Shown: in pieces, positions 1-64,000 of the stretch
Numbering within the stretch: position 1 is the first letter of the stretch
How the letters are laid out: every line of letters begins with the position of its first letter
Notes under the pieces: model-generated
Told to the model about the DNA's origin: nothing
Seen by the model: the letters and a program-made list of their open reading frames with translations, nothing else
Databases searched by the model: none
Assembly: GCF_009455635.1 (NCBI RefSeq)
Contig: NZ_QPER01000002.1
Location: 2,604,001 to 2,668,000 of the forward strand
Length of the DNA stretch: 64,000 nt
Source: Paraburkholderia agricolaris
Lineage (GTDB): Bacteria > Pseudomonadota > Gammaproteobacteria > Burkholderiales > Burkholderiaceae
Direction: 5' to 3'
Translations under genes and position numbers: made by a program

Positions 1-2
1 GG

Positions 3-680
3 ATCCGCTCGAGCATGGAAGAGTCGAAGGAGTTCGTCGAGAAGGTCGGCGAGCACGGCGAACGCAGCGTGCGGCTGCCGATCGTCGAGGCCTTGCTGAA
101 GCACCCCAAGGCTTTCCTGCTGATCATCGCGCTGCGCCTCGCCGAGTTGTTCACGATGTACATCGTGACGGCGTTCGCGCTGAACTACTCGACGGCCAAT
201 CTGCACATGCCGCGCGAGTTCTTCCTCTCGATCGGCCTGCTGGTGGGCGCGGTAAGTTGCGTGACGATTCCCTGCTTCGCGTGGCTGGCTGACCGTTTCG
301 GCCGCCGCCGCGTGTATATCGTCGGCGCGCTGGTCGGCATGTTCAGCGCGGTGCCGTTCTTCCTCGCGCTCGAAGCGCGCTCGACGGTGTGGATCGTGAT
401 CTTCGCGGTCATGCTCGCCAACGTCGCCCACGATATGGTCGTGAGCGTGCAGCAGCCCATGTTCACCGAGCTGTTCGGTACCGAGTATCGCTATAGCGGC
501 GCGGGTGTCGGCTATCAGGTGGCGAGCGTGGTCGGCGGCGGCTTCACGCCGTTTATCGCGGTGGCGCTGGTCAGCTTTGCCGGTGGCTCGTGGCATCCGG
601 TGGCGGCTTACCTCGCGATCGGCTGCCTGATCTCGGTGCTGGTGGCCGCGAAGATGAAGACCGGGCGCGGCGTCGCCTGA
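3..680 (+). CDS. MHS-family MFS transporter, C-terminal half (5' end cut by window)
   Basis: Inner-membrane proton symporter of the metabolite:H+ symporter branch of the major facilitator superfamily; substrate unknown. The open frame runs from the window edge, so the protein begins upstream; an internal ATG at 15 is not a credible start because the residues after it (EESKEFVEKV...) look like the cytoplasmic loop between the two six-helix halves. About six hydrophobic segments follow, with the second-half signature loop LADRFGRRR near residue 95 of the visible part, and the reading frame ends with a short charged tail. A strong terminator lies 48 bases after the stop. Family is clear; role in steroid uptake would be speculation. 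Confidence 0.85.
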   Translation: MRSSMEESKEFVEKVGEHGERSVRLPIVEALLKHPKAFLLIIALRLAELFTMYIVTAFALNYSTANLHMPREFFLSIGLLVGAVSCVTIPCFAWLADRFGRRRVYIVGALVGMFSAVPFFLALEARSTVWIVIFAVMLANVAHDMVVSVQQPMFTELFGTEYRYSGAGVGYQVASVVGGGFTPFIAVALVSFAGGSWHPVAAYLAIGCLISVLVAAKMKTGRGVA

Positions 681-727
681 TTCTGACCGCGGGTCTCACT
701 GATCACTGATTGTTGCGATGTTCCGAC

Positions 728-770
728 GGGCCGGCCTGGCGAAAACGCCACGCCGGCCCGCTTCTCTTTT
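728..770 (+). terminator. Rho-independent terminator after the MHS transporter
   Basis: GGGCCGGC (728-735) pairs with GCCGGCCC (752-759), with an inner TGGCG/CGCCA stem closing a four-base loop, followed by GCTTCTCTTTT. A near-perfect 14-bp stem with a T-rich tail directly downstream of the transporter stop. Confidence 0.85.
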
Positions 771-1093
771 GTCCCCGCCTTCTTGCCGTTCCGGCATCCA
801 GATCCCGCGCCTCAGGTCGTTCATTCCGATGCTTCATGCCGCGTTGCCGCAATTCGGCAAATTACGGTCGTATTTCACCAGGCTAATACCTTATGCATTT
901 ACATCTCATATTGCAAAGGCTATGTCTGCGTCCTATCGTTCGTCGAAGCGGGGCTTATATCGAATTTGCATACGGCATATGAAATTCGATTACATATATT
1001 GATGCCGGATTACTTGCAATTTTTTTACGCCGCGACACTCAAGCATTGTGTATGAAGCGCCGATAACAAAGAATTCCTCACCGGAGACCGACC
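771..1093 (+). promoter_or_regulatory. Long A/T-richer leader of the OFA transporter, no gene seen
   Basis: About 320 bases without a convincing gene. From roughly 860 the composition drops well below the local GC level, as expected for a promoter region of the transporter starting at 1094. A purine-rich ribosome site (GGAGAC) precedes that ATG by 7 bases. I cannot assign -35/-10 boxes with confidence. Confidence 0.35.
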
Positions 1094-2497
1094 ATGAGTA
1101 GTATCACCGAGCCGAATGGCACTTCAGGCTCAGCCCCATTCTTTTCCAAACAGGCCACCGTCGCGCAACCGGGGTTTTCGCGCTGGATGGTTCCGCCCGC
1201 GGCGCTCGCGGTTCACCTGTGTATCGGCCAGGCCTACGCCTTCTCCGTGTTCAACGGGCCGCTCACCAAAGTTATCGGCATTACGCAATCCGCCCCCGAC
1301 GACTGGTCGCTGACTTCGCTCGGCTGGATCTTTTCGCTGGCGATCGTGTTCCTTGGTTTGTCGGCCGCGTTTGCCGGCAAGTGGCTCGAACACGTCGGTC
1401 CACGCCGTACGATGTTTACCGCCGCGTGCTGCTTCGGCGGCGGCTTCCTGATTGCCGCACTCGGCGTGCATCTGCATCAGATCGCGCTGCTCTATCTAGG
1501 CTACGGCGTGATCGGCGGAATTGGGCTCGGGCTCGGCTATGTGTCGCCGGTGTCGACGTTGATCCGCTGGTTTCCGGACCGCCGCGGCATGGCGACCGGC
1601 ATGGCGATCATGGGCTTCGGCGGCGGCGCGATGATTGCCGCGCCATTGTCCGTGGCATTGATGAACCACTTCCGCAGCGCGACGAGCATCGGCGTGGCGG
1701 AAACTTTCGTCGTGCTCGGCATTGCGTACTTCATCTCGATGTCGATCGGCGCACTCGCGATTCGCGTGCCGCCGGCAGACTGGAAGCCGGCCGGCTGGAC
1801 GCCGCCCGCGACCAACCAGAAGAAGATGATTTCGCGTAACCACGTGCACATCGACCAGGCGTTGAAGACGCCGCAGTTCTATCTGATCTGGCTGGTGCTG
1901 TTCCTCAACGTGACCGCGGGCATCGGCATTCTCGGCCAGGCGTCGGTGATGATTCAGGAAAGCTTCAAAGGCACCGTGACCGCTGCCGCCGCGGCCGGGT
2001 TCGTCGGTCTGCTGTCGCTGTTCAACATGGGCGGCCGTTTCGTGTGGGCTTCGGCTTCGGACTGGCTCGGCCGCAAGAACACCTACTTCATCTTCTTCGC
2101 GCTCGGCGCCGTGCTGTACTACCTAGTGCCCGGCTTCGCCGCTTCCGGCCAGATCGCCCTGTTCGTGCTCGCGTACTGCGTGATCCTGTCGATGTACGGC
2201 GGCGGCTTCTCAACGGTCCCCGCGTATCTCGCGGACATGTTCGGCACGGCGTTTGTGGGCGGCATTCACGGCCGTCTGCTGACCGCCTGGGCCGCGGCAG
2301 GGGTGGCGGGTCCGGTGCTGGTGAACTACATCCGCGCGTATCAGGTGGAGCACGGCGTCGCCAAGGCGGATGCCTACACGATGACGATCCACATCATGGT
2401 CGTGCTGCTGGTGATCGGCTTCATCTGCAACCTGCTGGTCAAGCGGGTCGACGACAAGCATCACATGACCGACGCACAACTCGCCAAAGGCGCCTAA
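1094..2497 (+). CDS. OFA-family MFS transporter (oxalate/formate antiporter-like)
   Basis: Twelve-helix inner-membrane carrier of 467 residues. After a 30-residue cytoplasmic lead the first helix carries HLCIGQAYAFSVFNGPL, a hallmark of the OFA branch, and further motifs are GYVSPVSTLIRWFPDRRG around residue 155 and WASASDWLGRKN near 318. The family exchanges small carboxylates, but the true substrate here is unknown. It is followed 10 bases later by a 42-residue membrane peptide of the kind that accompanies OFA carriers in many proteobacteria, so the two are read as one transport unit. Length is typical of the family. Confidence 0.88.
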   Translation: MSSITEPNGTSGSAPFFSKQATVAQPGFSRWMVPPAALAVHLCIGQAYAFSVFNGPLTKVIGITQSAPDDWSLTSLGWIFSLAIVFLGLSAAFAGKWLEHVGPRRTMFTAACCFGGGFLIAALGVHLHQIALLYLGYGVIGGIGLGLGYVSPVSTLIRWFPDRRGMATGMAIMGFGGGAMIAAPLSVALMNHFRSATSIGVAETFVVLGIAYFISMSIGALAIRVPPADWKPAGWTPPATNQKKMISRNHVHIDQALKTPQFYLIWLVLFLNVTAGIGILGQASVMIQESFKGTVTAAAAAGFVGLLSLFNMGGRFVWASASDWLGRKNTYFIFFALGAVLYYLVPGFAASGQIALFVLAYCVILSMYGGGFSTVPAYLADMFGTAFVGGIHGRLLTAWAAAGVAGPVLVNYIRAYQVEHGVAKADAYTMTIHIMVVLLVIGFICNLLVKRVDDKHHMTDAQLAKGA

Positions 2498-2507
2498 GGA
2501 GACTCGC

Positions 2508-2636
2508 ATGTCGACCGTTCAAGCCGTTCATCCGACCAACAAGGTCAAGCTCGCCGTCTTCTGGCTGTATGTGACGCTGCCGCTGGCATGGGGCGTGATC
2601 AATACGCTCACGCAGGCGATGAAGCTGTTCAAGTAA
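2508..2636 (+). CDS. Small membrane partner of the OFA transporter (42 aa)
   Basis: Starts ATG at 2508 behind GGAGAC, 10 bases after the carrier stop, and encodes 42 residues ending MKLFK. A single hydrophobic helix (LAVFWLYVTLPLAWGVINTL) fills the middle, with a positively charged KVK just before it. Peptides of this size and sequence pattern are annotated as an MFS small subunit next to OFA carriers; function is not established. The coupling to the carrier, the ribosome site and the helix make this a real gene even though it is very short. Confidence 0.8.
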   Translation: MSTVQAVHPTNKVKLAVFWLYVTLPLAWGVINTLTQAMKLFK

Positions 2637-2656
2637 GCAGGTAAGCACTGCATCGC

Positions 2657-2680
2657 CCCCGCACGATCGAACGTGCGGGG
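2657..2680 (+). terminator. Hairpin after the OFA unit, without U-tract
   Basis: CCCCGCACG (2657-2665) pairs perfectly with CGTGCGGGG (2672-2680) around a six-base loop, 20 bases after the small peptide. It is followed by A7 rather than T, so it may stop transcription weakly or stabilise the 3' end. Confidence 0.45.
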
Positions 2681-2683
2681 CGC

Positions 2684-2734
2684 AAAAAAAGCGGGCCGAC
2701 GGCGCGCGCAAACCGCGCATTCGTCTCTGCCCGC
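2684..2734 (-). terminator. Terminator of the DUF3830 gene
   Basis: Read on the minus strand: GCGGGC (2734-2729), an inner GC-rich hairpin, GCCCGC (2696-2691), then T7 (2690-2684). It lies 39 bases after the stop of the minus-strand gene. Confidence 0.7.
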
Positions 2735-2772
2735 TTGTCCTGCCGCCGGCCTCTCACCGGTACATCGCCGCT

Positions 2773-3198
2773 TCAGATTTTCTCGAACAGCACATCCTGT
2801 GCGCCTTCCCACAGCACCTTCGTACCAAGTTCGCGCAGCTTTTCCTTGCCTTCGACGATCGTCAGGAAGTGATTGCCCGCGAGCTGGCCCAGCTTGCTCG
2901 CGAAGCAGCACGACCCGTACGCGAGGATGATCTCCGTTTCGCTGTAACCGCCCGGATAGAACAGGATGTCGCCAACCGACGGATGGCTCGTATGATTTTC
3001 GAAGCCGACCGCCGCGCCGTCGTTTTCGAGTTTGAAGTCGCCAAGCGGAACCCAGCAACCCTCGCCGCTCCAGCGCACGTGAATGAGCTTCTGACGGTAC
3101 GGCAAGAGCTTCAGAAAAGCGGCCACCGTTTGCGGCGCGTCAGGATGCGTTTCGGCGGTAAAGACATGGCCGCAGGAGGTAATTCGAAGTCGGGTCAT
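2773..3198 (-). CDS. DUF3830 family protein, cyclophilin-like fold
   Basis: Soluble protein of 141 residues. The central motif GDILFYPGGYSETEIILAYG (about 77-96) followed by FASKLGQLAGNHF is the family signature; members have a cyclophilin-like beta barrel and no established activity. They are often found next to transporters or amidohydrolases of small-molecule catabolism, but that does not define a reaction. It is monocistronic here, with its own terminator, and starts with ATG. An inverted repeat at 3317-3335 lies 119 bases upstream. Confidence 0.78.
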   Translation of the reverse strand: MTRLRITSCGHVFTAETHPDAPQTVAAFLKLLPYRQKLIHVRWSGEGCWVPLGDFKLENDGAAVGFENHTSHPSVGDILFYPGGYSETEIILAYGSCCFASKLGQLAGNHFLTIVEGKEKLRELGTKVLWEGAQDVLFEKI

Positions 3199-3866
3199 CG
3201 CTGGATATCCGTGTGACGGGTTGAGTGGAAAGGTCGGTCAGACGCCGGCCGGGGCGCGGCTGCAGGCGCAACATTCTGTCGGCCCGTGCAAGGCTTCGAC
3301 AGATACACTTGCCGTCCAACTGGTCAGGCCAGTTGAACCAGTGGCGACGGCTGCCACGCAGGAAGCAGACCACCGTATCCCGCCGCAAACTACCAGGCTG
3401 CGCGCAATGCGCCGCGATCCAGCCAAAGCCATGGGTGCTTCCGGCTTGCTGTTTGATGCTGCATCATGCCGGGCAGGTCGGCGATAAACCGGCCTGAACA
3501 CCGATCGGGCCCCTGCGTGCCAGCTCTACCGGCACTCACGCCACGAAACTTCGTAGTTTGCAAGCGATGCAATGCGCAGCAAACTGCGAAAAGTGCATAA
3601 CGTCCGTTCTGGCAATTCAACGGACGGCAAAGCTGGCGAAGGAACCGGCGTCACCGTGGAAATTTCACACGCCGCCGCGAGATCCTTGCCCTCGATACCC
3701 CTGCGACCATCTTGACATGCCAGGCCACGCGCGAACATTGCGGCGCCGCCCGGCAGAACAGCGTGTCGCAACCGGCGAACCCCCGCGCGCCTTGAAGCGC
3801 CGGCGCACCGCTCGGGCATCGCATGCTGGCGAGCCGCTCACATGATTCAGCCGCACAACCCGACAC
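3199..3866. other. Intergenic stretch without a credible gene; one 7-bp inverted repeat
   Basis: Several open frames exist on both strands but none has a ribosome site, a recognisable product or normal codon use; they overlap each other and are noise. CAACTGG (3317-3323) and CCAGTTG (3329-3335) form an inverted repeat with a five-base spacer that could be an operator for the DUF3830 gene. Nothing else seen. Confidence 0.4.
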
Positions 3867-4775
3867 TCAGCCGCGCAGCCGGTAGGCAAGCGGCGTCACG
3901 CCGTAGCCACGTTTGAACTGCACGGAGAAATGACTGGCGTTCTCGTAACCAACCGCAAGCGCGATTTGCAGCACCGGCAGATCGGTGGCGCGCAGCAATC
4001 TCGCGGCCTCCTCGAGCCGCAAACGCGTAACGAACTGATGAGGCGTTTCACCGGTCTCGCGGCGAAACACCCGAGCAAAATGAAAGTTACTTAAACCGGC
4101 CTGTGCGGCCAGTTCGCCAATGGCCAGATCGGCGGCAAGATTGGCACGGATGTAATCGGTTACACGCCGGATACGGCGCGGCACCAGGCGCTCGGGATGC
4201 GGCGGCAAGCAGCCCACGCGAGGGCCGCGCGAATAGTGTTGCAGTAAATGAGCGGCGAGCGCGTGGGCCAGCGCGTCGACATACAGCCGCGAGTCGGTGG
4301 GGTCGCCCGCGGCGCGATGCAGCGCGCCGAGCATCGCGGCGATCAGTGGATCGTGAAACTGCATCGCGTCGCCCAACGACAGCTCGCGTGAGCCGCCCAG
4401 TTCCATCTGGTCGGCAACGCTGTCGATCAGGCTGCGCTCCAGGTGCAAATGGACGGTCGACAGCGGCTCATCGCTGATCGAACGCCAGCGCCACGAGACC
4501 GGCACGGGCGGCACGTACCAGACGTCGCCCATGCGCAGCTCGGCGCTCTCCCAGTGCCCATTCACGTTGCGCTCGAGGTGTTCGGCGCCGCTGCCGAGCG
4601 TCATCAACGTGACGTCCTGCAGGCCAGGTGCTTCCAGCAGTTCCTGCTCGGCCGGTTCGAGGTACGAGCGCAGCACCAGGTGCCGCCACGGGCGATCCAC
4701 GCTCGACACCAGTTTTTTTCCCGCCATATAGCGGTCGTAGGCAAGCGTCGTTGTCAGCCTTGGAATTTTTGCCAT
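3867..4775 (-). CDS. AraC-family transcriptional regulator
   Basis: 302-residue DNA-binding protein. The N-terminal two thirds form a cupin-like effector domain; the C-terminal 100 residues hold two helix-turn-helix units (LAIGELAAQAGLSNFHFARVF and LPVLQIALAVGYENASHFSVQF), ending GVTPLAYRLRG. I start it at ATG 4775 (MAKIPRL) because an AGGAAGAGA purine stretch lies just upstream; in-frame starts at 4808 and 4814 lack one. It is divergent from the LuxR gene, sharing about 155 bases of upstream DNA. Target genes are unknown. Confidence 0.88.
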   Translation of the reverse strand: MAKIPRLTTTLAYDRYMAGKKLVSSVDRPWRHLVLRSYLEPAEQELLEAPGLQDVTLMTLGSGAEHLERNVNGHWESAELRMGDVWYVPPVPVSWRWRSISDEPLSTVHLHLERSLIDSVADQMELGGSRELSLGDAMQFHDPLIAAMLGALHRAAGDPTDSRLYVDALAHALAAHLLQHYSRGPRVGCLPPHPERLVPRRIRRVTDYIRANLAADLAIGELAAQAGLSNFHFARVFRRETGETPHQFVTRLRLEEAARLLRATDLPVLQIALAVGYENASHFSVQFKRGYGVTPLAYRLRG

Positions 4776-4929
4776 CACGTCTCTTCCTGGGAGGTCCCGT
4801 ATGTACATGAGCAAACCCTGTCACACCCGCATCGCCGGTTAGAGGTCAGCGCAAGATCTCAAAAATGATAGCAAGGAACCGGCTACCGTAATATTTGGAA
4901 ATAGTTAATCATCCAGGTTGTCGTCTTTC

Positions 4930-5964
4930 ATGCGTTTTGAACGCTGGAGCTACCGTTTCATGGAACACGAATGCGATACGCTGCCGCATTGGCTAACCGG
5001 CTCGCCGCAAGGCGAAGCCAGCCACGTGTCGGCGGCTTACACCTCAGCGGTTGCCGCAGAACCGGCTTACCCGGCCGGCACGCGGCAACCCGGGAATTCA
5101 GCCCACGCGGCTGAAGCATCCAGGGCATCTGCCCGCACCGCATCAAGCGTCGCGCCCGCAGGTTTCCTTACGCTCTTCACCGAGGAGGAGATCGGCACAC
5201 CCTCGCCCGCCGCGCGGCGGTCCGCACCGATCATCAGTCCGCTGGTGCGATTTGGCAGCGCGCAGGACCGCATGGAGTTCGTGCGGCGGCGCATCAAGCA
5301 ACTTGGCTTCGACTCGTTCAGCTATTCAGCCACGCGCACCACCGCACATCACAAGACGATGTTCGTGCTGACCAGCTACGAGTCGCAGGCCTGGCTCACG
5401 CGCTATTTCCGCGAGCGTTATTTTGAGCTCGATCCGCGCGTTGCGCTGGCGTCGCCGACCGGCATGCCGTTCCTCTGGAACACGGCCGATATGCGCGCCG
5501 ACCTGCCGCGTGCGCAGATGCGCAGCGAAAGGCTCGGCGGGCTGATCGACATGCTGGAGGCCACCGGGCGTAAAAGCGGCATTCTTACGCAGATGCCGCT
5601 GCCCGAGCCGGAGCTGAGCGCAAGCCTGTGCTTTAACTCGGAGATCGGCAACCCGCGCTGGATGACGGAGTCGATCGTGGCCGAAACGCTGATGTTCGCG
5701 CACACGATCCACGAATTCATCTGGACGCACGCGAAGAGCGTGATCGGGATCGCGCCCGCGCAGCAACAACAGCGCGTCACGCTGAGCGAGTTGCAGCACG
5801 CGGTGCTGAAGGCGGTCGTGCAGGGGCAGCGCGACAAGGAAATTGCTTATTTCCTTGGGCTGTCTCCGCATAACGTCGACTATCACCTGCGGCGCCTGCG
5901 GCAGTTGTTCAATGTGCGCAATCGCGTGCAGTTGATCAACGTGGCGCAGGGGTATGTGACGTAG
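4930..5964 (+). CDS. LuxR-type regulator with autoinducer-binding domain (LuxR solo)
   Basis: 344 residues from ATG 4930. A poorly conserved 110-residue lead is followed by an autoinducer-binding domain (roughly 115-250, including W and Y residues typical of acyl-homoserine-lactone pockets such as YFELDPRVA) and a LuxR helix-turn-helix (VTLSELQHAVLKAVVQGQRDKEIAYFLGLSPHNVDYHLRRL). No luxI synthase lies in the window, so it is an orphan receptor here. The start is uncertain: ATG 4960 has a better-placed GGAG, and a TTG at 4918 is also in frame. Signal and targets are unknown. Confidence 0.82.
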   Translation: MRFERWSYRFMEHECDTLPHWLTGSPQGEASHVSAAYTSAVAAEPAYPAGTRQPGNSAHAAEASRASARTASSVAPAGFLTLFTEEEIGTPSPAARRSAPIISPLVRFGSAQDRMEFVRRRIKQLGFDSFSYSATRTTAHHKTMFVLTSYESQAWLTRYFRERYFELDPRVALASPTGMPFLWNTADMRADLPRAQMRSERLGGLIDMLEATGRKSGILTQMPLPEPELSASLCFNSEIGNPRWMTESIVAETLMFAHTIHEFIWTHAKSVIGIAPAQQQQRVTLSELQHAVLKAVVQGQRDKEIAYFLGLSPHNVDYHLRRLRQLFNVRNRVQLINVAQGYVT

Positions 5965-5972
5965 GGAGGTTG

Positions 5973-6018
5973 AAAGAACACTGCGACCGGCGCGCTTATC
6001 GCGCCGGCCGCAGTCTTT
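5973..6018. terminator. Bidirectional terminator between luxR and paaY-like gene
   Basis: ACTGCG-A-CCGGCGCG pairs with CGCGCCGG-C-CGCAGT around CTTAT, flanked by AAAGA on the left and CTTT on the right, so it can serve both converging genes. Confidence 0.75.
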
Positions 6019-6065
6019 GAACTTTAGCGCAGCACGGCTTGCCGCCCGATGGGCGGCAGTCAACC

Positions 6066-6587
6066 TCAAACGCTGCGCATGGTGCGCAGGCAATCTGCCG
6101 CGAGTTGCTGGTAAATCCGGGTGCCGGACGATTTCGCCACGATCTCGTCATCGCTCAGGGTACGCACCACTCGCCCCGGCACCCCAGCCACCAGCACGCC
6201 CGCCGGCACCCGCCAATCCTTCTTGACGAACGCACAAGCGGCCACGATGCTCGTCGCGCCGAGCACGACGCCGTCCATCACAACGGCGTGCATGCCGACC
6301 ATCGTGCTCGGTTCCAGCGTCGCGCCGTGAACGATCGCGCTGTGCCCGACGTGACTGTCGACGCCGAGCCGGCAAGCGTTCGCCACGCCGGTGTGCAGCA
6401 CACAACTATCCTGCACGTTGCTGCCACGCTCCACCACCACCGCACCGAAATCCCCACGCAAGCTCGCATGCGGCCCGATGTAACAGCAGGCGCCCACCGT
6501 CACGTCGCCGATCAGCACGGCGCTCGGATGCACGTACGCTGACGGATCGACGCGCGGCCGCTTGCCGTTGAACTCGTAGAGCGCCAC
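6066..6587 (-). CDS. PaaY/CaiE-type gamma-carbonic-anhydrase-fold thioesterase candidate
   Basis: 173-residue left-handed beta-helix protein built of hexapeptide repeats (IGDVTV, IGPHAS, VGHSAI, and so on). The histidines VLHTG and VGHSAIVHG are the metal ligands of the gamma-carbonic anhydrase group, and the C-terminal stretch VPAGVLVAGVPGRVVRTLSDDE...SGTRIYQQLA is typical of PaaY and CaiE. PaaY hydrolyses dead-end CoA thioesters in phenylacetate breakdown; here, at the end of a KSI-containing operon, a housekeeping thioesterase for steroid CoA intermediates is a reasonable inference. The start codon is GTG at 6587; 17 bases separate it from the KSI gene. Confidence 0.75.
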   Translation of the reverse strand: MALYEFNGKRPRVDPSAYVHPSAVLIGDVTVGACCYIGPHASLRGDFGAVVVERGSNVQDSCVLHTGVANACRLGVDSHVGHSAIVHGATLEPSTMVGMHAVVMDGVVLGATSIVAACAFVKKDWRVPAGVLVAGVPGRVVRTLSDDEIVAKSSGTRIYQQLAADCLRTMRSV

Positions 6588-6604
6588 TGTGCCGCCGCTC
6601 CGGT

Positions 6605-6997
6605 TCAGCTCGCGGCCGCGAGCACGTGATAGTCGTCCGCGCCCCAGTAGGCGCGCATGCGCACGATCTTGCCGGCGGCGTCGAAGTCCATCACGTCGGT
6701 CACGTCGATGTATGCGGGCCGGCCGTCCTGCCCCGCGATATGCACGCGAAAGCTGATCGACGCGCTATTGCCGTGCGAGCCGCGCGGCGGCGCCATCAGT
6801 TCGAGCCGGGCGCCCACGGAGGTCGCGTAGGTATAGAACGTTTCGATCTCGCTCCGGCCTTCTTTCAAGGGCGTGCCGACCGGATCTTCGACGCTCGCAT
6901 TGTCGGCGAACAGCGCGACGACGCGGGCGGCATCGGCCGCATTGAATGCCTCGATATAGTCGACGAGGCGCGCTTTCATGTTTTCGCTGGCGTTCAT
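6605..6997 (-). CDS. ksi: Delta5-3-ketosteroid isomerase (KSI)
   Basis: 130-residue NTF2-fold enzyme that moves the steroid delta5 double bond to delta4. The catalytic set of the Comamonas and Pseudomonas enzymes is recognisable: Tyr14 (LVDYIEAFN), the base Asp38 in SVEDP, and Asp101 in DVTDVMDFD. Length and residue spacing agree with the known isomerases. An excellent ribosome site (AGGAGG) overlaps the TAG stop of the preceding SDR, so translation is coupled. It belongs to the minus-strand unit hydrolase - SDR - KSI - PaaY. Confidence 0.9.
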   Translation of the reverse strand: MNASENMKARLVDYIEAFNAADAARVVALFADNASVEDPVGTPLKEGRSEIETFYTYATSVGARLELMAPPRGSHGNSASISFRVHIAGQDGRPAYIDVTDVMDFDAAGKIVRMRAYWGADDYHVLAAAS

Positions 6998-7005
6998 CTG
7001 TCCTC

Positions 7006-7791
7006 CTAGCGCGCGGTGTAGCCGCCGTCGATCACCAGTTCCGTGCCGGTCACATAGCGGCCGGCCGGCGACACCAGATACAGAATGCCCGCCGCGATAT
7101 CCTGTGGGTCGCCGATCTTCGCGAGCGGTACGAGCGTTTTCATATGCGCGAAGATCTGCTCCGGGTCACCGAGCTTTTCGAACGCCTCTTCCAGCAGCGG
7201 TGTGCGGATAAAGCCAGGATGCACGGAATTCGCGCGGATGTTCTGCGCGGCGTACAGCATCGCCTCGGTCTTCGCCATCAGCCGCACTGCGCCCTTCGAG
7301 GCGTGGTATGCCGGCACGTCCGGGCCGCCGACCAGCCCATACATCGACGACAGATTCACGATCGAGCCGCCGCCCGCCGTCAGCATGTGCGGAATCGCGT
7401 ACTTGGTGCAGAGGAACACGCCCGTCACATTGACGTCGATGACTTTCTGCCATTGCTGCAGCGTCATTTCGTGCGTGGGCAGATTCGCCCCTTCGATCCC
7501 GGCGTTGTTCACCAGCGCATCGAGCCGTCCAAAGTGCGTGGCGATTTCGCCGAACACGCGCTGCACGTTCTCTTCCTGCGTGACGTCCATCTTCCAGAAC
7601 GCCGCGCGGCCGCCCGACTCGTTGATCTCGGCGACCAGTTTCTCGCCCGGCTCCGTCAGCACGTCGAGCACCGCGATTGCCGAACCTGCCGCCGCCAAGG
7701 TGCGGGCAGTCTGCGCACCGATGCCGCGCGCGCCGCCGGTAATGGCGGTCACCTTGCCGCTCATGTCGAACAGTTGATGGGGGAATGTCAT
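7006..7791 (-). CDS. SDR, probable hydroxysteroid dehydrogenase
   Basis: 261-residue classical short-chain dehydrogenase. NAD(P) motif TGGARGIG (18-25), NNAG (95-98) and catalytic Ser149, Tyr162, Lys166 are present; Asp43 after the second strand suggests NAD(H) preference. It sits directly before the isomerase and behind a steroid ring-cleavage hydrolase, so oxidation of a steroid hydroxyl (3-, 7- or 17-position) is the likely job, but the position cannot be read from sequence. Ribosome site GGAGACGGT precedes the ATG. Confidence 0.75.
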   Translation of the reverse strand: MTFPHQLFDMSGKVTAITGGARGIGAQTARTLAAAGSAIAVLDVLTEPGEKLVAEINESGGRAAFWKMDVTQEENVQRVFGEIATHFGRLDALVNNAGIEGANLPTHEMTLQQWQKVIDVNVTGVFLCTKYAIPHMLTAGGGSIVNLSSMYGLVGGPDVPAYHASKGAVRLMAKTEAMLYAAQNIRANSVHPGFIRTPLLEEAFEKLGDPEQIFAHMKTLVPLAKIGDPQDIAAGILYLVSPAGRYVTGTELVIDGGYTAR

Positions 7792-7903
7792 ACCGTCTCC
7801 GTCATGTTGTAGTTGGGGTTACAGCGGCGTGCGGACTTGAGCGGCTCGTGCCGGGCACCCCCGTCGAGCCGTTCACCCTGTCGCGCCGCATCCGAAGGAT
7901 GCC

Positions 7904-8797
7904 TCAAACGGCGCGCCGTTCCGCGAGAAATTCCAGGCATTCGCGATTGAAATACCGCCGATGCTCGACCATCACCCAGTGCCCGCAGCGATTCATCAGA
8001 ACAAAGCGCGCGTCGGCGCAGTGTTCGAGAAAACGCATTGCGCCGCTGGCCGGATTGAAGCGGTCGTCCGTGCCCCAGAAACCCAGCACCGGGCATTTGA
8101 GTTCGCCGAGCCGTTCGGTAAGGTTCGGCACACGCATGGTCGACAGCACTTCCGGCGGCTGCTGTTCACACACGCTCAGCCGTTCTTCGACCAGTGCGTC
8201 AGTGACGAGGCTGCGGTCGAACACCAGCAGTTCGAGTAGCTGCCGCATCGTCAGGCGGTTCATCTGGCGGTTCGTGAAGAGCGACACCATCTTCTGGATG
8301 CCTTCCATCCTGAAGTAGGTTTCGCGCTCTTCGACACCGCCCGGCGCCATCATGATCAGACTGTCGACGTCGTCGGGATAATCGAGCGCGTATTGCAGCG
8401 CGATTGCGCCGCCGAGCGAATTGCCGAGCAAGGTGGCCCGGCCAATGCCGTGCGCCGTGAGTTGCGCGCGCAACGCGTCGACAAAGAAATCGAGCGTGTA
8501 GTTCACATCCGCGGGCTTCGACGACGCGCCGTAGCCCGGCAGATCGACCACGATCGCCCGGAACCCTGCCGCGGCGAACTGCGGGTAGTTGTACTTGAAG
8601 TTGCTGAAGCCGCTCGCGCCAGGACCACTGCCGTGGATGAACACAACGGGTGCGCCGCTGCCGGCTTCGAAGTGATGCAGTGTCAGGCCGCCGGGGACTT
8701 CCGTGAATATCCCTTTGGGCGCCTGCAAGGATTGCGGTGCGCTGCCGGACTTACTGTGCGCGTCGGCGTGTTGGGACTCGGTAGGCGTTGCGTTCAT
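7904..8797 (-). CDS. tesD: Meta-cleavage product hydrolase, TesD/HsaD-like
   Basis: 297-residue alpha/beta hydrolase that cleaves the C-C bond in the product of ring-A meta-cleavage (4,5:9,10-diseco-steroid acid), releasing the side acid for TesE-G and the C/D-ring propionate. It has HGSGPGASGFSNF (55-67), nucleophile Ser127 in GNSLGG, acid Asp244/245 in WGTDDRF and His273 in CGHW, the pattern of BphD/HsaD enzymes. The first 30 residues are a poorly conserved extension. Substrate assignment rests on the surrounding steroid genes. Operator-like site at 8895-8913 lies 98 bases upstream and is oriented toward this gene. Confidence 0.82.
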   Translation of the reverse strand: MNATPTESQHADAHSKSGSAPQSLQAPKGIFTEVPGGLTLHHFEAGSGAPVVFIHGSGPGASGFSNFKYNYPQFAAAGFRAIVVDLPGYGASSKPADVNYTLDFFVDALRAQLTAHGIGRATLLGNSLGGAIALQYALDYPDDVDSLIMMAPGGVEERETYFRMEGIQKMVSLFTNRQMNRLTMRQLLELLVFDRSLVTDALVEERLSVCEQQPPEVLSTMRVPNLTERLGELKCPVLGFWGTDDRFNPASGAMRFLEHCADARFVLMNRCGHWVMVEHRRYFNRECLEFLAERRAV

Positions 8798-8894
8798 GCG
8801 CGCTTGTCTCCTAGCTCGCGCCGCGCTCGTTGGACGCGGCAGATTGTATGAGGGTCGCCAGCGAAAGCATCATCCCTTCGAATCCGCAGCGAGG

Positions 8895-8913
8895 CATCGT
8901 CTTTTCAGACTAC
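8895..8913 (-). promoter_or_regulatory. Island motif, copy 1 (upstream of the tesD operon)
   Basis: Minus-strand reading GTAGTC-N6-GACGATG, one mismatch to the consensus CTAGTC-N6-GACGATG shared by nine sites. Its orientation points to the hydrolase at 8797 rather than the plus-strand SDR at 8973. Confidence 0.65.
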
Positions 8914-8972
8914 GAGGCAGCGCCGCATTTCTCCTACCATCGGGCCCACATGGACAGACGGAGACAGCGGCA

Positions 8973-9785
8973 ATGACAGGGTTCGATTTCAGCGGCAAGG
9001 TGGTGCTGGTGACGGGTGGCACCAAGGGAATAGGCGCGGCCATCGCGCAGGCGTTTCAGGCGGCGGGCGCAACGGTCTACATATGCGGACGCACACCACC
9101 CGCAAGCACGGCTGCGGGCGTGCCTGAGAACGCCCCACGTTTCATCGCCGCGGACGTACGCGATATCGACACCATCGACGCCATGCTCGCGCGGATCGAA
9201 CGCGAAACGGGCCGGCTCGACGTGCTCGTGAACAACGCGGGCGGTGCGCCGTTCGCGCTCGCCGCGCAGGCCTCCCCGCGCTTTACCGAAGCCGTCATCC
9301 GCCTGAACCTGCTGGCGCCGCTGCACCTCGCGCAACGAGCGAATGCGCTGATGCAGCAGCAAGCGGAAGGCGGCGTCCTGCTGTTCATCGGCAGTGTGAG
9401 CGGTTTGCGGCCCTCTCCGGGAACCGCAGCCTACGGTGCGGCGAAAGCGGGTTTGCTGAATGCAGTGCGCTCGCTCGCAGTGGAGTGGGCGCCCAAGGTT
9501 CGCGTGTGCGCGGTCAGCCCGAGTCTCGTCGAAACAGAAGCCGCCACGAGCGGCCACACGGGTTCCTCCGCGGCGGATGGCGCGCCCGCTCTCGCCAGCA
9601 TCGCCGCGACGATTCCCGCCGGCCGTCTCGCGAAACCCGGCGATGTCGCATCCGCGTGCCTGTTCCTCGCCTCGCCGCACGCCGCATATGCGTCGGGCAG
9701 CAACCTGATTCTCGAAGGCGGCGGCGAAGTGCCCGCCTTTCTCGCCGCCACCGATCTGCACAAGGCGTTCGCCACTCACTCATAG
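8973..9785 (+). CDS. SDR of the HIP-degradation type (IpdF/Rv3549c-like)
   Basis: 270-residue short-chain dehydrogenase. TGGTKGIG at 15-22, NNAGG near 90, and the YGAAKAG catalytic Tyr/Lys around 154-158 are visible. Stretches such as NNAGGAPFALAA, LNLLAPLHLAQ and VEWAPKVRV resemble the SDRs controlled by KstR2 in mycobacteria, which act on hydroxylated HIP-CoA (IpdF oxidises the 5-hydroxyl). I start at ATG 8973, where homology begins; the upstream in-frame extension lies in the regulatory region. It runs divergently from the tesD operon. Confidence 0.7.
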   Translation: MTGFDFSGKVVLVTGGTKGIGAAIAQAFQAAGATVYICGRTPPASTAAGVPENAPRFIAADVRDIDTIDAMLARIERETGRLDVLVNNAGGAPFALAAQASPRFTEAVIRLNLLAPLHLAQRANALMQQQAEGGVLLFIGSVSGLRPSPGTAAYGAAKAGLLNAVRSLAVEWAPKVRVCAVSPSLVETEAATSGHTGSSAADGAPALASIAATIPAGRLAKPGDVASACLFLASPHAAYASGSNLILEGGGEVPAFLAATDLHKAFATHS

Positions 9786-9827
9786 ACGCATTCACGCGCG
9801 CCCACCTCGCGTCCCTGGGGCAAGCGA

Positions 9828-9846
9828 CTAGTCCGTTTTGACGATT
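9828..9846 (+). promoter_or_regulatory. Island motif, copy 2 (upstream of the DUF1302 gene)
   Basis: CTAGTC-N6-GACGATT, one mismatch in the last base, 69 bases before the DUF1302 start. Confidence 0.7.
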
Positions 9847-9914
9847 CTCGCGCCGCACGTGCCCCCTAACCTCTGATCACAACAAATTTCAGACGTGACC
9901 ACAGAGGAGACAGG

Positions 9915-11504
9915 ATGCAGATCAACGGAACACAGGCGCGCGCACCAGCAATGCGCGCAATGTGCGCGGCATGCAGACTCGCCGTGCTGGCAGCGGCGTC
10001 GGCGGCAACCATGACGACCTTCGCCACTCCCGCCTACGCGGGCGACACCGTCAATCTCGGCGCGGACACCACGCTCGACTACACCTTCACGCTCGGCTAC
10101 GGCCTCGGAATGCGCACCCGCTCGCCGAGTGGCAATCTGCTCACGCCGGCGAACATCAACGGTGACGACGGCGACCGCAACTTCGCGAAGAACAAGCTGA
10201 TCGAGAACCAGGTGAGCCTGCTGGGCGAGGTGAACCTCAAGCACGACGACTGGGGGGTCTTCGTGCGGGCCAATGTGTTCTACGATCAGGCTTACCAGCA
10301 CCCGAACAGCAACAACGCACCCTACACCGTCAACCACAGCGGCGCGTACAACCAGTTCACCAGCGACGCAAGCTACTTTGCCGGCGGCTATCCGCAGTTG
10401 CTCGCGGCCTATGCGTACGACACCATCCACCTCGGCAACACGAGTCTGAACGTCAAGGTCGGCGATCAGGTCGTCGCATGGGGCGAGAGCGTGTTCTTTC
10501 CGAACATCGCGGGCGCCCAGGGGCCTTCCAATGCCACCGCGTCGTATGTGGCCGGTGCGGAGGTCAAAGATATCCTGCTGCCGGTGCCGCAGATCTCGAC
10601 GCAATGGCAACTCGCGCCGAACTTCAGCCTGCTCGGCTACTACCAGTTCGCGTTCGAGCCTAACAAGCTGGTGCCGCCCGGCGGCTACTGGAGCTACTCG
10701 GACGTCGTCGGCCCCGGCGCGCAATACATCATCGGCCCAGGCGGCATGCAGATTCCGCGCGGCAACGACATCCGCCCGAACGGCGACGATCAGTGGGGTG
10801 TGGGCGCACGCTGGCGCGTCTTCGGCGACACCGAACTCGGTGCGTACTACCTGCACTACAACGACATGAACCCGAGTGTCGTGACGACGTACTTCCCGAC
10901 ACTGCAGTACCAGGAAAAGTACTTCGACCACATCAAGCTCACCGGCCTGAGCTTCTCGACCGATCTGAACGGCGTGAACGTCGCGGGTGAAACGTCGTAC
11001 CGCCAAGGCGCCGCGGTGCTCGTGAACACCCCCACGGGAGCTCAGGCGACGCGCGGCGACGTCTGGCAGTCGAATCTCTCGGCGATCTATTCGATCGGAC
11101 CGACCTTCCTTGCCGCCTCGCAAACGCTGGTGGGCGAAATCTCGTATGTGCACGCCGGCAACATCACGCCGGTCATGGGCTCGACGACGCTCACCAACAC
11201 GCGCAACTCCGCGGCCTTCGAGGTGGCATGGACGCTCAGCTACAAGAACGTCTTCAGCGGCTGGGACGTCGACGTACCCATCACCTATGCCGATGACTTC
11301 ACCGGCCAATCCGCGCTAAACGGCGCGCTCGGTTCGCTGACCGGCGTGGGCGACCACCGCGTGACAGTCGGTGTGAACTTCACGCGTCTGAGCAACCTGA
11401 AACTCGGGATCGTGTACGCGAAATTCCTCGGCACGCCTGACCCGAACAATCGCCCGCTCGCCGATCGCGACTACGTGCTCGCCACCGCCACTTACTCGTT
11501 CTGA
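9915..11504 (+). CDS. DUF1302 family outer-membrane protein
   Basis: 529-residue exported protein. A long signal peptide ends near residue 42 (ATPAYAGD). The mature part is rich in alternating aromatic strands and ends in a C-terminal phenylalanine (ATATYSF), as expected for an outer-membrane beta barrel. DUF1302 proteins regularly travel with DUF1329 partners, RND pumps and YCF48-like proteins in gene clusters for hydrophobic substrates, all four of which occur in this window. A role in bringing steroids across the outer membrane is inferred, not proven. GGAG ribosome site and island motif lie upstream. Confidence 0.82.
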   Translation: MQINGTQARAPAMRAMCAACRLAVLAAASAATMTTFATPAYAGDTVNLGADTTLDYTFTLGYGLGMRTRSPSGNLLTPANINGDDGDRNFAKNKLIENQVSLLGEVNLKHDDWGVFVRANVFYDQAYQHPNSNNAPYTVNHSGAYNQFTSDASYFAGGYPQLLAAYAYDTIHLGNTSLNVKVGDQVVAWGESVFFPNIAGAQGPSNATASYVAGAEVKDILLPVPQISTQWQLAPNFSLLGYYQFAFEPNKLVPPGGYWSYSDVVGPGAQYIIGPGGMQIPRGNDIRPNGDDQWGVGARWRVFGDTELGAYYLHYNDMNPSVVTTYFPTLQYQEKYFDHIKLTGLSFSTDLNGVNVAGETSYRQGAAVLVNTPTGAQATRGDVWQSNLSAIYSIGPTFLAASQTLVGEISYVHAGNITPVMGSTTLTNTRNSAAFEVAWTLSYKNVFSGWDVDVPITYADDFTGQSALNGALGSLTGVGDHRVTVGVNFTRLSNLKLGIVYAKFLGTPDPNNRPLADRDYVLATATYSF

Positions 11505-11609
11505 TGCTGCACAGCGCCCCGCGTATTGCGCGTATCGCAGGCTTTGGGCGCTTTGCGGCAAGCATCACCCTTTGAATCAGCCGTCTTTTTACTGCAAGAG
11601 GATTTGGTC

Positions 11610-13001
11610 ATGAGTCGAATTTTCAATCCCGCATTGCGTGTCTGCGTGTTCGCGGCAGGCGCCGCGCTCGCCGTCACACTGGGTGCCCCATCGTTTGCCA
11701 AAACCAGCCCGGAAGATCTCGCCAAACTCGAAGGCCCGCTCACGCCGATGGGCGCAGAGCGCGCAGGCAACGCCGACGGCACGATCCCCGCGTGGAGCGG
11801 CAAATGGTTCGGCACGCCACCGGGCGTCGACTATAAGCCGGGCCAGCGCTTCCCCGATCCGTATGCGAACGAGAAACCGCTCTTCGTGATCACCGCGCAG
11901 AACATGCAGCAGTACGAAGCGCGTCTCACCGACGGCGAAAAAGCGCTGCTCAAGAAGTATCCCGACAGCTTCAAGATCCCGGTCTACCCGAGCCATCGCG
12001 ATTTCAGCTATGGCGACGCCGTGTACAAGGACATTCGCCTGTACTCGCCCAACACCACGATGACGAAAGACCAGAACGGCCTGAAGGATTTTCCGCCGGT
12101 CACGCCGTTCCCTGTGCCGAAAAACGGCGTCGAGGCGATGTGGAATCTGCGCTTCGCGTCCGCGGTCGAAGGCGAAACCGCGACCTACGACCAGGCTGTG
12201 GTCTACCCCGACGGCAATATCGCGTGGGGCAAGGTGCAGTACGCGATTTACGGACCGCGCAGCGCGGACCATTTCGATCCGAAGAATCCGTTGAACGCGA
12301 AGAGCTTCTTCCGCCAGACCACCATGCTGCCGCTCTCCGATCGCGGCACGATCATCACCGGCTACGAAATGTGGGACCAGGAAGGCTCCGACACCCGCCG
12401 CACATGGTCGTATAACCCCGGTACGCGGCGCGTACGCCAGGCGCCCGAGTTCGGCTTCGACCAGCCCGAAGGACCGGGTGGCTTTCGCACCGTCGACGAC
12501 GACCGCCTCTTCAACGGTTCGGGCGAGCGTTACGACTGGAAGATCCTCGGCAAGCGCGAAGTGTATGTGCCGTACGACAACTACAAGCTGATGGACCCGT
12601 CGATCAAATACACCGATCTGCTGACCAAGGGCCATGAGAACACGCAGTACATGCGCTTCGAACTGCATCGCGTGTGGGTGTTGCAGGCTACGCTCAAGTC
12701 CGGCTATCGCCATCAATACGCGAAACGGGTGCTGTATCTCGACGAAGACACCTGGAACGCAGTCGCCGCCGACAACTACGACGCACGCGGCACGCTGTGG
12801 CGCACCAACCTCGCCCCGACGCTCTACGCGTACGACGCCAAATCGTTCTATTCGACCGCCGTGTTCTATCACGATCTGATCTCGGGTGCTTATTACGCGG
12901 ACCGTCTTTCGAATCAGGAACCGATGCCGGTGCTCACACGCGGCTCGCAACTGACCGAAGCGTACTTCTCGCCGGATGCGATTCGCGGCGCGGGCAACTG
13001 A
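11610..13001 (+). CDS. DUF1329 family periplasmic/outer-membrane protein
   Basis: 463-residue protein with a signal peptide cleaved near residue 30 (GAPSFAKT). The mature start DLAKLEGPLTPMGAERAGNADGTIPAWSG is the family hallmark, with further conserved W/Y-rich segments to the end. DUF1329 is thought to have a LolA/LolB-like lipid-carrying fold, which would suit passage of steroid or other hydrophobic ligands from the DUF1302 barrel; this is inference from co-occurrence. ATG 11610 follows AGAGGA. It shares the transcript of DUF1302 (105-base gap) and is followed by a terminator. Confidence 0.82.
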   Translation: MSRIFNPALRVCVFAAGAALAVTLGAPSFAKTSPEDLAKLEGPLTPMGAERAGNADGTIPAWSGKWFGTPPGVDYKPGQRFPDPYANEKPLFVITAQNMQQYEARLTDGEKALLKKYPDSFKIPVYPSHRDFSYGDAVYKDIRLYSPNTTMTKDQNGLKDFPPVTPFPVPKNGVEAMWNLRFASAVEGETATYDQAVVYPDGNIAWGKVQYAIYGPRSADHFDPKNPLNAKSFFRQTTMLPLSDRGTIITGYEMWDQEGSDTRRTWSYNPGTRRVRQAPEFGFDQPEGPGGFRTVDDDRLFNGSGERYDWKILGKREVYVPYDNYKLMDPSIKYTDLLTKGHENTQYMRFELHRVWVLQATLKSGYRHQYAKRVLYLDEDTWNAVAADNYDARGTLWRTNLAPTLYAYDAKSFYSTAVFYHDLISGAYYADRLSNQEPMPVLTRGSQLTEAYFSPDAIRGAGN

Positions 13002-13028
13002 TTTCGTCGCCTCTCTAACAAAACCACG

Positions 13029-13068
13029 GCCGGGGACGGATTCAGGTCCAGCCCCGGCGCTTTTTTCT
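13029..13068 (+). terminator. Terminator after the DUF1302-DUF1329 unit
   Basis: GCCGGGG (13029-13035) pairs with CCCCGGC (13052-13058), followed by GCTTTTTTCTTT. It separates the uptake pair from tesE, only 18 bases before that gene's start. Confidence 0.8.
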
Positions 13069-13085
13069 TTCTAATCGCGCTCGCC

Positions 13086-13868
13086 ATGACTTCGACACTT
13101 CACACCACCCTCGGCGACGAGCTTTACCGCGCATGGCGCGAGCGTGCGCCGATTGCGCCGTTCTCGGCGCGCGCCGAGGGTTTGTCGCTTGCCGACGCTT
13201 ACCGCGTGCAGCAACACTTCGTCGCCCGCCGCATTGAAGCCGGCGAAACCATTGTCGGCAAGAAGATCGGCGTAACGAGCCAGGCCGTGCAGGACATGCT
13301 CGACGTGCGCCAGCCGGATTTCGGCGTGCTGCTTTCCGGCATGCACTATGTCGCCGGCGAGGACATCCCGATTGACAAGCTGATCGCACCGCGCGCGGAA
13401 GGCGAGATAGCGTTCTATCTGAAAGACGATCTGCGCGGTCCGGGCATCACGCGAGAAGCCGTGCTTGCGGCAACCGAAGCGGTCGGCGCGTGCTTCGAAA
13501 TTGTCGATTCGCGCATCCGCGACTGGACGATTCGCATCGGCGACACGGTGGCCGACAACGCCTCATGCGGCGTCTACGTGCTTGGCGAAGAACGCGTCGC
13601 GCCACATACGCTCGATCTCGCCGCCTGCCACATGACGCTCGATAAGAACGGCGCGCGTGCCGCGGAAGGCCTCGGCGCCGCCGCGCTGGGTCACCCCGCC
13701 GATGCAGTCGCGTGGCTTGCAAACACGCTGGGCGAACTCGGTGTGCCACTCCTCGCTGGAGAAGTGGTGTTGTCGGGTTCGCTGGCGGCGTTGATTCCTG
13801 TCACCCGTGGCGACCAGTTGGACATGCGAATTGAAGGTATCGGCAGTTGTTCCGTGCGCTTCATCTGA
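13086..13868 (+). CDS. tesE: 2-hydroxypenta/hexa-2,4-dienoate hydratase TesE (HsaE)
   Basis: 260-residue hydratase of the 2-keto-4-pentenoate hydratase/fumarylacetoacetase group. It adds water to the small dienoate released from ring A, giving 4-hydroxy-2-oxo acid for the aldolase. Visible signatures are GKKIGVTSQAVQ (60-71), QPDFG, EGEIAFYL metal-ligand acidic residues (98-106) and the C-terminal GDQLDMRIEGIGS. First gene of a three-gene set with tesF and tesG, the usual order in steroid and biphenyl pathways. Confidence 0.9.
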   Translation: MTSTLHTTLGDELYRAWRERAPIAPFSARAEGLSLADAYRVQQHFVARRIEAGETIVGKKIGVTSQAVQDMLDVRQPDFGVLLSGMHYVAGEDIPIDKLIAPRAEGEIAFYLKDDLRGPGITREAVLAATEAVGACFEIVDSRIRDWTIRIGDTVADNASCGVYVLGEERVAPHTLDLAACHMTLDKNGARAAEGLGAAALGHPADAVAWLANTLGELGVPLLAGEVVLSGSLAALIPVTRGDQLDMRIEGIGSCSVRFI

Positions 13869-13905
13869 GCGCTTCATCTGAGCACTTCACCTGAGCGCTT
13901 CACCG
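13859..13905 (+). repeat. 13-bp tandem repeat, 3.5 copies, across the tesE stop codon
   Basis: CTTCATCTGAGCG (13859-13871), CTTCATCTGAGCA (13872-13884), CTTCACCTGAGCG (13885-13897) and a partial CTTCACCG. The tesE stop is in the first copy. Confidence 0.85.
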
Positions 13906-13928
13906 TCTTTTCCTTGAGGATGCATTGA

Positions 13929-14828
13929 ATGAGCAAGATCAAATGCGCGTTGATCGGGCCCGGCAATATCGGCACCGATCTGCTGTACAAACTGCGCCGC
14001 AGCGCGGTACTTGAACCCGTGTGGATGGTCGGTGTCGACCCGGATTCCGACGGCCTCGCACGGGCCCGCGAGATGGGTTTGAAAACGACGGCCGACGGCA
14101 TTGACGGCCTGCTGCCCCATCTGGCCGCCGACGATATTCGTATCGCCTTCGACGCCACCTCCGCGTATGTCCACCGCGAGCATTCCGACAAGCTGACCGC
14201 GCGCGGTGTGCGCGTGATCGACCTGACACCTGCCGCGATCGGCCCATTCTGCGTGCCGCCGGTCAACCTCGCCGCGCAGATCGACCAGCAGGCCATGAAT
14301 GTCAACATGGTCACCTGCGGCGGCCAGGCGACGATTCCGATGGTATACGCCGTTTCACGCGTACAGCGCGTGGTGTATGGCGAGATCGTCGCGACCGTGT
14401 CGTCCCGTTCAGTCGGCCCCGGCACGCGCAAGAACATCGACGAGTTCACCCGCACCACTTCGCTCGCGATCGAACAGATCGGCGGCGCTGCGGTAGGCAA
14501 GGCGATCATCGTGATCAATCCGGCCGAGCCGCCGCTGATTATGCGCGACACGATCCATTGCCTGACCGAGACCGATCCGGACGTCGAGGCGATCACGGCT
14601 TCCGTGCACGCGATGATCGACGAAGTACGCCAGTACGTACCCGGCTACACGTTAAAAAACGGCCCTGTGTTCGACGGCCGCCGCGTGTCTGTGTTCATGG
14701 AGGTCGAAGGTCTCGGCGACTATCTGCCGAAATATGCCGGCAATCTCGACATCATGACCGCGGCCGCCGCGCGTACTGCGGAAGTCTTTGCCCAACAGAT
14801 GCTTGCTGCATCCCCTGCCACTGCGTAA
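13929..14828 (+). CDS. tesF: Acetylating aldehyde dehydrogenase TesF (HsaG)
   Basis: 299-residue NAD- and CoA-dependent enzyme turning the aldehyde from the aldolase (acetaldehyde or propanal) into acetyl- or propionyl-CoA. N-terminal [12 protein letters not shown] is the NAD-binding loop, and [15 protein letters not shown] (about 124-138) holds the catalytic Cys; the C-terminal part has the dimerisation helix region. In this group the enzyme forms a channelled complex with the aldolase encoded immediately downstream. Length agrees with BphJ/TesF. Confidence 0.92.
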
Positions 14829-14837
14829 GGAGCTCCC

Positions 14838-15869
14838 ATGTCATTAGCAGGAACCCGCATTACCGTCCACGACATGACGTTGCGCGACGGCATGCACCCC
14901 AAGCGTCACCAGATTTCACTCGACCAGATGCGCTCGATCGCGCGCGGTCTCGACGCCGCCGGCGTACCGCTCATCGAAGTCACACACGGCGACGGCCTGG
15001 GTGGCGCATCGGTCAACTACGGATTTCCGGCGCATACCGACGAAGCCTATTTAAGCGCCGTGATTGAAGAACTAAAACAGGCCCGGGTGTCTGCGCTGTT
15101 GATACCGGGCATCGGCACGGTTGAGCATTTGCGCATGGCGCACGGGCTTGGCGTGCACACGATTCGTGTGGCGACGCATTGCACGGAAGCGGACGTGTCC
15201 GAGCAGCACATAGGTCTTGCCCGCAAGCTGGAGATGGACACGGTGGGCTTTTTGATGATGGCGCACATGTCGCCGCCCGAGCAGCTCGTCAAGCAGGCGA
15301 AGTTGATGGAATCGTACGGTGCGAACTGCATCTACATTACCGACTCGGCCGGTTATATGTTGCCTGACGATGTGACTGCGCGCATTGGGTTGGTTCGTGC
15401 TGCGTTGAAACCTGAGACGGAGTTGGGGTTTCATGGTCATCACAATCTTGCGATGGGGGTTGCGAATTCGATTGCGGCTATTGCTGCGGGGGCCAATCGT
15501 ATCGACGCGGCGGCTGCGGGGCTTGGCGCTGGTGCCGGCAATACGCCGATGGAAGTGTTTATTGCTGTGTGCGAGCGGATGGGGATTGAGACGGGTGTCG
15601 ATGTGTTTGGAATTTCTGATGTTGCCGAGGATCTTGTCGTGCCGATTATGGATGCACCGATCCGGATCGATCGCGATGCGTTGACGCTTGGGTATGCGGG
15701 AGTTTATTCGTCGTTTTTGCTGTTTGCCAAGCGGGCTGAAGCGAAGTATCGGGTTCCGGCACGGGATATTCTTGTTGAAATGGGGAGGAGGCGGTTGGTC
15801 GGTGGGCAGGAGGATATGATTGAAGATACGGCGCTGACGCTTGCTCGGGAGAGGAAGGTTTTGGTGTAA
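14838..15869 (+). CDS. tesG: 4-hydroxy-2-oxovalerate aldolase TesG (HsaF)
   Basis: 343-residue class II pyruvate aldolase. [17 protein letters not shown] (10-26) supplies the catalytic Arg, the metal-binding Asp and the base His; [13 protein letters not shown] (about 199-211) contributes the two metal-ligand histidines. It splits the hydrated ring-A fragment into pyruvate and an aldehyde passed to TesF. AAGGAGCTCCC ribosome site. From about 15390 the gene shifts to G/T-rich codons (many TTG, GGG and T-ending codons), unlike its first half; this continues into the flanking repeat. Confidence 0.92.
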
Positions 15870-16343
15870 GGGTTTGGGGTTGGTATTTTGGTCTTTTGGC
15901 CTTTCCTTGATTTGTTAGTGGTCTATTAGCGTTGCCCCTGTGCGGGGCGGCACCTACTTTTCTTTGCCTGCCGCAAAGAAAAGTAGGCAAAAGAAAGCGG
16001 CTCACCCCGCCAGCTCATAAGCGGGTCCCCCGCACAGCCACGGTAGTGGTGCATCTGGAATCTGTCGCCTCGCACACTCCGCGCCGTTGACAAAGCACTC
16101 ATCAGCTCCCACTCCGCACTGCGTGCGTCGCGGACGGGTCTGCCTGGGAAACCTGGTCGGCGCTTTGCATAACTGATGGTTTTTTGAACCGGGCGTCGGC
16201 GCGCGTAGCGCCGCCGGAAGTATGACTCCTTTGTCACTGAGGCCGAATGTGCGAGGCGACAGATTCCAGATGCACCACTACCGTGGCTGTGCGGGGGACC
16301 CGCTTAAGAATTAGCGGTTTGAGCCGCTTTCTCTTGCCTACTT

Positions 16344-17466
<1,123 letters not shown>

Positions 17467-17796
17467 GCTTCGTCACGCGTTGCCCTGATGGCGGGCAGTC
17501 CGGGCGCGATCATTAATCGTGCTGCATGCGCTCGCCTGTGCATCGCTGACTACCGTGCCGGGCATCGGTCATCCGCCAGCTAGCCGTCGCTTGACTTCCA
17601 ATACGGTTGCTTCTCTTTGCGGCGGCAAAGAGAAGTAGGTGCCGCCCCGCACAGGGGCAACGCTAATAGACCACTAACAAATCAAGGAAAGGCCAAAAGA
17701 CCAGGACGGCAACGCCAAACAGACCACGAACACAGCAAGGCAACGCCCAAAATCCAGCTCAACAACAAAACCGCCGAACAGGCCCCTCATCATCTT

Positions 17797-18873
17797 TCAC
17801 TCTTCAAACACATGCCGCAAGGCCACCCTCCCCGCCCCCTCCCGAACCTTGATCTCCACGACCTTTCTCGCCGTACTCGAAGGCCGCACATCCGCTGCAT
17901 CGAGATAAAACTGCGAGTACCAGTCGCGCATCTGATACAGCGGACCATCACCCTCGCACAACAGCGGATTGTCAATCCGCGTCTTCGTATCCCAGATCGC
18001 GACGTCCTCATAAAACGCAGCCTGAGCCTGCTTCGAATAAGCACGCGCAATCTCCATGTTCTGCTCGTCGGATAAACCCGGCACCTTCTTCACCATCACG
18101 CCGTAACGCAATTCGAAGCTGTTCATATCGACCGGTACATGGCAGTTCAGCAGAATCGAATGGATCGGATGACCACCACTTTTACCCGTCATTTCCGTGA
18201 TGTGATATGCCGGACCAAAGTAAGTGGACAGCGCGATCAGTTCGTCGTCACCCAGACGCTCGCTGCGGCCAACAAGCAATTGCGTTGCCTTATGCCCTTC
18301 GAACAGATTCGCGAAATAATCGATCGGCGCGCCGTGCACAGTAGCGAAGTGGGCCATGTCGGAGATGTTGTCGACCAGCTCGCGGCAGTTCGTGTCGATC
18401 TTCATCAGATCCACAACCCAATCGGACCACTCGTCGGAAAAACATGCGTCGATACGGGGAATCGCAACGTCTTCGCCCGGCGGATTGCCTTCGGGGTCAT
18501 GCCAGATGAACAGCAGCTGGTTCTGTTCGCAAGTCTGCCAGGTGCCGATCCTGGCCTTCGGCGGAATCCGCTTGCAGTACGGAATCGACTGGCAGTTGCC
18601 TTCGCCGTCCCACTGCCAGCCGTGAAACGGACACACCAGCGTGTCGCCGTCCACACGGCCAGTGCTCAGATCACCACCCATGTGCGGGCAGTAGCCATCG
18701 ACCACGTTCACCTTCCCCTGTGAATCCATGAACGCGGCAAGACGTTGGCCAAAAATGTTCAGCGTGTGCGGCTTGCCATCCTTGTATTCGCTGGCAAGAC
18801 CAAGACAGTGCCAGCCGCGTGCATATCGCTGCACCAGCGGCTGCGCTTCAATTCTGTAGGGACGTGCGGACAT
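17797..18873 (-). CDS. kshA: 3-ketosteroid 9alpha-hydroxylase oxygenase KshA
   Basis: 358-residue Rieske oxygenase that hydroxylates C9 of androst-1,4-diene-3,17-dione; together with delta1-dehydrogenation this breaks ring B. The 2Fe-2S cluster ligands are Cys62-x-His64 and Cys81-xx-His84; mononuclear iron ligands are His175 and His180 in NISDMAHFATVHGAP and probably Asp290. HVPVDMNSFELRYGVMVKK is typical of KshA. GGAGGAG ribosome site. Electrons should come from KshB at 39677-40825. Its last 200 coding bases are G/T-rich, mirroring tesG across the repeat. Island motif lies 122 bases upstream. Confidence 0.92.
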   Translation of the reverse strand: MSARPYRIEAQPLVQRYARGWHCLGLASEYKDGKPHTLNIFGQRLAAFMDSQGKVNVVDGYCPHMGGDLSTGRVDGDTLVCPFHGWQWDGEGNCQSIPYCKRIPPKARIGTWQTCEQNQLLFIWHDPEGNPPGEDVAIPRIDACFSDEWSDWVVDLMKIDTNCRELVDNISDMAHFATVHGAPIDYFANLFEGHKATQLLVGRSERLGDDELIALSTYFGPAYHITEMTGKSGGHPIHSILLNCHVPVDMNSFELRYGVMVKKVPGLSDEQNMEIARAYSKQAQAAFYEDVAIWDTKTRIDNPLLCEGDGPLYQMRDWYSQFYLDAADVRPSSTARKVVEIKVREGAGRVALRHVFEE

Positions 18874-18994
18874 CTCTTATCTCCTCCAATGGAAAAGACG
18901 GCGCTTCTGAATAGCCGCCGTCATCAGTGCTTCTGCAGAGCGCGCGCAGATTTTCGTGCTCTCGCCTGACGATAAGCGCGACGCACTCCGCCTT

Positions 18995-19013
18995 CATCGT
19001 CCCGATGGACTAG
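18995..19013 (-). promoter_or_regulatory. Island motif, copy 3 (upstream of kshA)
   Basis: Minus-strand reading CTAGTC-N6-GACGATG, a perfect match, 122 bases before the kshA start and after the end of the RND gene. Confidence 0.75.
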
Positions 19014-19051
19014 GGACTTCAGCTACCCTTCAACAACTCGTTAGTACCTCG

Positions 19052-21580
19052 CTAGCGCGCGGGATTGCCATGCTCGAGCGTAGCCGGCTCGACTTCGCCT
19101 GACGCCGATGCAGCACCGCGCACGGCCGCATCCGCCGCCTCGGTCGTCTCAGTCGTCTCGGCCGCGTTCAGTACGTTTGCCACGGCCACGTCCGGTGCAC
19201 CGATCCGCGAACCCGCTCGCCGCTCCGCCCGCTCCACCCCAAGCCATGCCGCCAGCGCCGGCAACAGAAACACCGCACCGAACAGGTTGACGAGAAACAT
19301 GAAGGCAAGCAGCACGCCCATATCCACCTGGAACTTGAGTGCGGAGAACGCCCATGTCCCCACGCCGATGAACATGGTCACCGCGGTAAACAAGGCCGCG
19401 GTGCCGCGTTGACGCATCGCCGCCGCGAACGCTTCGGGCAAAGAGGCTCCGCCGCGCACTTCATGCTGCAAACGTTCGTACAGGTAGATGCCGTAGTCGA
19501 CGCCCACCCCCACACCCAGCGTAATCACCGGCAAGGTGGCGACCTTCAGCCCGATACCGAGCCAGGCCATCACCGCGTTGCACAAAATCGACACCACCGT
19601 CAGTGGCACGACGATGCACAACACCGCACGCCACGAACGGAAGGTCACAAAGCACAGCAACGCGATCGCACCGAAAATCGACAGCAGCATCGCCACCTCG
19701 GCGTCGCCAACCGCTTCGTTGGTCGCCGCCATCACGCCGACGTTGCCGCCCGCGAGCCGGAAAGCGATATTCGGCGTGTGATCGGCAGCCGCCAGACGTT
19801 TGATCTCATCGACGATATGCGCGATCGTCTTGCCCTCGTGATCGGTGGTGTAGATCAACACCTGAATCGCCTGGCAGTTCTCGGTGTTCATACCGTTGTC
19901 CGGATCGAAGGCGCTCGCACCCTGGGTAAGGCCATCGCTCGAACGCGGCAGTGCACCCCAGCGCGGATTGCCTTCGTTGAAAGCGGCAATCGAAATCTTC
20001 GCAAGCGAAGGCACGCTCACCACCGACTGCACGCCCGCCACGCCGCGCATCTCCATCTCGAAGCGCTCGATCGCGCTCATCACCGGGTAATGCAGACAGG
20101 CATCGTCGTAACCGGTGGTCTCGACGATCACCGCGAGCGCATCGACGCCGATGTTGTACTGACTCGTGATGCGCGCGTTATCGAGGTTGTAGCGCGAAGT
20201 GGCGCGCAGCTCGGGCGCGCCGGCGCCAATGTCGCCAATCTGAAGCTTGCGCGACTCCCTCGCGCCGAACGCGAGCAATAACAGCGCGATCACGAACACG
20301 CCGAGAGCCGGCACGGGACGCGCGAAGATCGCGAAGCGCGTCCACAGGCGGCTGCCACCCTGCGCCGCGCGGCTTTTTGCACGCGCCAGGGTGCCGGCTT
20401 CCAATCGCGTGTACGACAACAGAATCGGCAAAAAAACCTTGTTGGTGACGATCATCAGCAGTACACCAAGGCACGCCGTGACACCTAACTCACGCACGAT
20501 CTCGATCTGGATGCGCATGATCACCATAAAGCCCAGCGCATTTGTCAGCAGTGCAACGGTACCCGGCACGAACAACTTGCGAAATGCATCGCGTGCGGCA
20601 TCGGTCGAGGACATGCCCGCAACCAGCGCCTGCTTCCACGCATTGGTCATCTGCACGGCGTGCGAAACGCCAATCGAGAAAATCAGGAACGGCACGAGAA
20701 TCGACATCGGATCGATACCGAGGCCCAGCACCGGCAACGCGCCGAGCAACCACACCACCGGCAGCAACGCGACGAACAGCGCGAGCACCGTGGTCTTCGC
20801 CGAGCGCATGTAGGCAAACAGCAACGCGGCCGTAATCAGGAAAGCGAGGGCGAAAAAGCCGATTACGCCGCTAATTCCTGCCTCCACATCCCCCACGAGT
20901 TTCGCGAATCCGATAATGTCGACCTCGACATCCTGGTTCGAATAGCGCGCACGGATCTGTTCGAGTTGGCGCGCCACCGCGCTGTAATCCAGATGCTTGC
21001 CGGTAACCGGATCGGTCTCGCGTAACTCCGCGCGAATCAGCGCGGAATGCAGGTCATTACCGACCAATCGGCCGATCTGCCCTGAACGCGCCACGTTGCG
21101 GCGCACTTTGGCGAGGTCGTCGGGATTGCTGCTGCTAAATTGGCCAGGCACGACCACGTCCCCGCGAAAACCCGCTTCGGTGACCTCCGTGTAGCGCACA
21201 TTCGGCGTGAACAGCGAAAACACGCGCGAGCGGTTCACGCCGGGAATGAAGAACACGTCATCGGTCGCGTGACGCAGATCGTCCATGAACGCCGGGTTGT
21301 AGATGTCGCCGTGGCCCTTCCAGCGCAGATTCACGAGAATCGTGTTGGCGCCCGGAAAAGCACTCGCATAGCGGTTGAACACCTGCATATACGGGTGCTG
21401 CATCGGGATCATCTTGTTGAACCCGGGGTCGAGCCGCAGACGCGTCGCGGAACAGCCCAGCGCGACGGTCAACGCGAGACATAGCGTCAGCAGAATGCGC
21501 CGATGCCGCATGATGGCGTCGGCGCAGCGTTCCACAAAGCGTGAAAGGCGGGACGGAGAAGGACGGGACGATGCGTTCAT
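19052..21580 (-). CDS. RND/MMPL-family transporter
   Basis: 842-residue inner-membrane protein with the duplicated RND plan: one N-terminal helix, a large periplasmic domain (about 50-230), five to six helices, a second helix and periplasmic domain (about 430-620), and a second helix bundle ending near 790. The tail is Ala/Thr/Glu-rich. MMPL-type pumps move lipids and sterols; with DUF1302, DUF1329 and a YCF48-like neighbour this is read as part of a steroid import or export system. I prefer ATG 21580; an upstream GTG at 21592 is also in frame. Confidence 0.85.
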   Translation of the reverse strand: MNASSRPSPSRLSRFVERCADAIMRHRRILLTLCLALTVALGCSATRLRLDPGFNKMIPMQHPYMQVFNRYASAFPGANTILVNLRWKGHGDIYNPAFMDDLRHATDDVFFIPGVNRSRVFSLFTPNVRYTEVTEAGFRGDVVVPGQFSSSNPDDLAKVRRNVARSGQIGRLVGNDLHSALIRAELRETDPVTGKHLDYSAVARQLEQIRARYSNQDVEVDIIGFAKLVGDVEAGISGVIGFFALAFLITAALLFAYMRSAKTTVLALFVALLPVVWLLGALPVLGLGIDPMSILVPFLIFSIGVSHAVQMTNAWKQALVAGMSSTDAARDAFRKLFVPGTVALLTNALGFMVIMRIQIEIVRELGVTACLGVLLMIVTNKVFLPILLSYTRLEAGTLARAKSRAAQGGSRLWTRFAIFARPVPALGVFVIALLLLAFGARESRKLQIGDIGAGAPELRATSRYNLDNARITSQYNIGVDALAVIVETTGYDDACLHYPVMSAIERFEMEMRGVAGVQSVVSVPSLAKISIAAFNEGNPRWGALPRSSDGLTQGASAFDPDNGMNTENCQAIQVLIYTTDHEGKTIAHIVDEIKRLAAADHTPNIAFRLAGGNVGVMAATNEAVGDAEVAMLLSIFGAIALLCFVTFRSWRAVLCIVVPLTVVSILCNAVMAWLGIGLKVATLPVITLGVGVGVDYGIYLYERLQHEVRGGASLPEAFAAAMRQRGTAALFTAVTMFIGVGTWAFSALKFQVDMGVLLAFMFLVNLFGAVFLLPALAAWLGVERAERRAGSRIGAPDVAVANVLNAAETTETTEAADAAVRGAASASGEVEPATLEHGNPAR

Positions 21581-21677
21581 GGTGCGTCTCACGGCAAAAC
21601 AACGGGGAGCGCGGCGGGCGTGGCGAGTCGGTGGCCGGCGCGCGCGCTATGGAAATTCGGCGAACGAAACCGGGGAT

Positions 21678-22689
21678 TCAGGACGGTGACGCGGCGGGCG
21701 ACGCGTGCAGCGGTGCAAGCGATGACTGGGCCGCCGGCGAAGCCGGCAGCAACGCCACGCCCGCCTCCCCGCCCAACGCTAGTTCGCCGTGCCCGGCGTC
21801 GACCACGGCCGCGAGGCTCTGCACGCCGCCCACCTTACGCACCGTGAAGCTCTGTCCGTTATCGCGCGAGATCACGATCGCACCGCCCTGGCCGACCAGC
21901 ACCAGTTCACCGTCGGACAGTTGCACTGCGCCGAAATACGAGGTGCCGACATGACTGTCGATATGCGTCCACGTGTTGCCCTGATCGGTGCTGCGCAGCA
22001 CGTTGCCGCGCATGCCGTACGCGAGCCAGTCGCCGTTTTCCAGCTTCAGCACACCGAATAGCGAGCCCTGATAGGGTACGGGCCGCTTCTCCCAACTCGC
22101 GCCGTTGTCGGTCGAGAGGAGCAGCGTGCCGGTTTCGCCCGCGATGATCAAACGGCCACTTGCATCGCCGGCAATCGCATTCAGGTGCCGATCGTCGGCG
22201 GGCGTTTTCTGCTGGGTCCAGGTGGCGCCCGCATCGTGCGAAACGAACAACTGGCCGAAGCTGCCGCTGGCGAACACCAGTCCGCTCGCATTGCCCCACA
22301 CCGACAGCAGCGGGTCCGAATGCTTGCGATCGAAGTGCACCTCGCTCCAATGCGCACCGCCATCGACGGTACGTACGATCCAGCCGTCATGTCCCACCGC
22401 GATACCGATACGCGGCGTGATAAAAAAACACCTGAGTAAGCGCGGACGCTTCGTCAGAGGCCATCGCGGCTTGCCGCCAGGACGCGCCCGCATCGTCGCT
22501 CAACAGAATGACGCCTCGCTCGCCCACCGCGACGAGATGCGTGCCCGCTCGGGCAAGTCCGTTGATCTGCAGGCGGTCGGCCTGAATGGCAGTCGCCGCG
22601 AAAGCCGGCAGCGGGCGAGGCGAAAACGCAAACAGCGCCGCGCCCAACACGGCAGCAGAGAGCAGCAAACCGGGTAGTGTCGATTTCAT
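21678..22689 (-). pseudogene. YCF48-like beta-propeller protein, split by one-base frameshift
   Basis: Two open frames together make one 336-residue exported protein of the BNR/YCF48 propeller type: signal peptide ending PAFAATA near residue 33, then about seven repeats of the D-x-G-x-x-W kind (SDDAGASWRQ, TVDGGAHWSE, SHDAGATWTQ, STDNGASWEK, STDQGNTWTH, SRDNGQSFTV). The frame breaks in a run of seven T on the coding strand (plus-strand A7, 22422-22428) after residue 89; six T would join VFF to ITPRIGIAVG. This could be a real mutation, a sequencing slip or a slippage site. The gene sits just before the RND pump, where such partners are usual. Confidence 0.8.
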
Positions 22690-22700
22690 TTTTTGTCTCC

Positions 22701-22745
22701 TGTCGACCAGAGTTCGCGCTTTGGCGTGTCGACCAGAGTTCGCGC
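22701..22745 (-). repeat. 19-bp direct repeat upstream of the YCF48-like gene
   Basis: TGTCGACCAGAGTTCGCGC occurs at 22701-22719 and again at 22727-22745, start-to-start distance 26 bases, in the leader of the minus-strand gene that starts at 22689. It could be a small duplication or a pair of protein sites. Confidence 0.8.
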
Positions 22746-22812
22746 CTTGTCGCGCTACTCAGGTCCCACGCAGAGCACTTACTCTGGTTCCATGCAAAGC
22801 TCCGAGTGCGGT

Positions 22813-24018
22813 CTACGCCGCTATTTCGAAGAGTGCCGCAGCGCCCATGCCGCCGCCAACGCACATCGTCACGACGACATGGCGCACGCCGCGCCGACGC
22901 GCTTCAAGCAACCCGTGCATCGTCATACGGGTGCCGGACATCCCGAACGGATGGCCAACCGAGATCGCACCGCCGTTCACGTTCAGACGGTCCGCCGGAA
23001 TATGCAGTTGATCGCGGCAGTAAATCACCTGGCACGCGAACGCCTCGTTCATTTCCCACAGCCCGATGTCATTCACCGTCAGCCGATGGCGTGCCAGCAG
23101 TTTCGGCACCGCGAGCGCCGGACCAATGCCCATTTCGTCGGCTTCGCAGCCCGCGACAGCCATGCCGCGATAAATGCCGAGCGGCTTCAAACCGCGCTGC
23201 TTCGCCTCCGCCACGCTCATCACAACCACCGCCGCCGCGCCGTCGGACAGTTGCGACGCATTGCCCGCGGTAATGAATTCGCCCTGCGCGACCGCCTCGC
23301 CACCGCTCCAGACCGGCTTGAGCGCTGCCAGACTGGCCGCGCTGGTATCGGCACGATTGCATTCGTCGCGGCTCGCCCGCACGCTTTCGCTGCCGGCCGG
23401 CTTGCCTTCCTTGTCGAACAGCGCGCGCTGCGCGTCGAACGGCACGATCTCTTCGTCGAAGCGGCCCGCAGCCTGAGCCGCCGCCGTGCGCTGCTGACTC
23501 GTCAGCGCGTATTCGTCCTGCGCCTCACGTGAAATGCCGTACCGGCGCGAGACGATTTCCGCCGTTTCGATCATCGCCATATAGGCAGCCGGCTGATGCG
23601 CGAGCACTGCCTCGGAACGCGCGCGGTACGCATTCTTGTGCTTGTTCTGCGTGAGCGTGATCGACTCCACGCCGCCGGCCACCACGATTCGCGCATCGCC
23701 GCACAGGATGTTCTGTGCGGCTGTCGCGATTGTCATCAAGCCCGACGAGCACATCCGGTCCATCGCCATGCCCGGCACCGAAGCCGGCAAACCCGCAGCG
23801 GCCGCCGAGAGCCGGCCGATGTTGTAGCCCTGGCTTCCCTGCTGGGCGGCGCAGCCCATCAACACGTCGTCGATCTCGGCAGGGTCGAGTTGCGCGCGTT
23901 CGACCGCGGCGCGCACCACGTGGCCGCCGAGTGCTGGCGCTTCGGTGTCGTTGAACACACCGCGAAATGCCTTGCCGATCGGTGTGCGCGCAACCGAGAC
24001 GATGACCGCTTCGTTCAT
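22813..24018 (-). CDS. Acetyl-CoA acetyltransferase (thiolase), FadA5/FadA-like
   Basis: 401-residue thiolase. Nucleophile Cys90 (DRMCSSG), His356 (GHPFGMSG) and Cys386 (MCVGGGMG) form the active site. It removes acetyl- or propionyl-CoA from 3-oxoacyl-CoA substrates; in this context either steroid side-chain fragments or the late, opened C/D-ring acids. Start set at ATG 24018 (MNEAVIV); the open frame extends 66 bases upstream without homology. It is 29 bases downstream of the MaoC gene in the same long operon. Confidence 0.88.
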
Positions 24019-24047
24019 GAGATTTCCTCTACGGGTTCTACAGGTTT

Positions 24048-24575
24048 CTACAGGTAGTAGCGGCTGATGGTGTCCGCTACGCAACCGGGTTTTGTCTCGC
24101 CGTCGATTTCCACGCTCACGCGAATCCAGGCCTGCACGCCGCCTTCAATCGCTTCGGCGTGCAACAACTGGCCGACGCCACGAATGCGCGCGCCGACTCT
24201 CACCGGCGCGGGAAAGCGGATCTTGTCGCAGCCGTAATTGACGCCAAGCCGCGCGCCATCGACACGCACGATCTGCGGCAAGAAAAAATTAACGAGCGAG
24301 AGCGTCAGAAAGCCGTGTGCGATACAGCCGCCAAACGGACCATGGCGAGCGCGTTCCGCATCGACATGAATCCACTGGTGATCGAGCGTCGCTTCGGCGA
24401 ACAGATCGATGCGCGCTTGATCGATCGCGAGCCATTCGCTGGCGCCGAGCGTTTCACCCACGGCGGCTATCAGCGCTTCGGGACGGGCGAATATGCGAGC
24501 GGGCTGGCTATGGCCGTCAACGTCGCTCACACTGCCAATGCCACGGGTGCCGCCGATGTCGCCGACTTCAGTCAT
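24048..24575 (-). CDS. MaoC-like enoyl-CoA hydratase
   Basis: 175-residue hot-dog-fold hydratase. The catalytic Asp/His loop is [16 protein letters not shown] (about 49-64), followed by [16 protein letters not shown], both standard for MaoC hydratases that hydrate (2E)-enoyl-CoA to (R)-3-hydroxyacyl-CoA. Two starts are possible: ATG 24587 overlapping the previous stop as TGATG, or ATG 24575 with GGAG six bases upstream; I chose the latter. Substrate is likely an enoyl-CoA from steroid breakdown. Confidence 0.82.
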
Positions 24576-24586
24576 GACGCGCTCCA

Positions 24587-25390
24587 TCACGCGTGCTGAC
24601 TGCTGACCGACAGCACTTCGCCAGTCATATACGACGCGTAGTCGCTTGCCAGAAAGACCATCACGTTCGCCACCTCCCACACTTCGGCAGCGCGTCCGAA
24701 TGCTTCACGCGATGCCAGTTGATCGAGCAGGTCAGCCGAAGCCGACTTCTTCAGAAAATCGTGCAGTGCAATGCTCGGCGCCACCGCGTTGATACGCACG
24801 CCGTACGGCGCAGCCTCGAGCGCGGCGCAGCGCGTCAGCGCCATCACGCCGGCCTTCGCTGCCGCGTAATGCGCCTGTTCCGCCTGCGCCCGCCAGCCGA
24901 GCACCGATGCGTTGTTCACGATCACGCCCCGGCCTCGCTGCTGCATGTGCGGCAGGATTGCCCGTGTCATGCGGAAGGTGCCGGTGAGGCTAATGTCGAT
25001 CACCCGCGACCATTCGGCATCGTCCATTTCGACGATGCGACGCGCGCCACCGAGTCCGGCGTTGTTGATCAGCACATCGACGCCTTGCAGCCGGTCTTCG
25101 GCATCCGCCACCAGCGTGCGTACGTCCTGTTCCACCGAAACGTTGCACAAGCGTCCGTAAATCGCCTGTAAGCCGGTTTCGGCGCGCAAGGTGTCGACCG
25201 CCTGCTCAAGACGCCGCTCGTGGATGTCGGAAATGAAAAGCGCGCGGCAACCTTCTTCGGCGCAGCGTTTGGCGGCGGCGAAGCCGATGCCCGCACCGGC
25301 AGCCGCCGTAATCAGCACGGATTTACCCGCCAGCAGTTGATGGCCCGGCACATAGGCAGGCGCGGTACGCACCGTTTGGAATTCGTTCAT
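24587..25390 (-). CDS. SDR of the KstR2-regulon type (Rv3548c-like)
   Basis: 267-residue short-chain dehydrogenase with the unusual glycine motif TAAAGAGIGFA (28-38), NNAGLGG, and VIVNNASVLGWRAQ...HYAAAKAGVMALTRCAALEA holding the catalytic Ser/Tyr/Lys. This pattern, including LLDQLASREAFGRAAEVWEVA, resembles Rv3548c of the mycobacterial HIP catabolism regulon. It probably oxidises a hydroxyacyl-CoA in C/D-ring breakdown. Its ATG lies inside the ATGA overlap with the upstream acyl-CoA dehydrogenase. Confidence 0.78.
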   Translation of the reverse strand: MNEFQTVRTAPAYVPGHQLLAGKSVLITAAAGAGIGFAAAKRCAEEGCRALFISDIHERRLEQAVDTLRAETGLQAIYGRLCNVSVEQDVRTLVADAEDRLQGVDVLINNAGLGGARRIVEMDDAEWSRVIDISLTGTFRMTRAILPHMQQRGRGVIVNNASVLGWRAQAEQAHYAAAKAGVMALTRCAALEAAPYGVRINAVAPSIALHDFLKKSASADLLDQLASREAFGRAAEVWEVANVMVFLASDYASYMTGEVLSVSSQHA

Positions 25391-26586
25391 AGTGTTCCTC
25401 GAGGTTCTCTGGACATACCGAGCCCGCGCTCGGCCATGATGTTCAGCTGGATTTCGTTGGTGCCCGCGTAGATGGTGTCGGCGCGCGAGAAAAGGAACAC
25501 GCCTTGCAGACGGGTACGTTTCGCGTCGCCGCTGTCGATCAGATTGGCGTTGAGGCCCAGCACGTCCATCGCCAGTTGGCCCAGATCGCGATGCCAGTTC
25601 GACCAGTAGTATTTGTAGATCAGCGCTTCGCGGCTCAACGCGCCGGCGCCGTTTTCATCGGCAGAGGCGCCCGCCAGCATCCGCAACGCGTTGTAGCGCA
25701 TCACGCGTAAGCCGGTCCACGCCCGCGCGATCCGTTGACGAACCAGCGGATCGTTCGCCACACCCGCCTCATGTGCCGCGTCGACCACCCATTCGAGCTC
25801 GCGGATGAACTGCATCTGCTGACCCAGCGTGGACATGCCGCGCTCGAAACCGAGCAAGGTCATCGCAATGCGCCAGCCGTCGCCCGGCGTGCCGACCAGA
25901 TCTTCGGCGGCCGCGAGTGCGCCGTCGAAGAACACTTCGTTGAACTCGGCTCCGCCGTTCAATTGTTTGATCGGGCGAATCTCGATGCCGGGTTGATCGA
26001 GCGGCATCAACAGGAACGAGAGTCCGCGATTGCCGCGCGATTCGGCGTCGGTGCGCGCAATCACAAAGATCCAGTCGGAATCGTGCGCGAGCGAGGTCCA
26101 GACTTTCTGGCCATGCACACGCCAATTGCCGCTCCCGTCGCGGACCGCACGCGTGCGGACGTTCGCGAGGTCGGAACCCGCACCGGGTTCCGAATACCCC
26201 TGGCACCAGAACTGCGTGCCGTTCAGGATGCCCGGCAGAAACCGCCGGCGCTGATCGTCGGTGCCGCAGGCGATCAAAGTCGGCCCGAGCAAACCCTCGC
26301 CGATATGGCCCATGCGCCCTGGACCGCCGGCGCGGGCGTATTCCTCGTGAAAAATCACCTGTTCGGCGACCGACATCGCACGGCCGCCCTGTTCTTTCGA
26401 CCAGCCCAGCCCGGTCCAGCCGCCGCTCGCCAGTTCACGTTCCCATTGCTTGCGCAGCGCGGGATAAGCCTCTTCATCGCCGGGGCCGCCACGGTATTGC
26501 AGGCAAGCGAACTCGCCACGCAGATGGGTACTCATCCACCCGGCGACTTCCGCGCGCAAACATTGCTGCTGCGTTTCGCTGTTCAT
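25387..26586 (-). CDS. Acyl-CoA dehydrogenase, FadE30-like
   Basis: 399-residue FAD enzyme that introduces a double bond next to the CoA carbonyl. CQGYSEPGAGSDLA (128-141) and the C-terminal IYAGTNEIQLNIMAERGLGM are typical of FadE subunits of steroid catabolism that keep the FAD-contact signature. It overlaps the next gene and the previous gene by one to four bases, and the partner dehydrogenase directly upstream lacks that signature, so the pair probably forms an alpha2beta2 enzyme. FadE30 acts on HIP-derived CoA esters; assignment by family resemblance. Confidence 0.85.
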   Translation of the reverse strand: MNSETQQQCLRAEVAGWMSTHLRGEFACLQYRGGPGDEEAYPALRKQWERELASGGWTGLGWSKEQGGRAMSVAEQVIFHEEYARAGGPGRMGHIGEGLLGPTLIACGTDDQRRRFLPGILNGTQFWCQGYSEPGAGSDLANVRTRAVRDGSGNWRVHGQKVWTSLAHDSDWIFVIARTDAESRGNRGLSFLLMPLDQPGIEIRPIKQLNGGAEFNEVFFDGALAAAEDLVGTPGDGWRIAMTLLGFERGMSTLGQQMQFIRELEWVVDAAHEAGVANDPLVRQRIARAWTGLRVMRYNALRMLAGASADENGAGALSREALIYKYYWSNWHRDLGQLAMDVLGLNANLIDSGDAKRTRLQGVFLFSRADTIYAGTNEIQLNIMAERGLGMSREPRGTL

Positions 26587-27872
26587 CAGAGCACTCCTGC
26601 GAGGACAGCTTGCACGTGATCCGCATGCGCCAGCGGCAGTGGCCGGGTTACGCTCGAAGCCTCGCTACGATCGATCACGTGTTCCGCGATAAACGACAGC
26701 ATCTGCGCGGTCGTGCCGAATTGCGCGCTGCAAGCCTGTGCGCGTTTGAAATACAGTTGCGGGTCGTACTCCCAGGTGAAACCGACGCCACCGTGCAGTT
26801 GAATCGCTTCCTGAGCACAAAAACGGAAAGCGTCGTTGGCGGTGGCTTTTGCTGCGGCGATGTCGGTAAGCACAAGCGGCGGTAGCGAAACGGCCGCTTG
26901 ATCCCATGCTTCATTGCGTGCCTGGTCCCACGCTTGTGCCGCGCCGAGCACGGCCGAACGGGTCGCCTCGATCTCGACCATCATCTGCGCGCAACGATGC
27001 TTGATCGCCTGAAACGACGCGATCGCGCGGCCGAATTGCACGCGCTCCGCTGTATAGGCAAGGGTGAGATCAAGGCATTGCTGCGCGCCGCCCAGTTGTT
27101 CAGCGGCCAGTGCCAACGCGGCAAACCATACGGTCCTTGCGACCGCTCGTTGCGCCTCGCCGCCACACGCGAGCAGTGCGTCACGCGGCACATCGACCAC
27201 ATTCAGTTCGATACGTGCCAGCGGACGCGTCGCATCAAGCGTGGTGAGCGGCGTACGGCTGAGGCCCGCAAGATCGGCGCAGTTCAATTCAAACAGCGCG
27301 ATGGTTCGCGACTCGTTGGCGATCCAGGCGGGCACCAGTACGAGATCAACGCTCGCGCCGTCGATAACCTGTGCCAACGTCCCCGACAAACGGTAACCGT
27401 AAGCCGTCTCTTCAGCGTAGAGCGTCACCGAACGCGTATCAAAGCCGGGCACGGCGTATGCCGACGCCTTGCGCGTATCGAAACCAGCGGCCGCATCCAG
27501 CGCGAGCGTCGCGCTCACCTCGCCGCTCGCGATCCGCGAGAGCCACGCGCGAGCCGCCGTGGATTCGCACTGCGCGAGCGCCGTCGCCGCGAGGCACACC
27601 GTGCTGAAATAAGGCACGCAGGCAAGGCGCCGCCCCATCTGTTCCATCAGTAACACCAACTCCATCGCCCCGAGGTCCGCACCGCCCGCCGCTTCCGGCA
27701 CGGTCAGCGCACACCAGCCGAGTTCGCTGGCGAGCGTGTGCCACAAAGCCTCGTCGCGACCCGCCGTGTGTTCGATCGCCTGCCGCACCACCGCCGATGC
27801 GCTGCGCTCGGCCAGCACTTCGGCGGCCGAGTCGCGAATCATGGTCTGTTCTTCGGAGAGAGCGAGGTTCAT
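26586..27872 (-). CDS. Acyl-CoA dehydrogenase partner subunit
   Basis: 428-residue acyl-CoA dehydrogenase fold starting MNLALSEEQTMIRDS. The C-terminal region retains AIQLHGGVGFTWEYDPQLYFKRAQ but lacks the YAGTNEIQ loop of its neighbour, as seen in the second subunit of heterotetrameric steroid acyl-CoA dehydrogenases. I start at ATG 27872; the open frame reaches 27908 only inside the previous gene. One-base overlap with the downstream FadE gene means coupled translation. Confidence 0.85.
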   Translation of the reverse strand: MNLALSEEQTMIRDSAAEVLAERSASAVVRQAIEHTAGRDEALWHTLASELGWCALTVPEAAGGADLGAMELVLLMEQMGRRLACVPYFSTVCLAATALAQCESTAARAWLSRIASGEVSATLALDAAAGFDTRKASAYAVPGFDTRSVTLYAEETAYGYRLSGTLAQVIDGASVDLVLVPAWIANESRTIALFELNCADLAGLSRTPLTTLDATRPLARIELNVVDVPRDALLACGGEAQRAVARTVWFAALALAAEQLGGAQQCLDLTLAYTAERVQFGRAIASFQAIKHRCAQMMVEIEATRSAVLGAAQAWDQARNEAWDQAAVSLPPLVLTDIAAAKATANDAFRFCAQEAIQLHGGVGFTWEYDPQLYFKRAQACSAQFGTTAQMLSFIAEHVIDRSEASSVTRPLPLAHADHVQAVLAGVL

Positions 27873-27876
27873 CGCG

Positions 27877-28752
27877 TCAGCTTCCGTAGACCTGCTGCGC
27901 CGGCTCACGTTCTGCGACCAGCTTCGCCACCGCGGCCCCCAGCGCGGTGACTTGCCAGCGCGCGCCGATGTCGATGCGCGGCCCCGTGCGCCAGCCTTCT
28001 GCCACGGCGATCATGCCCCCCGCCGCTTCGAATACCTGACCGGTCACGTCACGCGATTGAGCACTGCCGAGCCAGACGACCAGCGGCGCCACGTTAGCCG
28101 GATCGAAGTAATCGAAACCGTTAGCGGGCTTTTTCATCATCTCGGCGAACACACCTTCGGTCATCGAGGTACGCGCCGCCGGCGCCAATGCGTTCACACA
28201 CACGCCGTAGCGCTGCAATTCCGCGGCCTGCATCAGAGTCAAAGCCGCGATGGCCGCCTTGGCCGCGCCATAGTTCGCCTGGCCGATCGACCCTTGCAGA
28301 CCCGCCCCCGAACTTGTGTTGACAATGCGTGCGTCCACCTCGCGTCCTGCCTTCGACGCGTCGCGCCACTCGCGGGCCAGCAGTTGCGAGAGACAGAAAT
28401 GGCCACGTAGATGCACTCGCATCACGTCATCCCAATCGCTCTCGGTCATGCTCGTGAACATCCGGTCGCGGCAAATACCCGCGTTGTTCACAAGCACATG
28501 AATCGCGCCGAAGGCCTCATGCGCGGCGTCGATAATGCGTTGCGCCGTGTCGACCCGCGTGATGTCGTCGGCATTCGCCAGCGCCCGGCCACCGGCTCGC
28601 GCGATCTCGTCGCAGACGGCTTGCGCGGCTTCCTGACGAATATCGTTGACCACCACCGCCGCGCCCTCGGCGGCGAACGCCAGCGCGTATTCGCGGCCCA
28701 ACCCTCCCCCCGCGCCGGTAATGATCACGGTGCGTTCGTTGCAGATTCCCAT
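27877..28752 (-). CDS. SDR of the 17beta-HSD4/MFE-2 type, hydroxyacyl-CoA dehydrogenase candidate
   Basis: 291-residue short-chain dehydrogenase. TGAGGGLGREYALAFAAEGA (11-30), NNAGICRDRMF and the extended region INTSSGAGLQGSIGQANYGAAKA with Tyr/Lys, then NALAPAARTSMTE and the C-terminal EGWRTGPRIDIGARW...VYGS are features of the Hsd4A/MFE-2-like group that oxidises 3-hydroxyacyl-CoA esters. Start ATG 28752. It ends four bases before the next FadE gene starts. Confidence 0.8.
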   Translation of the reverse strand: MGICNERTVIITGAGGGLGREYALAFAAEGAAVVVNDIRQEAAQAVCDEIARAGGRALANADDITRVDTAQRIIDAAHEAFGAIHVLVNNAGICRDRMFTSMTESDWDDVMRVHLRGHFCLSQLLAREWRDASKAGREVDARIVNTSSGAGLQGSIGQANYGAAKAAIAALTLMQAAELQRYGVCVNALAPAARTSMTEGVFAEMMKKPANGFDYFDPANVAPLVVWLGSAQSRDVTGQVFEAAGGMIAVAEGWRTGPRIDIGARWQVTALGAAVAKLVAEREPAQQVYGS

Positions 28753-28799
28753 GCTTGATCCTCGTAGACAGTGATGCGCCTGAGTGCGCCTGAATGCGC

Positions 28800-29951
28800 T
28801 TAAAGGCGCTCGATGATCGTGACGTTCGCCAGCCCGCCGCCTTCGCACATTGCTTGCAAACCGTAGCGGCCTTGCGTGCGTTCGAGCTCGTGCAGGAGAG
28901 TGGTCATCAAGCGCGCGCCGGTGGCGCCGAGCGGATGACCTAACGCAATCGCGCCGCCGTTCGGATTGGTTTTTTCATGCGGATAACGCAGTTCGGCAAG
29001 CCACGCGAGCGCCACTGACGCAAACGCTTCGTTCAGTTCCACCACGTCGATGTCGGCGAGCGCGAGGCCGGCCTTCTTCAATGCGTGACGTGTCGCGGGA
29101 ATCGGGGCGGTGAGCATCCACAGCGGATCGTCGCCAAGCACGCTGAGGTGATGAATACGGGCGCGCGGCGTGAGGCCGTAACGCTTGAGCGCCTCTTCGG
29201 AGACGATCAACAATGCCGCCGCCGCGTCGCAGGTCTGGCTCGAGACAGCCGCCGTTAGCGCGCCGCCTGGCATCAGCGGTTCAAGCGCGGCCATTCTGGC
29301 AAGCGTCGTGTCCTTGCGCGGTGTCTCGTCATGAACGACACCGGCGAACGGCACAATCTCGCGCGCAAAGTGGCCACCCTCAATCGCAGCCAACGCGCGC
29401 CGGTGACTCTCCAGTGCATACCGTTCCATCGTTTCGCGCGACAGGTTCCAGTGGTCCGCGATCCGTTGCGCCGCGTGAAACTGCGACACCGGCGCATCGC
29501 CGAACCGCGCGCGCCAGCCGATGCTGCCCGAGAACGGATCGGTGAAACCAAGCGGCTCGGCCGCCGTCATCGCCGACGAAATCGGAATCTGCGTCATGGT
29601 CTGCACGCCACCCGCAACCACCACATCCTGCGTGCCGCTCATCACCGCTTGCGCCGCAAAATGCACGGCTTGCTGCGACGAACCGCATTGCCGGTCCACC
29701 GTGACACCCGGCACCGTCAACGGCAAGCCGGCGGCGAGCCAGCAGGTGCGGGCGATATTGCCCGCCAGCGGACCAATCGTATCGACGCAGCCGAACACCA
29801 CGTCGTCGTATTCCTCGGCGGGAATGCCGTTGCGGGCGACCAGCTCCTTCAATACGAAGCCGCCGAGATCCGCGGCATGCACTTGCGCGAGTCCGCCTTT
29901 GCGGCGACCGGTGGGTGTGCGCAGCGCATCGACGATATAAGCCTGTTTCAT
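28800..29951 (-). CDS. fadA6: Thiolase FadA6-like
   Basis: 383-residue thiolase with Cys89 (DRQCGSSQ), His339 (GHPLGATG) and Cys369 (CEGGGLANV). Features such as FGCVDTIGPLAGNIARTCWLAAG, IPISSAM and MLTAPIPATRHAL match the FadA6 group of mycobacterial HIP catabolism, which cleaves the opened ring acids late in C/D-ring breakdown. Start ATG 29951 overlaps the TAA stop of the upstream FadE (TAATG). The longer open frame upstream is read-through into that gene. Confidence 0.85.
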   Translation of the reverse strand: MKQAYIVDALRTPTGRRKGGLAQVHAADLGGFVLKELVARNGIPAEEYDDVVFGCVDTIGPLAGNIARTCWLAAGLPLTVPGVTVDRQCGSSQQAVHFAAQAVMSGTQDVVVAGGVQTMTQIPISSAMTAAEPLGFTDPFSGSIGWRARFGDAPVSQFHAAQRIADHWNLSRETMERYALESHRRALAAIEGGHFAREIVPFAGVVHDETPRKDTTLARMAALEPLMPGGALTAAVSSQTCDAAAALLIVSEEALKRYGLTPRARIHHLSVLGDDPLWMLTAPIPATRHALKKAGLALADIDVVELNEAFASVALAWLAELRYPHEKTNPNGGAIALGHPLGATGARLMTTLLHELERTQGRYGLQAMCEGGGLANVTIIERL

Positions 29952-31012
29952 TACGATTCCAGTTCGAAAGTGCGGGCCGGTCCGATCGGAGCACAGGACT
30001 CGATCAGCGCGTCGGCCACGCGGGCCTTGTGAAACGTCGTGTCGCCCCAACTGCCCGAGAGCGCCCAGATGCGTTTCATGAAGATCTGCAAGTCGAGTTC
30101 CCACGTGTAGCCGATCGCGCCGTGCACCTGCATCGCATGGCGCGCGGCGAGTTGCGCCGCGGCGGTGGCGGCAAGCTTCGCGTGGGAGACGTAGAGCGCG
30201 CGCTGCGGGTCGTTGTCGGCGATTGCGCAGGCGGCCCGGTACACCACCGGCCGCGCGAACTCGTAGCGAATCGCGACGTCGGCGAGCAGATGCTTGAGCG
30301 CCTGATACGAACCGATCGGCTTACCGAACTGTTTGCGTTGCGCGCTGTAATCGATCGCGACGTCGAGCACACGCTGCGTGAGGCCGAGCAATTGCGCGGC
30401 AACAGCGAACGCACCCCGGTCGAGTGCGCGCGCCAGCAAGGGTTGCGCTTCGGAGGCCGTCGCCACCCGGGTGTGCGGCGTTGCCTGCCAATCGATTTCG
30501 AACAGCCGCCGCGAAGGATCGATGCTCTCCACCGGATTCAATCTGCAAGCGTCGGGTGTGAGCCAATGCAGCTCGCCACCGCGCTCGCACAACAAAACCT
30601 TTGCGACGTGCGCATCGCTGACATAGGGATTCACCGGATGCGCAATCGCCACTCGCGCCGAACCCGCCGCGACATCACGCAACAACGCATCGCGTTGCCC
30701 GCTCGCCGGCAAGCCTTCCAGCATGCCGACCGCCACGAGCGCCGTATCGAGTAACGGCTCGGGTCCCGCGAAATAGCCATAGGTCTGCGCAAGCAGCGCC
30801 CACTCCACGTCACCGAGTCCCAGGCCAGCGAAATTTTCCGGCACCGACACGGCGGTCAGCCCTTGCGATGCGAACATGTCCCACATACGCTCCGAGCGGC
30901 CCGTGGGCGTAGTCCACAACTCACGGATCAACTCCGGCGTCATCTCCGTCATCAGAAAGCGCTTGACGCTGCTGGCCAATGCTTCCTGATCTTCGTTGAA
31001 TACGAAATCCAT
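29951..31012 (-). CDS. Acyl-CoA dehydrogenase partner subunit (second pair)
   Basis: 353-residue protein of acyl-CoA dehydrogenase fold beginning MDFVFNEDQEALASSVKRF and with RHAMQVHGAIGYTWELDLQIFMKR near residue 300. It has no YAGTNEIQ loop, so it is the non-canonical half of a heteromeric dehydrogenase whose other half is encoded just upstream (31082-32263). Resembles FadE31-33-type proteins used on the later C/D-ring intermediates; the exact pairing is inferred from gene order. Confidence 0.83.
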   Translation of the reverse strand: MDFVFNEDQEALASSVKRFLMTEMTPELIRELWTTPTGRSERMWDMFASQGLTAVSVPENFAGLGLGDVEWALLAQTYGYFAGPEPLLDTALVAVGMLEGLPASGQRDALLRDVAAGSARVAIAHPVNPYVSDAHVAKVLLCERGGELHWLTPDACRLNPVESIDPSRRLFEIDWQATPHTRVATASEAQPLLARALDRGAFAVAAQLLGLTQRVLDVAIDYSAQRKQFGKPIGSYQALKHLLADVAIRYEFARPVVYRAACAIADNDPQRALYVSHAKLAATAAAQLAARHAMQVHGAIGYTWELDLQIFMKRIWALSGSWGDTTFHKARVADALIESCAPIGPARTFELES

Positions 31013-31081
31013 AGTTCCTCGCTCAATCCTTTACGCGTCTGAATGCCGGCTGCAGCGGCTTGCATGCTTGCAGCACCGGCA

Positions 31082-32263
31082 TCACGAGCGCGGCATACCC
31101 AACATCCGTTCGGCGACGATGTTGCGTTGAATCTCGTTGGTGCCCGCATAGATCGGCCCCGCCTGCGCGAACAGGAAACCGTCGAGCCAGTTGCCGAGCG
31201 CCGCGTGCTGTTCGTGCGTCTGCGGCACGACTTCGGCGTGCGCGCCGAGAATATCGAGCGCGGTCTGATGCATGCGCAGGTCGAGTTCGGACCAGAACAC
31301 CTTGTTGGTGCTCGACTCCGCACCGATGTGGCCACCCTTATGCAAGCGGCTCGCGGTCGCGTAGGTGGAGAGCGCGTAGGCCTGCGCATCCATCCACGCG
31401 CTGATCACGCGGTCGCGCAAGGTGGGATCGCGATCAGCCTGTTCACGGTGCGCGAGGTAGAGCGCGCGCAATGCTTCGGCCGTGCGCTGAAAACGCGCGG
31501 GCGAGCGCAGCATCAGGCCGCGCTCGAACCCGGCGGTCGCCATCGCGACCTGCCAGCCCATGCCTTCGCCCGCCAGACGATTTTCGACCGGCACGCGTAC
31601 GTCGTCGAAGAAAATCTCGGCAAAGCCGGTGTGGCCGTTCAACTGACGGATGGGCCGCACGGTGATGCCCGGCGTCGAAAGCGGCACCATCAGGAAGGTC
31701 AGACCATGATGGCGCGTGGATTGCGGATCGCTGCGAAACAGGCCGAACAGCCAGTCGGCCCATACCGCGCGCGTCGACCAGATCTTCTGGCCATTCAGGA
31801 TGTACTCGCCGCCCTTTCCATCGTCGGTACGGATCGCGCTGGCACGAATCGCCGCCATGTCGGAACCGGCGTTCGGCTCGGACCAGCCTTGCGCCCATAC
31901 GTGCTCGCCCGCCGCCATCGCGGGCAGAAAGCGGGCCTTCTGCTCGTCCGTGCCGAAGTCCATCAAGGTCGGACCGAGCAGGAAGATGCCGTTCTGGTTC
32001 ACACGCATAGGCGCATCGGCGCGCCAGTACTCTTCTTCGAAGATCAGCCACTCGATCAGATCGCAACCGCGTCCGCCCAGTTCGCGCGGCCACGTCACCA
32101 TGCTCCAGCGGCCTGAATGCAGCGTGCGCTCCCATTCCCGGTGCGCGGCAAAACCCGCCTCGGTATCGAAGCTCGGCAGCGGATCGCGCGGCACATGGAG
32201 CGCAAGCCAACTGTGGATCTCGGCGCGAAACGCGCGTTGCGCCGGCGTGTAATCGAGCTTCAT
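31082..32263 (-). CDS. Acyl-CoA dehydrogenase (second pair, canonical subunit)
   Basis: 393-residue FAD enzyme. WAQGWSEPNAGSDMA (about 127-141) and the C-terminal IYAGTNEIQRNIVAERMLGM mark it as the FAD-signature subunit; together with 29951-31012 it likely forms the second alpha2beta2 dehydrogenase of the HIP operon. Its ATG overlaps the stop of the EchA20 homologue by four bases. Confidence 0.85.
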   Translation of the reverse strand: MKLDYTPAQRAFRAEIHSWLALHVPRDPLPSFDTEAGFAAHREWERTLHSGRWSMVTWPRELGGRGCDLIEWLIFEEEYWRADAPMRVNQNGIFLLGPTLMDFGTDEQKARFLPAMAAGEHVWAQGWSEPNAGSDMAAIRASAIRTDDGKGGEYILNGQKIWSTRAVWADWLFGLFRSDPQSTRHHGLTFLMVPLSTPGITVRPIRQLNGHTGFAEIFFDDVRVPVENRLAGEGMGWQVAMATAGFERGLMLRSPARFQRTAEALRALYLAHREQADRDPTLRDRVISAWMDAQAYALSTYATASRLHKGGHIGAESSTNKVFWSELDLRMHQTALDILGAHAEVVPQTHEQHAALGNWLDGFLFAQAGPIYAGTNEIQRNIVAERMLGMPRS

Positions 32264-33078
32264 GCGCGTGCTCCGGCCTGGCGTTCGGCGTCGTTGCCGC
32301 CGTCGAACTGCGCGTCGCGTTTTTCGACGAAAGCCGAGCGTGCTTCCGCCGAATCGTTCGTCATGTACGCCTGCAAGGTGAAGCCCTGCTCCCAGCGGTA
32401 TTTGTCTTCGAGGTTGCCGTCTTCGACACCGTTCAGCGCTTCTTTTGCAAGCTGCAACATCGCGGGGCTCTTCGCGGCGATCTTGCGGGCAATCTCGAAG
32501 GCCGCGTCACGCAGTTGTTCGCGCGGCACCACGCGCTCGACCGCGCCGAGCCGGTATGCTTCGGCGGCGTCGACCATGTCGCCGGTGAAATACATCGCGC
32601 GCACTTTCTGCACGCCGAACATGCGCTGCAAATGCGCGCCGCCGCCCATCGCACCTCGGTCGATCTCGGGGACGCCGAAACGCGCACATTCAGACGCGAC
32701 GATCACGTCCGCCGCGCCGCAGATGCCAATACCGCCGCCCAGTACGAAACCATGCACCGCGACGATCACCGGCTTCGGATTACGGTGCACCGCACGAAAG
32801 GTCGCGTAATTGCCGGCGTTGACCGCGACGATCCGTTCGGGATGTGCGGCCAGTTCCTTGATATCGACGCCCGCGCAAAAGCCACGCCCTGCGCCGCGCA
32901 GCACAATTACGTGCACGCTGTCGTCACGGCCGAGCGCGTCGATGGCGTCGGCCAGCGCCTGCCAGCCGCGCGCGTCGAGCGCATTGACCGGCGGCTGGTC
33001 GATCACCAGCTCGCCGATGCCGCCTTCGCGTTCGATTCTGAACGGCAGCGAGCGGACGCTATTGATGGGTTCTGTCAT
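32260..33078 (-). CDS. echA20: EchA20-like crotonase (HIP ring hydrolase)
   Basis: 272-residue crotonase-fold protein. GRGFCAGVDIKELAAHPE (about 67-84) and the oxyanion stretch VHGFVLGGGIGICGAADVIVAS, then FGVPEIDRGAMGGGAHLQR, closely follow the EchA20 pattern (QPPVNALDARGW start, RWEQGFTLQ end). In mycobacteria EchA20 opens ring D of a HIP-derived CoA ester by hydrolysis, ahead of IpdAB. The neighbouring ipdA, ipdB and ipdC homologues support this. It is the strongest marker of C/D-ring degradation in the operon apart from IpdAB. Confidence 0.83.
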   Translation of the reverse strand: MTEPINSVRSLPFRIEREGGIGELVIDQPPVNALDARGWQALADAIDALGRDDSVHVIVLRGAGRGFCAGVDIKELAAHPERIVAVNAGNYATFRAVHRNPKPVIVAVHGFVLGGGIGICGAADVIVASECARFGVPEIDRGAMGGGAHLQRMFGVQKVRAMYFTGDMVDAAEAYRLGAVERVVPREQLRDAAFEIARKIAAKSPAMLQLAKEALNGVEDGNLEDKYRWEQGFTLQAYMTNDSAEARSAFVEKRDAQFDGGNDAERQAGARA

Positions 33079-33148
33079 GTCTCCGTCCCGGGTGAATAAT
33101 GCTGATTTGCTTTAGCGGGTCATGCGCTGCGTTGGGGAATGCACGAGG

Positions 33149-34231
33149 TCATGCGTGAACCGGTTCGCTGCGCATCGCCGCGAGTGCGTCGAGCCGCGCC
33201 ACGGCTTCTTCGACAATGCGTGCAATCAAGGTCTCGCACGGTTCGATCGCGCCGATCACCGCCGCGACCTGGCCGCTCGGCAGCACACCCTCGTCCGGCT
33301 TACCTTCGACAATCGCGCGTTGAATCAGAAACGGCGCGTTCGCCGCCATCAAGGTCTGACTCGCGGTGTAGCTGTGATCGCGCAGCGCCTTGAAACCGAG
33401 CGCGGCCATCTGGCTCAAACTCATGCCGCTCTGGCGGCGCCATGCTTCAGCCGTGCGCAATGCGAAAAGCGTGCGGCGCAGCGGGCCGAATGCTTCGAGA
33501 CGCAGCAGATACGGGTTGTCGATCATGCGCTGCGGCAAGCCGTCCAGCGCCGCGGACACGCGGATTTGCGAAGGATCGTCGACCTCCACGTAGCGCGCGA
33601 GCGTCGAGCGCGGCACCGGTGACTCTTCGGCCATCAGAAAGCGCGTGCCCATCGCGATGCCCGCCGCGCCGTAGCCAAGCGCCGCCGCGAGACCACGCCC
33701 GTCGCAGAACCCGCCTGCCGCGATCACCGGCACCTTCACTGCATCGAGTACGCGCGGCAACAGCAAAGTCGTCGGCATCGAGCCGGTATGGCCACCGCCC
33801 TCCGCGCCTTGCACGGTGACTGCATCGGCGCCCAGCTCGACCGCTTTGGCCGCGTGTTTCGGGGCACCTACGGTGGGAATGCACATCACGCCCGCATCCT
33901 TGAAGCGGCGGATCGTCTTTGCGTCCGGCCCGCGGCCGTAACTCACCGCCCGCAGCCGGTGTTTGATCGCCAGATCGACTACCTGCGCCGCGTTCGGCTG
34001 GAACATATGAAAGTTGATGCCGAACGGCTTGTCCGTCAGCTCCTTCACACGCAGGATTTCCGCTTCCACACGTTCGGCTTCCAGCGTTGCGCCGGCGAGA
34101 AAACCGAAGCCGCCCGCATTACAGGTTGCGGCGACGAGTCTCGCATCGGCTACCCAACCCATCGCCGTCTGCACGATCGGATATCGACAGCCAAGCAAGT
34201 CGCACAGGGGCGTATGCAGCGTCGCGCTCAT
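33149..34231 (-). CDS. ipdC: IpdC-like FMN-dependent nitronate monooxygenase-family protein
   Basis: 360-residue TIM-barrel flavoprotein of the 2-nitropropane dioxygenase family. PIVQTAMGWVADARLVAATCNAGGFGFLA at the N-terminus, AEGGGHTGSMPTTLLLP (phosphate/FMN site, about 155-171) and GAAGIAMGTRFL are family signatures. In the KstR2 regulon such a protein, IpdC, acts as a reductase on hydroxylated HIC-CoA. Gene order with ipdA, ipdB and echA20 supports the same role. Four-base ATGA overlap with the gene upstream. Confidence 0.83.
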   Translation of the reverse strand: MSATLHTPLCDLLGCRYPIVQTAMGWVADARLVAATCNAGGFGFLAGATLEAERVEAEILRVKELTDKPFGINFHMFQPNAAQVVDLAIKHRLRAVSYGRGPDAKTIRRFKDAGVMCIPTVGAPKHAAKAVELGADAVTVQGAEGGGHTGSMPTTLLLPRVLDAVKVPVIAAGGFCDGRGLAAALGYGAAGIAMGTRFLMAEESPVPRSTLARYVEVDDPSQIRVSAALDGLPQRMIDNPYLLRLEAFGPLRRTLFALRTAEAWRRQSGMSLSQMAALGFKALRDHSYTASQTLMAANAPFLIQRAIVEGKPDEGVLPSGQVAAVIGAIEPCETLIARIVEEAVARLDALAAMRSEPVHA

Positions 34232-35118
34232 GCGGCCTCCCCGTCGGCCTTGCCGTTCTCCTGCGCGCCGCCAGGCCGCTGCGACTCGGCCATCTTGCGC
34301 GCGTCATAGCCACCCAGTTTGTCGCCGCTCACCAGTTCGTTGTGCGCATGCGCGAAGTGATGCCAGGCGAACGCCGCATCCATCGCCGCGCGCTTGCCCT
34401 GCAACTCTTCGACGTGATTCACGGCCTGCTTGGTCAGCGTCAGGCCGAGACGCGGCATGCGCGCGATCTTCGCAGCGATTTCGGTCGTGACGTCCTGCAG
34501 ACGCTCGCGCGGCACGACGCGATTGACCATACCCATCTGATAGGCACGCGCCGCGTCCATCCGCTCGCCGAGAAACAGAAACTCCTTGGCAATGCGCGGA
34601 TTCAGTTCATATGCATGCGCGAAGTACTCGACGCCTGGAATGCCCATGCGCACCACCGGATCGGAAAAGAATGCGTCCTCCGATGCGACGATCAGGTCGC
34701 ACACCCAGGCCAGCATCAGGCCGCCCGCTACGCATGCCCCCTGCACCATCGCGATGGTCGGTTTGGGCAGATCGCGCCAGCGGCGGCACATGCCGAGATA
34801 GACCTCCTGTTCGCGGGCGTATAGAAACTCGCCGCCCTCCTTGCCGACATGGTCGTACCAGAGCGAGGCACGCTCGAACGACTGATCGATGTCGCGGCCC
34901 GGCGTGCCGATATCGTGGCCCGCCGAAAAATGCCTGCCTGCACCGGCGAGTACGATGACCTTCACCGCATCGTCGTTCGACGCACGCTTGAACGCCGCGT
35001 CGAGCGCATACGTCATCTTCGAGTTCTGCGCGTTGTGGTACTCGGGACGATTCATTGTGAGCGTGGCAATGCCGTCGTTCACGCGATAGTCGACAACGTT
35101 TTCGTGGGTGACTTGCAT
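34228..35118 (-). CDS. Enoyl-CoA hydratase/isomerase family protein
   Basis: 296-residue crotonase starting MQVTHENVVDYRVND. RHFSAGHDIGTPGRD (about 62-76) and VQGACVAGGLMLAWVCDLIVAS provide the CoA and oxyanion loops; the insert between them (ERASLWYDHVGKEGGEFLY) and a long C-terminal arm with HHFAHAHNELVSG distinguish it from the EchA20 homologue downstream. Start ATG 35118 was chosen over the longer open frame because homology begins there and it follows the IpdB stop by eight bases. Likely hydrates an unsaturated CoA ester in HIP breakdown. Confidence 0.82.
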   Translation of the reverse strand: MQVTHENVVDYRVNDGIATLTMNRPEYHNAQNSKMTYALDAAFKRASNDDAVKVIVLAGAGRHFSAGHDIGTPGRDIDQSFERASLWYDHVGKEGGEFLYAREQEVYLGMCRRWRDLPKPTIAMVQGACVAGGLMLAWVCDLIVASEDAFFSDPVVRMGIPGVEYFAHAYELNPRIAKEFLFLGERMDAARAYQMGMVNRVVPRERLQDVTTEIAAKIARMPRLGLTLTKQAVNHVEELQGKRAAMDAAFAWHHFAHAHNELVSGDKLGGYDARKMAESQRPGGAQENGKADGEAA

Positions 35119-35126
35119 GATGTCCC

Positions 35127-35924
35127 TCACACGCGACGCGGCGCGGGGTTGTTGCGCACGACGCCCGCACGCAGGTTGTGCGGATCGAGCGCGCGCACGA
35201 TGCGCAGGTCGTCGGCGCCAGGCGGCGGCGTCACCTGCATCTCGGGATGCGCGCGCAATTCGAAACCGGTGGCGTCCTGCACTTCGTCGAAACTCACGCC
35301 AGGATGCAGCGAGCGCACCTGCACCGCATGGTTCGCACCGCCGAAATCCATCACGCACAGATCGGTAATCACGCTGCGCAGGTCGGTGAACGCACGCATG
35401 CCGGGAATTTCGCGCGCCGGGTTGTAGCCCACGCTGCACACCATGTCGACTTCACCGGCCACGAACGTGCGCTTGCCATGGCCAGAGACAAAAAACGAGT
35501 TCGCGTGATTGATGCTGTTGCCGGGAAAGCCACGTGCCCCGAGCAATTGCGTTTTCGGGCGTGCATAGTCGTCGCCAAGCCAGGAAATGTTGGCCTGGCC
35601 GAAGCGGTCGATCTGCGTAGGCATCACCAGCGCGTGACGCCGGCCATGCCACACACAATCGAACACGCGCTCATAGGTCATCAGACCGGACGCCTGCACG
35701 CGGTAGCCCGCTTCTCGCGGTCCTAGCGGCACAGGGCTTTCCACGAGGCAGGCTTCACCATCGGTAAGCATCAGACCCGCGTTGTAGGCGAGGCGAGCAA
35801 GACCGGCGGCCAGACGCGGCCCCGTACCGATGCCGGTTGCCAGCACCTCACCGTCATCGCGCCAGACTCGCGCCGCCGCGGCGATCATCAGTTCGGCGAG
35901 GGAATAATCGAGAGAGTCGCTCAT
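35127..35924 (-). CDS. ipdB: IpdB, COCHEA-CoA hydrolase beta subunit
   Basis: 265-residue member of the class I CoA-transferase beta family. GIGTGPRLAAGLARLAYNAGLMLTDGE (30-56) and the Ser/Asn-rich GARGFPGNSINHANSFFV near 135 are conserved in IpdB. IpdA and IpdB together hydrolyse, rather than transfer CoA to, the six-membered ring of COCHEA-CoA in steroid C-ring opening. ATG 35924 is 10 bases after the IpdA stop; the longer frame upstream overlaps ipdA and is ignored. Confidence 0.86.
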   Translation of the reverse strand: MSDSLDYSLAELMIAAAARVWRDDGEVLATGIGTGPRLAAGLARLAYNAGLMLTDGEACLVESPVPLGPREAGYRVQASGLMTYERVFDCVWHGRRHALVMPTQIDRFGQANISWLGDDYARPKTQLLGARGFPGNSINHANSFFVSGHGKRTFVAGEVDMVCSVGYNPAREIPGMRAFTDLRSVITDLCVMDFGGANHAVQVRSLHPGVSFDEVQDATGFELRAHPEMQVTPPPGADDLRIVRALDPHNLRAGVVRNNPAPRRV

Positions 35925-35934
35925 TTGCGCTCCA

Positions 35935-36819
35935 TTACAGAATCGGCAACGGCAACGCCGCCACATGGGACCGGCCACCTGCACGTTGCAGATAGCCCGG
36001 TTCGTCGGCGCCTACTACGTCGCTCAGGTAGGCCGCGGTTTGCTGCGGATCTTCCGCGCTCGCGCAATACGCCTTCAGGTGCGGTAGATCCCAGCCGTAA
36101 GCCGGCGCACACGAGGTGGGATGCGCGCCGCACGGTGCGTGCACCACGCCGCTCACGAGCGATCGTTCGAAGGTGTTGCGGCGCGCGAGATCGAGGTCCT
36201 CGCTCGCGAGCGAATCGACCAGTGTTTCGCTGCTGACGAAGCACTTCTTCGCCGCGCGGGCGAACCATGCGTCGAAGAACGGATCGGGACCGTCGATGCG
36301 CGTGTTACCCATCCTGTCCGCGGCATTGACATGCAGCAAGGCCGCATCGAGTTCGAGCGCCGGCATCGCCAGCAGCGTTTCATCGCCATAAGGTGATTGC
36401 ACGGTGCGCAGATGCGGCGCATGTTTCAACAGGTCGGTGCCGAGGCCAACGCGGGTCGGCAAAAATGGCAGCCGTGCCGCCGCTGCGCGCAGGCCAAGTT
36501 GCAGCAGGCCTTCGTCGAGTTCCCAGACGTCGAGCGCGCCCTGTTCCCGCGCCCGGCGAAAATGCGGTTCGAGCGGAATCACATCCAGCGAGACGAAACC
36601 GAACACCAGCTTGCGGACTTTGCCTGCCGCGCACAGCAGCCCGACGTCGGGGCCGCCATACGCAACCACGGTGAGGTCCTTCAGATTCGAGCGGACAATC
36701 TCGCGCACGAGGGCCATCGGCTTGCGGCGCGGGCCCCAGCCGCCGATGCCGATCGTCATGCCGTCGGCGAGTTGCGCGACGGCGTCGCGTGCGCTGAGTG
36801 CTTTGTCGAGTGGTTTCAT
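35935..36819 (-). CDS. ipdA: IpdA, COCHEA-CoA hydrolase alpha subunit
   Basis: 294-residue class I CoA-transferase alpha-type protein. GMTIGIGGWGPRRKPMALVREIVRS (19-43) and AYGGPDVGLL are family motifs, and LLHVNAADRMGNTRIDGPDPFFD lies near 190. It pairs with the adjacent IpdB. These ring-opening hydrolases are known only from steroid-degrading bacteria, which makes this pair diagnostic for the pathway. Its start at 36819 is 93 bases downstream of tesB. Confidence 0.87.
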   Translation of the reverse strand: MKPLDKALSARDAVAQLADGMTIGIGGWGPRRKPMALVREIVRSNLKDLTVVAYGGPDVGLLCAAGKVRKLVFGFVSLDVIPLEPHFRRAREQGALDVWELDEGLLQLGLRAAAARLPFLPTRVGLGTDLLKHAPHLRTVQSPYGDETLLAMPALELDAALLHVNAADRMGNTRIDGPDPFFDAWFARAAKKCFVSSETLVDSLASEDLDLARRNTFERSLVSGVVHAPCGAHPTSCAPAYGWDLPHLKAYCASAEDPQQTAAYLSDVVGADEPGYLQRAGGRSHVAALPLPIL

Positions 36820-36912
36820 GCGTTATTCCTGCGGGTTTGCTGCGTGTTTTCCACGGGGTCGCCGCGGGTTTGCTACGAGGTCGACCAGGTCACCCTGATC
36901 GCTCATTACGGC

Positions 36913-37809
36913 CTAACGGAATCCAACGCTGAAATCGTGGCCCCACAGGCTCACGCGGGTCGCCTCGTAGACGTTGTGCTGCGTCCAGTCGACCGTCAGG
37001 CCGCCGTAGCCATATTCCAGATCGAAGCCACCTGGGGTTTTCATGTAGAACGAGACCATGTGGTCGTTGCAATGACGACCGAGCGTGGCAGAGAGCTTCA
37101 CGCTATGTGCGGCGACGCGGTCGAGCGCGCGGCCGACCTCGTCCATCGAGTCCACTTCAGCCATCACATGGATGCAGCCGGACGGCACGGCGAGATCCAT
37201 GATCGCGAGGCTGTGATGCCGCGCGTTCCTGCAATGCAGGAAGTGGATGCGCTTTTCGGGTTCGGCGGGGTCGTCGGTAAAGCGCACGCGGAAGATGTCG
37301 GACAGTTCGAAACCGAGTACGTCGCGCAGGAATGTGTCGGTCGCGTCGAATTGCGGAGCGGGCAGCACGGCATGGCCGAGGCCCATCGCGCCGGTGACAA
37401 AACCGGGCACGCCGAGCGGCGAAACGAAGCGGCGGAAATCGGCGCGCACGCCCCAGAAAAACTCATGCCGGTTGCCGGACGGATCGGTGCACCACACCAT
37501 TGCCTGCACGCGGCGCAGCGCGGCTTCCTGCGCGCTGGCGCGGATCGGCTCCACGCCGGCCAGCTCCAGGCTGCGAATGGCGTCGTCGAACGCGGCCGCA
37601 TCGGCCAGCTCCCAACCCGACGCGAAGTAGCGATCGGCTTCGCCGGGTACGATCAGGTAGCGGAAATCGCGCTCGTCCATCTTCACGTACAGCGCGCCAT
37701 CCGTTGCGTCCTGCGCCTGCATGCCCAGCACGTTTTCCGCGTAGCCGCGCCATGTGTCGACATCCGCCGACTGCACGACGACGTAGCCTAAAGCCCGTAC
37801 ATCGATCAT
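36913..37809 (-). CDS. tesB: Extradiol dioxygenase TesB/HsaC
   Basis: 298-residue type I extradiol dioxygenase that cleaves the catecholic ring A (3,4-dihydroxy-9,10-secosteroid) between C4 and C5. Iron ligands His146 (GLGHAVL), His214 (CIHVM) and Glu265 (DLEYG) and active-site His199, His246 and Tyr256 match the BphC numbering closely. Product goes to the hydrolase at 7904-8797. A perfect island motif lies 62 bases upstream of the ATG. Confidence 0.92.
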   Translation of the reverse strand: MIDVRALGYVVVQSADVDTWRGYAENVLGMQAQDATDGALYVKMDERDFRYLIVPGEADRYFASGWELADAAAFDDAIRSLELAGVEPIRASAQEAALRRVQAMVWCTDPSGNRHEFFWGVRADFRRFVSPLGVPGFVTGAMGLGHAVLPAPQFDATDTFLRDVLGFELSDIFRVRFTDDPAEPEKRIHFLHCRNARHHSLAIMDLAVPSGCIHVMAEVDSMDEVGRALDRVAAHSVKLSATLGRHCNDHMVSFYMKTPGGFDLEYGYGGLTVDWTQHNVYEATRVSLWGHDFSVGFR

Positions 37810-37870
37810 CTCCGACTCCTCCAGAAGCTGTTGTTGTCAGGCTTATTCTGGCGCTCCGGAGGGTGGCCAA

Positions 37871-37889
37871 CATCGTCTGTTGGGACTAG
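37871..37889 (-). promoter_or_regulatory. Island motif, copy 4 (upstream of tesB)
   Basis: Minus-strand CTAGTC-N6-GACGATG, perfect match, 62 bases before the tesB start. Its TAG (37888-37886) is also the stop codon of the FadD3-like gene, so the operator overlaps the end of the upstream coding region. Confidence 0.78.
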
Positions 37890-39562
37890 CTTGCAGCGGT
37901 GTTTTGCGCGGTTTTTCGGTGGTTTTCGAGGCCGCTTCCAGCGTCGCTTCGGACCGCACTTCCGACCTCACTTCCAACGTCACTTCGGACGGCCTCGCGC
38001 AAGCGGTATTTGAGCACCTTGCCAGCCGCGCTGACAGGCAACTGCTCGACCAGCGTGACATGCCGCGGCACCTTGTAGTTCGCCATGTTTTTGCGGGCCC
38101 AGTCGGTCAGTTCTTCCGGGCTCGCGTGCTCACCTGAGCGCAGCACCACATAGGCATGCCCTACCTCGCCGAGCCGCTCGTCGGGGATGCCGACCAGCGC
38201 GACCTGCGCCACCGCAGGATGCGCGCTGAACAGCCGTTCGATCTCGGCCGGATAGCAGTTGAAGCCGCCAACGATGAACATGTCCTTGATCCGGTCCGTG
38301 ATGCGCAGGTAGCCGCGCGCGTCGAGCGTGCCGAGGTCGCCGGTGTGCAGCCAGCCTTCGCTGTCGATCGTGTCGAAGGTGGTGTCCTGCTGGCCAAAGT
38401 AGCCTTGCATCACGTTGTAGCCGCGAATCAGAACTTCCCCTGTTGCGCCGCAGGCAAGCGCCGCGCCGCTACTGTCGGCGATACGGATCTCCACGCCGGG
38501 CATCGCGCGTCCCGATGTGTTGGCGATGGTCTGCGCGTCGTCGCCGCCGCGGCACAGCGCGGCAAACCCGCATGACTCCGTGAGGCCATAGCCCGTCAGC
38601 ACGGTTTCGAAGCCCAGTTGCGCACGCATCCTTTCGATCAGACTCGGCGCGATCGCGGCCGCGCCAGTCACCGCGACCCGCAATGACGACAGATCGCGTG
38701 TGGCCAGGTCCGGCATGTCGAGCAATGCGTGATACAGCGTCGGCGGCCCCGGCAATACGGACACGCGATCCCGGACAATGCGTTCGAGCACGCGCTCCGG
38801 GTTGAACACCAGATGCGGCAGCACAGTCGCGCCGCTCGCGAACGCCGCGAGCCAGCCGGCCTTGTAGCCAAATGCATGAAAGAACGGATTGACGATCAGA
38901 TAGCGGTCGCTTTCGCGCAGCGTCGCGATCTGCGCCCAATCGTGAACCGCTCGCAAGTTCTGGCCGTGCGTGGTCATCACGCCCTTGGGACGCCCCGTCG
39001 TGCCGGACGTGAACATGATGTCCATCAGCGTGTCGGGACGCACGTCCGCCTCGCGGGTACGGAACAGGTGCATCGCGGTGCCGGCCGCGCGCAGCAGGAA
39101 TGCCTCCCAAGTCTCGTCGCCGGCGCCGCCCGCTTCCGCTACCGGGCCGTCGAACACCACGATCCGTTCAAGCGCCGCGGGACGGTGCGGGGCCAGCATG
39201 GCCGGATACGAATCGCCGAGGAAGGTGCCACAGCAGAACAGCAGCCGCGCGCCGCTGTCCTCGAGAATCGCCGCGGCTTCCAGACCTTTCATGCGGGTAT
39301 TGATCGGCACCAGCGCGGCGCCCGCGCTATGAATCGCAAGCGCCGCCACGATCCATTCGGCGATGTTCGGCGCCCAGATCGCGACACGCTCGCCCGGCTG
39401 GATGCCGCAGCTCATCAACGCGCGCGCCGCTTCGATTCGCGCGGCGTCCAGTTGCGCATAGCTCAGGTTGCCCTGAACGGTTTCGATCGCGGTGCGCGTG
39501 CCGTAGCGCGCGGCGCCGCGCGCGATCAGCGCGGGCGTCGTCAGGATGTGGTTGAGCGTCAT
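37886..39562 (-). CDS. fadD3: FadD3-like HIP-CoA ligase with repeat tail
   Basis: 558-residue acyl-CoA synthetase from ATG 39562. ATP motif IMFTSGTTGRPKGV (about 178-191), TGYGLTESCG and the hinge DRIKDMFIVGGFNCYPAEIE are present, and LPVSAAGKVLKYRLRE carries the C-terminal lysine. FadD3 activates the C/D-ring propionate (HIP) to start its breakdown. After LREAV the protein continues about 34 residues with tetrapeptides AVRS-DVGS-EVGS-AVRS-DAGS encoded by 12-bp repeats, a tail not expected in this family. The longer frame to 39661 has no support. Confidence 0.85.
   Translation of the reverse strand: MTLNHILTTPALIARGAARYGTRTAIETVQGNLSYAQLDAARIEAARALMSCGIQPGERVAIWAPNIAEWIVAALAIHSAGAALVPINTRMKGLEAAAILEDSGARLLFCCGTFLGDSYPAMLAPHRPAALERIVVFDGPVAEAGGAGDETWEAFLLRAAGTAMHLFRTREADVRPDTLMDIMFTSGTTGRPKGVMTTHGQNLRAVHDWAQIATLRESDRYLIVNPFFHAFGYKAGWLAAFASGATVLPHLVFNPERVLERIVRDRVSVLPGPPTLYHALLDMPDLATRDLSSLRVAVTGAAAIAPSLIERMRAQLGFETVLTGYGLTESCGFAALCRGGDDAQTIANTSGRAMPGVEIRIADSSGAALACGATGEVLIRGYNVMQGYFGQQDTTFDTIDSEGWLHTGDLGTLDARGYLRITDRIKDMFIVGGFNCYPAEIERLFSAHPAVAQVALVGIPDERLGEVGHAYVVLRSGEHASPEELTDWARKNMANYKVPRHVTLVEQLPVSAAGKVLKYRLREAVRSDVGSEVGSAVRSDAGSGLENHRKTAQNTAAS
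37935..37994 (-). repeat. 12-bp repeat, five copies, in the fadD3 3' end
   Basis: Units beginning CTTC on the plus strand at 37935, 37947, 37959, 37971 and 37983 (for example CTTCCAGCGTCG, CTTCGGACCGCA). They encode the four-residue repeats in the protein tail. Confidence 0.85.
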
Positions 39563-39676
39563 CAGTGTCTCCGAGAAACCTCGGCCTTCAGGTAGGGGGA
39601 GAATGTCAGGATGAATTCGATGGATGCGGTTCGCGGCGGGCGCAACACACGAGAGCCGCACGTGCGAACCGCGAAC

Positions 39677-40825
39677 CTAGTCGGGGAAAACCACGCGCAG
39701 CGTCGCGCTGGCAGGTATCGCACTACAGGCGAGCGTCCAGCCGTCGGTCAGATCGGCCGCATCGAGCACGTGGTTGGCGTTCAGGTTCACGCTGCCGGTC
39801 TCGACCCGGCACATGCAGGCGCCACATAAGCCACTGCGGCACGAATTCGGCGCCGGCACGTCGGCGCGCAGCATGGCGTCGAGCAGGGTTTCACCGGCTT
39901 CGCAGGTGAAAGTGAAGGTGTTGCCGTCGAGCACGGTCTCAATTGCGGCGTTGGCGATACAAGCCGGCCTGGAAGCCGGTTGGGCTGAATCAGAGGCTAA
40001 GGGCAGGTCGTGCGGTTGGGGCGCAGCGGATGCGGTACGTGCCTCGGGCAAGCCGGTCGTTCCAAATACTCCGGACATTCCGGACCCGTCGGACACCCCA
40101 GGCTCACGCGGCAGATCCGGCAGCGAAGCAAACCGCTCCACATGTACCTTCGCTCGTGGCAAGCCCAGCGCAAGCATGGCTGCCAGTGCGCTCTCCATGA
40201 ACAGCGCCGGCCCACAGATAAAGCATTCCTGCGTGCTCCACGGCCGCGCCAGTTCTTCCAGATGACGCTGCTGCGGAATGCCCTGCACGCTGTCGAGCCA
40301 GTGAATCACCCGCAACCTTCCCGCGTGCCGCTGCCCGAGTTGCCGCAGTTCCTCGCTGAAAATCACCGACTGCGCGTCCCGATTCGCGTAGATCAGGGTC
40401 AGCATGCCGCGCCCGTTCACCAGCGCGGACTTGACGATCGACAGCACCGGCGTGATGCCGCTGCCGCCCGCGAACAGCAGCAGGTCGCCGTCGAGCGAAC
40501 GCGGCGTGAACACGCCCGCGGGCGCCATCACGTCGAGCTCGTCGCCGGGCTGAATGCTGTCGCACATCCAGTTCGACACGCGTCCATCGCGCACCCGCTT
40601 GACGGTAATCTTCGGCGCGCGGTCGATGCCCGGTGCACTCGAGAGCGAATAGCAGCGCTGCACGACGGCATCCGCGCACGGCACTTTGAGCGTGAGAAAT
40701 TGCCCCGGGCGATAGCTGAAGGCATCGTGCAGCGCCTGTGGCAGATCGAACACGAAAGAGCGCGCGTCGGCGCTCTCCGCGATCACGTCCGCCACTTTGA
40801 GCCGGTGAAAACGCGAATCGGCCAT
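39677..40825 (-). CDS. kshB: Ketosteroid hydroxylase reductase KshB
   Basis: 382-residue reductase with three parts: FAD domain (RPGQFLTLKVP and RCYSLSSAPG, 40-70), NAD domain (FAGGSGITPVLSIVKSAL, about 118-135) and a C-terminal plant-type 2Fe-2S domain with Cys spacing NSCRSGLCGACMCRVETG plus a fourth Cys in LACSAIP. It passes electrons from NADH to KshA. Between the NAD and ferredoxin parts is an Ala/Pro/Ser-rich linker of about 50 residues (SGVFGTTGLPEARTAS...) longer than expected. kshA itself is over 20 kb away. Confidence 0.88.
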   Translation of the reverse strand: MADSRFHRLKVADVIAESADARSFVFDLPQALHDAFSYRPGQFLTLKVPCADAVVQRCYSLSSAPGIDRAPKITVKRVRDGRVSNWMCDSIQPGDELDVMAPAGVFTPRSLDGDLLLFAGGSGITPVLSIVKSALVNGRGMLTLIYANRDAQSVIFSEELRQLGQRHAGRLRVIHWLDSVQGIPQQRHLEELARPWSTQECFICGPALFMESALAAMLALGLPRAKVHVERFASLPDLPREPGVSDGSGMSGVFGTTGLPEARTASAAPQPHDLPLASDSAQPASRPACIANAAIETVLDGNTFTFTCEAGETLLDAMLRADVPAPNSCRSGLCGACMCRVETGSVNLNANHVLDAADLTDGWTLACSAIPASATLRVVFPD

Positions 40826-40836
40826 GACGTGCGAAC

Positions 40837-41607
40837 TCAGGCAATGCCCATGATCATCTGCGCATTGTCGATCCGATACTCGCTGCCGTTGATAAAGCGA
40901 GATTCATCGGACGCAAGGAACAGCACCAGATTCGCGATGTCTTCCGGCAGACACATACGACCGTGCGGATCGACCGATTGCGTGAGCGCATCGCGAGTTT
41001 CTTCGGCTGCACCGAAGAACGGCGCGGTCATCGGCGTGAGAATGCCGTCCGGGTGAATCGTGTTGCAGCGTACCTTGTAGCCCTGCTGCTTGCAGTGCGC
41101 GGCGATCGCACGCGTCATCGCCGTCACCGCGCCCTTGCTGGCCGAATAGGCACAGAACATACCGAGTCCGCCCAACGCCGCCACCGACGACATGTTGACG
41201 ATCGAACCGCCCTTCTCCTTCATCGCCTTGACTGCCGCGCGGCAACCGAGAAAATAGCCTTCGGCATTGATGCGCAGCACGCGCTGCCATTGTTCGAGCG
41301 TGGTGTCTTCAATGCTGCCGAGCAACAGCACCGCGGCGTTGTTGACCAGCACATCCGGCGTGCCGAAGGTCGTTTGCGCCGCGCCGAACACATCGTTCCA
41401 GCCGGTTTCCGACGAGATGTCGTGGCGCACGAACAGTGCGGCGTCGCCGATCTGCGCAGCCACTTCGCGGCCGGCTTCCTCGTTGACGTCGGTGAGCACG
41501 ACACGCGCGCCTTCACGGGCGAACAGCAACGCGTCCTGTTTGCCGACGCCGCTCGCAGCGCCCGTCACGACGGCGATCTTGCCTTTGAGTCTGTCTCCCA
41601 TCTTCAT
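40837..41607 (-). CDS. 3beta/17beta-hydroxysteroid dehydrogenase
   Basis: 256-residue SDR very like the Comamonas testosteroni 3beta/17beta-HSD. TGAASGVG (15-22), FVRHDISSETGW (59-70), NNAAVLLLGSIE and the catalytic Ser141, Tyr154, Lys158, followed by IHPDGILTPM and the C-terminal LFLASDESRFINGSEYRIDN, match throughout. It oxidises 3beta- or 17beta-hydroxyls (for example testosterone to androstenedione), the entry step to the ring pathway. Two ATGs, 41607 and 41601, are possible. Confidence 0.88.
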   Translation of the reverse strand: MKMGDRLKGKIAVVTGAASGVGKQDALLFAREGARVVLTDVNEEAGREVAAQIGDAALFVRHDISSETGWNDVFGAAQTTFGTPDVLVNNAAVLLLGSIEDTTLEQWQRVLRINAEGYFLGCRAAVKAMKEKGGSIVNMSSVAALGGLGMFCAYSASKGAVTAMTRAIAAHCKQQGYKVRCNTIHPDGILTPMTAPFFGAAEETRDALTQSVDPHGRMCLPEDIANLVLFLASDESRFINGSEYRIDNAQMIMGIA

Positions 41608-41621
41608 TCTCTCTTTCAGTG

Positions 41622-43319
41622 TCAGTCAGTTTCAGTCAGGAAATGGGCGGCGTTCGCGTGAACCACGCCCGCTGCGGCCCGGCCCGCCTGGCGGCCGGAC
41701 CAGATACAGTCCGCGAGCGAAAGGCCGCTCACGTAGTGATTCGAAGCCAGGCCGCACGCGGCCCGGCCGGCGGCGAACAAACCTTCGATCGGCGTGCCTT
41801 GCGCCGACAGCACCGCGTTGCTCGTCTCGTCGACTCGCAGGCCGCCCAGCGTGATCGACGGGCACGGGAAAACGCGGCTGTCCGATGAAATATCGATCGC
41901 GTAGTAAGGTCCATACATAAGCGGCTGCAACATCGCGGCGGATTTGCCGAATGCACGGTCGATGCCGTTAAGCGCGCCCAGGTTGTAGGTATCGACGGTT
42001 CGCCCGAGCACCACCGGATCGCAACCGATGCGTGCGGCCAGACCGGCCAGCGACCACGCGCGCTTGCGGCCTGCCAGCATCAACAGCATCGCGGGCACGC
42101 TCTGGAACGCCCACAGCTTGCCGCGCAAGCATTCCTTGAGCGCCTGCTTGACGAGCCGCGCATCGAGAATCAGCCACGCGTGCCCGTCGCGCGTTTCGCA
42201 CATGGCGTGACCGAGCGCCGCGCCATAGACTTCCTCGTTGCAAAAACGCTCGCCGCGTCGATCCACGACGCAGCCTTGTGCCCACGCATAGGGCGGGTTA
42301 ATGAAGCGCCATGCGGACACCCGTTCGAGCCGCTCGGCCACGCCACCGGCGGACAAACCGAGCCGGATGCCCGAACCGTCACAGCCTGTGGTGCCCAGAC
42401 GCCAGTTCGGTAAATAACGCGGCGCGTAGTGCGCCACCATCGACCGGTTGAAGATGAAGCCACCGGTGCTCAGCACCACGGCATCGGCCTTGATCGTGAT
42501 GAGCCGGCCCGCGCGCTGCTCGACGCGATGCAGCGCGGCGCGCAAGCGGTCGGCCCACGCGGGCATGCCGTTATGCAGACGCTCGGCCCAGCGCGCGAGC
42601 CGCCGATGAGCGCGCTGCGCACGGCCTGGCGCCACCTGCCAGACCTGCGCGCCGATCACCCGCCCGCCGCGGTCGGTAACCAGCCTGCGCACGCTGGCAT
42701 GGCACATCGTGTCGACGAAAGGCTGCGCTTGCACAGCGCGCCGCAGCGTGTCGTACAGCACGCGCCCCGACATGCCATCGCCGACTACCCGGTGCCCACG
42801 CGGTGCCGGCGGATGTTCGCGCACGGCGTCACCCACGGCTTCGTTGCCCGAGTAGTACAGGTAGTAGCGGTTCTGCGGGTACGAGGTCTTGCGCGGCGGC
42901 ACCGACGCGGCAAAGCGCACACCGAAGCGCTCGAGCCAGCGCAGCATATCGACGCTGCCCGCGCAAAAACGCCTGAGCGTCGCCGCGGATACCGCGTCGC
43001 CCACTTCCTGCCGCAAGTACGCGAACATCGCTTCGGGTGTGTCGCTGTAGCCCGCTTCGGATTGATAGCGTGTGCCACCGCCCGCGTAGACCACGCCACC
43101 GCTTTTCGCGCTCGCGCCGCCACCCTCGAAACGCTCGACGATCCGCACTTTCGCGCCGGCCGCCGCCGCTTCCAGCGCCGCGCAGGCGCCCGCCGCACCG
43201 AAGCCCGCCACCAGCACGTCGCAGACATCGTCCCAACGCACACAGGCGGGATCGTCGACAACCAGTGGTGCTTCGACCGGCGTGGCCGATTCCGGCTGGG
43301 CAAACGAAGGGCTTTGCAT
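41622..43319 (-). CDS. tesI: 3-ketosteroid delta4(5alpha)-dehydrogenase (TesI-like)
   Basis: 565-residue FAD enzyme that introduces the delta4 double bond into 5alpha-3-ketosteroids. N-terminal FAD motif VLVAGFGAAGACAALEAAAAGAKVRIVE follows a 30-residue lead; near the C-terminus NHYVSGLSLAD gives Tyr529 and Ser531, the Tyr-x-Ser pair reported as catalytic in the Rhodococcus enzyme. Start ATG 43319 (MQSPSFAQPE); the open frame to 43397 overlaps the flavin reductase gene. It is the middle of a unit hsaA-kstD-hsaB-tesI-HSD. Confidence 0.82.
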   Translation of the reverse strand: MQSPSFAQPESATPVEAPLVVDDPACVRWDDVCDVLVAGFGAAGACAALEAAAAGAKVRIVERFEGGGASAKSGGVVYAGGGTRYQSEAGYSDTPEAMFAYLRQEVGDAVSAATLRRFCAGSVDMLRWLERFGVRFAASVPPRKTSYPQNRYYLYYSGNEAVGDAVREHPPAPRGHRVVGDGMSGRVLYDTLRRAVQAQPFVDTMCHASVRRLVTDRGGRVIGAQVWQVAPGRAQRAHRRLARWAERLHNGMPAWADRLRAALHRVEQRAGRLITIKADAVVLSTGGFIFNRSMVAHYAPRYLPNWRLGTTGCDGSGIRLGLSAGGVAERLERVSAWRFINPPYAWAQGCVVDRRGERFCNEEVYGAALGHAMCETRDGHAWLILDARLVKQALKECLRGKLWAFQSVPAMLLMLAGRKRAWSLAGLAARIGCDPVVLGRTVDTYNLGALNGIDRAFGKSAAMLQPLMYGPYYAIDISSDSRVFPCPSITLGGLRVDETSNAVLSAQGTPIEGLFAAGRAACGLASNHYVSGLSLADCIWSGRQAGRAAAGVVHANAAHFLTETD

Positions 43320-43335
43320 CACGCGGCGGATCCGA

Positions 43336-43863
43336 TCAGGCCGCTGCACAGCGCGCGGGCGCGGGCGCAGCAGCAGTGGTATAGACGCCGTCCACATACA
43401 CCAGCGGATCGACCTCGCCGCTGATCAGCACCTGCTCGACCCGCCCGATGAAAATTGCATGCGTGCCGTAATCGAAGCGGCCGTCCTGTGTGCAGATCAG
43501 GCTCGCCTGCGCGTCGTGCAGATAGGGCACGCCCTGCTGGGAGTTTTGCCAGTTGCCGGTCGTGAAGCGCTCCTCGCCTTTGAGGCGTCCGCTGCAATCG
43601 ATCGCAATGTGCTGATGCTGCGCCGAGAGCACGTTGACGCAAAACGCCGCGCCCTTGTCGAGTGGCGGAAAAATCGACGACGTGCGGTTAATGCAGATCA
43701 GCAGCGATGGCGGTTCGGTCGATAGCGAATCGACCGCGGTGGCCGACATCGAATAGCGCCGTTCGCCATCGCTGCAACTGATCACAGCGACCGAGCGCGC
43801 AAGGCGGCGCATCGCCAGCAGCATGTCGGCGCGCAACGGGTGTGCAGAAGTGAGTTCGGTCAT
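43336..43863 (-). CDS. hsaB: Flavin reductase of the ring-A monooxygenase (HsaB/TesA1)
   Basis: 175-residue NAD(P)H:flavin oxidoreductase. LARSVAVISCSDGERRYSMSATAVDSLSTEPPSLLICIN and LKGEERFTTGNW are typical of the FMN reductase partner of two-component monooxygenases. It feeds reduced flavin to HsaA, encoded two genes upstream. Ribosome start overlaps the kstD stop (ATGA). The C-terminal nine residues (APAPARCAAA) are a low-complexity tail. Confidence 0.87.
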   Translation of the reverse strand: MTELTSAHPLRADMLLAMRRLARSVAVISCSDGERRYSMSATAVDSLSTEPPSLLICINRTSSIFPPLDKGAAFCVNVLSAQHQHIAIDCSGRLKGEERFTTGNWQNSQQGVPYLHDAQASLICTQDGRFDYGTHAIFIGRVEQVLISGEVDPLVYVDGVYTTAAAPAPARCAAA

Positions 43864-45629
43864 GGCGTGACTCCGCGAAGTTCTTTGCTGGCAGTGCGTG
43901 CCGGTTCTGAGGGGCCGCTGTCGCGATCATCGCCGCCGTCGGCGAGATGATTCGCGGCGATGTAGCCGAAGGTCATGGCAGGTCCGAGCGTGGAGCCCGC
44001 GCCGGGGTAGCTCGCGCCCATCATCGACGCACTTGTATTGCCGATTGCATAGAGCCCGGCAATCGGCGTGCCGTCGGCGTGCAGCACACGAGCGCGGGCA
44101 TCGGTGAGGAGGCCACCCTTGGTGCCGATGTCGCCCGCGTCGATACGCACGGCGTAGAACGGTCCGGTTTCAATCGGCGCGAGGCACGGATTCGGCTTGA
44201 CGCCCGGGTCGCCATAGTAGGTGTCGAAGGCGTTACCGCCCTTGGCGAATTCTTCGTCGATACCGGTCGCGGCATAGCGATTCATCTTCGCCACGGTGTC
44301 GCGCAAGCCTTGCGCATCGACGCCAATCTTTGCAGCCAGCGCATCGACCGAATCGGCCTTGTGGAGCAGCGAACGGAATGCCGCCGGGATACGGTTATCC
44401 GGCATCATCGCGCCGGGCATGATCGGTCCGCACGGATATTTCCGGCGAAATTGCGCGTCGAACACCATCCACGCGGGCACGCACGCACCGGTTTGCGCGT
44501 GGTCGCGATACATCGCCGGCACGAACTCCGAATACGGCGCGGCTTCGTTGACGAAACGCTTGCCGAGTCCGTTGACCACCACGCAACCCGGCAGATTGCG
44601 CTCGACGAACAGCGCGCGCTGCTTTTCCTCATGATCCACGTGGATCGTCGGCGCGCCCCACACGTGTTCCATCAACGCAGTCTGCGCACCCAGTTTCAGA
44701 CCGACTGCAATCGCGTCACCTGTGTTGTTCGGCGGCGTCGCGCTCCACTGTGCCTGCGTGGGATGTGGCAGATAGCGCTCGCGCATCGCCTGGTTGCGCT
44801 CGAAGCCGCCGGCCGCGAGAATCACGCCGCGCCTTGCAAGCACACGCACGGTCTGCGCTTCGCGCTCCACCACAAGGCCCGTTACGCGGCCATCCGCTTC
44901 GAGCAATTCGGTCATCGGCGCGTTGAGCCACAACGGAATGTCGCGATCGAGCAAGGCGCGGCGCAGGCCACCTGCCAGCGCGTTGCCAAGCGTCAGGCGC
45001 CGGTCGCGCCGCGAGCGGCTGCGCGCGCGCAGATCGAACCAGTAGCGGCCGAACTGCTTCAGCGCCAAGCCGATGTAACCCGGCGCTTTCGACAGCAGGA
45101 TGTGCGCCTCTTTCGACGTCACCGCCACGCGTCCGCCGATCAGCGTCCCGGGTGAAGGCAGCCGCAAACGCACGAATTCTTCGCCAAGCGACGCACCGTC
45201 CACCGGCAAGGGATCGAGCGCGCGGTAGCCCGGCATCGATCCAGGCAGGCCCTGGAAGTAGTCCGCGTACTTCGGCAACGACTCGTAACGCACCGGCGTG
45301 TGCGCTTCGAGGTAGCGCAGCATCTCGGGCGCCGTGTCGAGATAGGCGTCGATCCGGTCGCTCGCGGTCGCGCCCTGCGTGCAGGCATCGAGGTAGGTTC
45401 GTGCAGCCTCGCGCGTATCCGTGACACCCATCCCGGCGATATGGTGGTTACACGGAATCCAGATACCGCCGCCCGACACCGCCGAAGTCCCGCCGTACAC
45501 GTCGCTCTTTTCGAGCACCACAACGGACAGGCCACGGTCGGCGGCGCGGCAGGCGGCCAGCATGCCGCCGGCGCCGGAGCCGACCACCACCACGTCGAAC
45601 ACGTAGTTCTGCGTTTGCTGTTGGCTCAT
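43860..45629 (-). CDS. kstD: 3-ketosteroid delta1-dehydrogenase KstD (TesH)
   Basis: 589-residue FAD enzyme introducing the C1-C2 double bond. VVVVGSGAGGMLAACRAADRGLSVVVLEKSDVYGG at the N-terminus and SASMMGASYPGAGSTLGPAMTFGY near the C-terminus carry the FAD site and the catalytic Tyr541/Gly pair of KstD. Start at ATG 45629 chosen because GGA lies seven bases upstream; ATG 45641, overlapping the hsaA stop as TGATG, is an alternative. Neighbours hsaA and hsaB act on the product after spontaneous ring-B opening. Confidence 0.86.
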   Translation of the reverse strand: MSQQQTQNYVFDVVVVGSGAGGMLAACRAADRGLSVVVLEKSDVYGGTSAVSGGGIWIPCNHHIAGMGVTDTREAARTYLDACTQGATASDRIDAYLDTAPEMLRYLEAHTPVRYESLPKYADYFQGLPGSMPGYRALDPLPVDGASLGEEFVRLRLPSPGTLIGGRVAVTSKEAHILLSKAPGYIGLALKQFGRYWFDLRARSRSRRDRRLTLGNALAGGLRRALLDRDIPLWLNAPMTELLEADGRVTGLVVEREAQTVRVLARRGVILAAGGFERNQAMRERYLPHPTQAQWSATPPNNTGDAIAVGLKLGAQTALMEHVWGAPTIHVDHEEKQRALFVERNLPGCVVVNGLGKRFVNEAAPYSEFVPAMYRDHAQTGACVPAWMVFDAQFRRKYPCGPIMPGAMMPDNRIPAAFRSLLHKADSVDALAAKIGVDAQGLRDTVAKMNRYAATGIDEEFAKGGNAFDTYYGDPGVKPNPCLAPIETGPFYAVRIDAGDIGTKGGLLTDARARVLHADGTPIAGLYAIGNTSASMMGASYPGAGSTLGPAMTFGYIAANHLADGGDDRDSGPSEPARTASKELRGVTP

Positions 45630-45640
45630 GGCGCCATCCA

Positions 45641-46846
45641 TCAGATGAAGAAATCCGTGTTCGGACGCCCGAGCATCACCGCGCCGAGATTCTGGCCGAA
45701 ACGATCGAGGTTGTTCGCGTAGTGCGCGCGTGCCGCATGCAGATCGAGAAAGCGCCGCACCAACGGATTGCGGTTATAAATGCCGTTACCGCCCGCGTAG
45801 CGCAGCAGCGCGTTGGCAGCTTGCGCGCAGCGTTCGGCCACCTGCGCGGATTGATAGCGGAAATGCACGCGCCGTTCGATCGATACCGCCGCGCCGCCAT
45901 TGACCGCCGCGAGCAGCTCGGCGAAGTTGCGCATCAGCAGCACTTTCATTTCGTCAATAGCGACGGCTGCATTGGCGCAGGCGGTTTGCGCGCCGGTATC
46001 GTCGGTGGTTTTCGCGCCGCTGTTGGCGCTCACGCGTGTCGCCGCGTAAGACGTGAAGTCGTCCAGCGCGCCTTGCAATGCGCCGATGCACGCAGTGCAC
46101 ACGGCCCGCACGAAAATCTGCGCAAACGGCAACTGGAACAGCGGTGCGTCGTTCACTGCAAGACCGGGGCTCGTGCCCATCATGCCGTCGATCGCCTTGT
46201 GGGTGCGATAGTCCGGCACGAACGCATCGTTCACCACGATGTCGTGGCTGCCGGTTGCGCGCAAGCCCAGCACGTCCCAATCCTGTTCGATCGTGTAATC
46301 GCTTTTCGGCAGCAGGAAAGTGCGGTATTCCGGCGGCTCGCCCTCTTTCGCCGGCGGCACCAGCGCGCCGAGAAAGACCCACTCGCACAGTTCGCTGCCG
46401 CTCGAAAACTTCCAGTGCCCGGACAGCCGGAAGCCGCCCTCAACCGGCGTCACACGTCCCACCGGCATATAGGTCGATGCGATCAGCGTGGCGGGATCCT
46501 TACCCCACACGTCCTGCTGCGCCCGTTCGTCGAACAGCGCCAGTTGCCAGTTGTGCACGCCGATCACGCCGTACACCCACGCAGTCGACATGCAACCGCG
46601 CGCCACCGCCATCTGAATCTCGAAGAAGGTCTGCGGATCGAGTTCGTAGCCGCCATAACGCTTCGGCTGAAGCACCTTGAAAAAACCCGCGGCCTGAAAA
46701 TCGGCCAGCGTTTCGGCGGGAATCCGGCCATTCGCCTCGGCCTGCGCGGCGCGCCCGGCAAGCACCGGTGCGAGCGCTTCGGCGCGGGCGATCAGTTCGG
46801 TTGCAAGGGCGTTCGAATCGTTGTCGCGATGCACGGCTGTCTCCAT
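45641..46846 (-). CDS. hsaA: 3-HSA 4-monooxygenase oxygenase component HsaA (TesA2)
   Basis: 401-residue flavin-dependent hydroxylase with acyl-CoA dehydrogenase fold. It adds a hydroxyl at C4 of the phenolic 9,10-secosteroid, using reduced flavin from HsaB. GGYELDPQTFFEIQMAVARGCMSTAWVYGVIGVHNWQLALF, GHWKFSSGSELCEWVFLGA, GLRATGSHDIVV and the C-terminal HxxARAHYANNLDRFGQNLGAVMLG agree with HsaA. ATG 46846 preferred over TTG 46858. A perfect island motif lies 69 bases upstream. Confidence 0.9.
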   Translation of the reverse strand: METAVHRDNDSNALATELIARAEALAPVLAGRAAQAEANGRIPAETLADFQAAGFFKVLQPKRYGGYELDPQTFFEIQMAVARGCMSTAWVYGVIGVHNWQLALFDERAQQDVWGKDPATLIASTYMPVGRVTPVEGGFRLSGHWKFSSGSELCEWVFLGALVPPAKEGEPPEYRTFLLPKSDYTIEQDWDVLGLRATGSHDIVVNDAFVPDYRTHKAIDGMMGTSPGLAVNDAPLFQLPFAQIFVRAVCTACIGALQGALDDFTSYAATRVSANSGAKTTDDTGAQTACANAAVAIDEMKVLLMRNFAELLAAVNGGAAVSIERRVHFRYQSAQVAERCAQAANALLRYAGGNGIYNRNPLVRRFLDLHAARAHYANNLDRFGQNLGAVMLGRPNTDFFI

Positions 46847-46914
46847 GATGGCGCGCAAGATGGATATCGCGCCTGTTTTGTTGGGTTCATCTTCGAGCGC
46901 CAGCCGCGGCGTCG

Positions 46915-46933
46915 CATCGTCTGAAGAGACTAG
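46915..46933 (-). promoter_or_regulatory. Island motif, copy 5 (upstream of hsaA)
   Basis: Minus-strand CTAGTC-N6-GACGATG, perfect match, 69 bases before the hsaA start; in the 120-base gap between hsaA and the luciferase-like gene. Confidence 0.78.
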
Positions 46934-46967
46934 CGACGCCCGTCTCGCCCGTTGTTACACGGCAACG

Positions 46968-48122
46968 TCAGGCAGCAACCTGTGCCTGCTGTTTCTCGCT
47001 CTTCAGCCGGTTGAAGTACGGAATCACGTGTTCGCCGATATTGCGGATCGTTTCGAGTTGCGCTTCCTGAGACACCGTGCCCATCTGGCAGAGGAACAGC
47101 ACTTCATCCACACCTGCTTCCATCAGACGGCCCACATAGCCGATGCAATCGTCGACGGTGCCGTAAGCGTGATTCGGGTTCATCATCGACAGTGCCGGAT
47201 CGCTGAAATCGACCACCACCTCTTCCGACGCGAAACGCGAACGGATCACCATCTCGCCGGTATTGCCCTTCACGAGGTCGTCGCCCCAGCTATCCGGGTT
47301 CGGACGCTCGCCGCCGGTGTACCAGTACGCCAGTGACTCCATGAAATAGCGCTGACCGCGAATGCCGATCTTGCGAGCCTGCTGGCCGTCGCTCAGCACC
47401 ACGGTCGGGCACAGTGCGGCCAGATGCTGCGTCGGACGGAAACCAACCTGGTCCTCGGCCTTGCGGGTCGCCCAGGCTTCGCGATACAGCGCGTTTTTCT
47501 TCGCGACTTCATCGGGGCCGCCGAAACCGAGCACCAGCGCACCGAGACCACGCTGGCCGGCGCGCAGCAGGCCGTCGTTGTTGGTGCATGCCATGTACAT
47601 GGGCGGATGCGGGTCCTGAAACGGTTTCGGATGAATCGGCCGTTTAGGAATCTTGATGTATTTACCGTCATGCTCGATCTCGTCCTGCACGAACATCTTC
47701 GGCACCAGGTACATCGATTCGTCGATCATCGGTTGCAGCTCGGCGAGGTCGTAGCCGAACGCGCCCGCTTCCTGCTGGCTGCCGCCTTTGCCGACACCGA
47801 AATGCACGCGGCCGCCCGACAGAATGTCGAGCATGGCCACGCGTTCGGCCACCTTGATCGGATGATTCATCGCGGGCGGCAGGCAGATCACGCCGTGGCC
47901 GAGGCCGATACGGGTCGTGCGGCCGGCCAGATAAGCGAGAAAGGTTTCCGGTGCGCTCATATGCGCGTAGTTCGTCAGCGAGGTGTGTTCGACGCACCAG
48001 ACAGTATCGAAACCCATCTGTTCGGCGAGCAACGCCTGCTCGACGGTCTCCTTGAATACCCGGTGATCGCCTTCCCGCGAAGCGTCCGTGGTCTGGGCTT
48101 CGTAAATCAGAGAAAACTTCAT
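46968..48122 (-). CDS. LLM-class (luciferase-like) flavin-dependent monooxygenase
   Basis: 384-residue TIM-barrel flavin monooxygenase of the bacterial luciferase superfamily. LLAEQMGFDTVWCVEHT and GVICLPPAMNHPIKVAERVAMLDILSGGRVHFGVGKG are typical. No specific substrate can be named; such proteins are found near some steroid clusters and could hydroxylate or open an intermediate. ATG 48122 is preceded by GGAG nine bases upstream; an earlier in-frame ATG at 48137 lacks that. Its promoter region holds an island motif 122 bases upstream, placing it in the same predicted regulon. Confidence 0.82.
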   Translation of the reverse strand: MKFSLIYEAQTTDASREGDHRVFKETVEQALLAEQMGFDTVWCVEHTSLTNYAHMSAPETFLAYLAGRTTRIGLGHGVICLPPAMNHPIKVAERVAMLDILSGGRVHFGVGKGGSQQEAGAFGYDLAELQPMIDESMYLVPKMFVQDEIEHDGKYIKIPKRPIHPKPFQDPHPPMYMACTNNDGLLRAGQRGLGALVLGFGGPDEVAKKNALYREAWATRKAEDQVGFRPTQHLAALCPTVVLSDGQQARKIGIRGQRYFMESLAYWYTGGERPNPDSWGDDLVKGNTGEMVIRSRFASEEVVVDFSDPALSMMNPNHAYGTVDDCIGYVGRLMEAGVDEVLFLCQMGTVSQEAQLETIRNIGEHVIPYFNRLKSEKQQAQVAA

Positions 48123-48243
48123 TGCGTGCGTCTCCATGAATTTTGGACTGTGCTGAAACGGGCGGTCCGCTCCCGACCCACCGATTCCTACGATGATCGT
48201 GACGGTCCACGGAATGAAGTTTCAGTTCGCGCGTGCGGCGCGG

Positions 48244-48262
48244 CATCGTCTATTTGGATTAA
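48244..48262 (-). promoter_or_regulatory. Island motif, copy 6 (upstream of the LLM monooxygenase)
   Basis: Minus-strand TTAATC-N6-GACGATG: the proximal half is perfect, the distal half has two mismatches to CTAGTC. 122 bases before the start of the monooxygenase. The 354-base gap 48123-48476 otherwise holds only the divergent copy 7 and A/T-rich promoter DNA. Confidence 0.6.
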
Positions 48263-48386
48263 CGGTGCGTGCTTTGCCGTAGAAGCTTTGATCGAAGGCG
48301 TGTTTGCCGTGTGTTTTGCGGTTTTTTTGCCGCGTTTTTTCCATATTCCCAGCCGCAAGTTTCGCGATGCTTTTTTCATAGCCGGG

Positions 48387-48405
48387 CTAGTCCGATTGGA
48401 CCTCG
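48387..48405 (+). promoter_or_regulatory. Island motif, copy 7 (upstream of the VOC gene)
   Basis: CTAGTC-N6-GACCTCG: distal half perfect, proximal half keeps GAC only. 72 bases before the VOC start. Confidence 0.55.
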
Positions 48406-48476
48406 TACAGCGTGCATCCGTGACGCTACGATCAGGCCGCTAGACAACGCTGCTCAACTGATGGGAGTGCAATGCA

Positions 48477-48827
48477 ATGAAGGCTTCGATGATGCTGTAC
48501 CCGGTCGAGACGATCGATGCGGCGCTGCCGCTCTTTGTCGACGGGCTAGGTTTGACGGTGAAGTTTCGTGACGGCGAGCGCTATTGCGCGCTCGACGGTG
48601 GCGCGCTGAGCGTCGCGCTGGTGGCAGGCGAGGAACGGATCGTCGAACGCGCGGCGCTGGTGTTTCGCGTGGACGAAACCGACGACCTGTACGCAGCGAT
48701 GGCGCGGGTGGTCGCGGCGGGTGCGTCAGTGCGCGTGCCGGTGCAGCAAGGGCCGCACGAATGGCGTGCGGTGCTGGAGGATAAGAACGGCGCGTTACTG
48801 GTGTTGTCGCAGAAGCGCGCGGTTTAA
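48477..48827 (+). CDS. VOC (glyoxalase/bleomycin resistance) superfamily protein
   Basis: 116-residue single-domain VOC protein. MLYPVETIDAALPLFVDGLGLTVKFRDGERYCALDGGALSVALVAGEE gives the first beta-alpha-beta-beta-beta module and VRVPVQQGPHEWRAVLEDKNGALLVLSQK the second. Potential metal ligands are His in GPHEW and Glu nearby; activity is unknown, with isomerase, epimerase or binding roles possible. GGGAG ribosome site nine bases upstream. An island motif precedes it, so a steroid-linked role is likely but unproven. Confidence 0.78.
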   Translation: MKASMMLYPVETIDAALPLFVDGLGLTVKFRDGERYCALDGGALSVALVAGEERIVERAALVFRVDETDDLYAAMARVVAAGASVRVPVQQGPHEWRAVLEDKNGALLVLSQKRAV

Positions 48828-48837
48828 AGCCGTGGAG

Positions 48838-48870
48838 CGTGTGCCACGCCTGACAAAGGCGCGGCACACG
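48838..48870. terminator. Terminator hairpin between VOC and LuxR genes
   Basis: CGTGTGCC-A-CGCC pairs with GGCG-C-GGCACACG around TGACAAA, between two convergent genes; a TTGTCT tail follows on the plus strand. Confidence 0.65.
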
Positions 48871-48885
48871 TTGTCTCAACCGGCT

Positions 48886-50067
48886 TCAGCCAAGCGGCAC
48901 CACACTGCCCAGCAGAATGCGTACGAGCGTGGCCTGGCGCGTGACGCCCGTCTTCGAGAAGATGGCCCGCAGATGGGCCCGCGCGGTGTTCTTGCTGATA
49001 CCCAATTCGTCGGCGGCTTCTTCCAGCGTCAACCCGTTGGTCAGCAGCAAGGCAAGCGAGGTCTCCGCGGGCGTGAGGTCGAACAGCTTGCGTACGATCT
49101 CCTGCGAGCCCTGCGATTTGCGATCGGGATCGCGCAGAAACAGCACCGTTGCCGGGCGGCGTTTGTTGTCCTCGGACCAGTCCGAGAGCGGAATCGTGCG
49201 CACCAGCACGCCGAGTTTCGGCTTGTCGCAACCACGCGTGATCGGCATGGCTTCGACAATCGGCGCGGCGGTGCCGAAGTGCCCCATCAGCGCATGACGC
49301 ACGAGACGTTGCAGATTCCGGTTCTCCTGCGCATCGGTCGCTTCGACGTTGCCATGCACGATACGCAAGCCGTTGCCCTGAACAAGAATCTCGTCGGCCA
49401 CGCTATTGGTGCGCATGATCGCACCGCTCTCGTCGAGTGTCACGGTGCCCACCAGCATCCGGTCGATCGCGCTCGCATACAGCGTACGCTCCGACTCCAC
49501 GATATCGAGCCGCGAATGCAATTCGACCGCACGTCGCAAATGCGGCAGCAACAACGCGCAAAACGCCTTGTCGCGCGCGGAAAAATGCTTCGAAGCGTGG
49601 CTGCGGCACACGCGAAACCGGCATTCCACGCCGGACTCCGTACGCAGATCGGCGCCCATGATGTAGCGAATATCGGCCGGCTTCAGAAACTGTTTGTAGA
49701 GTTCGCTGGTGAGCCAGCCCGTGTCGCCGAATACTTCGTCGACAGTGACCACGCGATCCGCCGGCAAACCGACGAACGGATCGAGCGAATAGTAGTAGTT
49801 GTTGTATGACGCTTCACCCGGCACACCCGAGCCCATTTCGGATGCGTGCACCATCAGGCCGCGCCGGTCGCTCGAGGGCGAACGCAGAATCAGGGTGGCA
49901 TAGCTCGCGCCCAGCGAGGTGCGGATCAATTCGAGCGCGCCGGCCCACGGCGTGCTTTCCAGCGCCCCTTGATAAATGCGCGCGGTCAGCTCGCTGAACT
50001 GCGCGACGCTCACCTCGGCCAGTTCACTCATGGCCTGGCCCTCTTCAGGGGCCCATTTTGTCTCCAT
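48886..50067 (-). CDS. LuxR-type regulator, TesR/TeiR-like candidate for steroid control
   Basis: 393-residue protein: a 320-residue N-terminal sensory part with no clear named domain by eye, and a C-terminal LuxR helix-turn-helix (FDLTPAETSLALLLTNGLTLEEAADELGISKNTARAHLRAIFSKTGV). Size and layout fit TesR/TeiR, the LuxR-type activator of testosterone degradation in Comamonas, but I cannot align them here. ATG 50067 follows GGAG at good spacing. It lies in the middle of the steroid island and its own upstream region has a near-palindromic island motif 122 bases away, suggesting autoregulation. Confidence 0.78.
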   Translation of the reverse strand: METKWAPEEGQAMSELAEVSVAQFSELTARIYQGALESTPWAGALELIRTSLGASYATLILRSPSSDRRGLMVHASEMGSGVPGEASYNNYYYSLDPFVGLPADRVVTVDEVFGDTGWLTSELYKQFLKPADIRYIMGADLRTESGVECRFRVCRSHASKHFSARDKAFCALLLPHLRRAVELHSRLDIVESERTLYASAIDRMLVGTVTLDESGAIMRTNSVADEILVQGNGLRIVHGNVEATDAQENRNLQRLVRHALMGHFGTAAPIVEAMPITRGCDKPKLGVLVRTIPLSDWSEDNKRRPATVLFLRDPDRKSQGSQEIVRKLFDLTPAETSLALLLTNGLTLEEAADELGISKNTARAHLRAIFSKTGVTRQATLVRILLGSVVPLG

Positions 50068-50188
50068 CAACACTCTCCGTCCTCCATGCGACTTTGCATC
50101 GCGACGCCAAGCTTAAGGGCCGATCTGCTTGCTGGCATCGGGGGAAGTACTTAGCTGACGAAAGTTTCGCTGAGCGTGCGAACGAACT

Positions 50189-50207
50189 CTCGTCCAATCG
50201 GACGATG
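50189..50207 (+). promoter_or_regulatory. Island motif, copy 8 (between the LuxR regulator and the hydrolase operon)
   Basis: CTCGTC-N6-GACGATG, with CAATCG as spacer, making an almost complete palindrome CGTCCAATCGGACG. 145 bases before the hydrolase on the plus strand and 122 bases before the LuxR gene on the minus strand. The intergenic span 50068-50351 shows no gene. Confidence 0.7.
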
Positions 50208-50351
50208 CTCCCTTGAAGCCGCCGCGCTTCAATGCATTCAGTGTTGCGGCGTGCGCGCCGAATGCCCTGATTTGCAGCGCGATTCGGGTCCGGCACGGCC
50301 GTATCGCCTATACCCGGTATAGCCGCTTTCATCACATTCTCAGGAGACCCG

Positions 50352-51314
50352 ATGGCGCTCGATCCTCAGGCGCAGGCCGTGCTCGCCGCTTTCGCCGGCA
50401 TGCCCCCACTCGATTTCGCGCAACTCACCGTGCCCGCATACCGTGCGATGCTCGCCGCGGGCGGCGGTCTTGCACCGGGCGACTCCGTCGCGGCAGAAGA
50501 AGATCTGACGATTCCGACCGCCAGCGGCCCGATTGCCGCGCGCCTCTACCGGCCTGCGCTGGAAAGTGCCGATGAGCATGGCAACAGCAATACCCTGCTG
50601 CCGCTTACCGTCTTCTTTCACGGCGGTGGCTTCATTTCTTGCGGGCTCGATACCCACGCAAACATTTGCCGTTGCCTCGCGCAACGCGCGCGAACGGTCG
50701 TGCTATCGGTCGATTACCGGCTCGCGCCCGAAGCACGCTTTCCGGCCGCCGCGCTCGACGCGTGCGACGCCGTGCGCTGGGCGGCGTCCAATTCAGGTGA
50801 TTTGCGCGTGCGGCCCGGCGCGCTTGCCGTAGCGGGCGACAGCGCCGGCGGCAATCTGGCGGCAGTAGTCGCGCAACAGTTGCGTTATAGCGCGGTGAAT
50901 ATCGCGCATCAGGTACTGTTCTATCCCGTGGTGGATTGCGCCACCGAGCATCCTTCATACGAATCGATGGGCGACGGGTATCTGCTGACGGCGGACATGA
51001 TGCGCTGGTTCAAAAGCGAATATTTCGCACCGGACGCCGATCGCGCCGATCCCCTCGCCAGTCCGCTCGCCGTTGCCGATCTCGCGGGTACAGCCAGCGC
51101 CACCATCATTAGCGCCGAGTACGACCCATTGCGCGACGAGGTCGAGCACTATGCAGCGCGTCTCGCGCAAGCGGGTGTGCTTACAACCCATCTGCGCTGG
51201 CCGGGACAGATGCACGGCTTCGCCAGTCTGCTCGGTGCGCTCGACGCGGCCGACCCGGCACTCACGATCGCAGCGCGCGCCTTGCGCCATGCGCTGCACG
51301 TCCAGAACACCTGA
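50352..51314 (+). CDS. Alpha/beta hydrolase, hormone-sensitive-lipase type
   Basis: 320-residue esterase of the HSL family. Oxyanion motif HGGGF (90-94), nucleophile Ser164 in GDSAGG, Asp258 in EYDPLRD and His288 in GQMHGF. No signal peptide, so cytoplasmic. It may hydrolyse steroid esters or lactones at the entry of the pathway; that is inferred from the island motif upstream and its operon with a hydratase, RibBX and SDR. CAGGAGA ribosome site. Confidence 0.85.
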   Translation: MALDPQAQAVLAAFAGMPPLDFAQLTVPAYRAMLAAGGGLAPGDSVAAEEDLTIPTASGPIAARLYRPALESADEHGNSNTLLPLTVFFHGGGFISCGLDTHANICRCLAQRARTVVLSVDYRLAPEARFPAAALDACDAVRWAASNSGDLRVRPGALAVAGDSAGGNLAAVVAQQLRYSAVNIAHQVLFYPVVDCATEHPSYESMGDGYLLTADMMRWFKSEYFAPDADRADPLASPLAVADLAGTASATIISAEYDPLRDEVEHYAARLAQAGVLTTHLRWPGQMHGFASLLGALDAADPALTIAARALRHALHVQNT

Positions 51315-51334
51315 CTCCGTTCACCAGAAAAGAC

Positions 51335-52138
51335 ATGACTGCATTAATCCGCCTCGCGGCCGAAGACGGTATCGCGACGCTCACGTTCGACCGCCCCGAC
51401 GCGCTGAACGCCCTCAACGAAGCGATGGCCAACGAGCTGAACGCCAAGCTCGCACGCCTCGCTCACCACGACGAGATCCGCGCGATCGTGCTGACCGGCG
51501 CCGGTAACGCCTTCATGGCGGGCGGCGACTTGCAGACCATGCGCACCGCGCTCGATGCGAAGCCCGTGGTACGAGACCGCTCGATCGGCACACTCGTGCG
51601 GCTCGCGCAAACCGTGGTCGAAACCGTCACGGGTTCACGCAAGCCGGTGATCGCCAGCATCAACGGTGCGGTGGCGGGCTTCGGCCTGAGCCTCGTCGCC
51701 GCCTGCGATCTGGCTATCGCCGCGAAGAGCGCGACGTTCACGTCGGCATATAGCCGCATCGGCACCTCCCCCGACGGCGGTGCAACCTATACGTTACCGC
51801 GCGCGCTCGGCACCAAGCAGGCCGCGCAATGGATGTATCTCGACGAACGGCATAGCGCCGATGAAGCTCTGCGGGCCGGTATCGTCAACTGGGTCGTACC
51901 TGACGACGAACTCGCCGCGCAAACGTGCTCGCTGTTAAAGCGGATGGGTGCGCTCTCGCCGGATGCATTCGCGCAAACCAAGAATCTGATCCTGCACGCA
52001 CCCGAGCGCAGCTTCGCCGAGCATCTGTACGCGGAGCAGCGCAGCTTTCTGCACTGCGCGGCAGGCGAGGATTTCCGTGAAGGTGTCGACGCATTCTTCG
52101 AGAAGCGCATACCTGTATTCGGCTCAAGCGCACGTTAA
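51335..52138 (+). CDS. Enoyl-CoA hydratase/isomerase
   Basis: 267-residue crotonase. GAGNAFMAGGDLQTM (53-67) and SINGAVAGFGLSLVAACDLAIAAKSATF (108-135) make the CoA and oxyanion loops; SPDGGATYTLPRALG follows. The acidic residue positions at the second catalytic site are SPDGG rather than the usual E-x-G, so isomerase or hydratase activity cannot be chosen. 20 bases downstream of the hydrolase, same operon. Confidence 0.83.
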   Translation: MTALIRLAAEDGIATLTFDRPDALNALNEAMANELNAKLARLAHHDEIRAIVLTGAGNAFMAGGDLQTMRTALDAKPVVRDRSIGTLVRLAQTVVETVTGSRKPVIASINGAVAGFGLSLVAACDLAIAAKSATFTSAYSRIGTSPDGGATYTLPRALGTKQAAQWMYLDERHSADEALRAGIVNWVVPDDELAAQTCSLLKRMGALSPDAFAQTKNLILHAPERSFAEHLYAEQRSFLHCAAGEDFREGVDAFFEKRIPVFGSSAR

Positions 52139-52215
52139 GCGTTTTTTCTTCGCTTTTTTAAACGCGGCAACCGCAATAACAACAGCAGCAACAGCAGTAG
52201 CACAGGGATAAACCC

Positions 52216-53436
52216 ATGAAACTGGCCACTACCGACGAAATCGTCGCCGAGCTGAGAGCCGGCCGCATGATCATTCTGGTCGACGAGGAAGATCGCGAGA
52301 ATGAAGGCGATCTGCTGATCGCAGCCGACCACGTCACGCCCGAAGCGATCAACTTCATGGCGCGCTTTGGCCGCGGCCTTGTCTGCCTGACTCTGAGCGC
52401 CGAGCACTGCGCGCGCCTGAAGCTTCCGCCGATGGCGGAACAGAACGGCACGCAGTACGGCACCGCGTTCACGGTCAGCATCGAGGCGGCGCACGGCGTC
52501 ACCACCGGCATCTCCGCTGCCGACCGCGCGCACACGATCCGCACGGCGATTCAGCCGGACGTGCGCGCCGAGCATCTGGTGCAACCGGGCCATGTATTTC
52601 CGATCGCGGCGCGTCAGGGCGGCGTGCTGGTGCGTGCCGGACATACCGAGGCGGGTTGCGATCTCACAGCATTGGCAGGCCTGACGCCCGCAGCGGTGAT
52701 CTGCGAAATCATGAACGACGACGGTACCATGTCGCGTCTGCCGCAACTGATCGAATTCGCCGAACACCATGGCCTGAAAATCGGCACGATTGCCGATCTG
52801 ATCCACTATCGCAGTACGCACGAGTCGCTCGTCGAACGTGTCGGCGAGAGACCGTTGCACACGCCGTGGGGACCGTTTCGCGCCATTCAGTATCGCGACA
52901 CCGTGCGTCAATCCACGCATCTGGCGTTGGTGCGCGGCACGCCAATGCCCCATGTGCCGGTGCTCACTCGCGTGCACGAATGCTTCTCGCTGCTCGACCT
53001 GCTCGATGCGGAACCCTCCGCGCATTCATGGCCGTTGCACGCGGCGCTGCAGAAAATCGATGCGGCGGGATGCGGCGTGGCGGTTCTGCTCGATTGCGAC
53101 ATGCGAACCGATGCCATGACCGGCAACAACAGCATGCCGGCGCGCAGGGACGGCAGACTCTCCGGGATTGGCTCGCAGATTTTGCGCGACCTCGGTGTGC
53201 GTCGATTGAATGTGTTGTCGAGTCCATTCAGGCTGCCGGCGCTGTCCGGGCACGAACTGGAAATCATGGCGTTCATTCCGCTTGGCGAAGCGGACCTGGA
53301 AAACCCGCACGCGTTCGACCGCATGTCTGGCGCGCCGAGGGCTGACGTGCCACTGAAACCCCCGGCTCTTCGATCCACCGCGGTGCTGCAGACAAGCGCT
53401 CAACCGGCATCGTACGAACTCGAAGCTTCTTCATGA
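52216..53436 (+). CDS. ribB: DHBP synthase fused to a degenerate GTP cyclohydrolase II domain (RibBX type)
   Basis: 406-residue two-domain protein. The N-terminal half is a complete 3,4-dihydroxy-2-butanone 4-phosphate synthase with DEEDRENEGDLLIAADHVT (about 25-43), GHVFPIAARQGG and HTEAGCDLTALAGL. The C-terminal half has the GTP cyclohydrolase II fold but where the zinc motif should follow RVHxEC it reads RVHECFSLLDLLDAEPS, and the later CDCG is absent, so it is probably inactive, as in RibBX proteins. Makes the four-carbon riboflavin precursor. Its place in a steroid operon may serve demand for FAD and FMN. Confidence 0.87.
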   Translation: MKLATTDEIVAELRAGRMIILVDEEDRENEGDLLIAADHVTPEAINFMARFGRGLVCLTLSAEHCARLKLPPMAEQNGTQYGTAFTVSIEAAHGVTTGISAADRAHTIRTAIQPDVRAEHLVQPGHVFPIAARQGGVLVRAGHTEAGCDLTALAGLTPAAVICEIMNDDGTMSRLPQLIEFAEHHGLKIGTIADLIHYRSTHESLVERVGERPLHTPWGPFRAIQYRDTVRQSTHLALVRGTPMPHVPVLTRVHECFSLLDLLDAEPSAHSWPLHAALQKIDAAGCGVAVLLDCDMRTDAMTGNNSMPARRDGRLSGIGSQILRDLGVRRLNVLSSPFRLPALSGHELEIMAFIPLGEADLENPHAFDRMSGAPRADVPLKPPALRSTAVLQTSAQPASYELEASS

Positions 53437-54314
53437 CGACTACCCCGATGACTCAACCTAATCAGCCCTATGTCGCTCTTGTCACCGGCGCCTCCCGCGG
53501 CGCCGGCAAGGGTATCGCGCTCGCCCTCGCCGCAACGGGTGCAACGGTCTATGTAACCGGACGCACCCAGCGCGAAGGCGATGCGCCCTTGCCCGGCACG
53601 GTGCACGCCACGGCAATCGAAATCGACAGGCTCGGCGGCAAGGGCATCGCCCTGACCTGCGATCACGCCGATGACCGGCAGGTAGCCGAAGTATTCGATT
53701 ACATCCGGCACAACAGCGGGCGCCTCGACATCCTCGTCAACAATGCCACGGCGCTGCACGACGAACTGATTCGCCCGGCGCCGTTCTGGGAGAAACCGCT
53801 GGACCTCGTGGACATTCTCGATGTGGGTCTGCGCTCCGCCTATGTCGCGAGCTGGCACGCCGCGCGTTTGATGGCCGCGCAAGGCGATGGGCTGATCGCG
53901 TTCACGTCCTCGTTCGGCGCGAGCTGCTATATGCACGGCGCGGCGTATGGGGCGCAGAAAGTGGGCGTCGACAAATTCGCCAAGGACATGGCGGTCGATC
54001 TGAAATCGTATGGCGTTGCAGCGGTTTCCATCTGGATGGGCATGCTGCAAACCGAGCGCACCGCGCGCGTGATCGCCGCGCATCCCGAGCAATATGCCGG
54101 TTTCAGCGAACTCGCCGAGACCCCGCAATTCACCGGACGCCTGATCGACGCGTTGTATCGCGACCCGCAACGTCAACAGAAATCCGGCCTGGTGCTGGTC
54201 GGCGCCGAGCTTGCGCGCGAGTACGGCATCACTGAACTCGACGGTCGCCAGCCGCCCTCGCATCGCGAGGCGTTAGGCGGCCCGGTGCAGGCGCATCCGG
54301 CGATCGTGGCCTGA
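53433..54314 (+). CDS. SDR resembling DHRS1
   Basis: 293-residue short-chain dehydrogenase with ALVTGASRGAGKGIALALAATGATVYVTGRT (14-44), NNAT in place of NNAG, FTSSFGASCYMHGAAYGAQKVGVDKFAKDMAVDL holding Ser, Tyr and Lys, and a C-terminal extension with LELADVYGITELDGRQPPS-like sequence as in DHRS1, a vertebrate SDR reported to reduce steroids and xenobiotics. ATGA overlap with ribB, so translation is coupled. Substrate here is open; a steroid or a carbonyl intermediate is likely. Confidence 0.8.
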   Translation: MTTTPMTQPNQPYVALVTGASRGAGKGIALALAATGATVYVTGRTQREGDAPLPGTVHATAIEIDRLGGKGIALTCDHADDRQVAEVFDYIRHNSGRLDILVNNATALHDELIRPAPFWEKPLDLVDILDVGLRSAYVASWHAARLMAAQGDGLIAFTSSFGASCYMHGAAYGAQKVGVDKFAKDMAVDLKSYGVAAVSIWMGMLQTERTARVIAAHPEQYAGFSELAETPQFTGRLIDALYRDPQRQQKSGLVLVGAELAREYGITELDGRQPPSHREALGGPVQAHPAIVA

Positions 54315-54334
54315 TACAGAACGCCGGTGCGGTC

Positions 54335-54365
54335 GGCACGGCGGTTCTGAATGCCCCGCCGTGCC
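54335..54365. terminator. Hairpin between convergent SDR and membrane-protein genes
   Basis: GGCACGGCGG (54335-54344) pairs perfectly with CCGCCGTGCC (54356-54365); an overlapping CAGAAC/GTTCTG pairing is an alternative fold. No T-run. Confidence 0.45.
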
Positions 54366-54405
54366 GTGCCACTTCGTGTCGTGTCGTGGCGTACGGTACG
54401 GGCGG

Positions 54406-54696
54406 CTAGAAACCGCTCACCACCATCGCATACACCAGCGCCGCACCGCCCACCGCGCCGAGGAAGGTGAAACACTGTTCGTCCGCACCCGAGCGGCGCG
54501 CCCAGATTCTTCCAGCCAGCGCGGCCAATCCGGTGATGCCCAGAAACAGCGACAGCGACGATCCGGCCGTGCACACCATGCCGGGAAACTCGTCGCTCCA
54601 GGCGCATGCGTAGAGCTGCCGCACGGATACGCCGACCACACCGATCGCCACCAGCAAACCGGCAACCAGTCCATCCCGCTGAACTCTGGATTTCAT
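54406..54696 (-). CDS. Small hydrophobic membrane protein of unknown function
   Basis: 96 residues from ATG 54696, which has GGGAGG eight bases upstream. Three hydrophobic segments are evident: VAGLLVAIGVVGVSVRQ, SSLSLFLGITGLAALAG and FLGAVGGAALVYAMVV. Two Cys lie near CAWSDEFPGMVC in the first loop and one more at EQCF. I recognise no family. It has its own copy of the island motif 166 bases upstream, so it is an uncharacterised member of the predicted steroid regulon. Confidence 0.72.
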   Translation of the reverse strand: MKSRVQRDGLVAGLLVAIGVVGVSVRQLYACAWSDEFPGMVCTAGSSLSLFLGITGLAALAGRIWARRSGADEQCFTFLGAVGGAALVYAMVVSGF

Positions 54697-54861
54697 CTGC
54701 ATTCCTCCCGCATCACACCCGTCCTCATCCTGCTTGTCCCCATCCCTATACGCGGCTCAAACGCCTGCCGCGCAGCTGTGCGCCTCGATACGACGGACAA
54801 AAAACCTCGTCGCGCCGCTCCCGGTTCATACCGTCATTGACGGCGATCGGAGGCATGCGGG

Positions 54862-54880
54862 CATCGTCCGGATGGACTAA
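54862..54880 (-). promoter_or_regulatory. Island motif, copy 9 (upstream of the 96-residue membrane protein)
   Basis: Minus-strand TTAGTC-N6-GACGATG, one mismatch. 166 bases before the membrane-protein start. The 370-base gap 54697-55066 holds no gene; this is its main feature. Confidence 0.68.
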
Positions 54881-55015
54881 GGGGATTGCCGGAGAGGGCT
54901 GACAGCAGGTCTGCCGACGGACCGACGGTGGGATCGCGAAAAGGAAATGCGCAGGATGTCGCGGAGAAAGCGGCGAAGGAATCGCGAGGAAACTATTGCG
55001 GCGGAGAACGGAAAC

Positions 55016-55037
55016 CGTGACGGCAAGCGCCGTCACG
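55016..55037 (-). terminator. Possible terminator of the amidase gene
   Basis: CGTGACGGC and GCCGTCACG form a 9-bp stem with a four-base loop, 30 bases after the amidase stop. The following minus-strand sequence has only a short T3, so its strength is doubtful. Confidence 0.4.
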
Positions 55038-55066
55038 TCCCCACATTAAGCATGCTGGCGTGCTTG

Positions 55067-56482
55067 TCAGGCCGTTTGCGGCCTACCCGCAAACCACGTC
55101 CCGATAGCATCTTCGATCGCACGCGCAGCGGACAACAACGCCGCCTCGCCGCGCGGCTTGCCGACGATCTGAATGCCGACCGGCAAGCCGCTCGCACTCA
55201 TCCCGCACGGAATCGCGATGACCGGCATGCCGGTGAGCGTCAACGCGTAGGTGATCGCGAGCCAATCGATGTACGTCTCGAAGTGCCGGCCGGCGGCATC
55301 GCGGACATCGCGCGCTTCCACCGGGAACGGCAGCACGATGGAGGCCGGGCAGATCAACACGTCGTACCGCTGCAAGAGCGCGTTCATCTTGTGGAACAAC
55401 GCGCTGCGCGTGCGCTGTGCGGCGAGCATCGCGGGGTTATCCACCCGCAGGCCGAACTCGATATTCCAGATCACGTCGGGGTTCAGCACATCACGATGCT
55501 GCGCCAGCACCTCTTCATAGTTCGCCGCGTACGAAATACCGCGCAGCGTATGGAAAGCCTGGGTTGCCGTGCTCAGATCGATATCGCTTTCATCCACTCC
55601 CACGCCGCAAGCGGCCAGGCGGTCCATCGCTTTGCGGCAGATCGCGAGAATTTCCGGCTCGGCCGCCGCGATACCCAGCCCTTCGCTGAACGCGACTCGC
55701 ACCGGCCGCCGCGGACTGCGTGCATGATCCAGAAACGAGGTCGCCGGGTCGCCCAGAGACAAGGGCGCGCAAGCAAGCTCGCCGGACATCGCATCGAGTA
55801 ACAGTGCGACATCCGTCACATTACGCGCCATCGGCCCATGAACGCTCATGGTCTCGTACGGGTTGGCAGCCGGCCCGTACGACACGCGCCCCGGCGTGGG
55901 ACGCATGCCCACCACGCCGCAAAACGCCGAAGGCGTGCGCAACGACCCCGCCAGATCGGAACCTTGCGCGACCCATGCGGTGCCCGATGCCAACGCGGCC
56001 GCCGCGCCGCCGGACGAACCGCCCGCCGAGCGCGACAGGTCCCACGGATTGCGAGTCACGCCGAACACGCCGTTGTACGTATGACCGCCCGAGCCGAATT
56101 CCGGCGTGTTCGATTTCGCATAGACCACGCCGCCGCGCGCTTCAAGCAAGGTCACGCCAGCGTCGGATGTCTCCGGAATGCGGTCGCGATAGACGAGCGA
56201 ACCGCGTGTGGTGCGTACCCCGGCGACATCGGTCAAATCCTTGATCGGCACCGGCAGCCCGCATAGCAGACCGCGCTCGGCGACCGGCTTGTTCAGCAGC
56301 GCATCGGCATGGGCATGGGCACGCTCGAAACACAGCGTGGGCAACGCGTTGACCCGCGGTTCGACGCGCGCCGCCTGGGCGGCCAGCGTGTCGAGCAGAT
56401 CGTGCGGACTGACGGCCTCCTCGCGCAGCAGATCGACAATTTCGCACGCGCTTCGCTCAATAAGACTCAAATCGACGGACAT
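55067..56482 (-). CDS. Amidase signature family hydrolase
   Basis: 471-residue amidase of the Ser-cisSer-Lys type. Lys81 in PVPIKDLTD, the cis-serine at 156/157 in RSAGGSSGGAAAALASG and the nucleophile Ser180 in GSDLAGSLRTPSAFCGVVG make the triad. It hydrolyses an amide; the natural substrate is unknown and need not be a steroid, since the gene has no island motif and lies outside the predicted regulon. Length is normal for the family. Confidence 0.88.
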   Translation of the reverse strand: MSVDLSLIERSACEIVDLLREEAVSPHDLLDTLAAQAARVEPRVNALPTLCFERAHAHADALLNKPVAERGLLCGLPVPIKDLTDVAGVRTTRGSLVYRDRIPETSDAGVTLLEARGGVVYAKSNTPEFGSGGHTYNGVFGVTRNPWDLSRSAGGSSGGAAAALASGTAWVAQGSDLAGSLRTPSAFCGVVGMRPTPGRVSYGPAANPYETMSVHGPMARNVTDVALLLDAMSGELACAPLSLGDPATSFLDHARSPRRPVRVAFSEGLGIAAAEPEILAICRKAMDRLAACGVGVDESDIDLSTATQAFHTLRGISYAANYEEVLAQHRDVLNPDVIWNIEFGLRVDNPAMLAAQRTRSALFHKMNALLQRYDVLICPASIVLPFPVEARDVRDAAGRHFETYIDWLAITYALTLTGMPVIAIPCGMSASGLPVGIQIVGKPRGEAALLSAARAIEDAIGTWFAGRPQTA

Positions 56483-56554
56483 GGCAGCTATCGGCTCCGA
56501 AGTGGGGATGCCCGTCAGTTTCGCATGCCGCGTGCGTTTGCACCGCCAGAACGG

Positions 56555-57316
56555 TCAGCTCTTGAGCCGATACCCGGTCTTGAAGATCCACGCGACGATC
56601 GCGAGAAACACCGCCAGGAACAACGCGGTCATGCCGAGGCTGACACCGACATCCACATCGGCGAGGCCATAGAAGCTCCAGCGAAATCCGCTGACCAGAT
56701 AGACGATCGGATTGAACAGCGTGACGACCTTCCAGAACGGCGGCAGCATATTGACCGCATAAAAGCTTCCGCCAAGGAACGTGAGCGGCGTGATGATCAG
56801 CAGCGGCACAAGTTGCAGTTTCTCGAAGCCATCCGCCCAGATGCCGATAATGAAACCGAGCAGACTGAAGGTCACCGCGGTGAGCACCAGAAACAGAATC
56901 ATCCAGAACGGATGCTGCACCTGCAGCGGCACGAACAGGCCGGCGGTGGCCAGAATGATCAGCCCGAGCAGAATCGATTTGGTGGCCGCCGCGCCCACAT
57001 AACTCACGACGATCTCCAGATACGACACCGGCGCCGACAGCAATTCGTAGATCGTGCCGGTAAAGCGTGGAAAGTAAATGCCGAACGACGCGTTCGAAAT
57101 GCTCTGCGACAGCAGCGACAACATGATCAGACCCGGCACGATGAACGCGCCGTAACTGATACCGTCCACCTCCTTGATACGCGAACCGATGGCCGCACCG
57201 AATACGACGAAGTAAAGCGAGGTTGAAATCACCGGCGCGATGATGCTCTGCATCAGCGTGCGCCAGGTGCGCGCCATCTCGAACTTGTAGATCGCGCGGA
57301 TTGCGTAAATGTTCAT
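56555..57316 (-). CDS. ABC-2 type export permease (YadH-like)
   Basis: 253-residue membrane protein with six predicted helices and the ABC-2 motif pattern: [29 protein letters not shown] at the N-terminus, then [22 protein letters not shown] (coupling helix) and [33 protein letters not shown] near 170-202. It partners the ATPase encoded upstream with a four-base overlap. Resembles YadH of Escherichia coli, whose exported substrate is unknown. Confidence 0.87.
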
Positions 57317-58239
57317 TGGTTACCTCGGACCAGACTGACGAAGATGTCTTCGAGCGAGCTTTGTGTCGTATGCAGATCCTTGAAGCGGATGCCGGCGTCG
57401 TCGAGCGCTTTGAGCAGTGCGATGATGTCGGTGCGGCCGCCGTCGCCTTCATACGTGTAGATCAACTCGTTGCCGCCCTTGGCAAGATCCAGCCCATATC
57501 CGCCCAGCGCCGGGGGTACTTCGGCGAGCGGACTCTCCAGTTGCAGCGTCAACTGCTTCTTGCCGAGCTTGCGCATCAACGCGGTCTTCTCTTCCACCAG
57601 CATGATCTCGCCCGCATTGATCACGCCGATGCGGTCAGCCATTTCTTCGGCCTCGTCGATGTAGTGCGTGGTGAGAATGATCGTCACGCCGCTGGCCGTG
57701 AGCGAGCGCACCAGCTTCCACATATCGCGGCGCAACTCGACGTCGACCCCCGCCGTGGGTTCGTCGAGAAACAGCACGCGCGGCTCGTGCGAGAGCGCCT
57801 TCGCAATCAGCACGCGGCGCTTCATGCCGCCCGACAACGTAATGATCTTGCTATTGCGCTTTTCCCACAGCGACAGATCGCGCAAGACCTTTTCGACGTA
57901 AGCGGGGTTTTTCGGCTTGCCGAACAGGCCGCGGCTGAACGAGACGGTCGCCCAGACGGTTTCGAACGAGTCGGTGGTGAGCTCCTGCGGCACGAGGCCG
58001 ATCAGCGAACGCGCGCCGCGGTAGTCCTCCGCAATGTCGCGGCCGTCCACCGTCACACTGCCCTCGCTCGCCTTGACGATGCCGCAGATGATGCTGATAA
58101 GGGTGGTTTTGCCCGCGCCGTTGGGGCCTAGCAAGGCGAAGATTTCTCCGCGGTTGATCGCCAGATTGATGTTTTTGAGTGCATGAAAACCCGTGGCATA
58201 GGTTTTCGACAGATTCGTGACCGAGACGATTGGCTGCAT
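57313..58239 (-). CDS. ABC transporter ATP-binding subunit (YadG-like)
   Basis: 308-residue ATPase. Walker [13 protein letters not shown] (about 36-47), Q-loop VPQE, signature LSGGMKRRV (about 135) and Walker [13 protein letters not shown] are intact, and the C-terminal 80 residues form a regulatory extension. ATG 58239 gives 308 residues, the length of E. coli YadG; a GTG at 58260 is in frame. It powers the adjacent ABC-2 permease. No link to steroids is visible. Confidence 0.88.
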
Positions 58240-58377
58240 GGATTCGACGATGGCAGACACCGGTTTTTGATTGGAAGGGGGCGGTGCGAATATGCGGCCG
58301 CACCCGCAATGTAATTGAAAGTGGGAAAGCGTGCAGCATAACCCCGATAATCCGGAAAAACCGTCAGGCGGGGTCCG

Positions 58378-60057
58378 TCAGGGCTCGGCGCACGCGAAAC
58401 TGCTGGCCAGATTCACATTGCCCTTGCCGCTATAGCGGGGAAACAGCGGATAACGGCACAACGGGCGCGAGCGTCCATTGGTGGCGGCCGCGATATCGGT
58501 GGCGGTCAGCGTTTCGGGCGATACGCCGCGCGTCACCCAGTTGTCGAGGGCGCCCAGCAGATCCACGGAGGGGATGAACACACCGCTGCCATGCTGAAAG
58601 CCCGGCACCATGTAGAGCCGCATGAATGCATCGACCTGATCGACGCCGAAACGATCGATCAACGCTTCGTAGTAGGCGATCGTCTGGTTCGGGCTGATGA
58701 CTTCGTCGGCGAGGCCCTGCAGTGTGATGAGCTTGCCGCCGTGCGCGATGTAGCGTGCGAGATCGGGATTCATCGCGCCGATCGTCTGCGACAGTGCGAC
58801 AAGCTGTCCGCGATACTTGCCGGGGTGGGATGGGTCGAATCCGAGCGAATCGAACGCCTCGTCGCGCGTCACGAAGTAGCGGACGTAGCCGTCGCCCTGC
58901 GCGAACAGGTAACCGTTGGCGAAGAAAGTCGGCACCGGCAAACGCTCGGGTTGATGCGCGAGCCCGAGCAGGCCGGTCAGCCGCGTGCCCTGAAAGACGT
59001 TGTAGCCGGCATAGCCGGTGACGCCCCACGCCAGCTTGTAGGGTAACGACAAGCCGTCGCGCATTAGCAGCAAGGTGGAGAGTTGCGCGTCGCTGAGGCA
59101 CTCGTCGTGCGAGGGCGTTCGTCCGGCGCAGCGCAAAGAGGCGATGATTTCCGCTTCGTGTTGCCGGCAGCCGGCCACGTCGCTGACGATGCCGTCCGCC
59201 GCGCCGTCGAGCCGGTCGCACACCGCAACCGTGCGTTCATACACGTGCTCGAGCAACAACGGCGGGATGAAACCGCCGGGCGTCGCGTATTCCGCCTGGC
59301 CGAGCTTCACGCCCATCAATCGCACGCCGGAAAAATTAAGTGCGGGGGAATTGGCGATCACGCCGTCGTAGTCGTCCGGGTAGCGCTGCATCACCGTGTA
59401 GCCCTCGCGGCCGCCCGTCGAGCCGCCGGCGAAATACATCCGCTGCGGCGGCCGGCCATAGGCACGCACAACGAGCGCGAGCGCGGCGTCGTGCGTTTTC
59501 TTCAGATGCGCGTAGCCGAAATTTGTCACCGCTTCATCCACGAGGCCGAAGACCGCGAGTGACGAATTGCCCACATGCCCGGAGTCGTCGCCGAAGGTCG
59601 CATAGCCTTGCGCGAGCGGTGCGCGATCCGGTGAGAACGGCATCACGCCCGTGCCGCTCACCACCACGCCGTTATAGCCCCCGCCACCAATCTGCAACGC
59701 GCGGCCGTTCCAGCGGCGCGGCAAATTCAGGTCGAAGCGGATATCGGGTGTAGTGGCCTTGAGCCCTTTGATACGGCCGGTGATACGGCAATATTCGCCG
59801 CCCTGCTGATTGCCGGGCGCGGTGGCCGCTACCATGGCCGCGCTTTCGATCAGCACGCCGGCTGTGGGTATGGCGATCAGCTCAGGGGGCAGCACGGCGC
59901 CCGCGAGTTCCGCGCAGCGCATGGCGAGCGGGGCGTCCTTGGCCGCGGCGAATGCCGCTGGGGCGTTCAAGCACAGCATCGCGCCGACGGCTATGAGCAG
60001 CGTGCGCGAACCTCGCGTCAAATTCACATGGCGCACCAGGCCCGCACGCGCCCTCAT
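58378..60057 (-). CDS. Tannase/feruloyl-esterase family secreted hydrolase
   Basis: 559 residues starting at ATG 60057, which overlaps the OpgC stop as ATGA; homology and a signal peptide (ending PAAFAAA near 39) begin there. Nucleophile Ser213 in YFAGGSTGGREGY, acid near QGLADEVISP and His in VPGFQHGSG define the triad. The family normally has Cys next to the Ser and His (CS-D-HC disulphide); both are Gly here, an unusual variant. Likely an ester hydrolase on aromatic or other plant-type esters in the periplasm. Confidence 0.82.
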   Translation of the reverse strand: MRARAGLVRHVNLTRGSRTLLIAVGAMLCLNAPAAFAAAKDAPLAMRCAELAGAVLPPELIAIPTAGVLIESAAMVAATAPGNQQGGEYCRITGRIKGLKATTPDIRFDLNLPRRWNGRALQIGGGGYNGVVVSGTGVMPFSPDRAPLAQGYATFGDDSGHVGNSSLAVFGLVDEAVTNFGYAHLKKTHDAALALVVRAYGRPPQRMYFAGGSTGGREGYTVMQRYPDDYDGVIANSPALNFSGVRLMGVKLGQAEYATPGGFIPPLLLEHVYERTVAVCDRLDGAADGIVSDVAGCRQHEAEIIASLRCAGRTPSHDECLSDAQLSTLLLMRDGLSLPYKLAWGVTGYAGYNVFQGTRLTGLLGLAHQPERLPVPTFFANGYLFAQGDGYVRYFVTRDEAFDSLGFDPSHPGKYRGQLVALSQTIGAMNPDLARYIAHGGKLITLQGLADEVISPNQTIAYYEALIDRFGVDQVDAFMRLYMVPGFQHGSGVFIPSVDLLGALDNWVTRGVSPETLTATDIAAATNGRSRPLCRYPLFPRYSGKGNVNLASSFACAEP

Positions 60058-61160
60058 CCGTAACGCGCGCGTCTGGCAGCCGTGCGCGACTGCTGCCCTT
60101 TCCAGTCGCTCCAGCCGCGCGCGATCATCAGCACTGCACCGATGGCAACCAGATCGCCGCCGAGGCCGATCAGCGTGCCGCGAAAGCCGTGGAACGTATG
60201 CGGTGTCGCCGTATCGACGATCAGCGATACCAGCGTGCCGGAGACGAAACATACCAGCCCGGTGCGGCCGACCGTCACCACGGCCGGCAACCGCTGTGCG
60301 AGCCACGCAATGCTGCCCGCGCGCACGAACTGCGCGGCGAGCCAGGCGATAACGACAAAGTTGATCACGCGTTCCACGGAAAGGTTCTGTTTAAGCACGC
60401 CGGGCAATGGCTGCGTCAGTATAAAGAGTTTGACGATCGCGAAGGCCAGCACGGCGACCACCGCGACGCGTGTGAGCCAGTGCGCCGTACGGGTGGCGTG
60501 AAAGCGCTCGCTGACGGGCTGCACCCGGCACAGAATACCAAGCACGAACATCAGTTGCCACGCAAACGGATTAAAAGCCCAGTCGGCCACGTCGTCAATG
60601 CTCAATAGCGCGGCCAGCGGCCGGGCCAGCGACCAGACCGTCAGGCTCAGACCCAGCGCCGCGAGCGACGACCGGCGCGCCAGCGGAACCACGAGCGGCA
60701 CGCATAGCGCAAAGATCACGTACATGGGCAGCACGCTGGACAGATACGGCTGGCGCCGCAGCACGGCAATATCGAACGCCGCGTGCAGCGGCTGAACCGC
60801 GAATGGCTGCCAGCCCGTGAGGTCGATCATCGGCTGGTTCAGATGCAAGAGCGCGAGAACGGCACCGGACAGCAGGGTCAACACCGCGGTCAACAGATAG
60901 GCGCGGTAGATCTCCCAGCAGCGCCGGACGAAGCGCATTGCCGCCGCGCTTTCGCCGCGGCCCGCGAGCACCGCCGTATACGCCGCTGCCGACGCATAGC
61001 CGCCGAGGAATACGAACACTTCCGCCGAATCGCACAATGCATAAGTGTGCAACATCAGATGCGACAGCGTGCTACCGGGAATGTGGTCCAGCACGATGAC
61101 GATCAACACGACGCCACGGAAGAAATCCACTTCGATCGAGCGTCCGCGACGAATGTCCAT
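60054..61160 (-). CDS. OpgC-family inner-membrane protein
   Basis: 368-residue polytopic protein with about ten helices. RSIEVDFFRGVVLIVIVLDHIPGSTLSHLMLHTYALCDSAEVFVFLGGYASA at the start is the OpgC signature; OpgC adds succinyl groups to periplasmic glucans in other bacteria. Start ATG 61160 (MDIRRGRSIEV) chosen by homology; ATG 61241 is in frame but adds a non-conserved lead. Directly upstream of, and overlapping, the esterase gene. The acceptor here may not be a glucan. Confidence 0.8.
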   Translation of the reverse strand: MDIRRGRSIEVDFFRGVVLIVIVLDHIPGSTLSHLMLHTYALCDSAEVFVFLGGYASAAAYTAVLAGRGESAAAMRFVRRCWEIYRAYLLTAVLTLLSGAVLALLHLNQPMIDLTGWQPFAVQPLHAAFDIAVLRRQPYLSSVLPMYVIFALCVPLVVPLARRSSLAALGLSLTVWSLARPLAALLSIDDVADWAFNPFAWQLMFVLGILCRVQPVSERFHATRTAHWLTRVAVVAVLAFAIVKLFILTQPLPGVLKQNLSVERVINFVVIAWLAAQFVRAGSIAWLAQRLPAVVTVGRTGLVCFVSGTLVSLIVDTATPHTFHGFRGTLIGLGGDLVAIGAVLMIARGWSDWKGQQSRTAARRARYG

Positions 61161-61522
61161 TCTGTATCTCGCAAGATGGCGCGTGCCTGCCAGGCGCCGT
61201 AGAAGGCCGGTATATGTCGTTGTTCCTGTTAGGAACTCCATGACAATAAATCGTTCCCACCGAACCCGTGCGCGCCATCCACGCGCGCTGACAACCACCC
61301 TTTAAACACATGCGAGGCGGCAGCAATCTGAAATTCGGATGTCGGTACGCCGTAATACTGGCTCGTCGCGCGCGAGGTTGACGGAAAACCTTGCAGCAAG
61401 TTTTGCGGCTTTTACTGTGTCCGGCGCGAGTGCGATCGGTAAAGGCAACTGAAGGCAGCTGAAAAAAATCACATATTCCAGCGCGCGATTTTTTTCGCTT
61501 TTTTTCATCGTAGGATGAATTT
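61161..61522. promoter_or_regulatory. Divergent promoter region, OpgC / acyltransferase
   Basis: About 360 bases without a gene. The right part (61440-61520) is strikingly A/T-rich with runs of A and T (for example TTTTTTTCGCTTTTTTTC), compatible with promoter DNA or an H-NS-type binding stretch. AGGA precedes the ATG at 61523. No operator recognised. Confidence 0.35.
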
Positions 61523-62770
61523 ATGCATTTCCGCTGGAAGACAACCCCCATGAACAACAGGATCGCCGGCTTCGACGGATTGCGCGCGATTGCAGTCCTG
61601 ATGGTCTTTTTTCAGCACCGTCTATTCGGTGAAATCGGTGAGATCGGCCACCTCGGCGTGTGGATTTTTTTCGCGCTGAGCGGCTTTCTGATCATCGGCA
61701 TACTGTCCGCCCAACGCACACGTATCGAGAGAAACGGCAGCGGATTCGGCACCGAACTGAAGCGCTTCCTGTTCCGCCGCACGTTGCGCATCTTTCCGGT
61801 TTACTACCTGATGCTGGCGGTGATGTGCGTGCTGATGGCGCTGGGCATGGCAAGTCCTGAGCTGGCGGACGGCATGCCGTTTCATTTCGCTTATTTGTCG
61901 AACTTCTGGATCGGCTCCGTGCTGCATTACTGGCCAGGGCGGTACTCGCATCTCTGGAGTCTCGCGATCGAGGAACAGTTTTATCTCGTGGTCGCGCCAT
62001 TGTTACTGCTGGTTACGGCGCGACGGCATCGTGCGGTGTGTCTCGCGATCGTCGCGGTTGGGCTGGTCTCGCTGTTAGCGATGCGCGCGGCACAGTGGCA
62101 GGAAATCACCATCTATACGCATCCGCTAACCAACTTCTGGCTACTGGCTTTGGGCGGCATGGGCGGCCTGATGATCGCAAGAGAAGCGAGCCGCCTACGC
62201 GCCGTGCTCGGACATGGCATGACGCTATTCGTACTGAGTGTGTGCCTTGTGGGGTTTTGCGCGACCGAGCCGAGGTGGAGCCAGTTGCACAGTCCGCTTG
62301 CCTTCACGATGGTCAACGCCGTGTATGGCGTCTGTATCGCGGCGCTTGTGGGTTCGATTGCGTGCTGCCGCAATGCAGTGGTGATCGGTCTGCTTGAAAC
62401 CGGCTGGCTGGTGAACTTCGGGCGCATCAGCTACGGCTTTTATCTCTATCACAACCTGATTCCGGACCTGACTCGCAACCGCCACGCCACGGCGCTCTTC
62501 GGTGGCGTCGTACCGGTCTGGGCGCACGCCGCCGGAATTGTCGCGTCGTTCCTGATTTCGCTGACGCTGGCCGTGCTGTCCTGGCGGTTGATCGAGGCAC
62601 CGATTCTGCGCCTGAAAACAAGGCACACGCGGACTGACACGACGGATCGGGCCAGCGCGCAGAGAGTGCCGGCGCTTGCCGCCTCGCCTGCCGCCTCAGT
62701 TGCAACCTCCGCTGCCGCTCGCAACGAGCGTGCACGGAAGGATGAAGATGTCACGTCAGATGCGATTTGA
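61523..62770 (+). CDS. OafA/YrhL-type acyltransferase 3 family membrane protein
   Basis: 415 residues with about ten helices. RIAGFDGLRAIAVLMVFFQHRLFGEIG (13-39) holds the Arg/His pair, followed by FRRTLRIFPVYYLM and HLWSLAIEEQFYLV (about 145), all hallmarks of the family that O-acetylates surface sugars. The tail after residue 365 is Ala/Thr/Arg-rich and cytoplasmic, without a SGNH esterase domain. ATG 61550 is an alternative start. Acceptor unknown. Confidence 0.85.
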   Translation: MHFRWKTTPMNNRIAGFDGLRAIAVLMVFFQHRLFGEIGEIGHLGVWIFFALSGFLIIGILSAQRTRIERNGSGFGTELKRFLFRRTLRIFPVYYLMLAVMCVLMALGMASPELADGMPFHFAYLSNFWIGSVLHYWPGRYSHLWSLAIEEQFYLVVAPLLLLVTARRHRAVCLAIVAVGLVSLLAMRAAQWQEITIYTHPLTNFWLLALGGMGGLMIAREASRLRAVLGHGMTLFVLSVCLVGFCATEPRWSQLHSPLAFTMVNAVYGVCIAALVGSIACCRNAVVIGLLETGWLVNFGRISYGFYLYHNLIPDLTRNRHATALFGGVVPVWAHAAGIVASFLISLTLAVLSWRLIEAPILRLKTRHTRTDTTDRASAQRVPALAASPAASVATSAAARNERARKDEDVTSDAI

Positions 62771-62957
62771 ATGCAGAGAAGCTTACGATATGCCTTCATG
62801 CGGTTTGAACGCAGGCACGGTATCATGCGGCCTCACTTAGCCGGCTGCTTCGATCCTTGCGACACGCGGGCACTGAACAGGCCGAACAATAAAAACAAGC
62901 CACTGCCCGCGAACGCCGCTGCACCTGGTCCGCGCGGTTGGCTCGCGGACACCAACG

Positions 62958-63752
62958 ATGTTTCATTTCAGTTTTGCCGACGGCGTGCTTGGCGCGAGCC
63001 TGCAGACGCTCAGTCTCTACGCGCTGCTTGGCATCATTGCGGCGCTGCTGCTGGGCGGCATGGTCAAGGGCGTAGTCAGTATCGGCGTACCGCTGGTGGC
63101 GATGCCGATCCTCAGCCAGTTCATGCCGATCAAAGAGGCCGTTCTGTTGCTGTCGATGCCGATCATCCTCGGCAATATTCCTCAGGCGCTGGAAGGCGGC
63201 GACATGCTGCCGACGGTCCGGCGCATTGCTGCGCCGTTGATCGGCACGGTGGTCGGCAATATTGTCGGCGTGAGCGTATTGATCTCGCTGGCGCCGCATC
63301 GCGCGCAAGCTGCCGCAGGCACCTTGCTGATCGTTGCGGCACTCCTCCTGCTGCTGTCGCCGCGGCTGACGTTGTCGCCGGCGTGGGCGAAACCGGCGGG
63401 CTTCGTGCTGGGATTCGGCGCGGCCGTGATGGAAAGTATCGCCTCGGTGCCGGGGCCTTTGCTGGCGATGTATCTGATCGCCACCGGCGCCACGGGGAAA
63501 GCTTTTACCAAGCAGATCGCGATTATCCTGGTGGTGTCGATCATCACGCTGGTTGCCGCGTTCAGTGGCGGCGCGCATGCCAGTTGGAGCGATCTGATCA
63601 TTTCGGCGTGTGCGAGCGTGCCGGTGATCGTCGGCATGCTACTGGTGCGGCCGCTGCGAGACCGCTTGCCGCCGGCGGCGTTTCGGGTCCTGGTTCTGCT
63701 GTTCGTTCTGGCAGCCGCCGCGCAAATGATCTGGAAATCAGGCGTTTTATAA
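62958..63752 (+). CDS. TauE/SafE-family permease (sulfite exporter type)
   Basis: 264-residue membrane protein with about eight helices. GGMVKGVVSIGVPLVAMPILSQFMPIKEAVLLLSMPIILGNIPQALEGG (about 34-82) is the conserved first half-motif, and the second half carries GFGAAVMESIASVPGPLLAMYLIATG. TauE/SafE proteins move sulfite, sulfonates or small organic acids; the substrate cannot be told. No obvious operon partner. Confidence 0.85.
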   Translation: MFHFSFADGVLGASLQTLSLYALLGIIAALLLGGMVKGVVSIGVPLVAMPILSQFMPIKEAVLLLSMPIILGNIPQALEGGDMLPTVRRIAAPLIGTVVGNIVGVSVLISLAPHRAQAAAGTLLIVAALLLLLSPRLTLSPAWAKPAGFVLGFGAAVMESIASVPGPLLAMYLIATGATGKAFTKQIAIILVVSIITLVAAFSGGAHASWSDLIISACASVPVIVGMLLVRPLRDRLPPAAFRVLVLLFVLAAAAQMIWKSGVL

Positions 63753-63838
63753 GGGTTCGGGTTGCGTGTGGCGGTCAATTCAGGCCGTGGAACGCGCCTT
63801 GCTGGTCATTGCTTACCGCAGTCAACCGGAGAGCCCTT

Positions 63839-64000
63839 TTGGCAACCAAGGCAAATCCCCCGAATGAGCCGGCCCGCAAGCCTGATGAAGATCCGGGCAG
63901 CCCGCCTACCGAGGTGTCCAAGCCGATTGGCGACGCCATCCCCACGCCGGTCGAACCGGGTCTCGATAAGCCATTACCGCAAAAAGGCGAAACAGCACCC
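63839..64000 (+). CDS. Proline-rich hypothetical protein, 3' end cut by window
   Basis: Open frame from TTG 63839 to the window edge with GGAG seven bases upstream of the start. The visible 54 residues (LATKANPPNEPARKPDEDPG...) are rich in Pro, Lys, Asp and Glu, so disordered and soluble. No family recognised; the TTG start and absence of the 3' end keep this tentative. Confidence 0.45.
   Translation, partial: MATKANPPNEPARKPDEDPGSPPTEVSKPIGDAIPTPVEPGLDKPLPQKGETAP

Follow-up and report, generated by a model that had tools for sequence, protein, structure and literature searches.

A conserved inverted repeat at fixed promoter spacing, a probable TesR activator box, in a steroid-degradation gene cluster of Paraburkholderia agricolaris

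Steroid genes and nine boxes in the window

The window, the whole 64,000-nucleotide stretch of Paraburkholderia agricolaris DNA analysed here, carries steroid-degradation-like genes together with nine copies of a motif that the initial annotation had written as CTAGTC-N6-GACGATG. All nine copies were found where they had been placed, and each of them points toward the next gene, again as annotated. The minus-strand box GTAGTCTGAAAAGACGATG (8895..8913) precedes a tesD/hsaD-like gene for an HsaD/TesD-like hydrolase (7904..8797, minus strand), whose best family is HsaD, at a score below the family cut-off. The plus-strand box CTAGTCCGTTTTGACGATT (9828..9846) stands before a row of genes for a DUF1302 protein (9915..11504, plus strand), an unnamed product (11526-13001) and TesE-, TesF- and TesG-like proteins. 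Three minus-strand boxes match the annotated form exactly: the box at 18995..19013 lies before the gene of a KshA-like Rieske oxygenase (17797..18873, minus strand; 42% to a gene of locus L126 annotated as 3-ketosteroid-9-alpha-monooxygenase), that at 37871..37889 before an hsaC/tesB-like operon with an HsaC/TesB-like extradiol dioxygenase (36913..37809, minus strand), and that at 46915..46933 before an hsaA-like/kstD-like operon with an HsaA-like monooxygenase (45641..46858, minus strand), the last two enzymes scoring below their family cut-offs.

The remaining boxes accompany genes less readily named. Box TTAATCCAAATAGACGATG (48244..48262, minus strand) precedes the gene for an LLM-class flavin monooxygenase (46968..48137, minus strand), and the degenerate box CTAGTCCGATTGGACCTCG (48387..48405, plus strand), in which the right arm is altered, precedes that for a VOC/glyoxalase-fold protein (48477..48827, plus strand). 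The regulator gene tesR (48886..50073, minus strand) encodes a TesR/TeiR-type LuxR-HTH protein of 395 aa; between it and a plus-strand row for an alpha/beta hydrolase (Abhydrolase_3; 50352..51314), an enoyl-CoA hydratase, a RibB-like protein and an SDR lies the plus-strand box at 50189..50207, which is a perfect palindrome. The ninth box (54862..54880, minus strand) stands before the gene of a 98-aa predicted membrane protein (54406..54702, minus strand) without an NCBIfam or Pfam match.

The motif as an inverted repeat

Measured against the annotated form, sites 8895, 9828, 50189 and 54862 have one mismatch each, site 48244 has two and site 48387 three. The conserved half-sites that had been proposed held up, and the six-base spacer proved to be partly constrained: because the outer bases of the N6 are mostly Y and R, the motif is an inverted repeat, and its true form is TMGTCY-N4-RGACGATG with the arms TMGTCY and RGACGA. 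Judged by its sequence behavior, the motif is real and constrained. Pairwise identity over four promoters was 0.87-1.00 in the box arms and 0.71-1.00 in the -10 element, compared with 0.53-0.64 in the spacer.

At up to 3 mismatches, the window contained 31 matches compared with 16.7 +/- 4.1 expected, and none of 100 shuffles reached 31. Because about 17 such matches are expected in shuffles, matching as loose as this is useless and that class alone is weak, so that the degenerate site 48387 was accepted solely for its conservation in relatives, where Paraburkholderia loci keep it. A palindromic look-alike at 25018/25019, with two mismatches, lies inside a coding frame.

Promoter geometry

A -10-like hexamer begins at exactly offset 39, that is, 20 bp past the box, in all eight good sites, an arrangement that occurred in 0 of 5000 shuffles. 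On the minus strand, these hexamers are GATGAT (8869..8874) for box 8895, TATCGT (18969..18974) for box 18995, CAGAAT (37845..37850) for box 37871, GAAGAT (46889..46894) for box 46915, GAAACT (48218..48223) for box 48244 and GTCAAT (54836..54841) for box 54862; on the plus strand, they are TAACCT (9867..9872) for box 9828 and TTCAAT (50228..50233) for box 50189. At the degenerate box 48387, the plus-strand hexamer TACGAT (48427..48432) lies one base further away than elsewhere. The same offset recurred in a set of 18 sites taken from other genera (reached by 0 of 5000 shuffles) and in 40 pooled distinct sites. No -35 element was seen in the eight good sites, which have at most three of six matches to TTGACA at spacers of 16-18. 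Neither the fixed -10 spacing nor the missing -35 had appeared in the initial annotation.

With the -10-like hexamer at this fixed distance of 20 bp, the repeat would be centred near -42.5 relative to the predicted start, the position of a class II (lux-box) activator. The lux box is centred at -42.5 according to the available part of one report (PMC3376562). This likely class II position and the missing -35 make "activator box" a better term than "operator". The boxes had also been described as lying in intergenic leaders; by the predicted starts, they are upstream of the -10-like element and not in transcribed leaders, and one of them is not purely intergenic, since the box at 37871-37889 shares bases with the TAG stop codon of the gene before it (end 37886). 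A position upstream of the predicted start is also unlike that of a leader RNA, and an Rfam search of the window gave 0 matches at the gathering score.

Genome-wide scans and controls

The bare pattern at up to 2 mismatches was not enriched in the genome (324 matches compared with 382 in a reversed control); its listing lacks exact minus-strand matches that the strict scan shows, and it was not relied on. The strict form TMNTCYN5GACGATG gave 17 genome matches compared with 2 in the reversed control, and eight of the 17 lie in the 64-kb window, seven of them sites described above and the eighth the look-alike at 25018/25019. Of the nine strict matches outside the window, seven fall in long open frames that show coding bias. 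When box and -10 were combined, the 8.7-Mb genome held 12 exact matches: eight are the good window sites, three of the four others are in open frames of the same kind, and the fourth (C2:1939026) is stem-loop-like. Whether the motif is equally dense elsewhere in the genome, a question raised by the initial annotation, is therefore answered differently for its two forms: the loose motif is, and the strict motif is not.

Genomes without TesR are a better control, because the reversed pattern understates the background in coding DNA: they gave about 1.4 hits/Mb, compared with few in the reversed-pattern control. In the genus sample, hit density was 2.15 per Mb in TesR-positive and 1.39 per Mb in TesR-negative genomes. 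Among 399 genomes of the order, at least two strict sites occurred in 3 of 4 TesR-positive and 1 of 395 TesR-negative genomes, and without the discovery genome in 2 of 3 compared with 1 of 395 (p 1.1e-4); some of the TesR-negative genomes may be missed positives, because at most 4 candidates were scored per genome. Only these genus and order samples give independent evidence of co-occurrence; the presence of TesR in the 52 loci compared below is no independent evidence, because the loci were fetched by TesR.

Conservation in other bacteria

Steroid genes of Burkholderia, Ralstonia, Caballeronia, a Vibrio plasmid and a Comamonas-type genome are likewise preceded by the box with its -10 arrangement, and one Sphingobium promoter also carries the box, which is thus not confined to Burkholderiaceae. 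A comparison of upstream regions of related steroid genes, suggested in the initial annotation, showed the box to be conserved before orthologues: in locus counts that are not independent because many of the relatives are close, it lies upstream of hsaA in 27/29, the LLM gene in 26/26, the hydrolase gene in 35/38 and the membrane protein gene in 10/10, compared with 1/27 for the internal gene kstD. Upstream of tesR itself, a box of at least 10 bits occurs in only 30/58 loci (reversed control, 5), and upstream of the VOC gene in 11/26. Two of the 52 loci (L069 and L082) have no match of 10 bits, and no box precedes the second tesR copies of Burkholderia (L071-L079 and L081; best score 5.5). Together with the concentration of the strict motif in the cluster, this conservation favors the steroid regulon that had been proposed, as far as sequence can indicate.

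The Comamonas-type genome (G209) encodes a regulator 96% identical to TeiR and has boxes before its hsaA/kstD and tesB orthologues; its tesDEFG-like row had none immediately in front, with up to 1 mismatch allowed. Genome G361 has a box before the tesD-G row. TesR-like proteins of 30-34% identity are encoded on the Novosphingobium plasmids pNL2, PP1Y Mpl and ES2-1 p1; on pNL2 and ES2-1 p1, an LLM gene adjoins that of the regulator. None of these regulator genes has a convincing box nearby: the three plasmids gave 0, 3 and 2 matches of 8 bits (reversed controls 4, 2 and 3), none of them with a good -10.

TesR as the candidate binder

Reports since 2004 name TesR/TeiR as the switch that governs steroid breakdown in Comamonas. 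The available part of one report describes TesR of C. testosteroni as needed for induction of tesB-tesR, tesA1-tesG and tesA2-ORF18, and states that tesR-like genes occur only in that species (PMC6895838). In the window, boxes 8895, 9828, 37871 and 46915 precede counterparts of the TesR-dependent groups (tesB, tesA and tesD-G). The literature searched, much of it accessible in part and exclusive of the original TeiR papers, yielded no TesR/TeiR operator or DNA target.

The window TesR can be aligned with TeiR (P0122) over the whole protein at 39% identity, and its HTH region is nearly invariant among sequences 36-43% identical to it overall. It has a GerE-type HTH (about 323-389), a PAS-like part (about 209-314) and an N-terminal domain (about 20-190) with a predicted LasR/GAF-like fold; no autoinducer-binding Pfam match was found. 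Neither TesR nor TeiR has a kinase domain in Pfam or a clear membrane helix, TeiR showing one borderline window (1.65). The same genome holds a second TesR copy (G000:C2:3199191; 74%) beside DUF1329/SDR genes, a region with no convincing box. Co-occurrence and conservation point to the LuxR protein at 48886 as the likely reader of the box, as had been surmised.

We consider it very probable that the motif serves TesR as its activator box, by class II activation. TesR would be activated by a steroid or an early product of its breakdown and, presumably as a dimer, would bind TMGTCY-N4-RGACGATG centred at about -42.5. The box adjoins the -10 at fixed spacing in promoters without a -35, and bound TesR would contact RNA polymerase in the manner of class II activators.

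Among the closest known systems is TesR/TeiR of C. testosteroni, a related regulator with a nearly identical HTH that is reported to regulate the corresponding steroid genes positively, and the box with its -10 spacing stands before tes genes where TesR is 96% identical to TeiR. TeiR has been described as a polar kinase, unlike the HTH protein with predicted LasR/GAF-like and PAS-like parts found here. LuxR and its class II lux box are similar in having an inverted repeat of some 20 bp at -42.5, a position that depends here on the predicted start, in the lack of a usable -35, in the GerE-type HTH and in the N-terminal fold, predicted here as LasR/GAF-like; they differ in box sequence and in having no additional PAS-like part to separate the ligand-type domain from the HTH, and the regulon here is one for steroids. 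In actinobacteria, KstR/KstR2 likewise represent one regulator type governing steroid catabolism at several promoters; they are TetR repressors in the source available, in contrast to a LuxR-HTH protein in a probable activator position. For EdcR of Caenibius tardaugens, too, a palindrome lies at the promoters of a steroid (oestrogen) cluster in a proteobacterium, but the accessible part of that paper describes a TetR-type repressor with a palindrome, TnnCnnTACnAnTnGTAnnGnnA, that overlaps the -10 (PMC8700777). The window box is unlike it in sequence and ends 20 bp before the -10 without overlap, and no TetR-family regulator linked to the sites was seen among the window genes scanned, which were part of the ORFs.

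Alternative explanations

Another regulator could bind the box, with TesR placed upstream in the signal path, for example, in the sensor-kinase role that has been proposed for TeiR. Reviews, as far as they were accessible, describe TeiR as a polar, kinase-type steroid sensor (PMC6678751, PMC8399759), which leaves an indirect route conceivable, and the window genes scanned include two other regulators, an AHL-type LuxR (4918-5964) and an AraC protein (3867-4814). Each of these is, however, absent (E<=1e-30) from 5 of 13 genomes (G209, G361, G400, G015 and G018), of which G209 and G361 carry boxes nonetheless; strict sites accompany TesR in both the order and the genus sample, and TesR and TeiR each contain an HTH, with neither a Pfam kinase domain nor a clear membrane helix. 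We regard this route as unlikely. That TesR is a repressor released from the box by steroids would accord with two other steroid regulators, KstR and EdcR, which are repressors, and with a different LuxR-type repressor reported in C. testosteroni in the accessible part of PMC8700777, but seems very unlikely: the box is clear of the predicted -10 and start and occupies the expected place of the missing -35, and, in the available part of PMC6895838, teiR deletion abolished testosterone use and TesR was required for induction.

The fixed spacing to the -10-like hexamer would also suit a conserved block that is the -35 part of an alternative sigma factor promoter. We hold this to be highly improbable, because the conserved stretch has two arms and forms a 16-bp inverted repeat, the -10 resembles that of sigma70 promoters, the 21 bp separating GACGAT (offset 12-17) from the -10 (offset 39) are too long for a -35, and the scan of window genes, which covered part of the ORFs, identified no sigma factor. 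Chance or a mobile-element repeat, which might be suspected from how common the bare 2-mismatch pattern is in the genome, is almost certainly not the explanation: matches to the strict and composite forms gather in the cluster, the flanks differ between sites, and conservation across genera and co-occurrence with TesR already contradict it.

Implications

In a wider and more tentative reading, which we rate a little short of even, the box may be a widespread steroid response element of Proteobacteria, with a soluble LasR/GAF-PAS-LuxR activator sensing a steroid or steroid-CoA intermediate directly. A single class II promoter design would then have spread together with the cluster, by inheritance or transfer, among Burkholderiales, Vibrio and sphingomonads, and would replace the polar-kinase cascade attributed to TeiR. 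The reviews cited above present TeiR, in their accessible parts, as a polar kinase. A defined box and a fixed promoter geometry make direct activation by TesR testable, and the promoter design could serve for steroid biosensors. The box also helps to read the TesR regulon off other genomes, and it adds the LLM monooxygenase, the VOC protein, the hydrolase-ribB row and the 98-aa membrane protein as candidate steroid genes.

Promoter geometry of the steroid box

All nine operator-like sites proposed in the initial annotation were confirmed in the window (2604001-2668000 of the second contig of the 8.72-Mb genome), at 8895, 9828, 18995, 37871, 46915, 48244, 48387, 50189 and 54862: three were exact, four had one mismatch, one had two and one had three. 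Because about 17 three-mismatch matches to the loose pattern are expected per window by chance, loose matches alone carry no weight. Alignment of the sites yielded the inverted repeat TMGTCY-N4-RGACGA followed by TG, with a nearly invariant promoter-side arm (GACGATG) and a variable far arm (TAGTC, TCGTC or TAATC; relatives add TACTC and ATCATCC).

The initial annotation had overlooked a -10-like hexamer that, reading toward the gene, starts exactly 20 bases past the box at all eight good sites (GATGAT, TAACCT, TATCGT, CAGAAT, GAAGAT, GAAACT, TTCAAT and GTCAAT). At the degenerate site, 48387, the right arm is altered and TACGAT lies one base more distant than the -10 elsewhere. Across 101 offsets from the box start, offset 39 gave the top mean -10 score at the eight good sites (3.38; runner-up -0.38), and 0 of 5000 shuffles reached that score at any offset. 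At the usual -35 distance, every site showed at most three of six matches to TTGACA. With transcription assumed to start 7 bases past the -10, the repeat centre falls at -42.5, the position of the lux box (PMC3376562, in excerpt). The layout is that of a predicted class II activator site and differs from that of a repressor operator or a leader element.

Specificity and co-occurrence with TesR

The strict pattern TMNTCYN5GACGATG had 17 matches genome-wide, eight of them in the window, namely seven sites and a coding look-alike at 25019; site 9828 misses the pattern by its final base. Seven of the nine matches outside the window fall within long open frames with coding bias. The composite of box and -10 had 12 exact matches in 8.7 Mb, comprising the eight good sites and four others, three of which lie in such frames. 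The palindromic look-alike (25018-25037, within coding frame 24587-25390) has an identical 18-mer in another genome of the genus, G051, inside its cluster contig.

In an order sample of 399 genomes, the regulator was searched at E<=1e-30 and at most four candidates per genome were scored; on that basis, four genomes were positive. The exact pattern TAGTCYN4RGACGATG occurred five times in the source genome, seven in G209, twice in G361 and not in G400, whose boxes are of the ATCRTCC kind. Among the 395 regulator-negative genomes, one had two sites and 24 had one. At least two sites were therefore present in 3/4 positive versus 1/395 negative genomes (Fisher p 1.5e-6), or 2/3 versus 1/395 with the discovery genome removed (p 1.1e-4). 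Strict matches in a genus sample of 117 genomes were denser with the regulator (2.15 per Mb, 21 genomes) than without it (1.39 per Mb, 96 genomes; Mann-Whitney p 1.5e-8), the latter density indicating that most strict matches anywhere are background.

Conservation upstream of orthologous genes

The closest named relatives of the LuxR-type regulator are from Paraburkholderia (98-99% identity). We collected 52 loci with a regulator relative from named genomes; Paraburkholderia and Burkholderia supplied most of them, and Ralstonia and Pseudoduganella were also represented. With a threshold of 10 bits, a matrix built from the eight sites matched the 1.04 Mb of these loci 206 times and the reversed sequence 37 times; two of the 52 loci, L069 and L082, had no match. 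Orthologues in these and six plasmid loci were checked for a site scoring 10 bits or more within 300 bases upstream. Conservation upstream of orthologous steroid genes, the check named in the initial annotation, was borne out, for example at hsaA (27/29) and the LLM gene (26/26), in counts that are not independent since many of the species are closely related. Sites also preceded the hydrolase (35/38; reversed control 10, because this site is palindromic), the membrane protein at 54406-54702 (10/10), hsaC (3/4), DUF1302 (2/2), kshA (2/2, two C. necator plasmids sharing one site), hsaD (1/2), VOC (11/26) and tesR (30/58; reversed control 5). The operon-internal kstD had a site in 1/27 orthologues and the MMPL gene in 0/2.

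Offset 39 was again best for the -10 in the 40 pooled distinct sites (1.48; runner-up -2.54). Footprints were compared for four promoters, each represented by 6 to 16 non-redundant orthologues. Identity was 0.87-1.00 in the arms, 0.65-0.84 in the centre, 0.53-0.64 in the 20-bp spacer, 0.71-1.00 in the -10, 0.45-0.71 in the ten bases before the box and 0.41-0.84 in the fifteen after the -10. The length of the spacer is conserved, not its letters.

Distant genomes and plasmids

In G209 the regulator shares 96% identity with C. testosteroni TeiR (UniRef Q6URL0), so the genome carries a Comamonas-type tes cluster. Boxes lie upstream of the hsaA-kstD genes, of DUF1329 with DUF1302, of tesB, of an SDR pair and of other genes there, and the -10 sits at the usual distance or is off by at most one base. 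The tesDEFG-like row has no box directly upstream at up to one mismatch in G209, and has one in G361. On a Vibrio alfacsensis plasmid whose regulator shows 39% identity by tblastn, one box lies upstream of an HsaA-like gene (52%); further boxes precede an electron-transfer gene and stand between the genes for an enoyl-CoA hydratase and an SDR. On a Sphingobium plasmid (regulator 36%), CTAGTCTCTTCGGACGAAG lies upstream of a gene annotated kshA. When the -10 comparison was repeated on 18 of the 21 sites recorded in these distant sources, offset 39 was again best (1.75; runner-up -1.28; 0/5000 shuffles). No convincing box was found on three Novosphingobium plasmids (regulators 30-34% identical).

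Variant right arms (GGATGATG, GGGTGAT and GGACYATG) occur in P. ginsengiterrae (L065, 74% TesR) and Cupriavidus necator (L123/L127); in several of these boxes a -10-like hexamer sits close to its normal position. The variants suggest that box and regulator are drifting together. The source genome holds a second TesR copy (G000:C2:3199191-3200330; L100:17192-18331, minus strand), 74% identical, with DUF1329 and SDR genes as neighbours. Its surroundings yielded no convincing box, so its target may have drifted.

Other features of the cluster

The LLM flavin monooxygenase gene lies near the TesR-type regulator in the window (46968-50073) and adjoins one on two Novosphingobium plasmids (L167, L169); LLM-type genes of such plasmids are discussed for progesterone degradation in part of PMC12239570. 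A RibB/RibA-type riboflavin gene (52216-53436) within the hydrolase row perhaps supplies flavin for flavin monooxygenases. The 98-aa predicted membrane protein at 54406-54702, without family match, is a candidate new steroid gene, given the box upstream of every orthologue examined. An IS110-type transposase (16486-17466) separates the tesG-like and kshA-like genes. At the cluster edge (3867-5964) an AraC regulator and a solo AHL-type LuxR regulator are encoded divergently; the AraC match has an internal TAG in G098, G051 and G113.

Novelty and proposed mechanism

LuxR-type class II boxes are a known kind, to which the steroid box would belong. The searched literature on the regulator, comprising parts of PMC6678751, PMC13101464, PMC8700777, PMC10637631, PMC4810484, PMC6895838, PMC12239570 and PMC8399759, yielded no TesR/TeiR operator. 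The box, its regulon and its spread appear new, and the original TeiR paper might hold an earlier description.

Induction of the corresponding Comamonas clusters requires TesR, according to a section of PMC6895838. TeiR has also been published as a polar kinase, as outlined in portions of reviews, and kinase activity could add a layer of control; the box, however, would account for control without it. We observed the box, its geometry, its conservation and its co-occurrence with TesR. Most likely, TesR would be switched on by a steroid or an intermediate, bind the box as a dimer and recruit RNA polymerase to promoters lacking a -35, with transcription beginning at the predicted starts.
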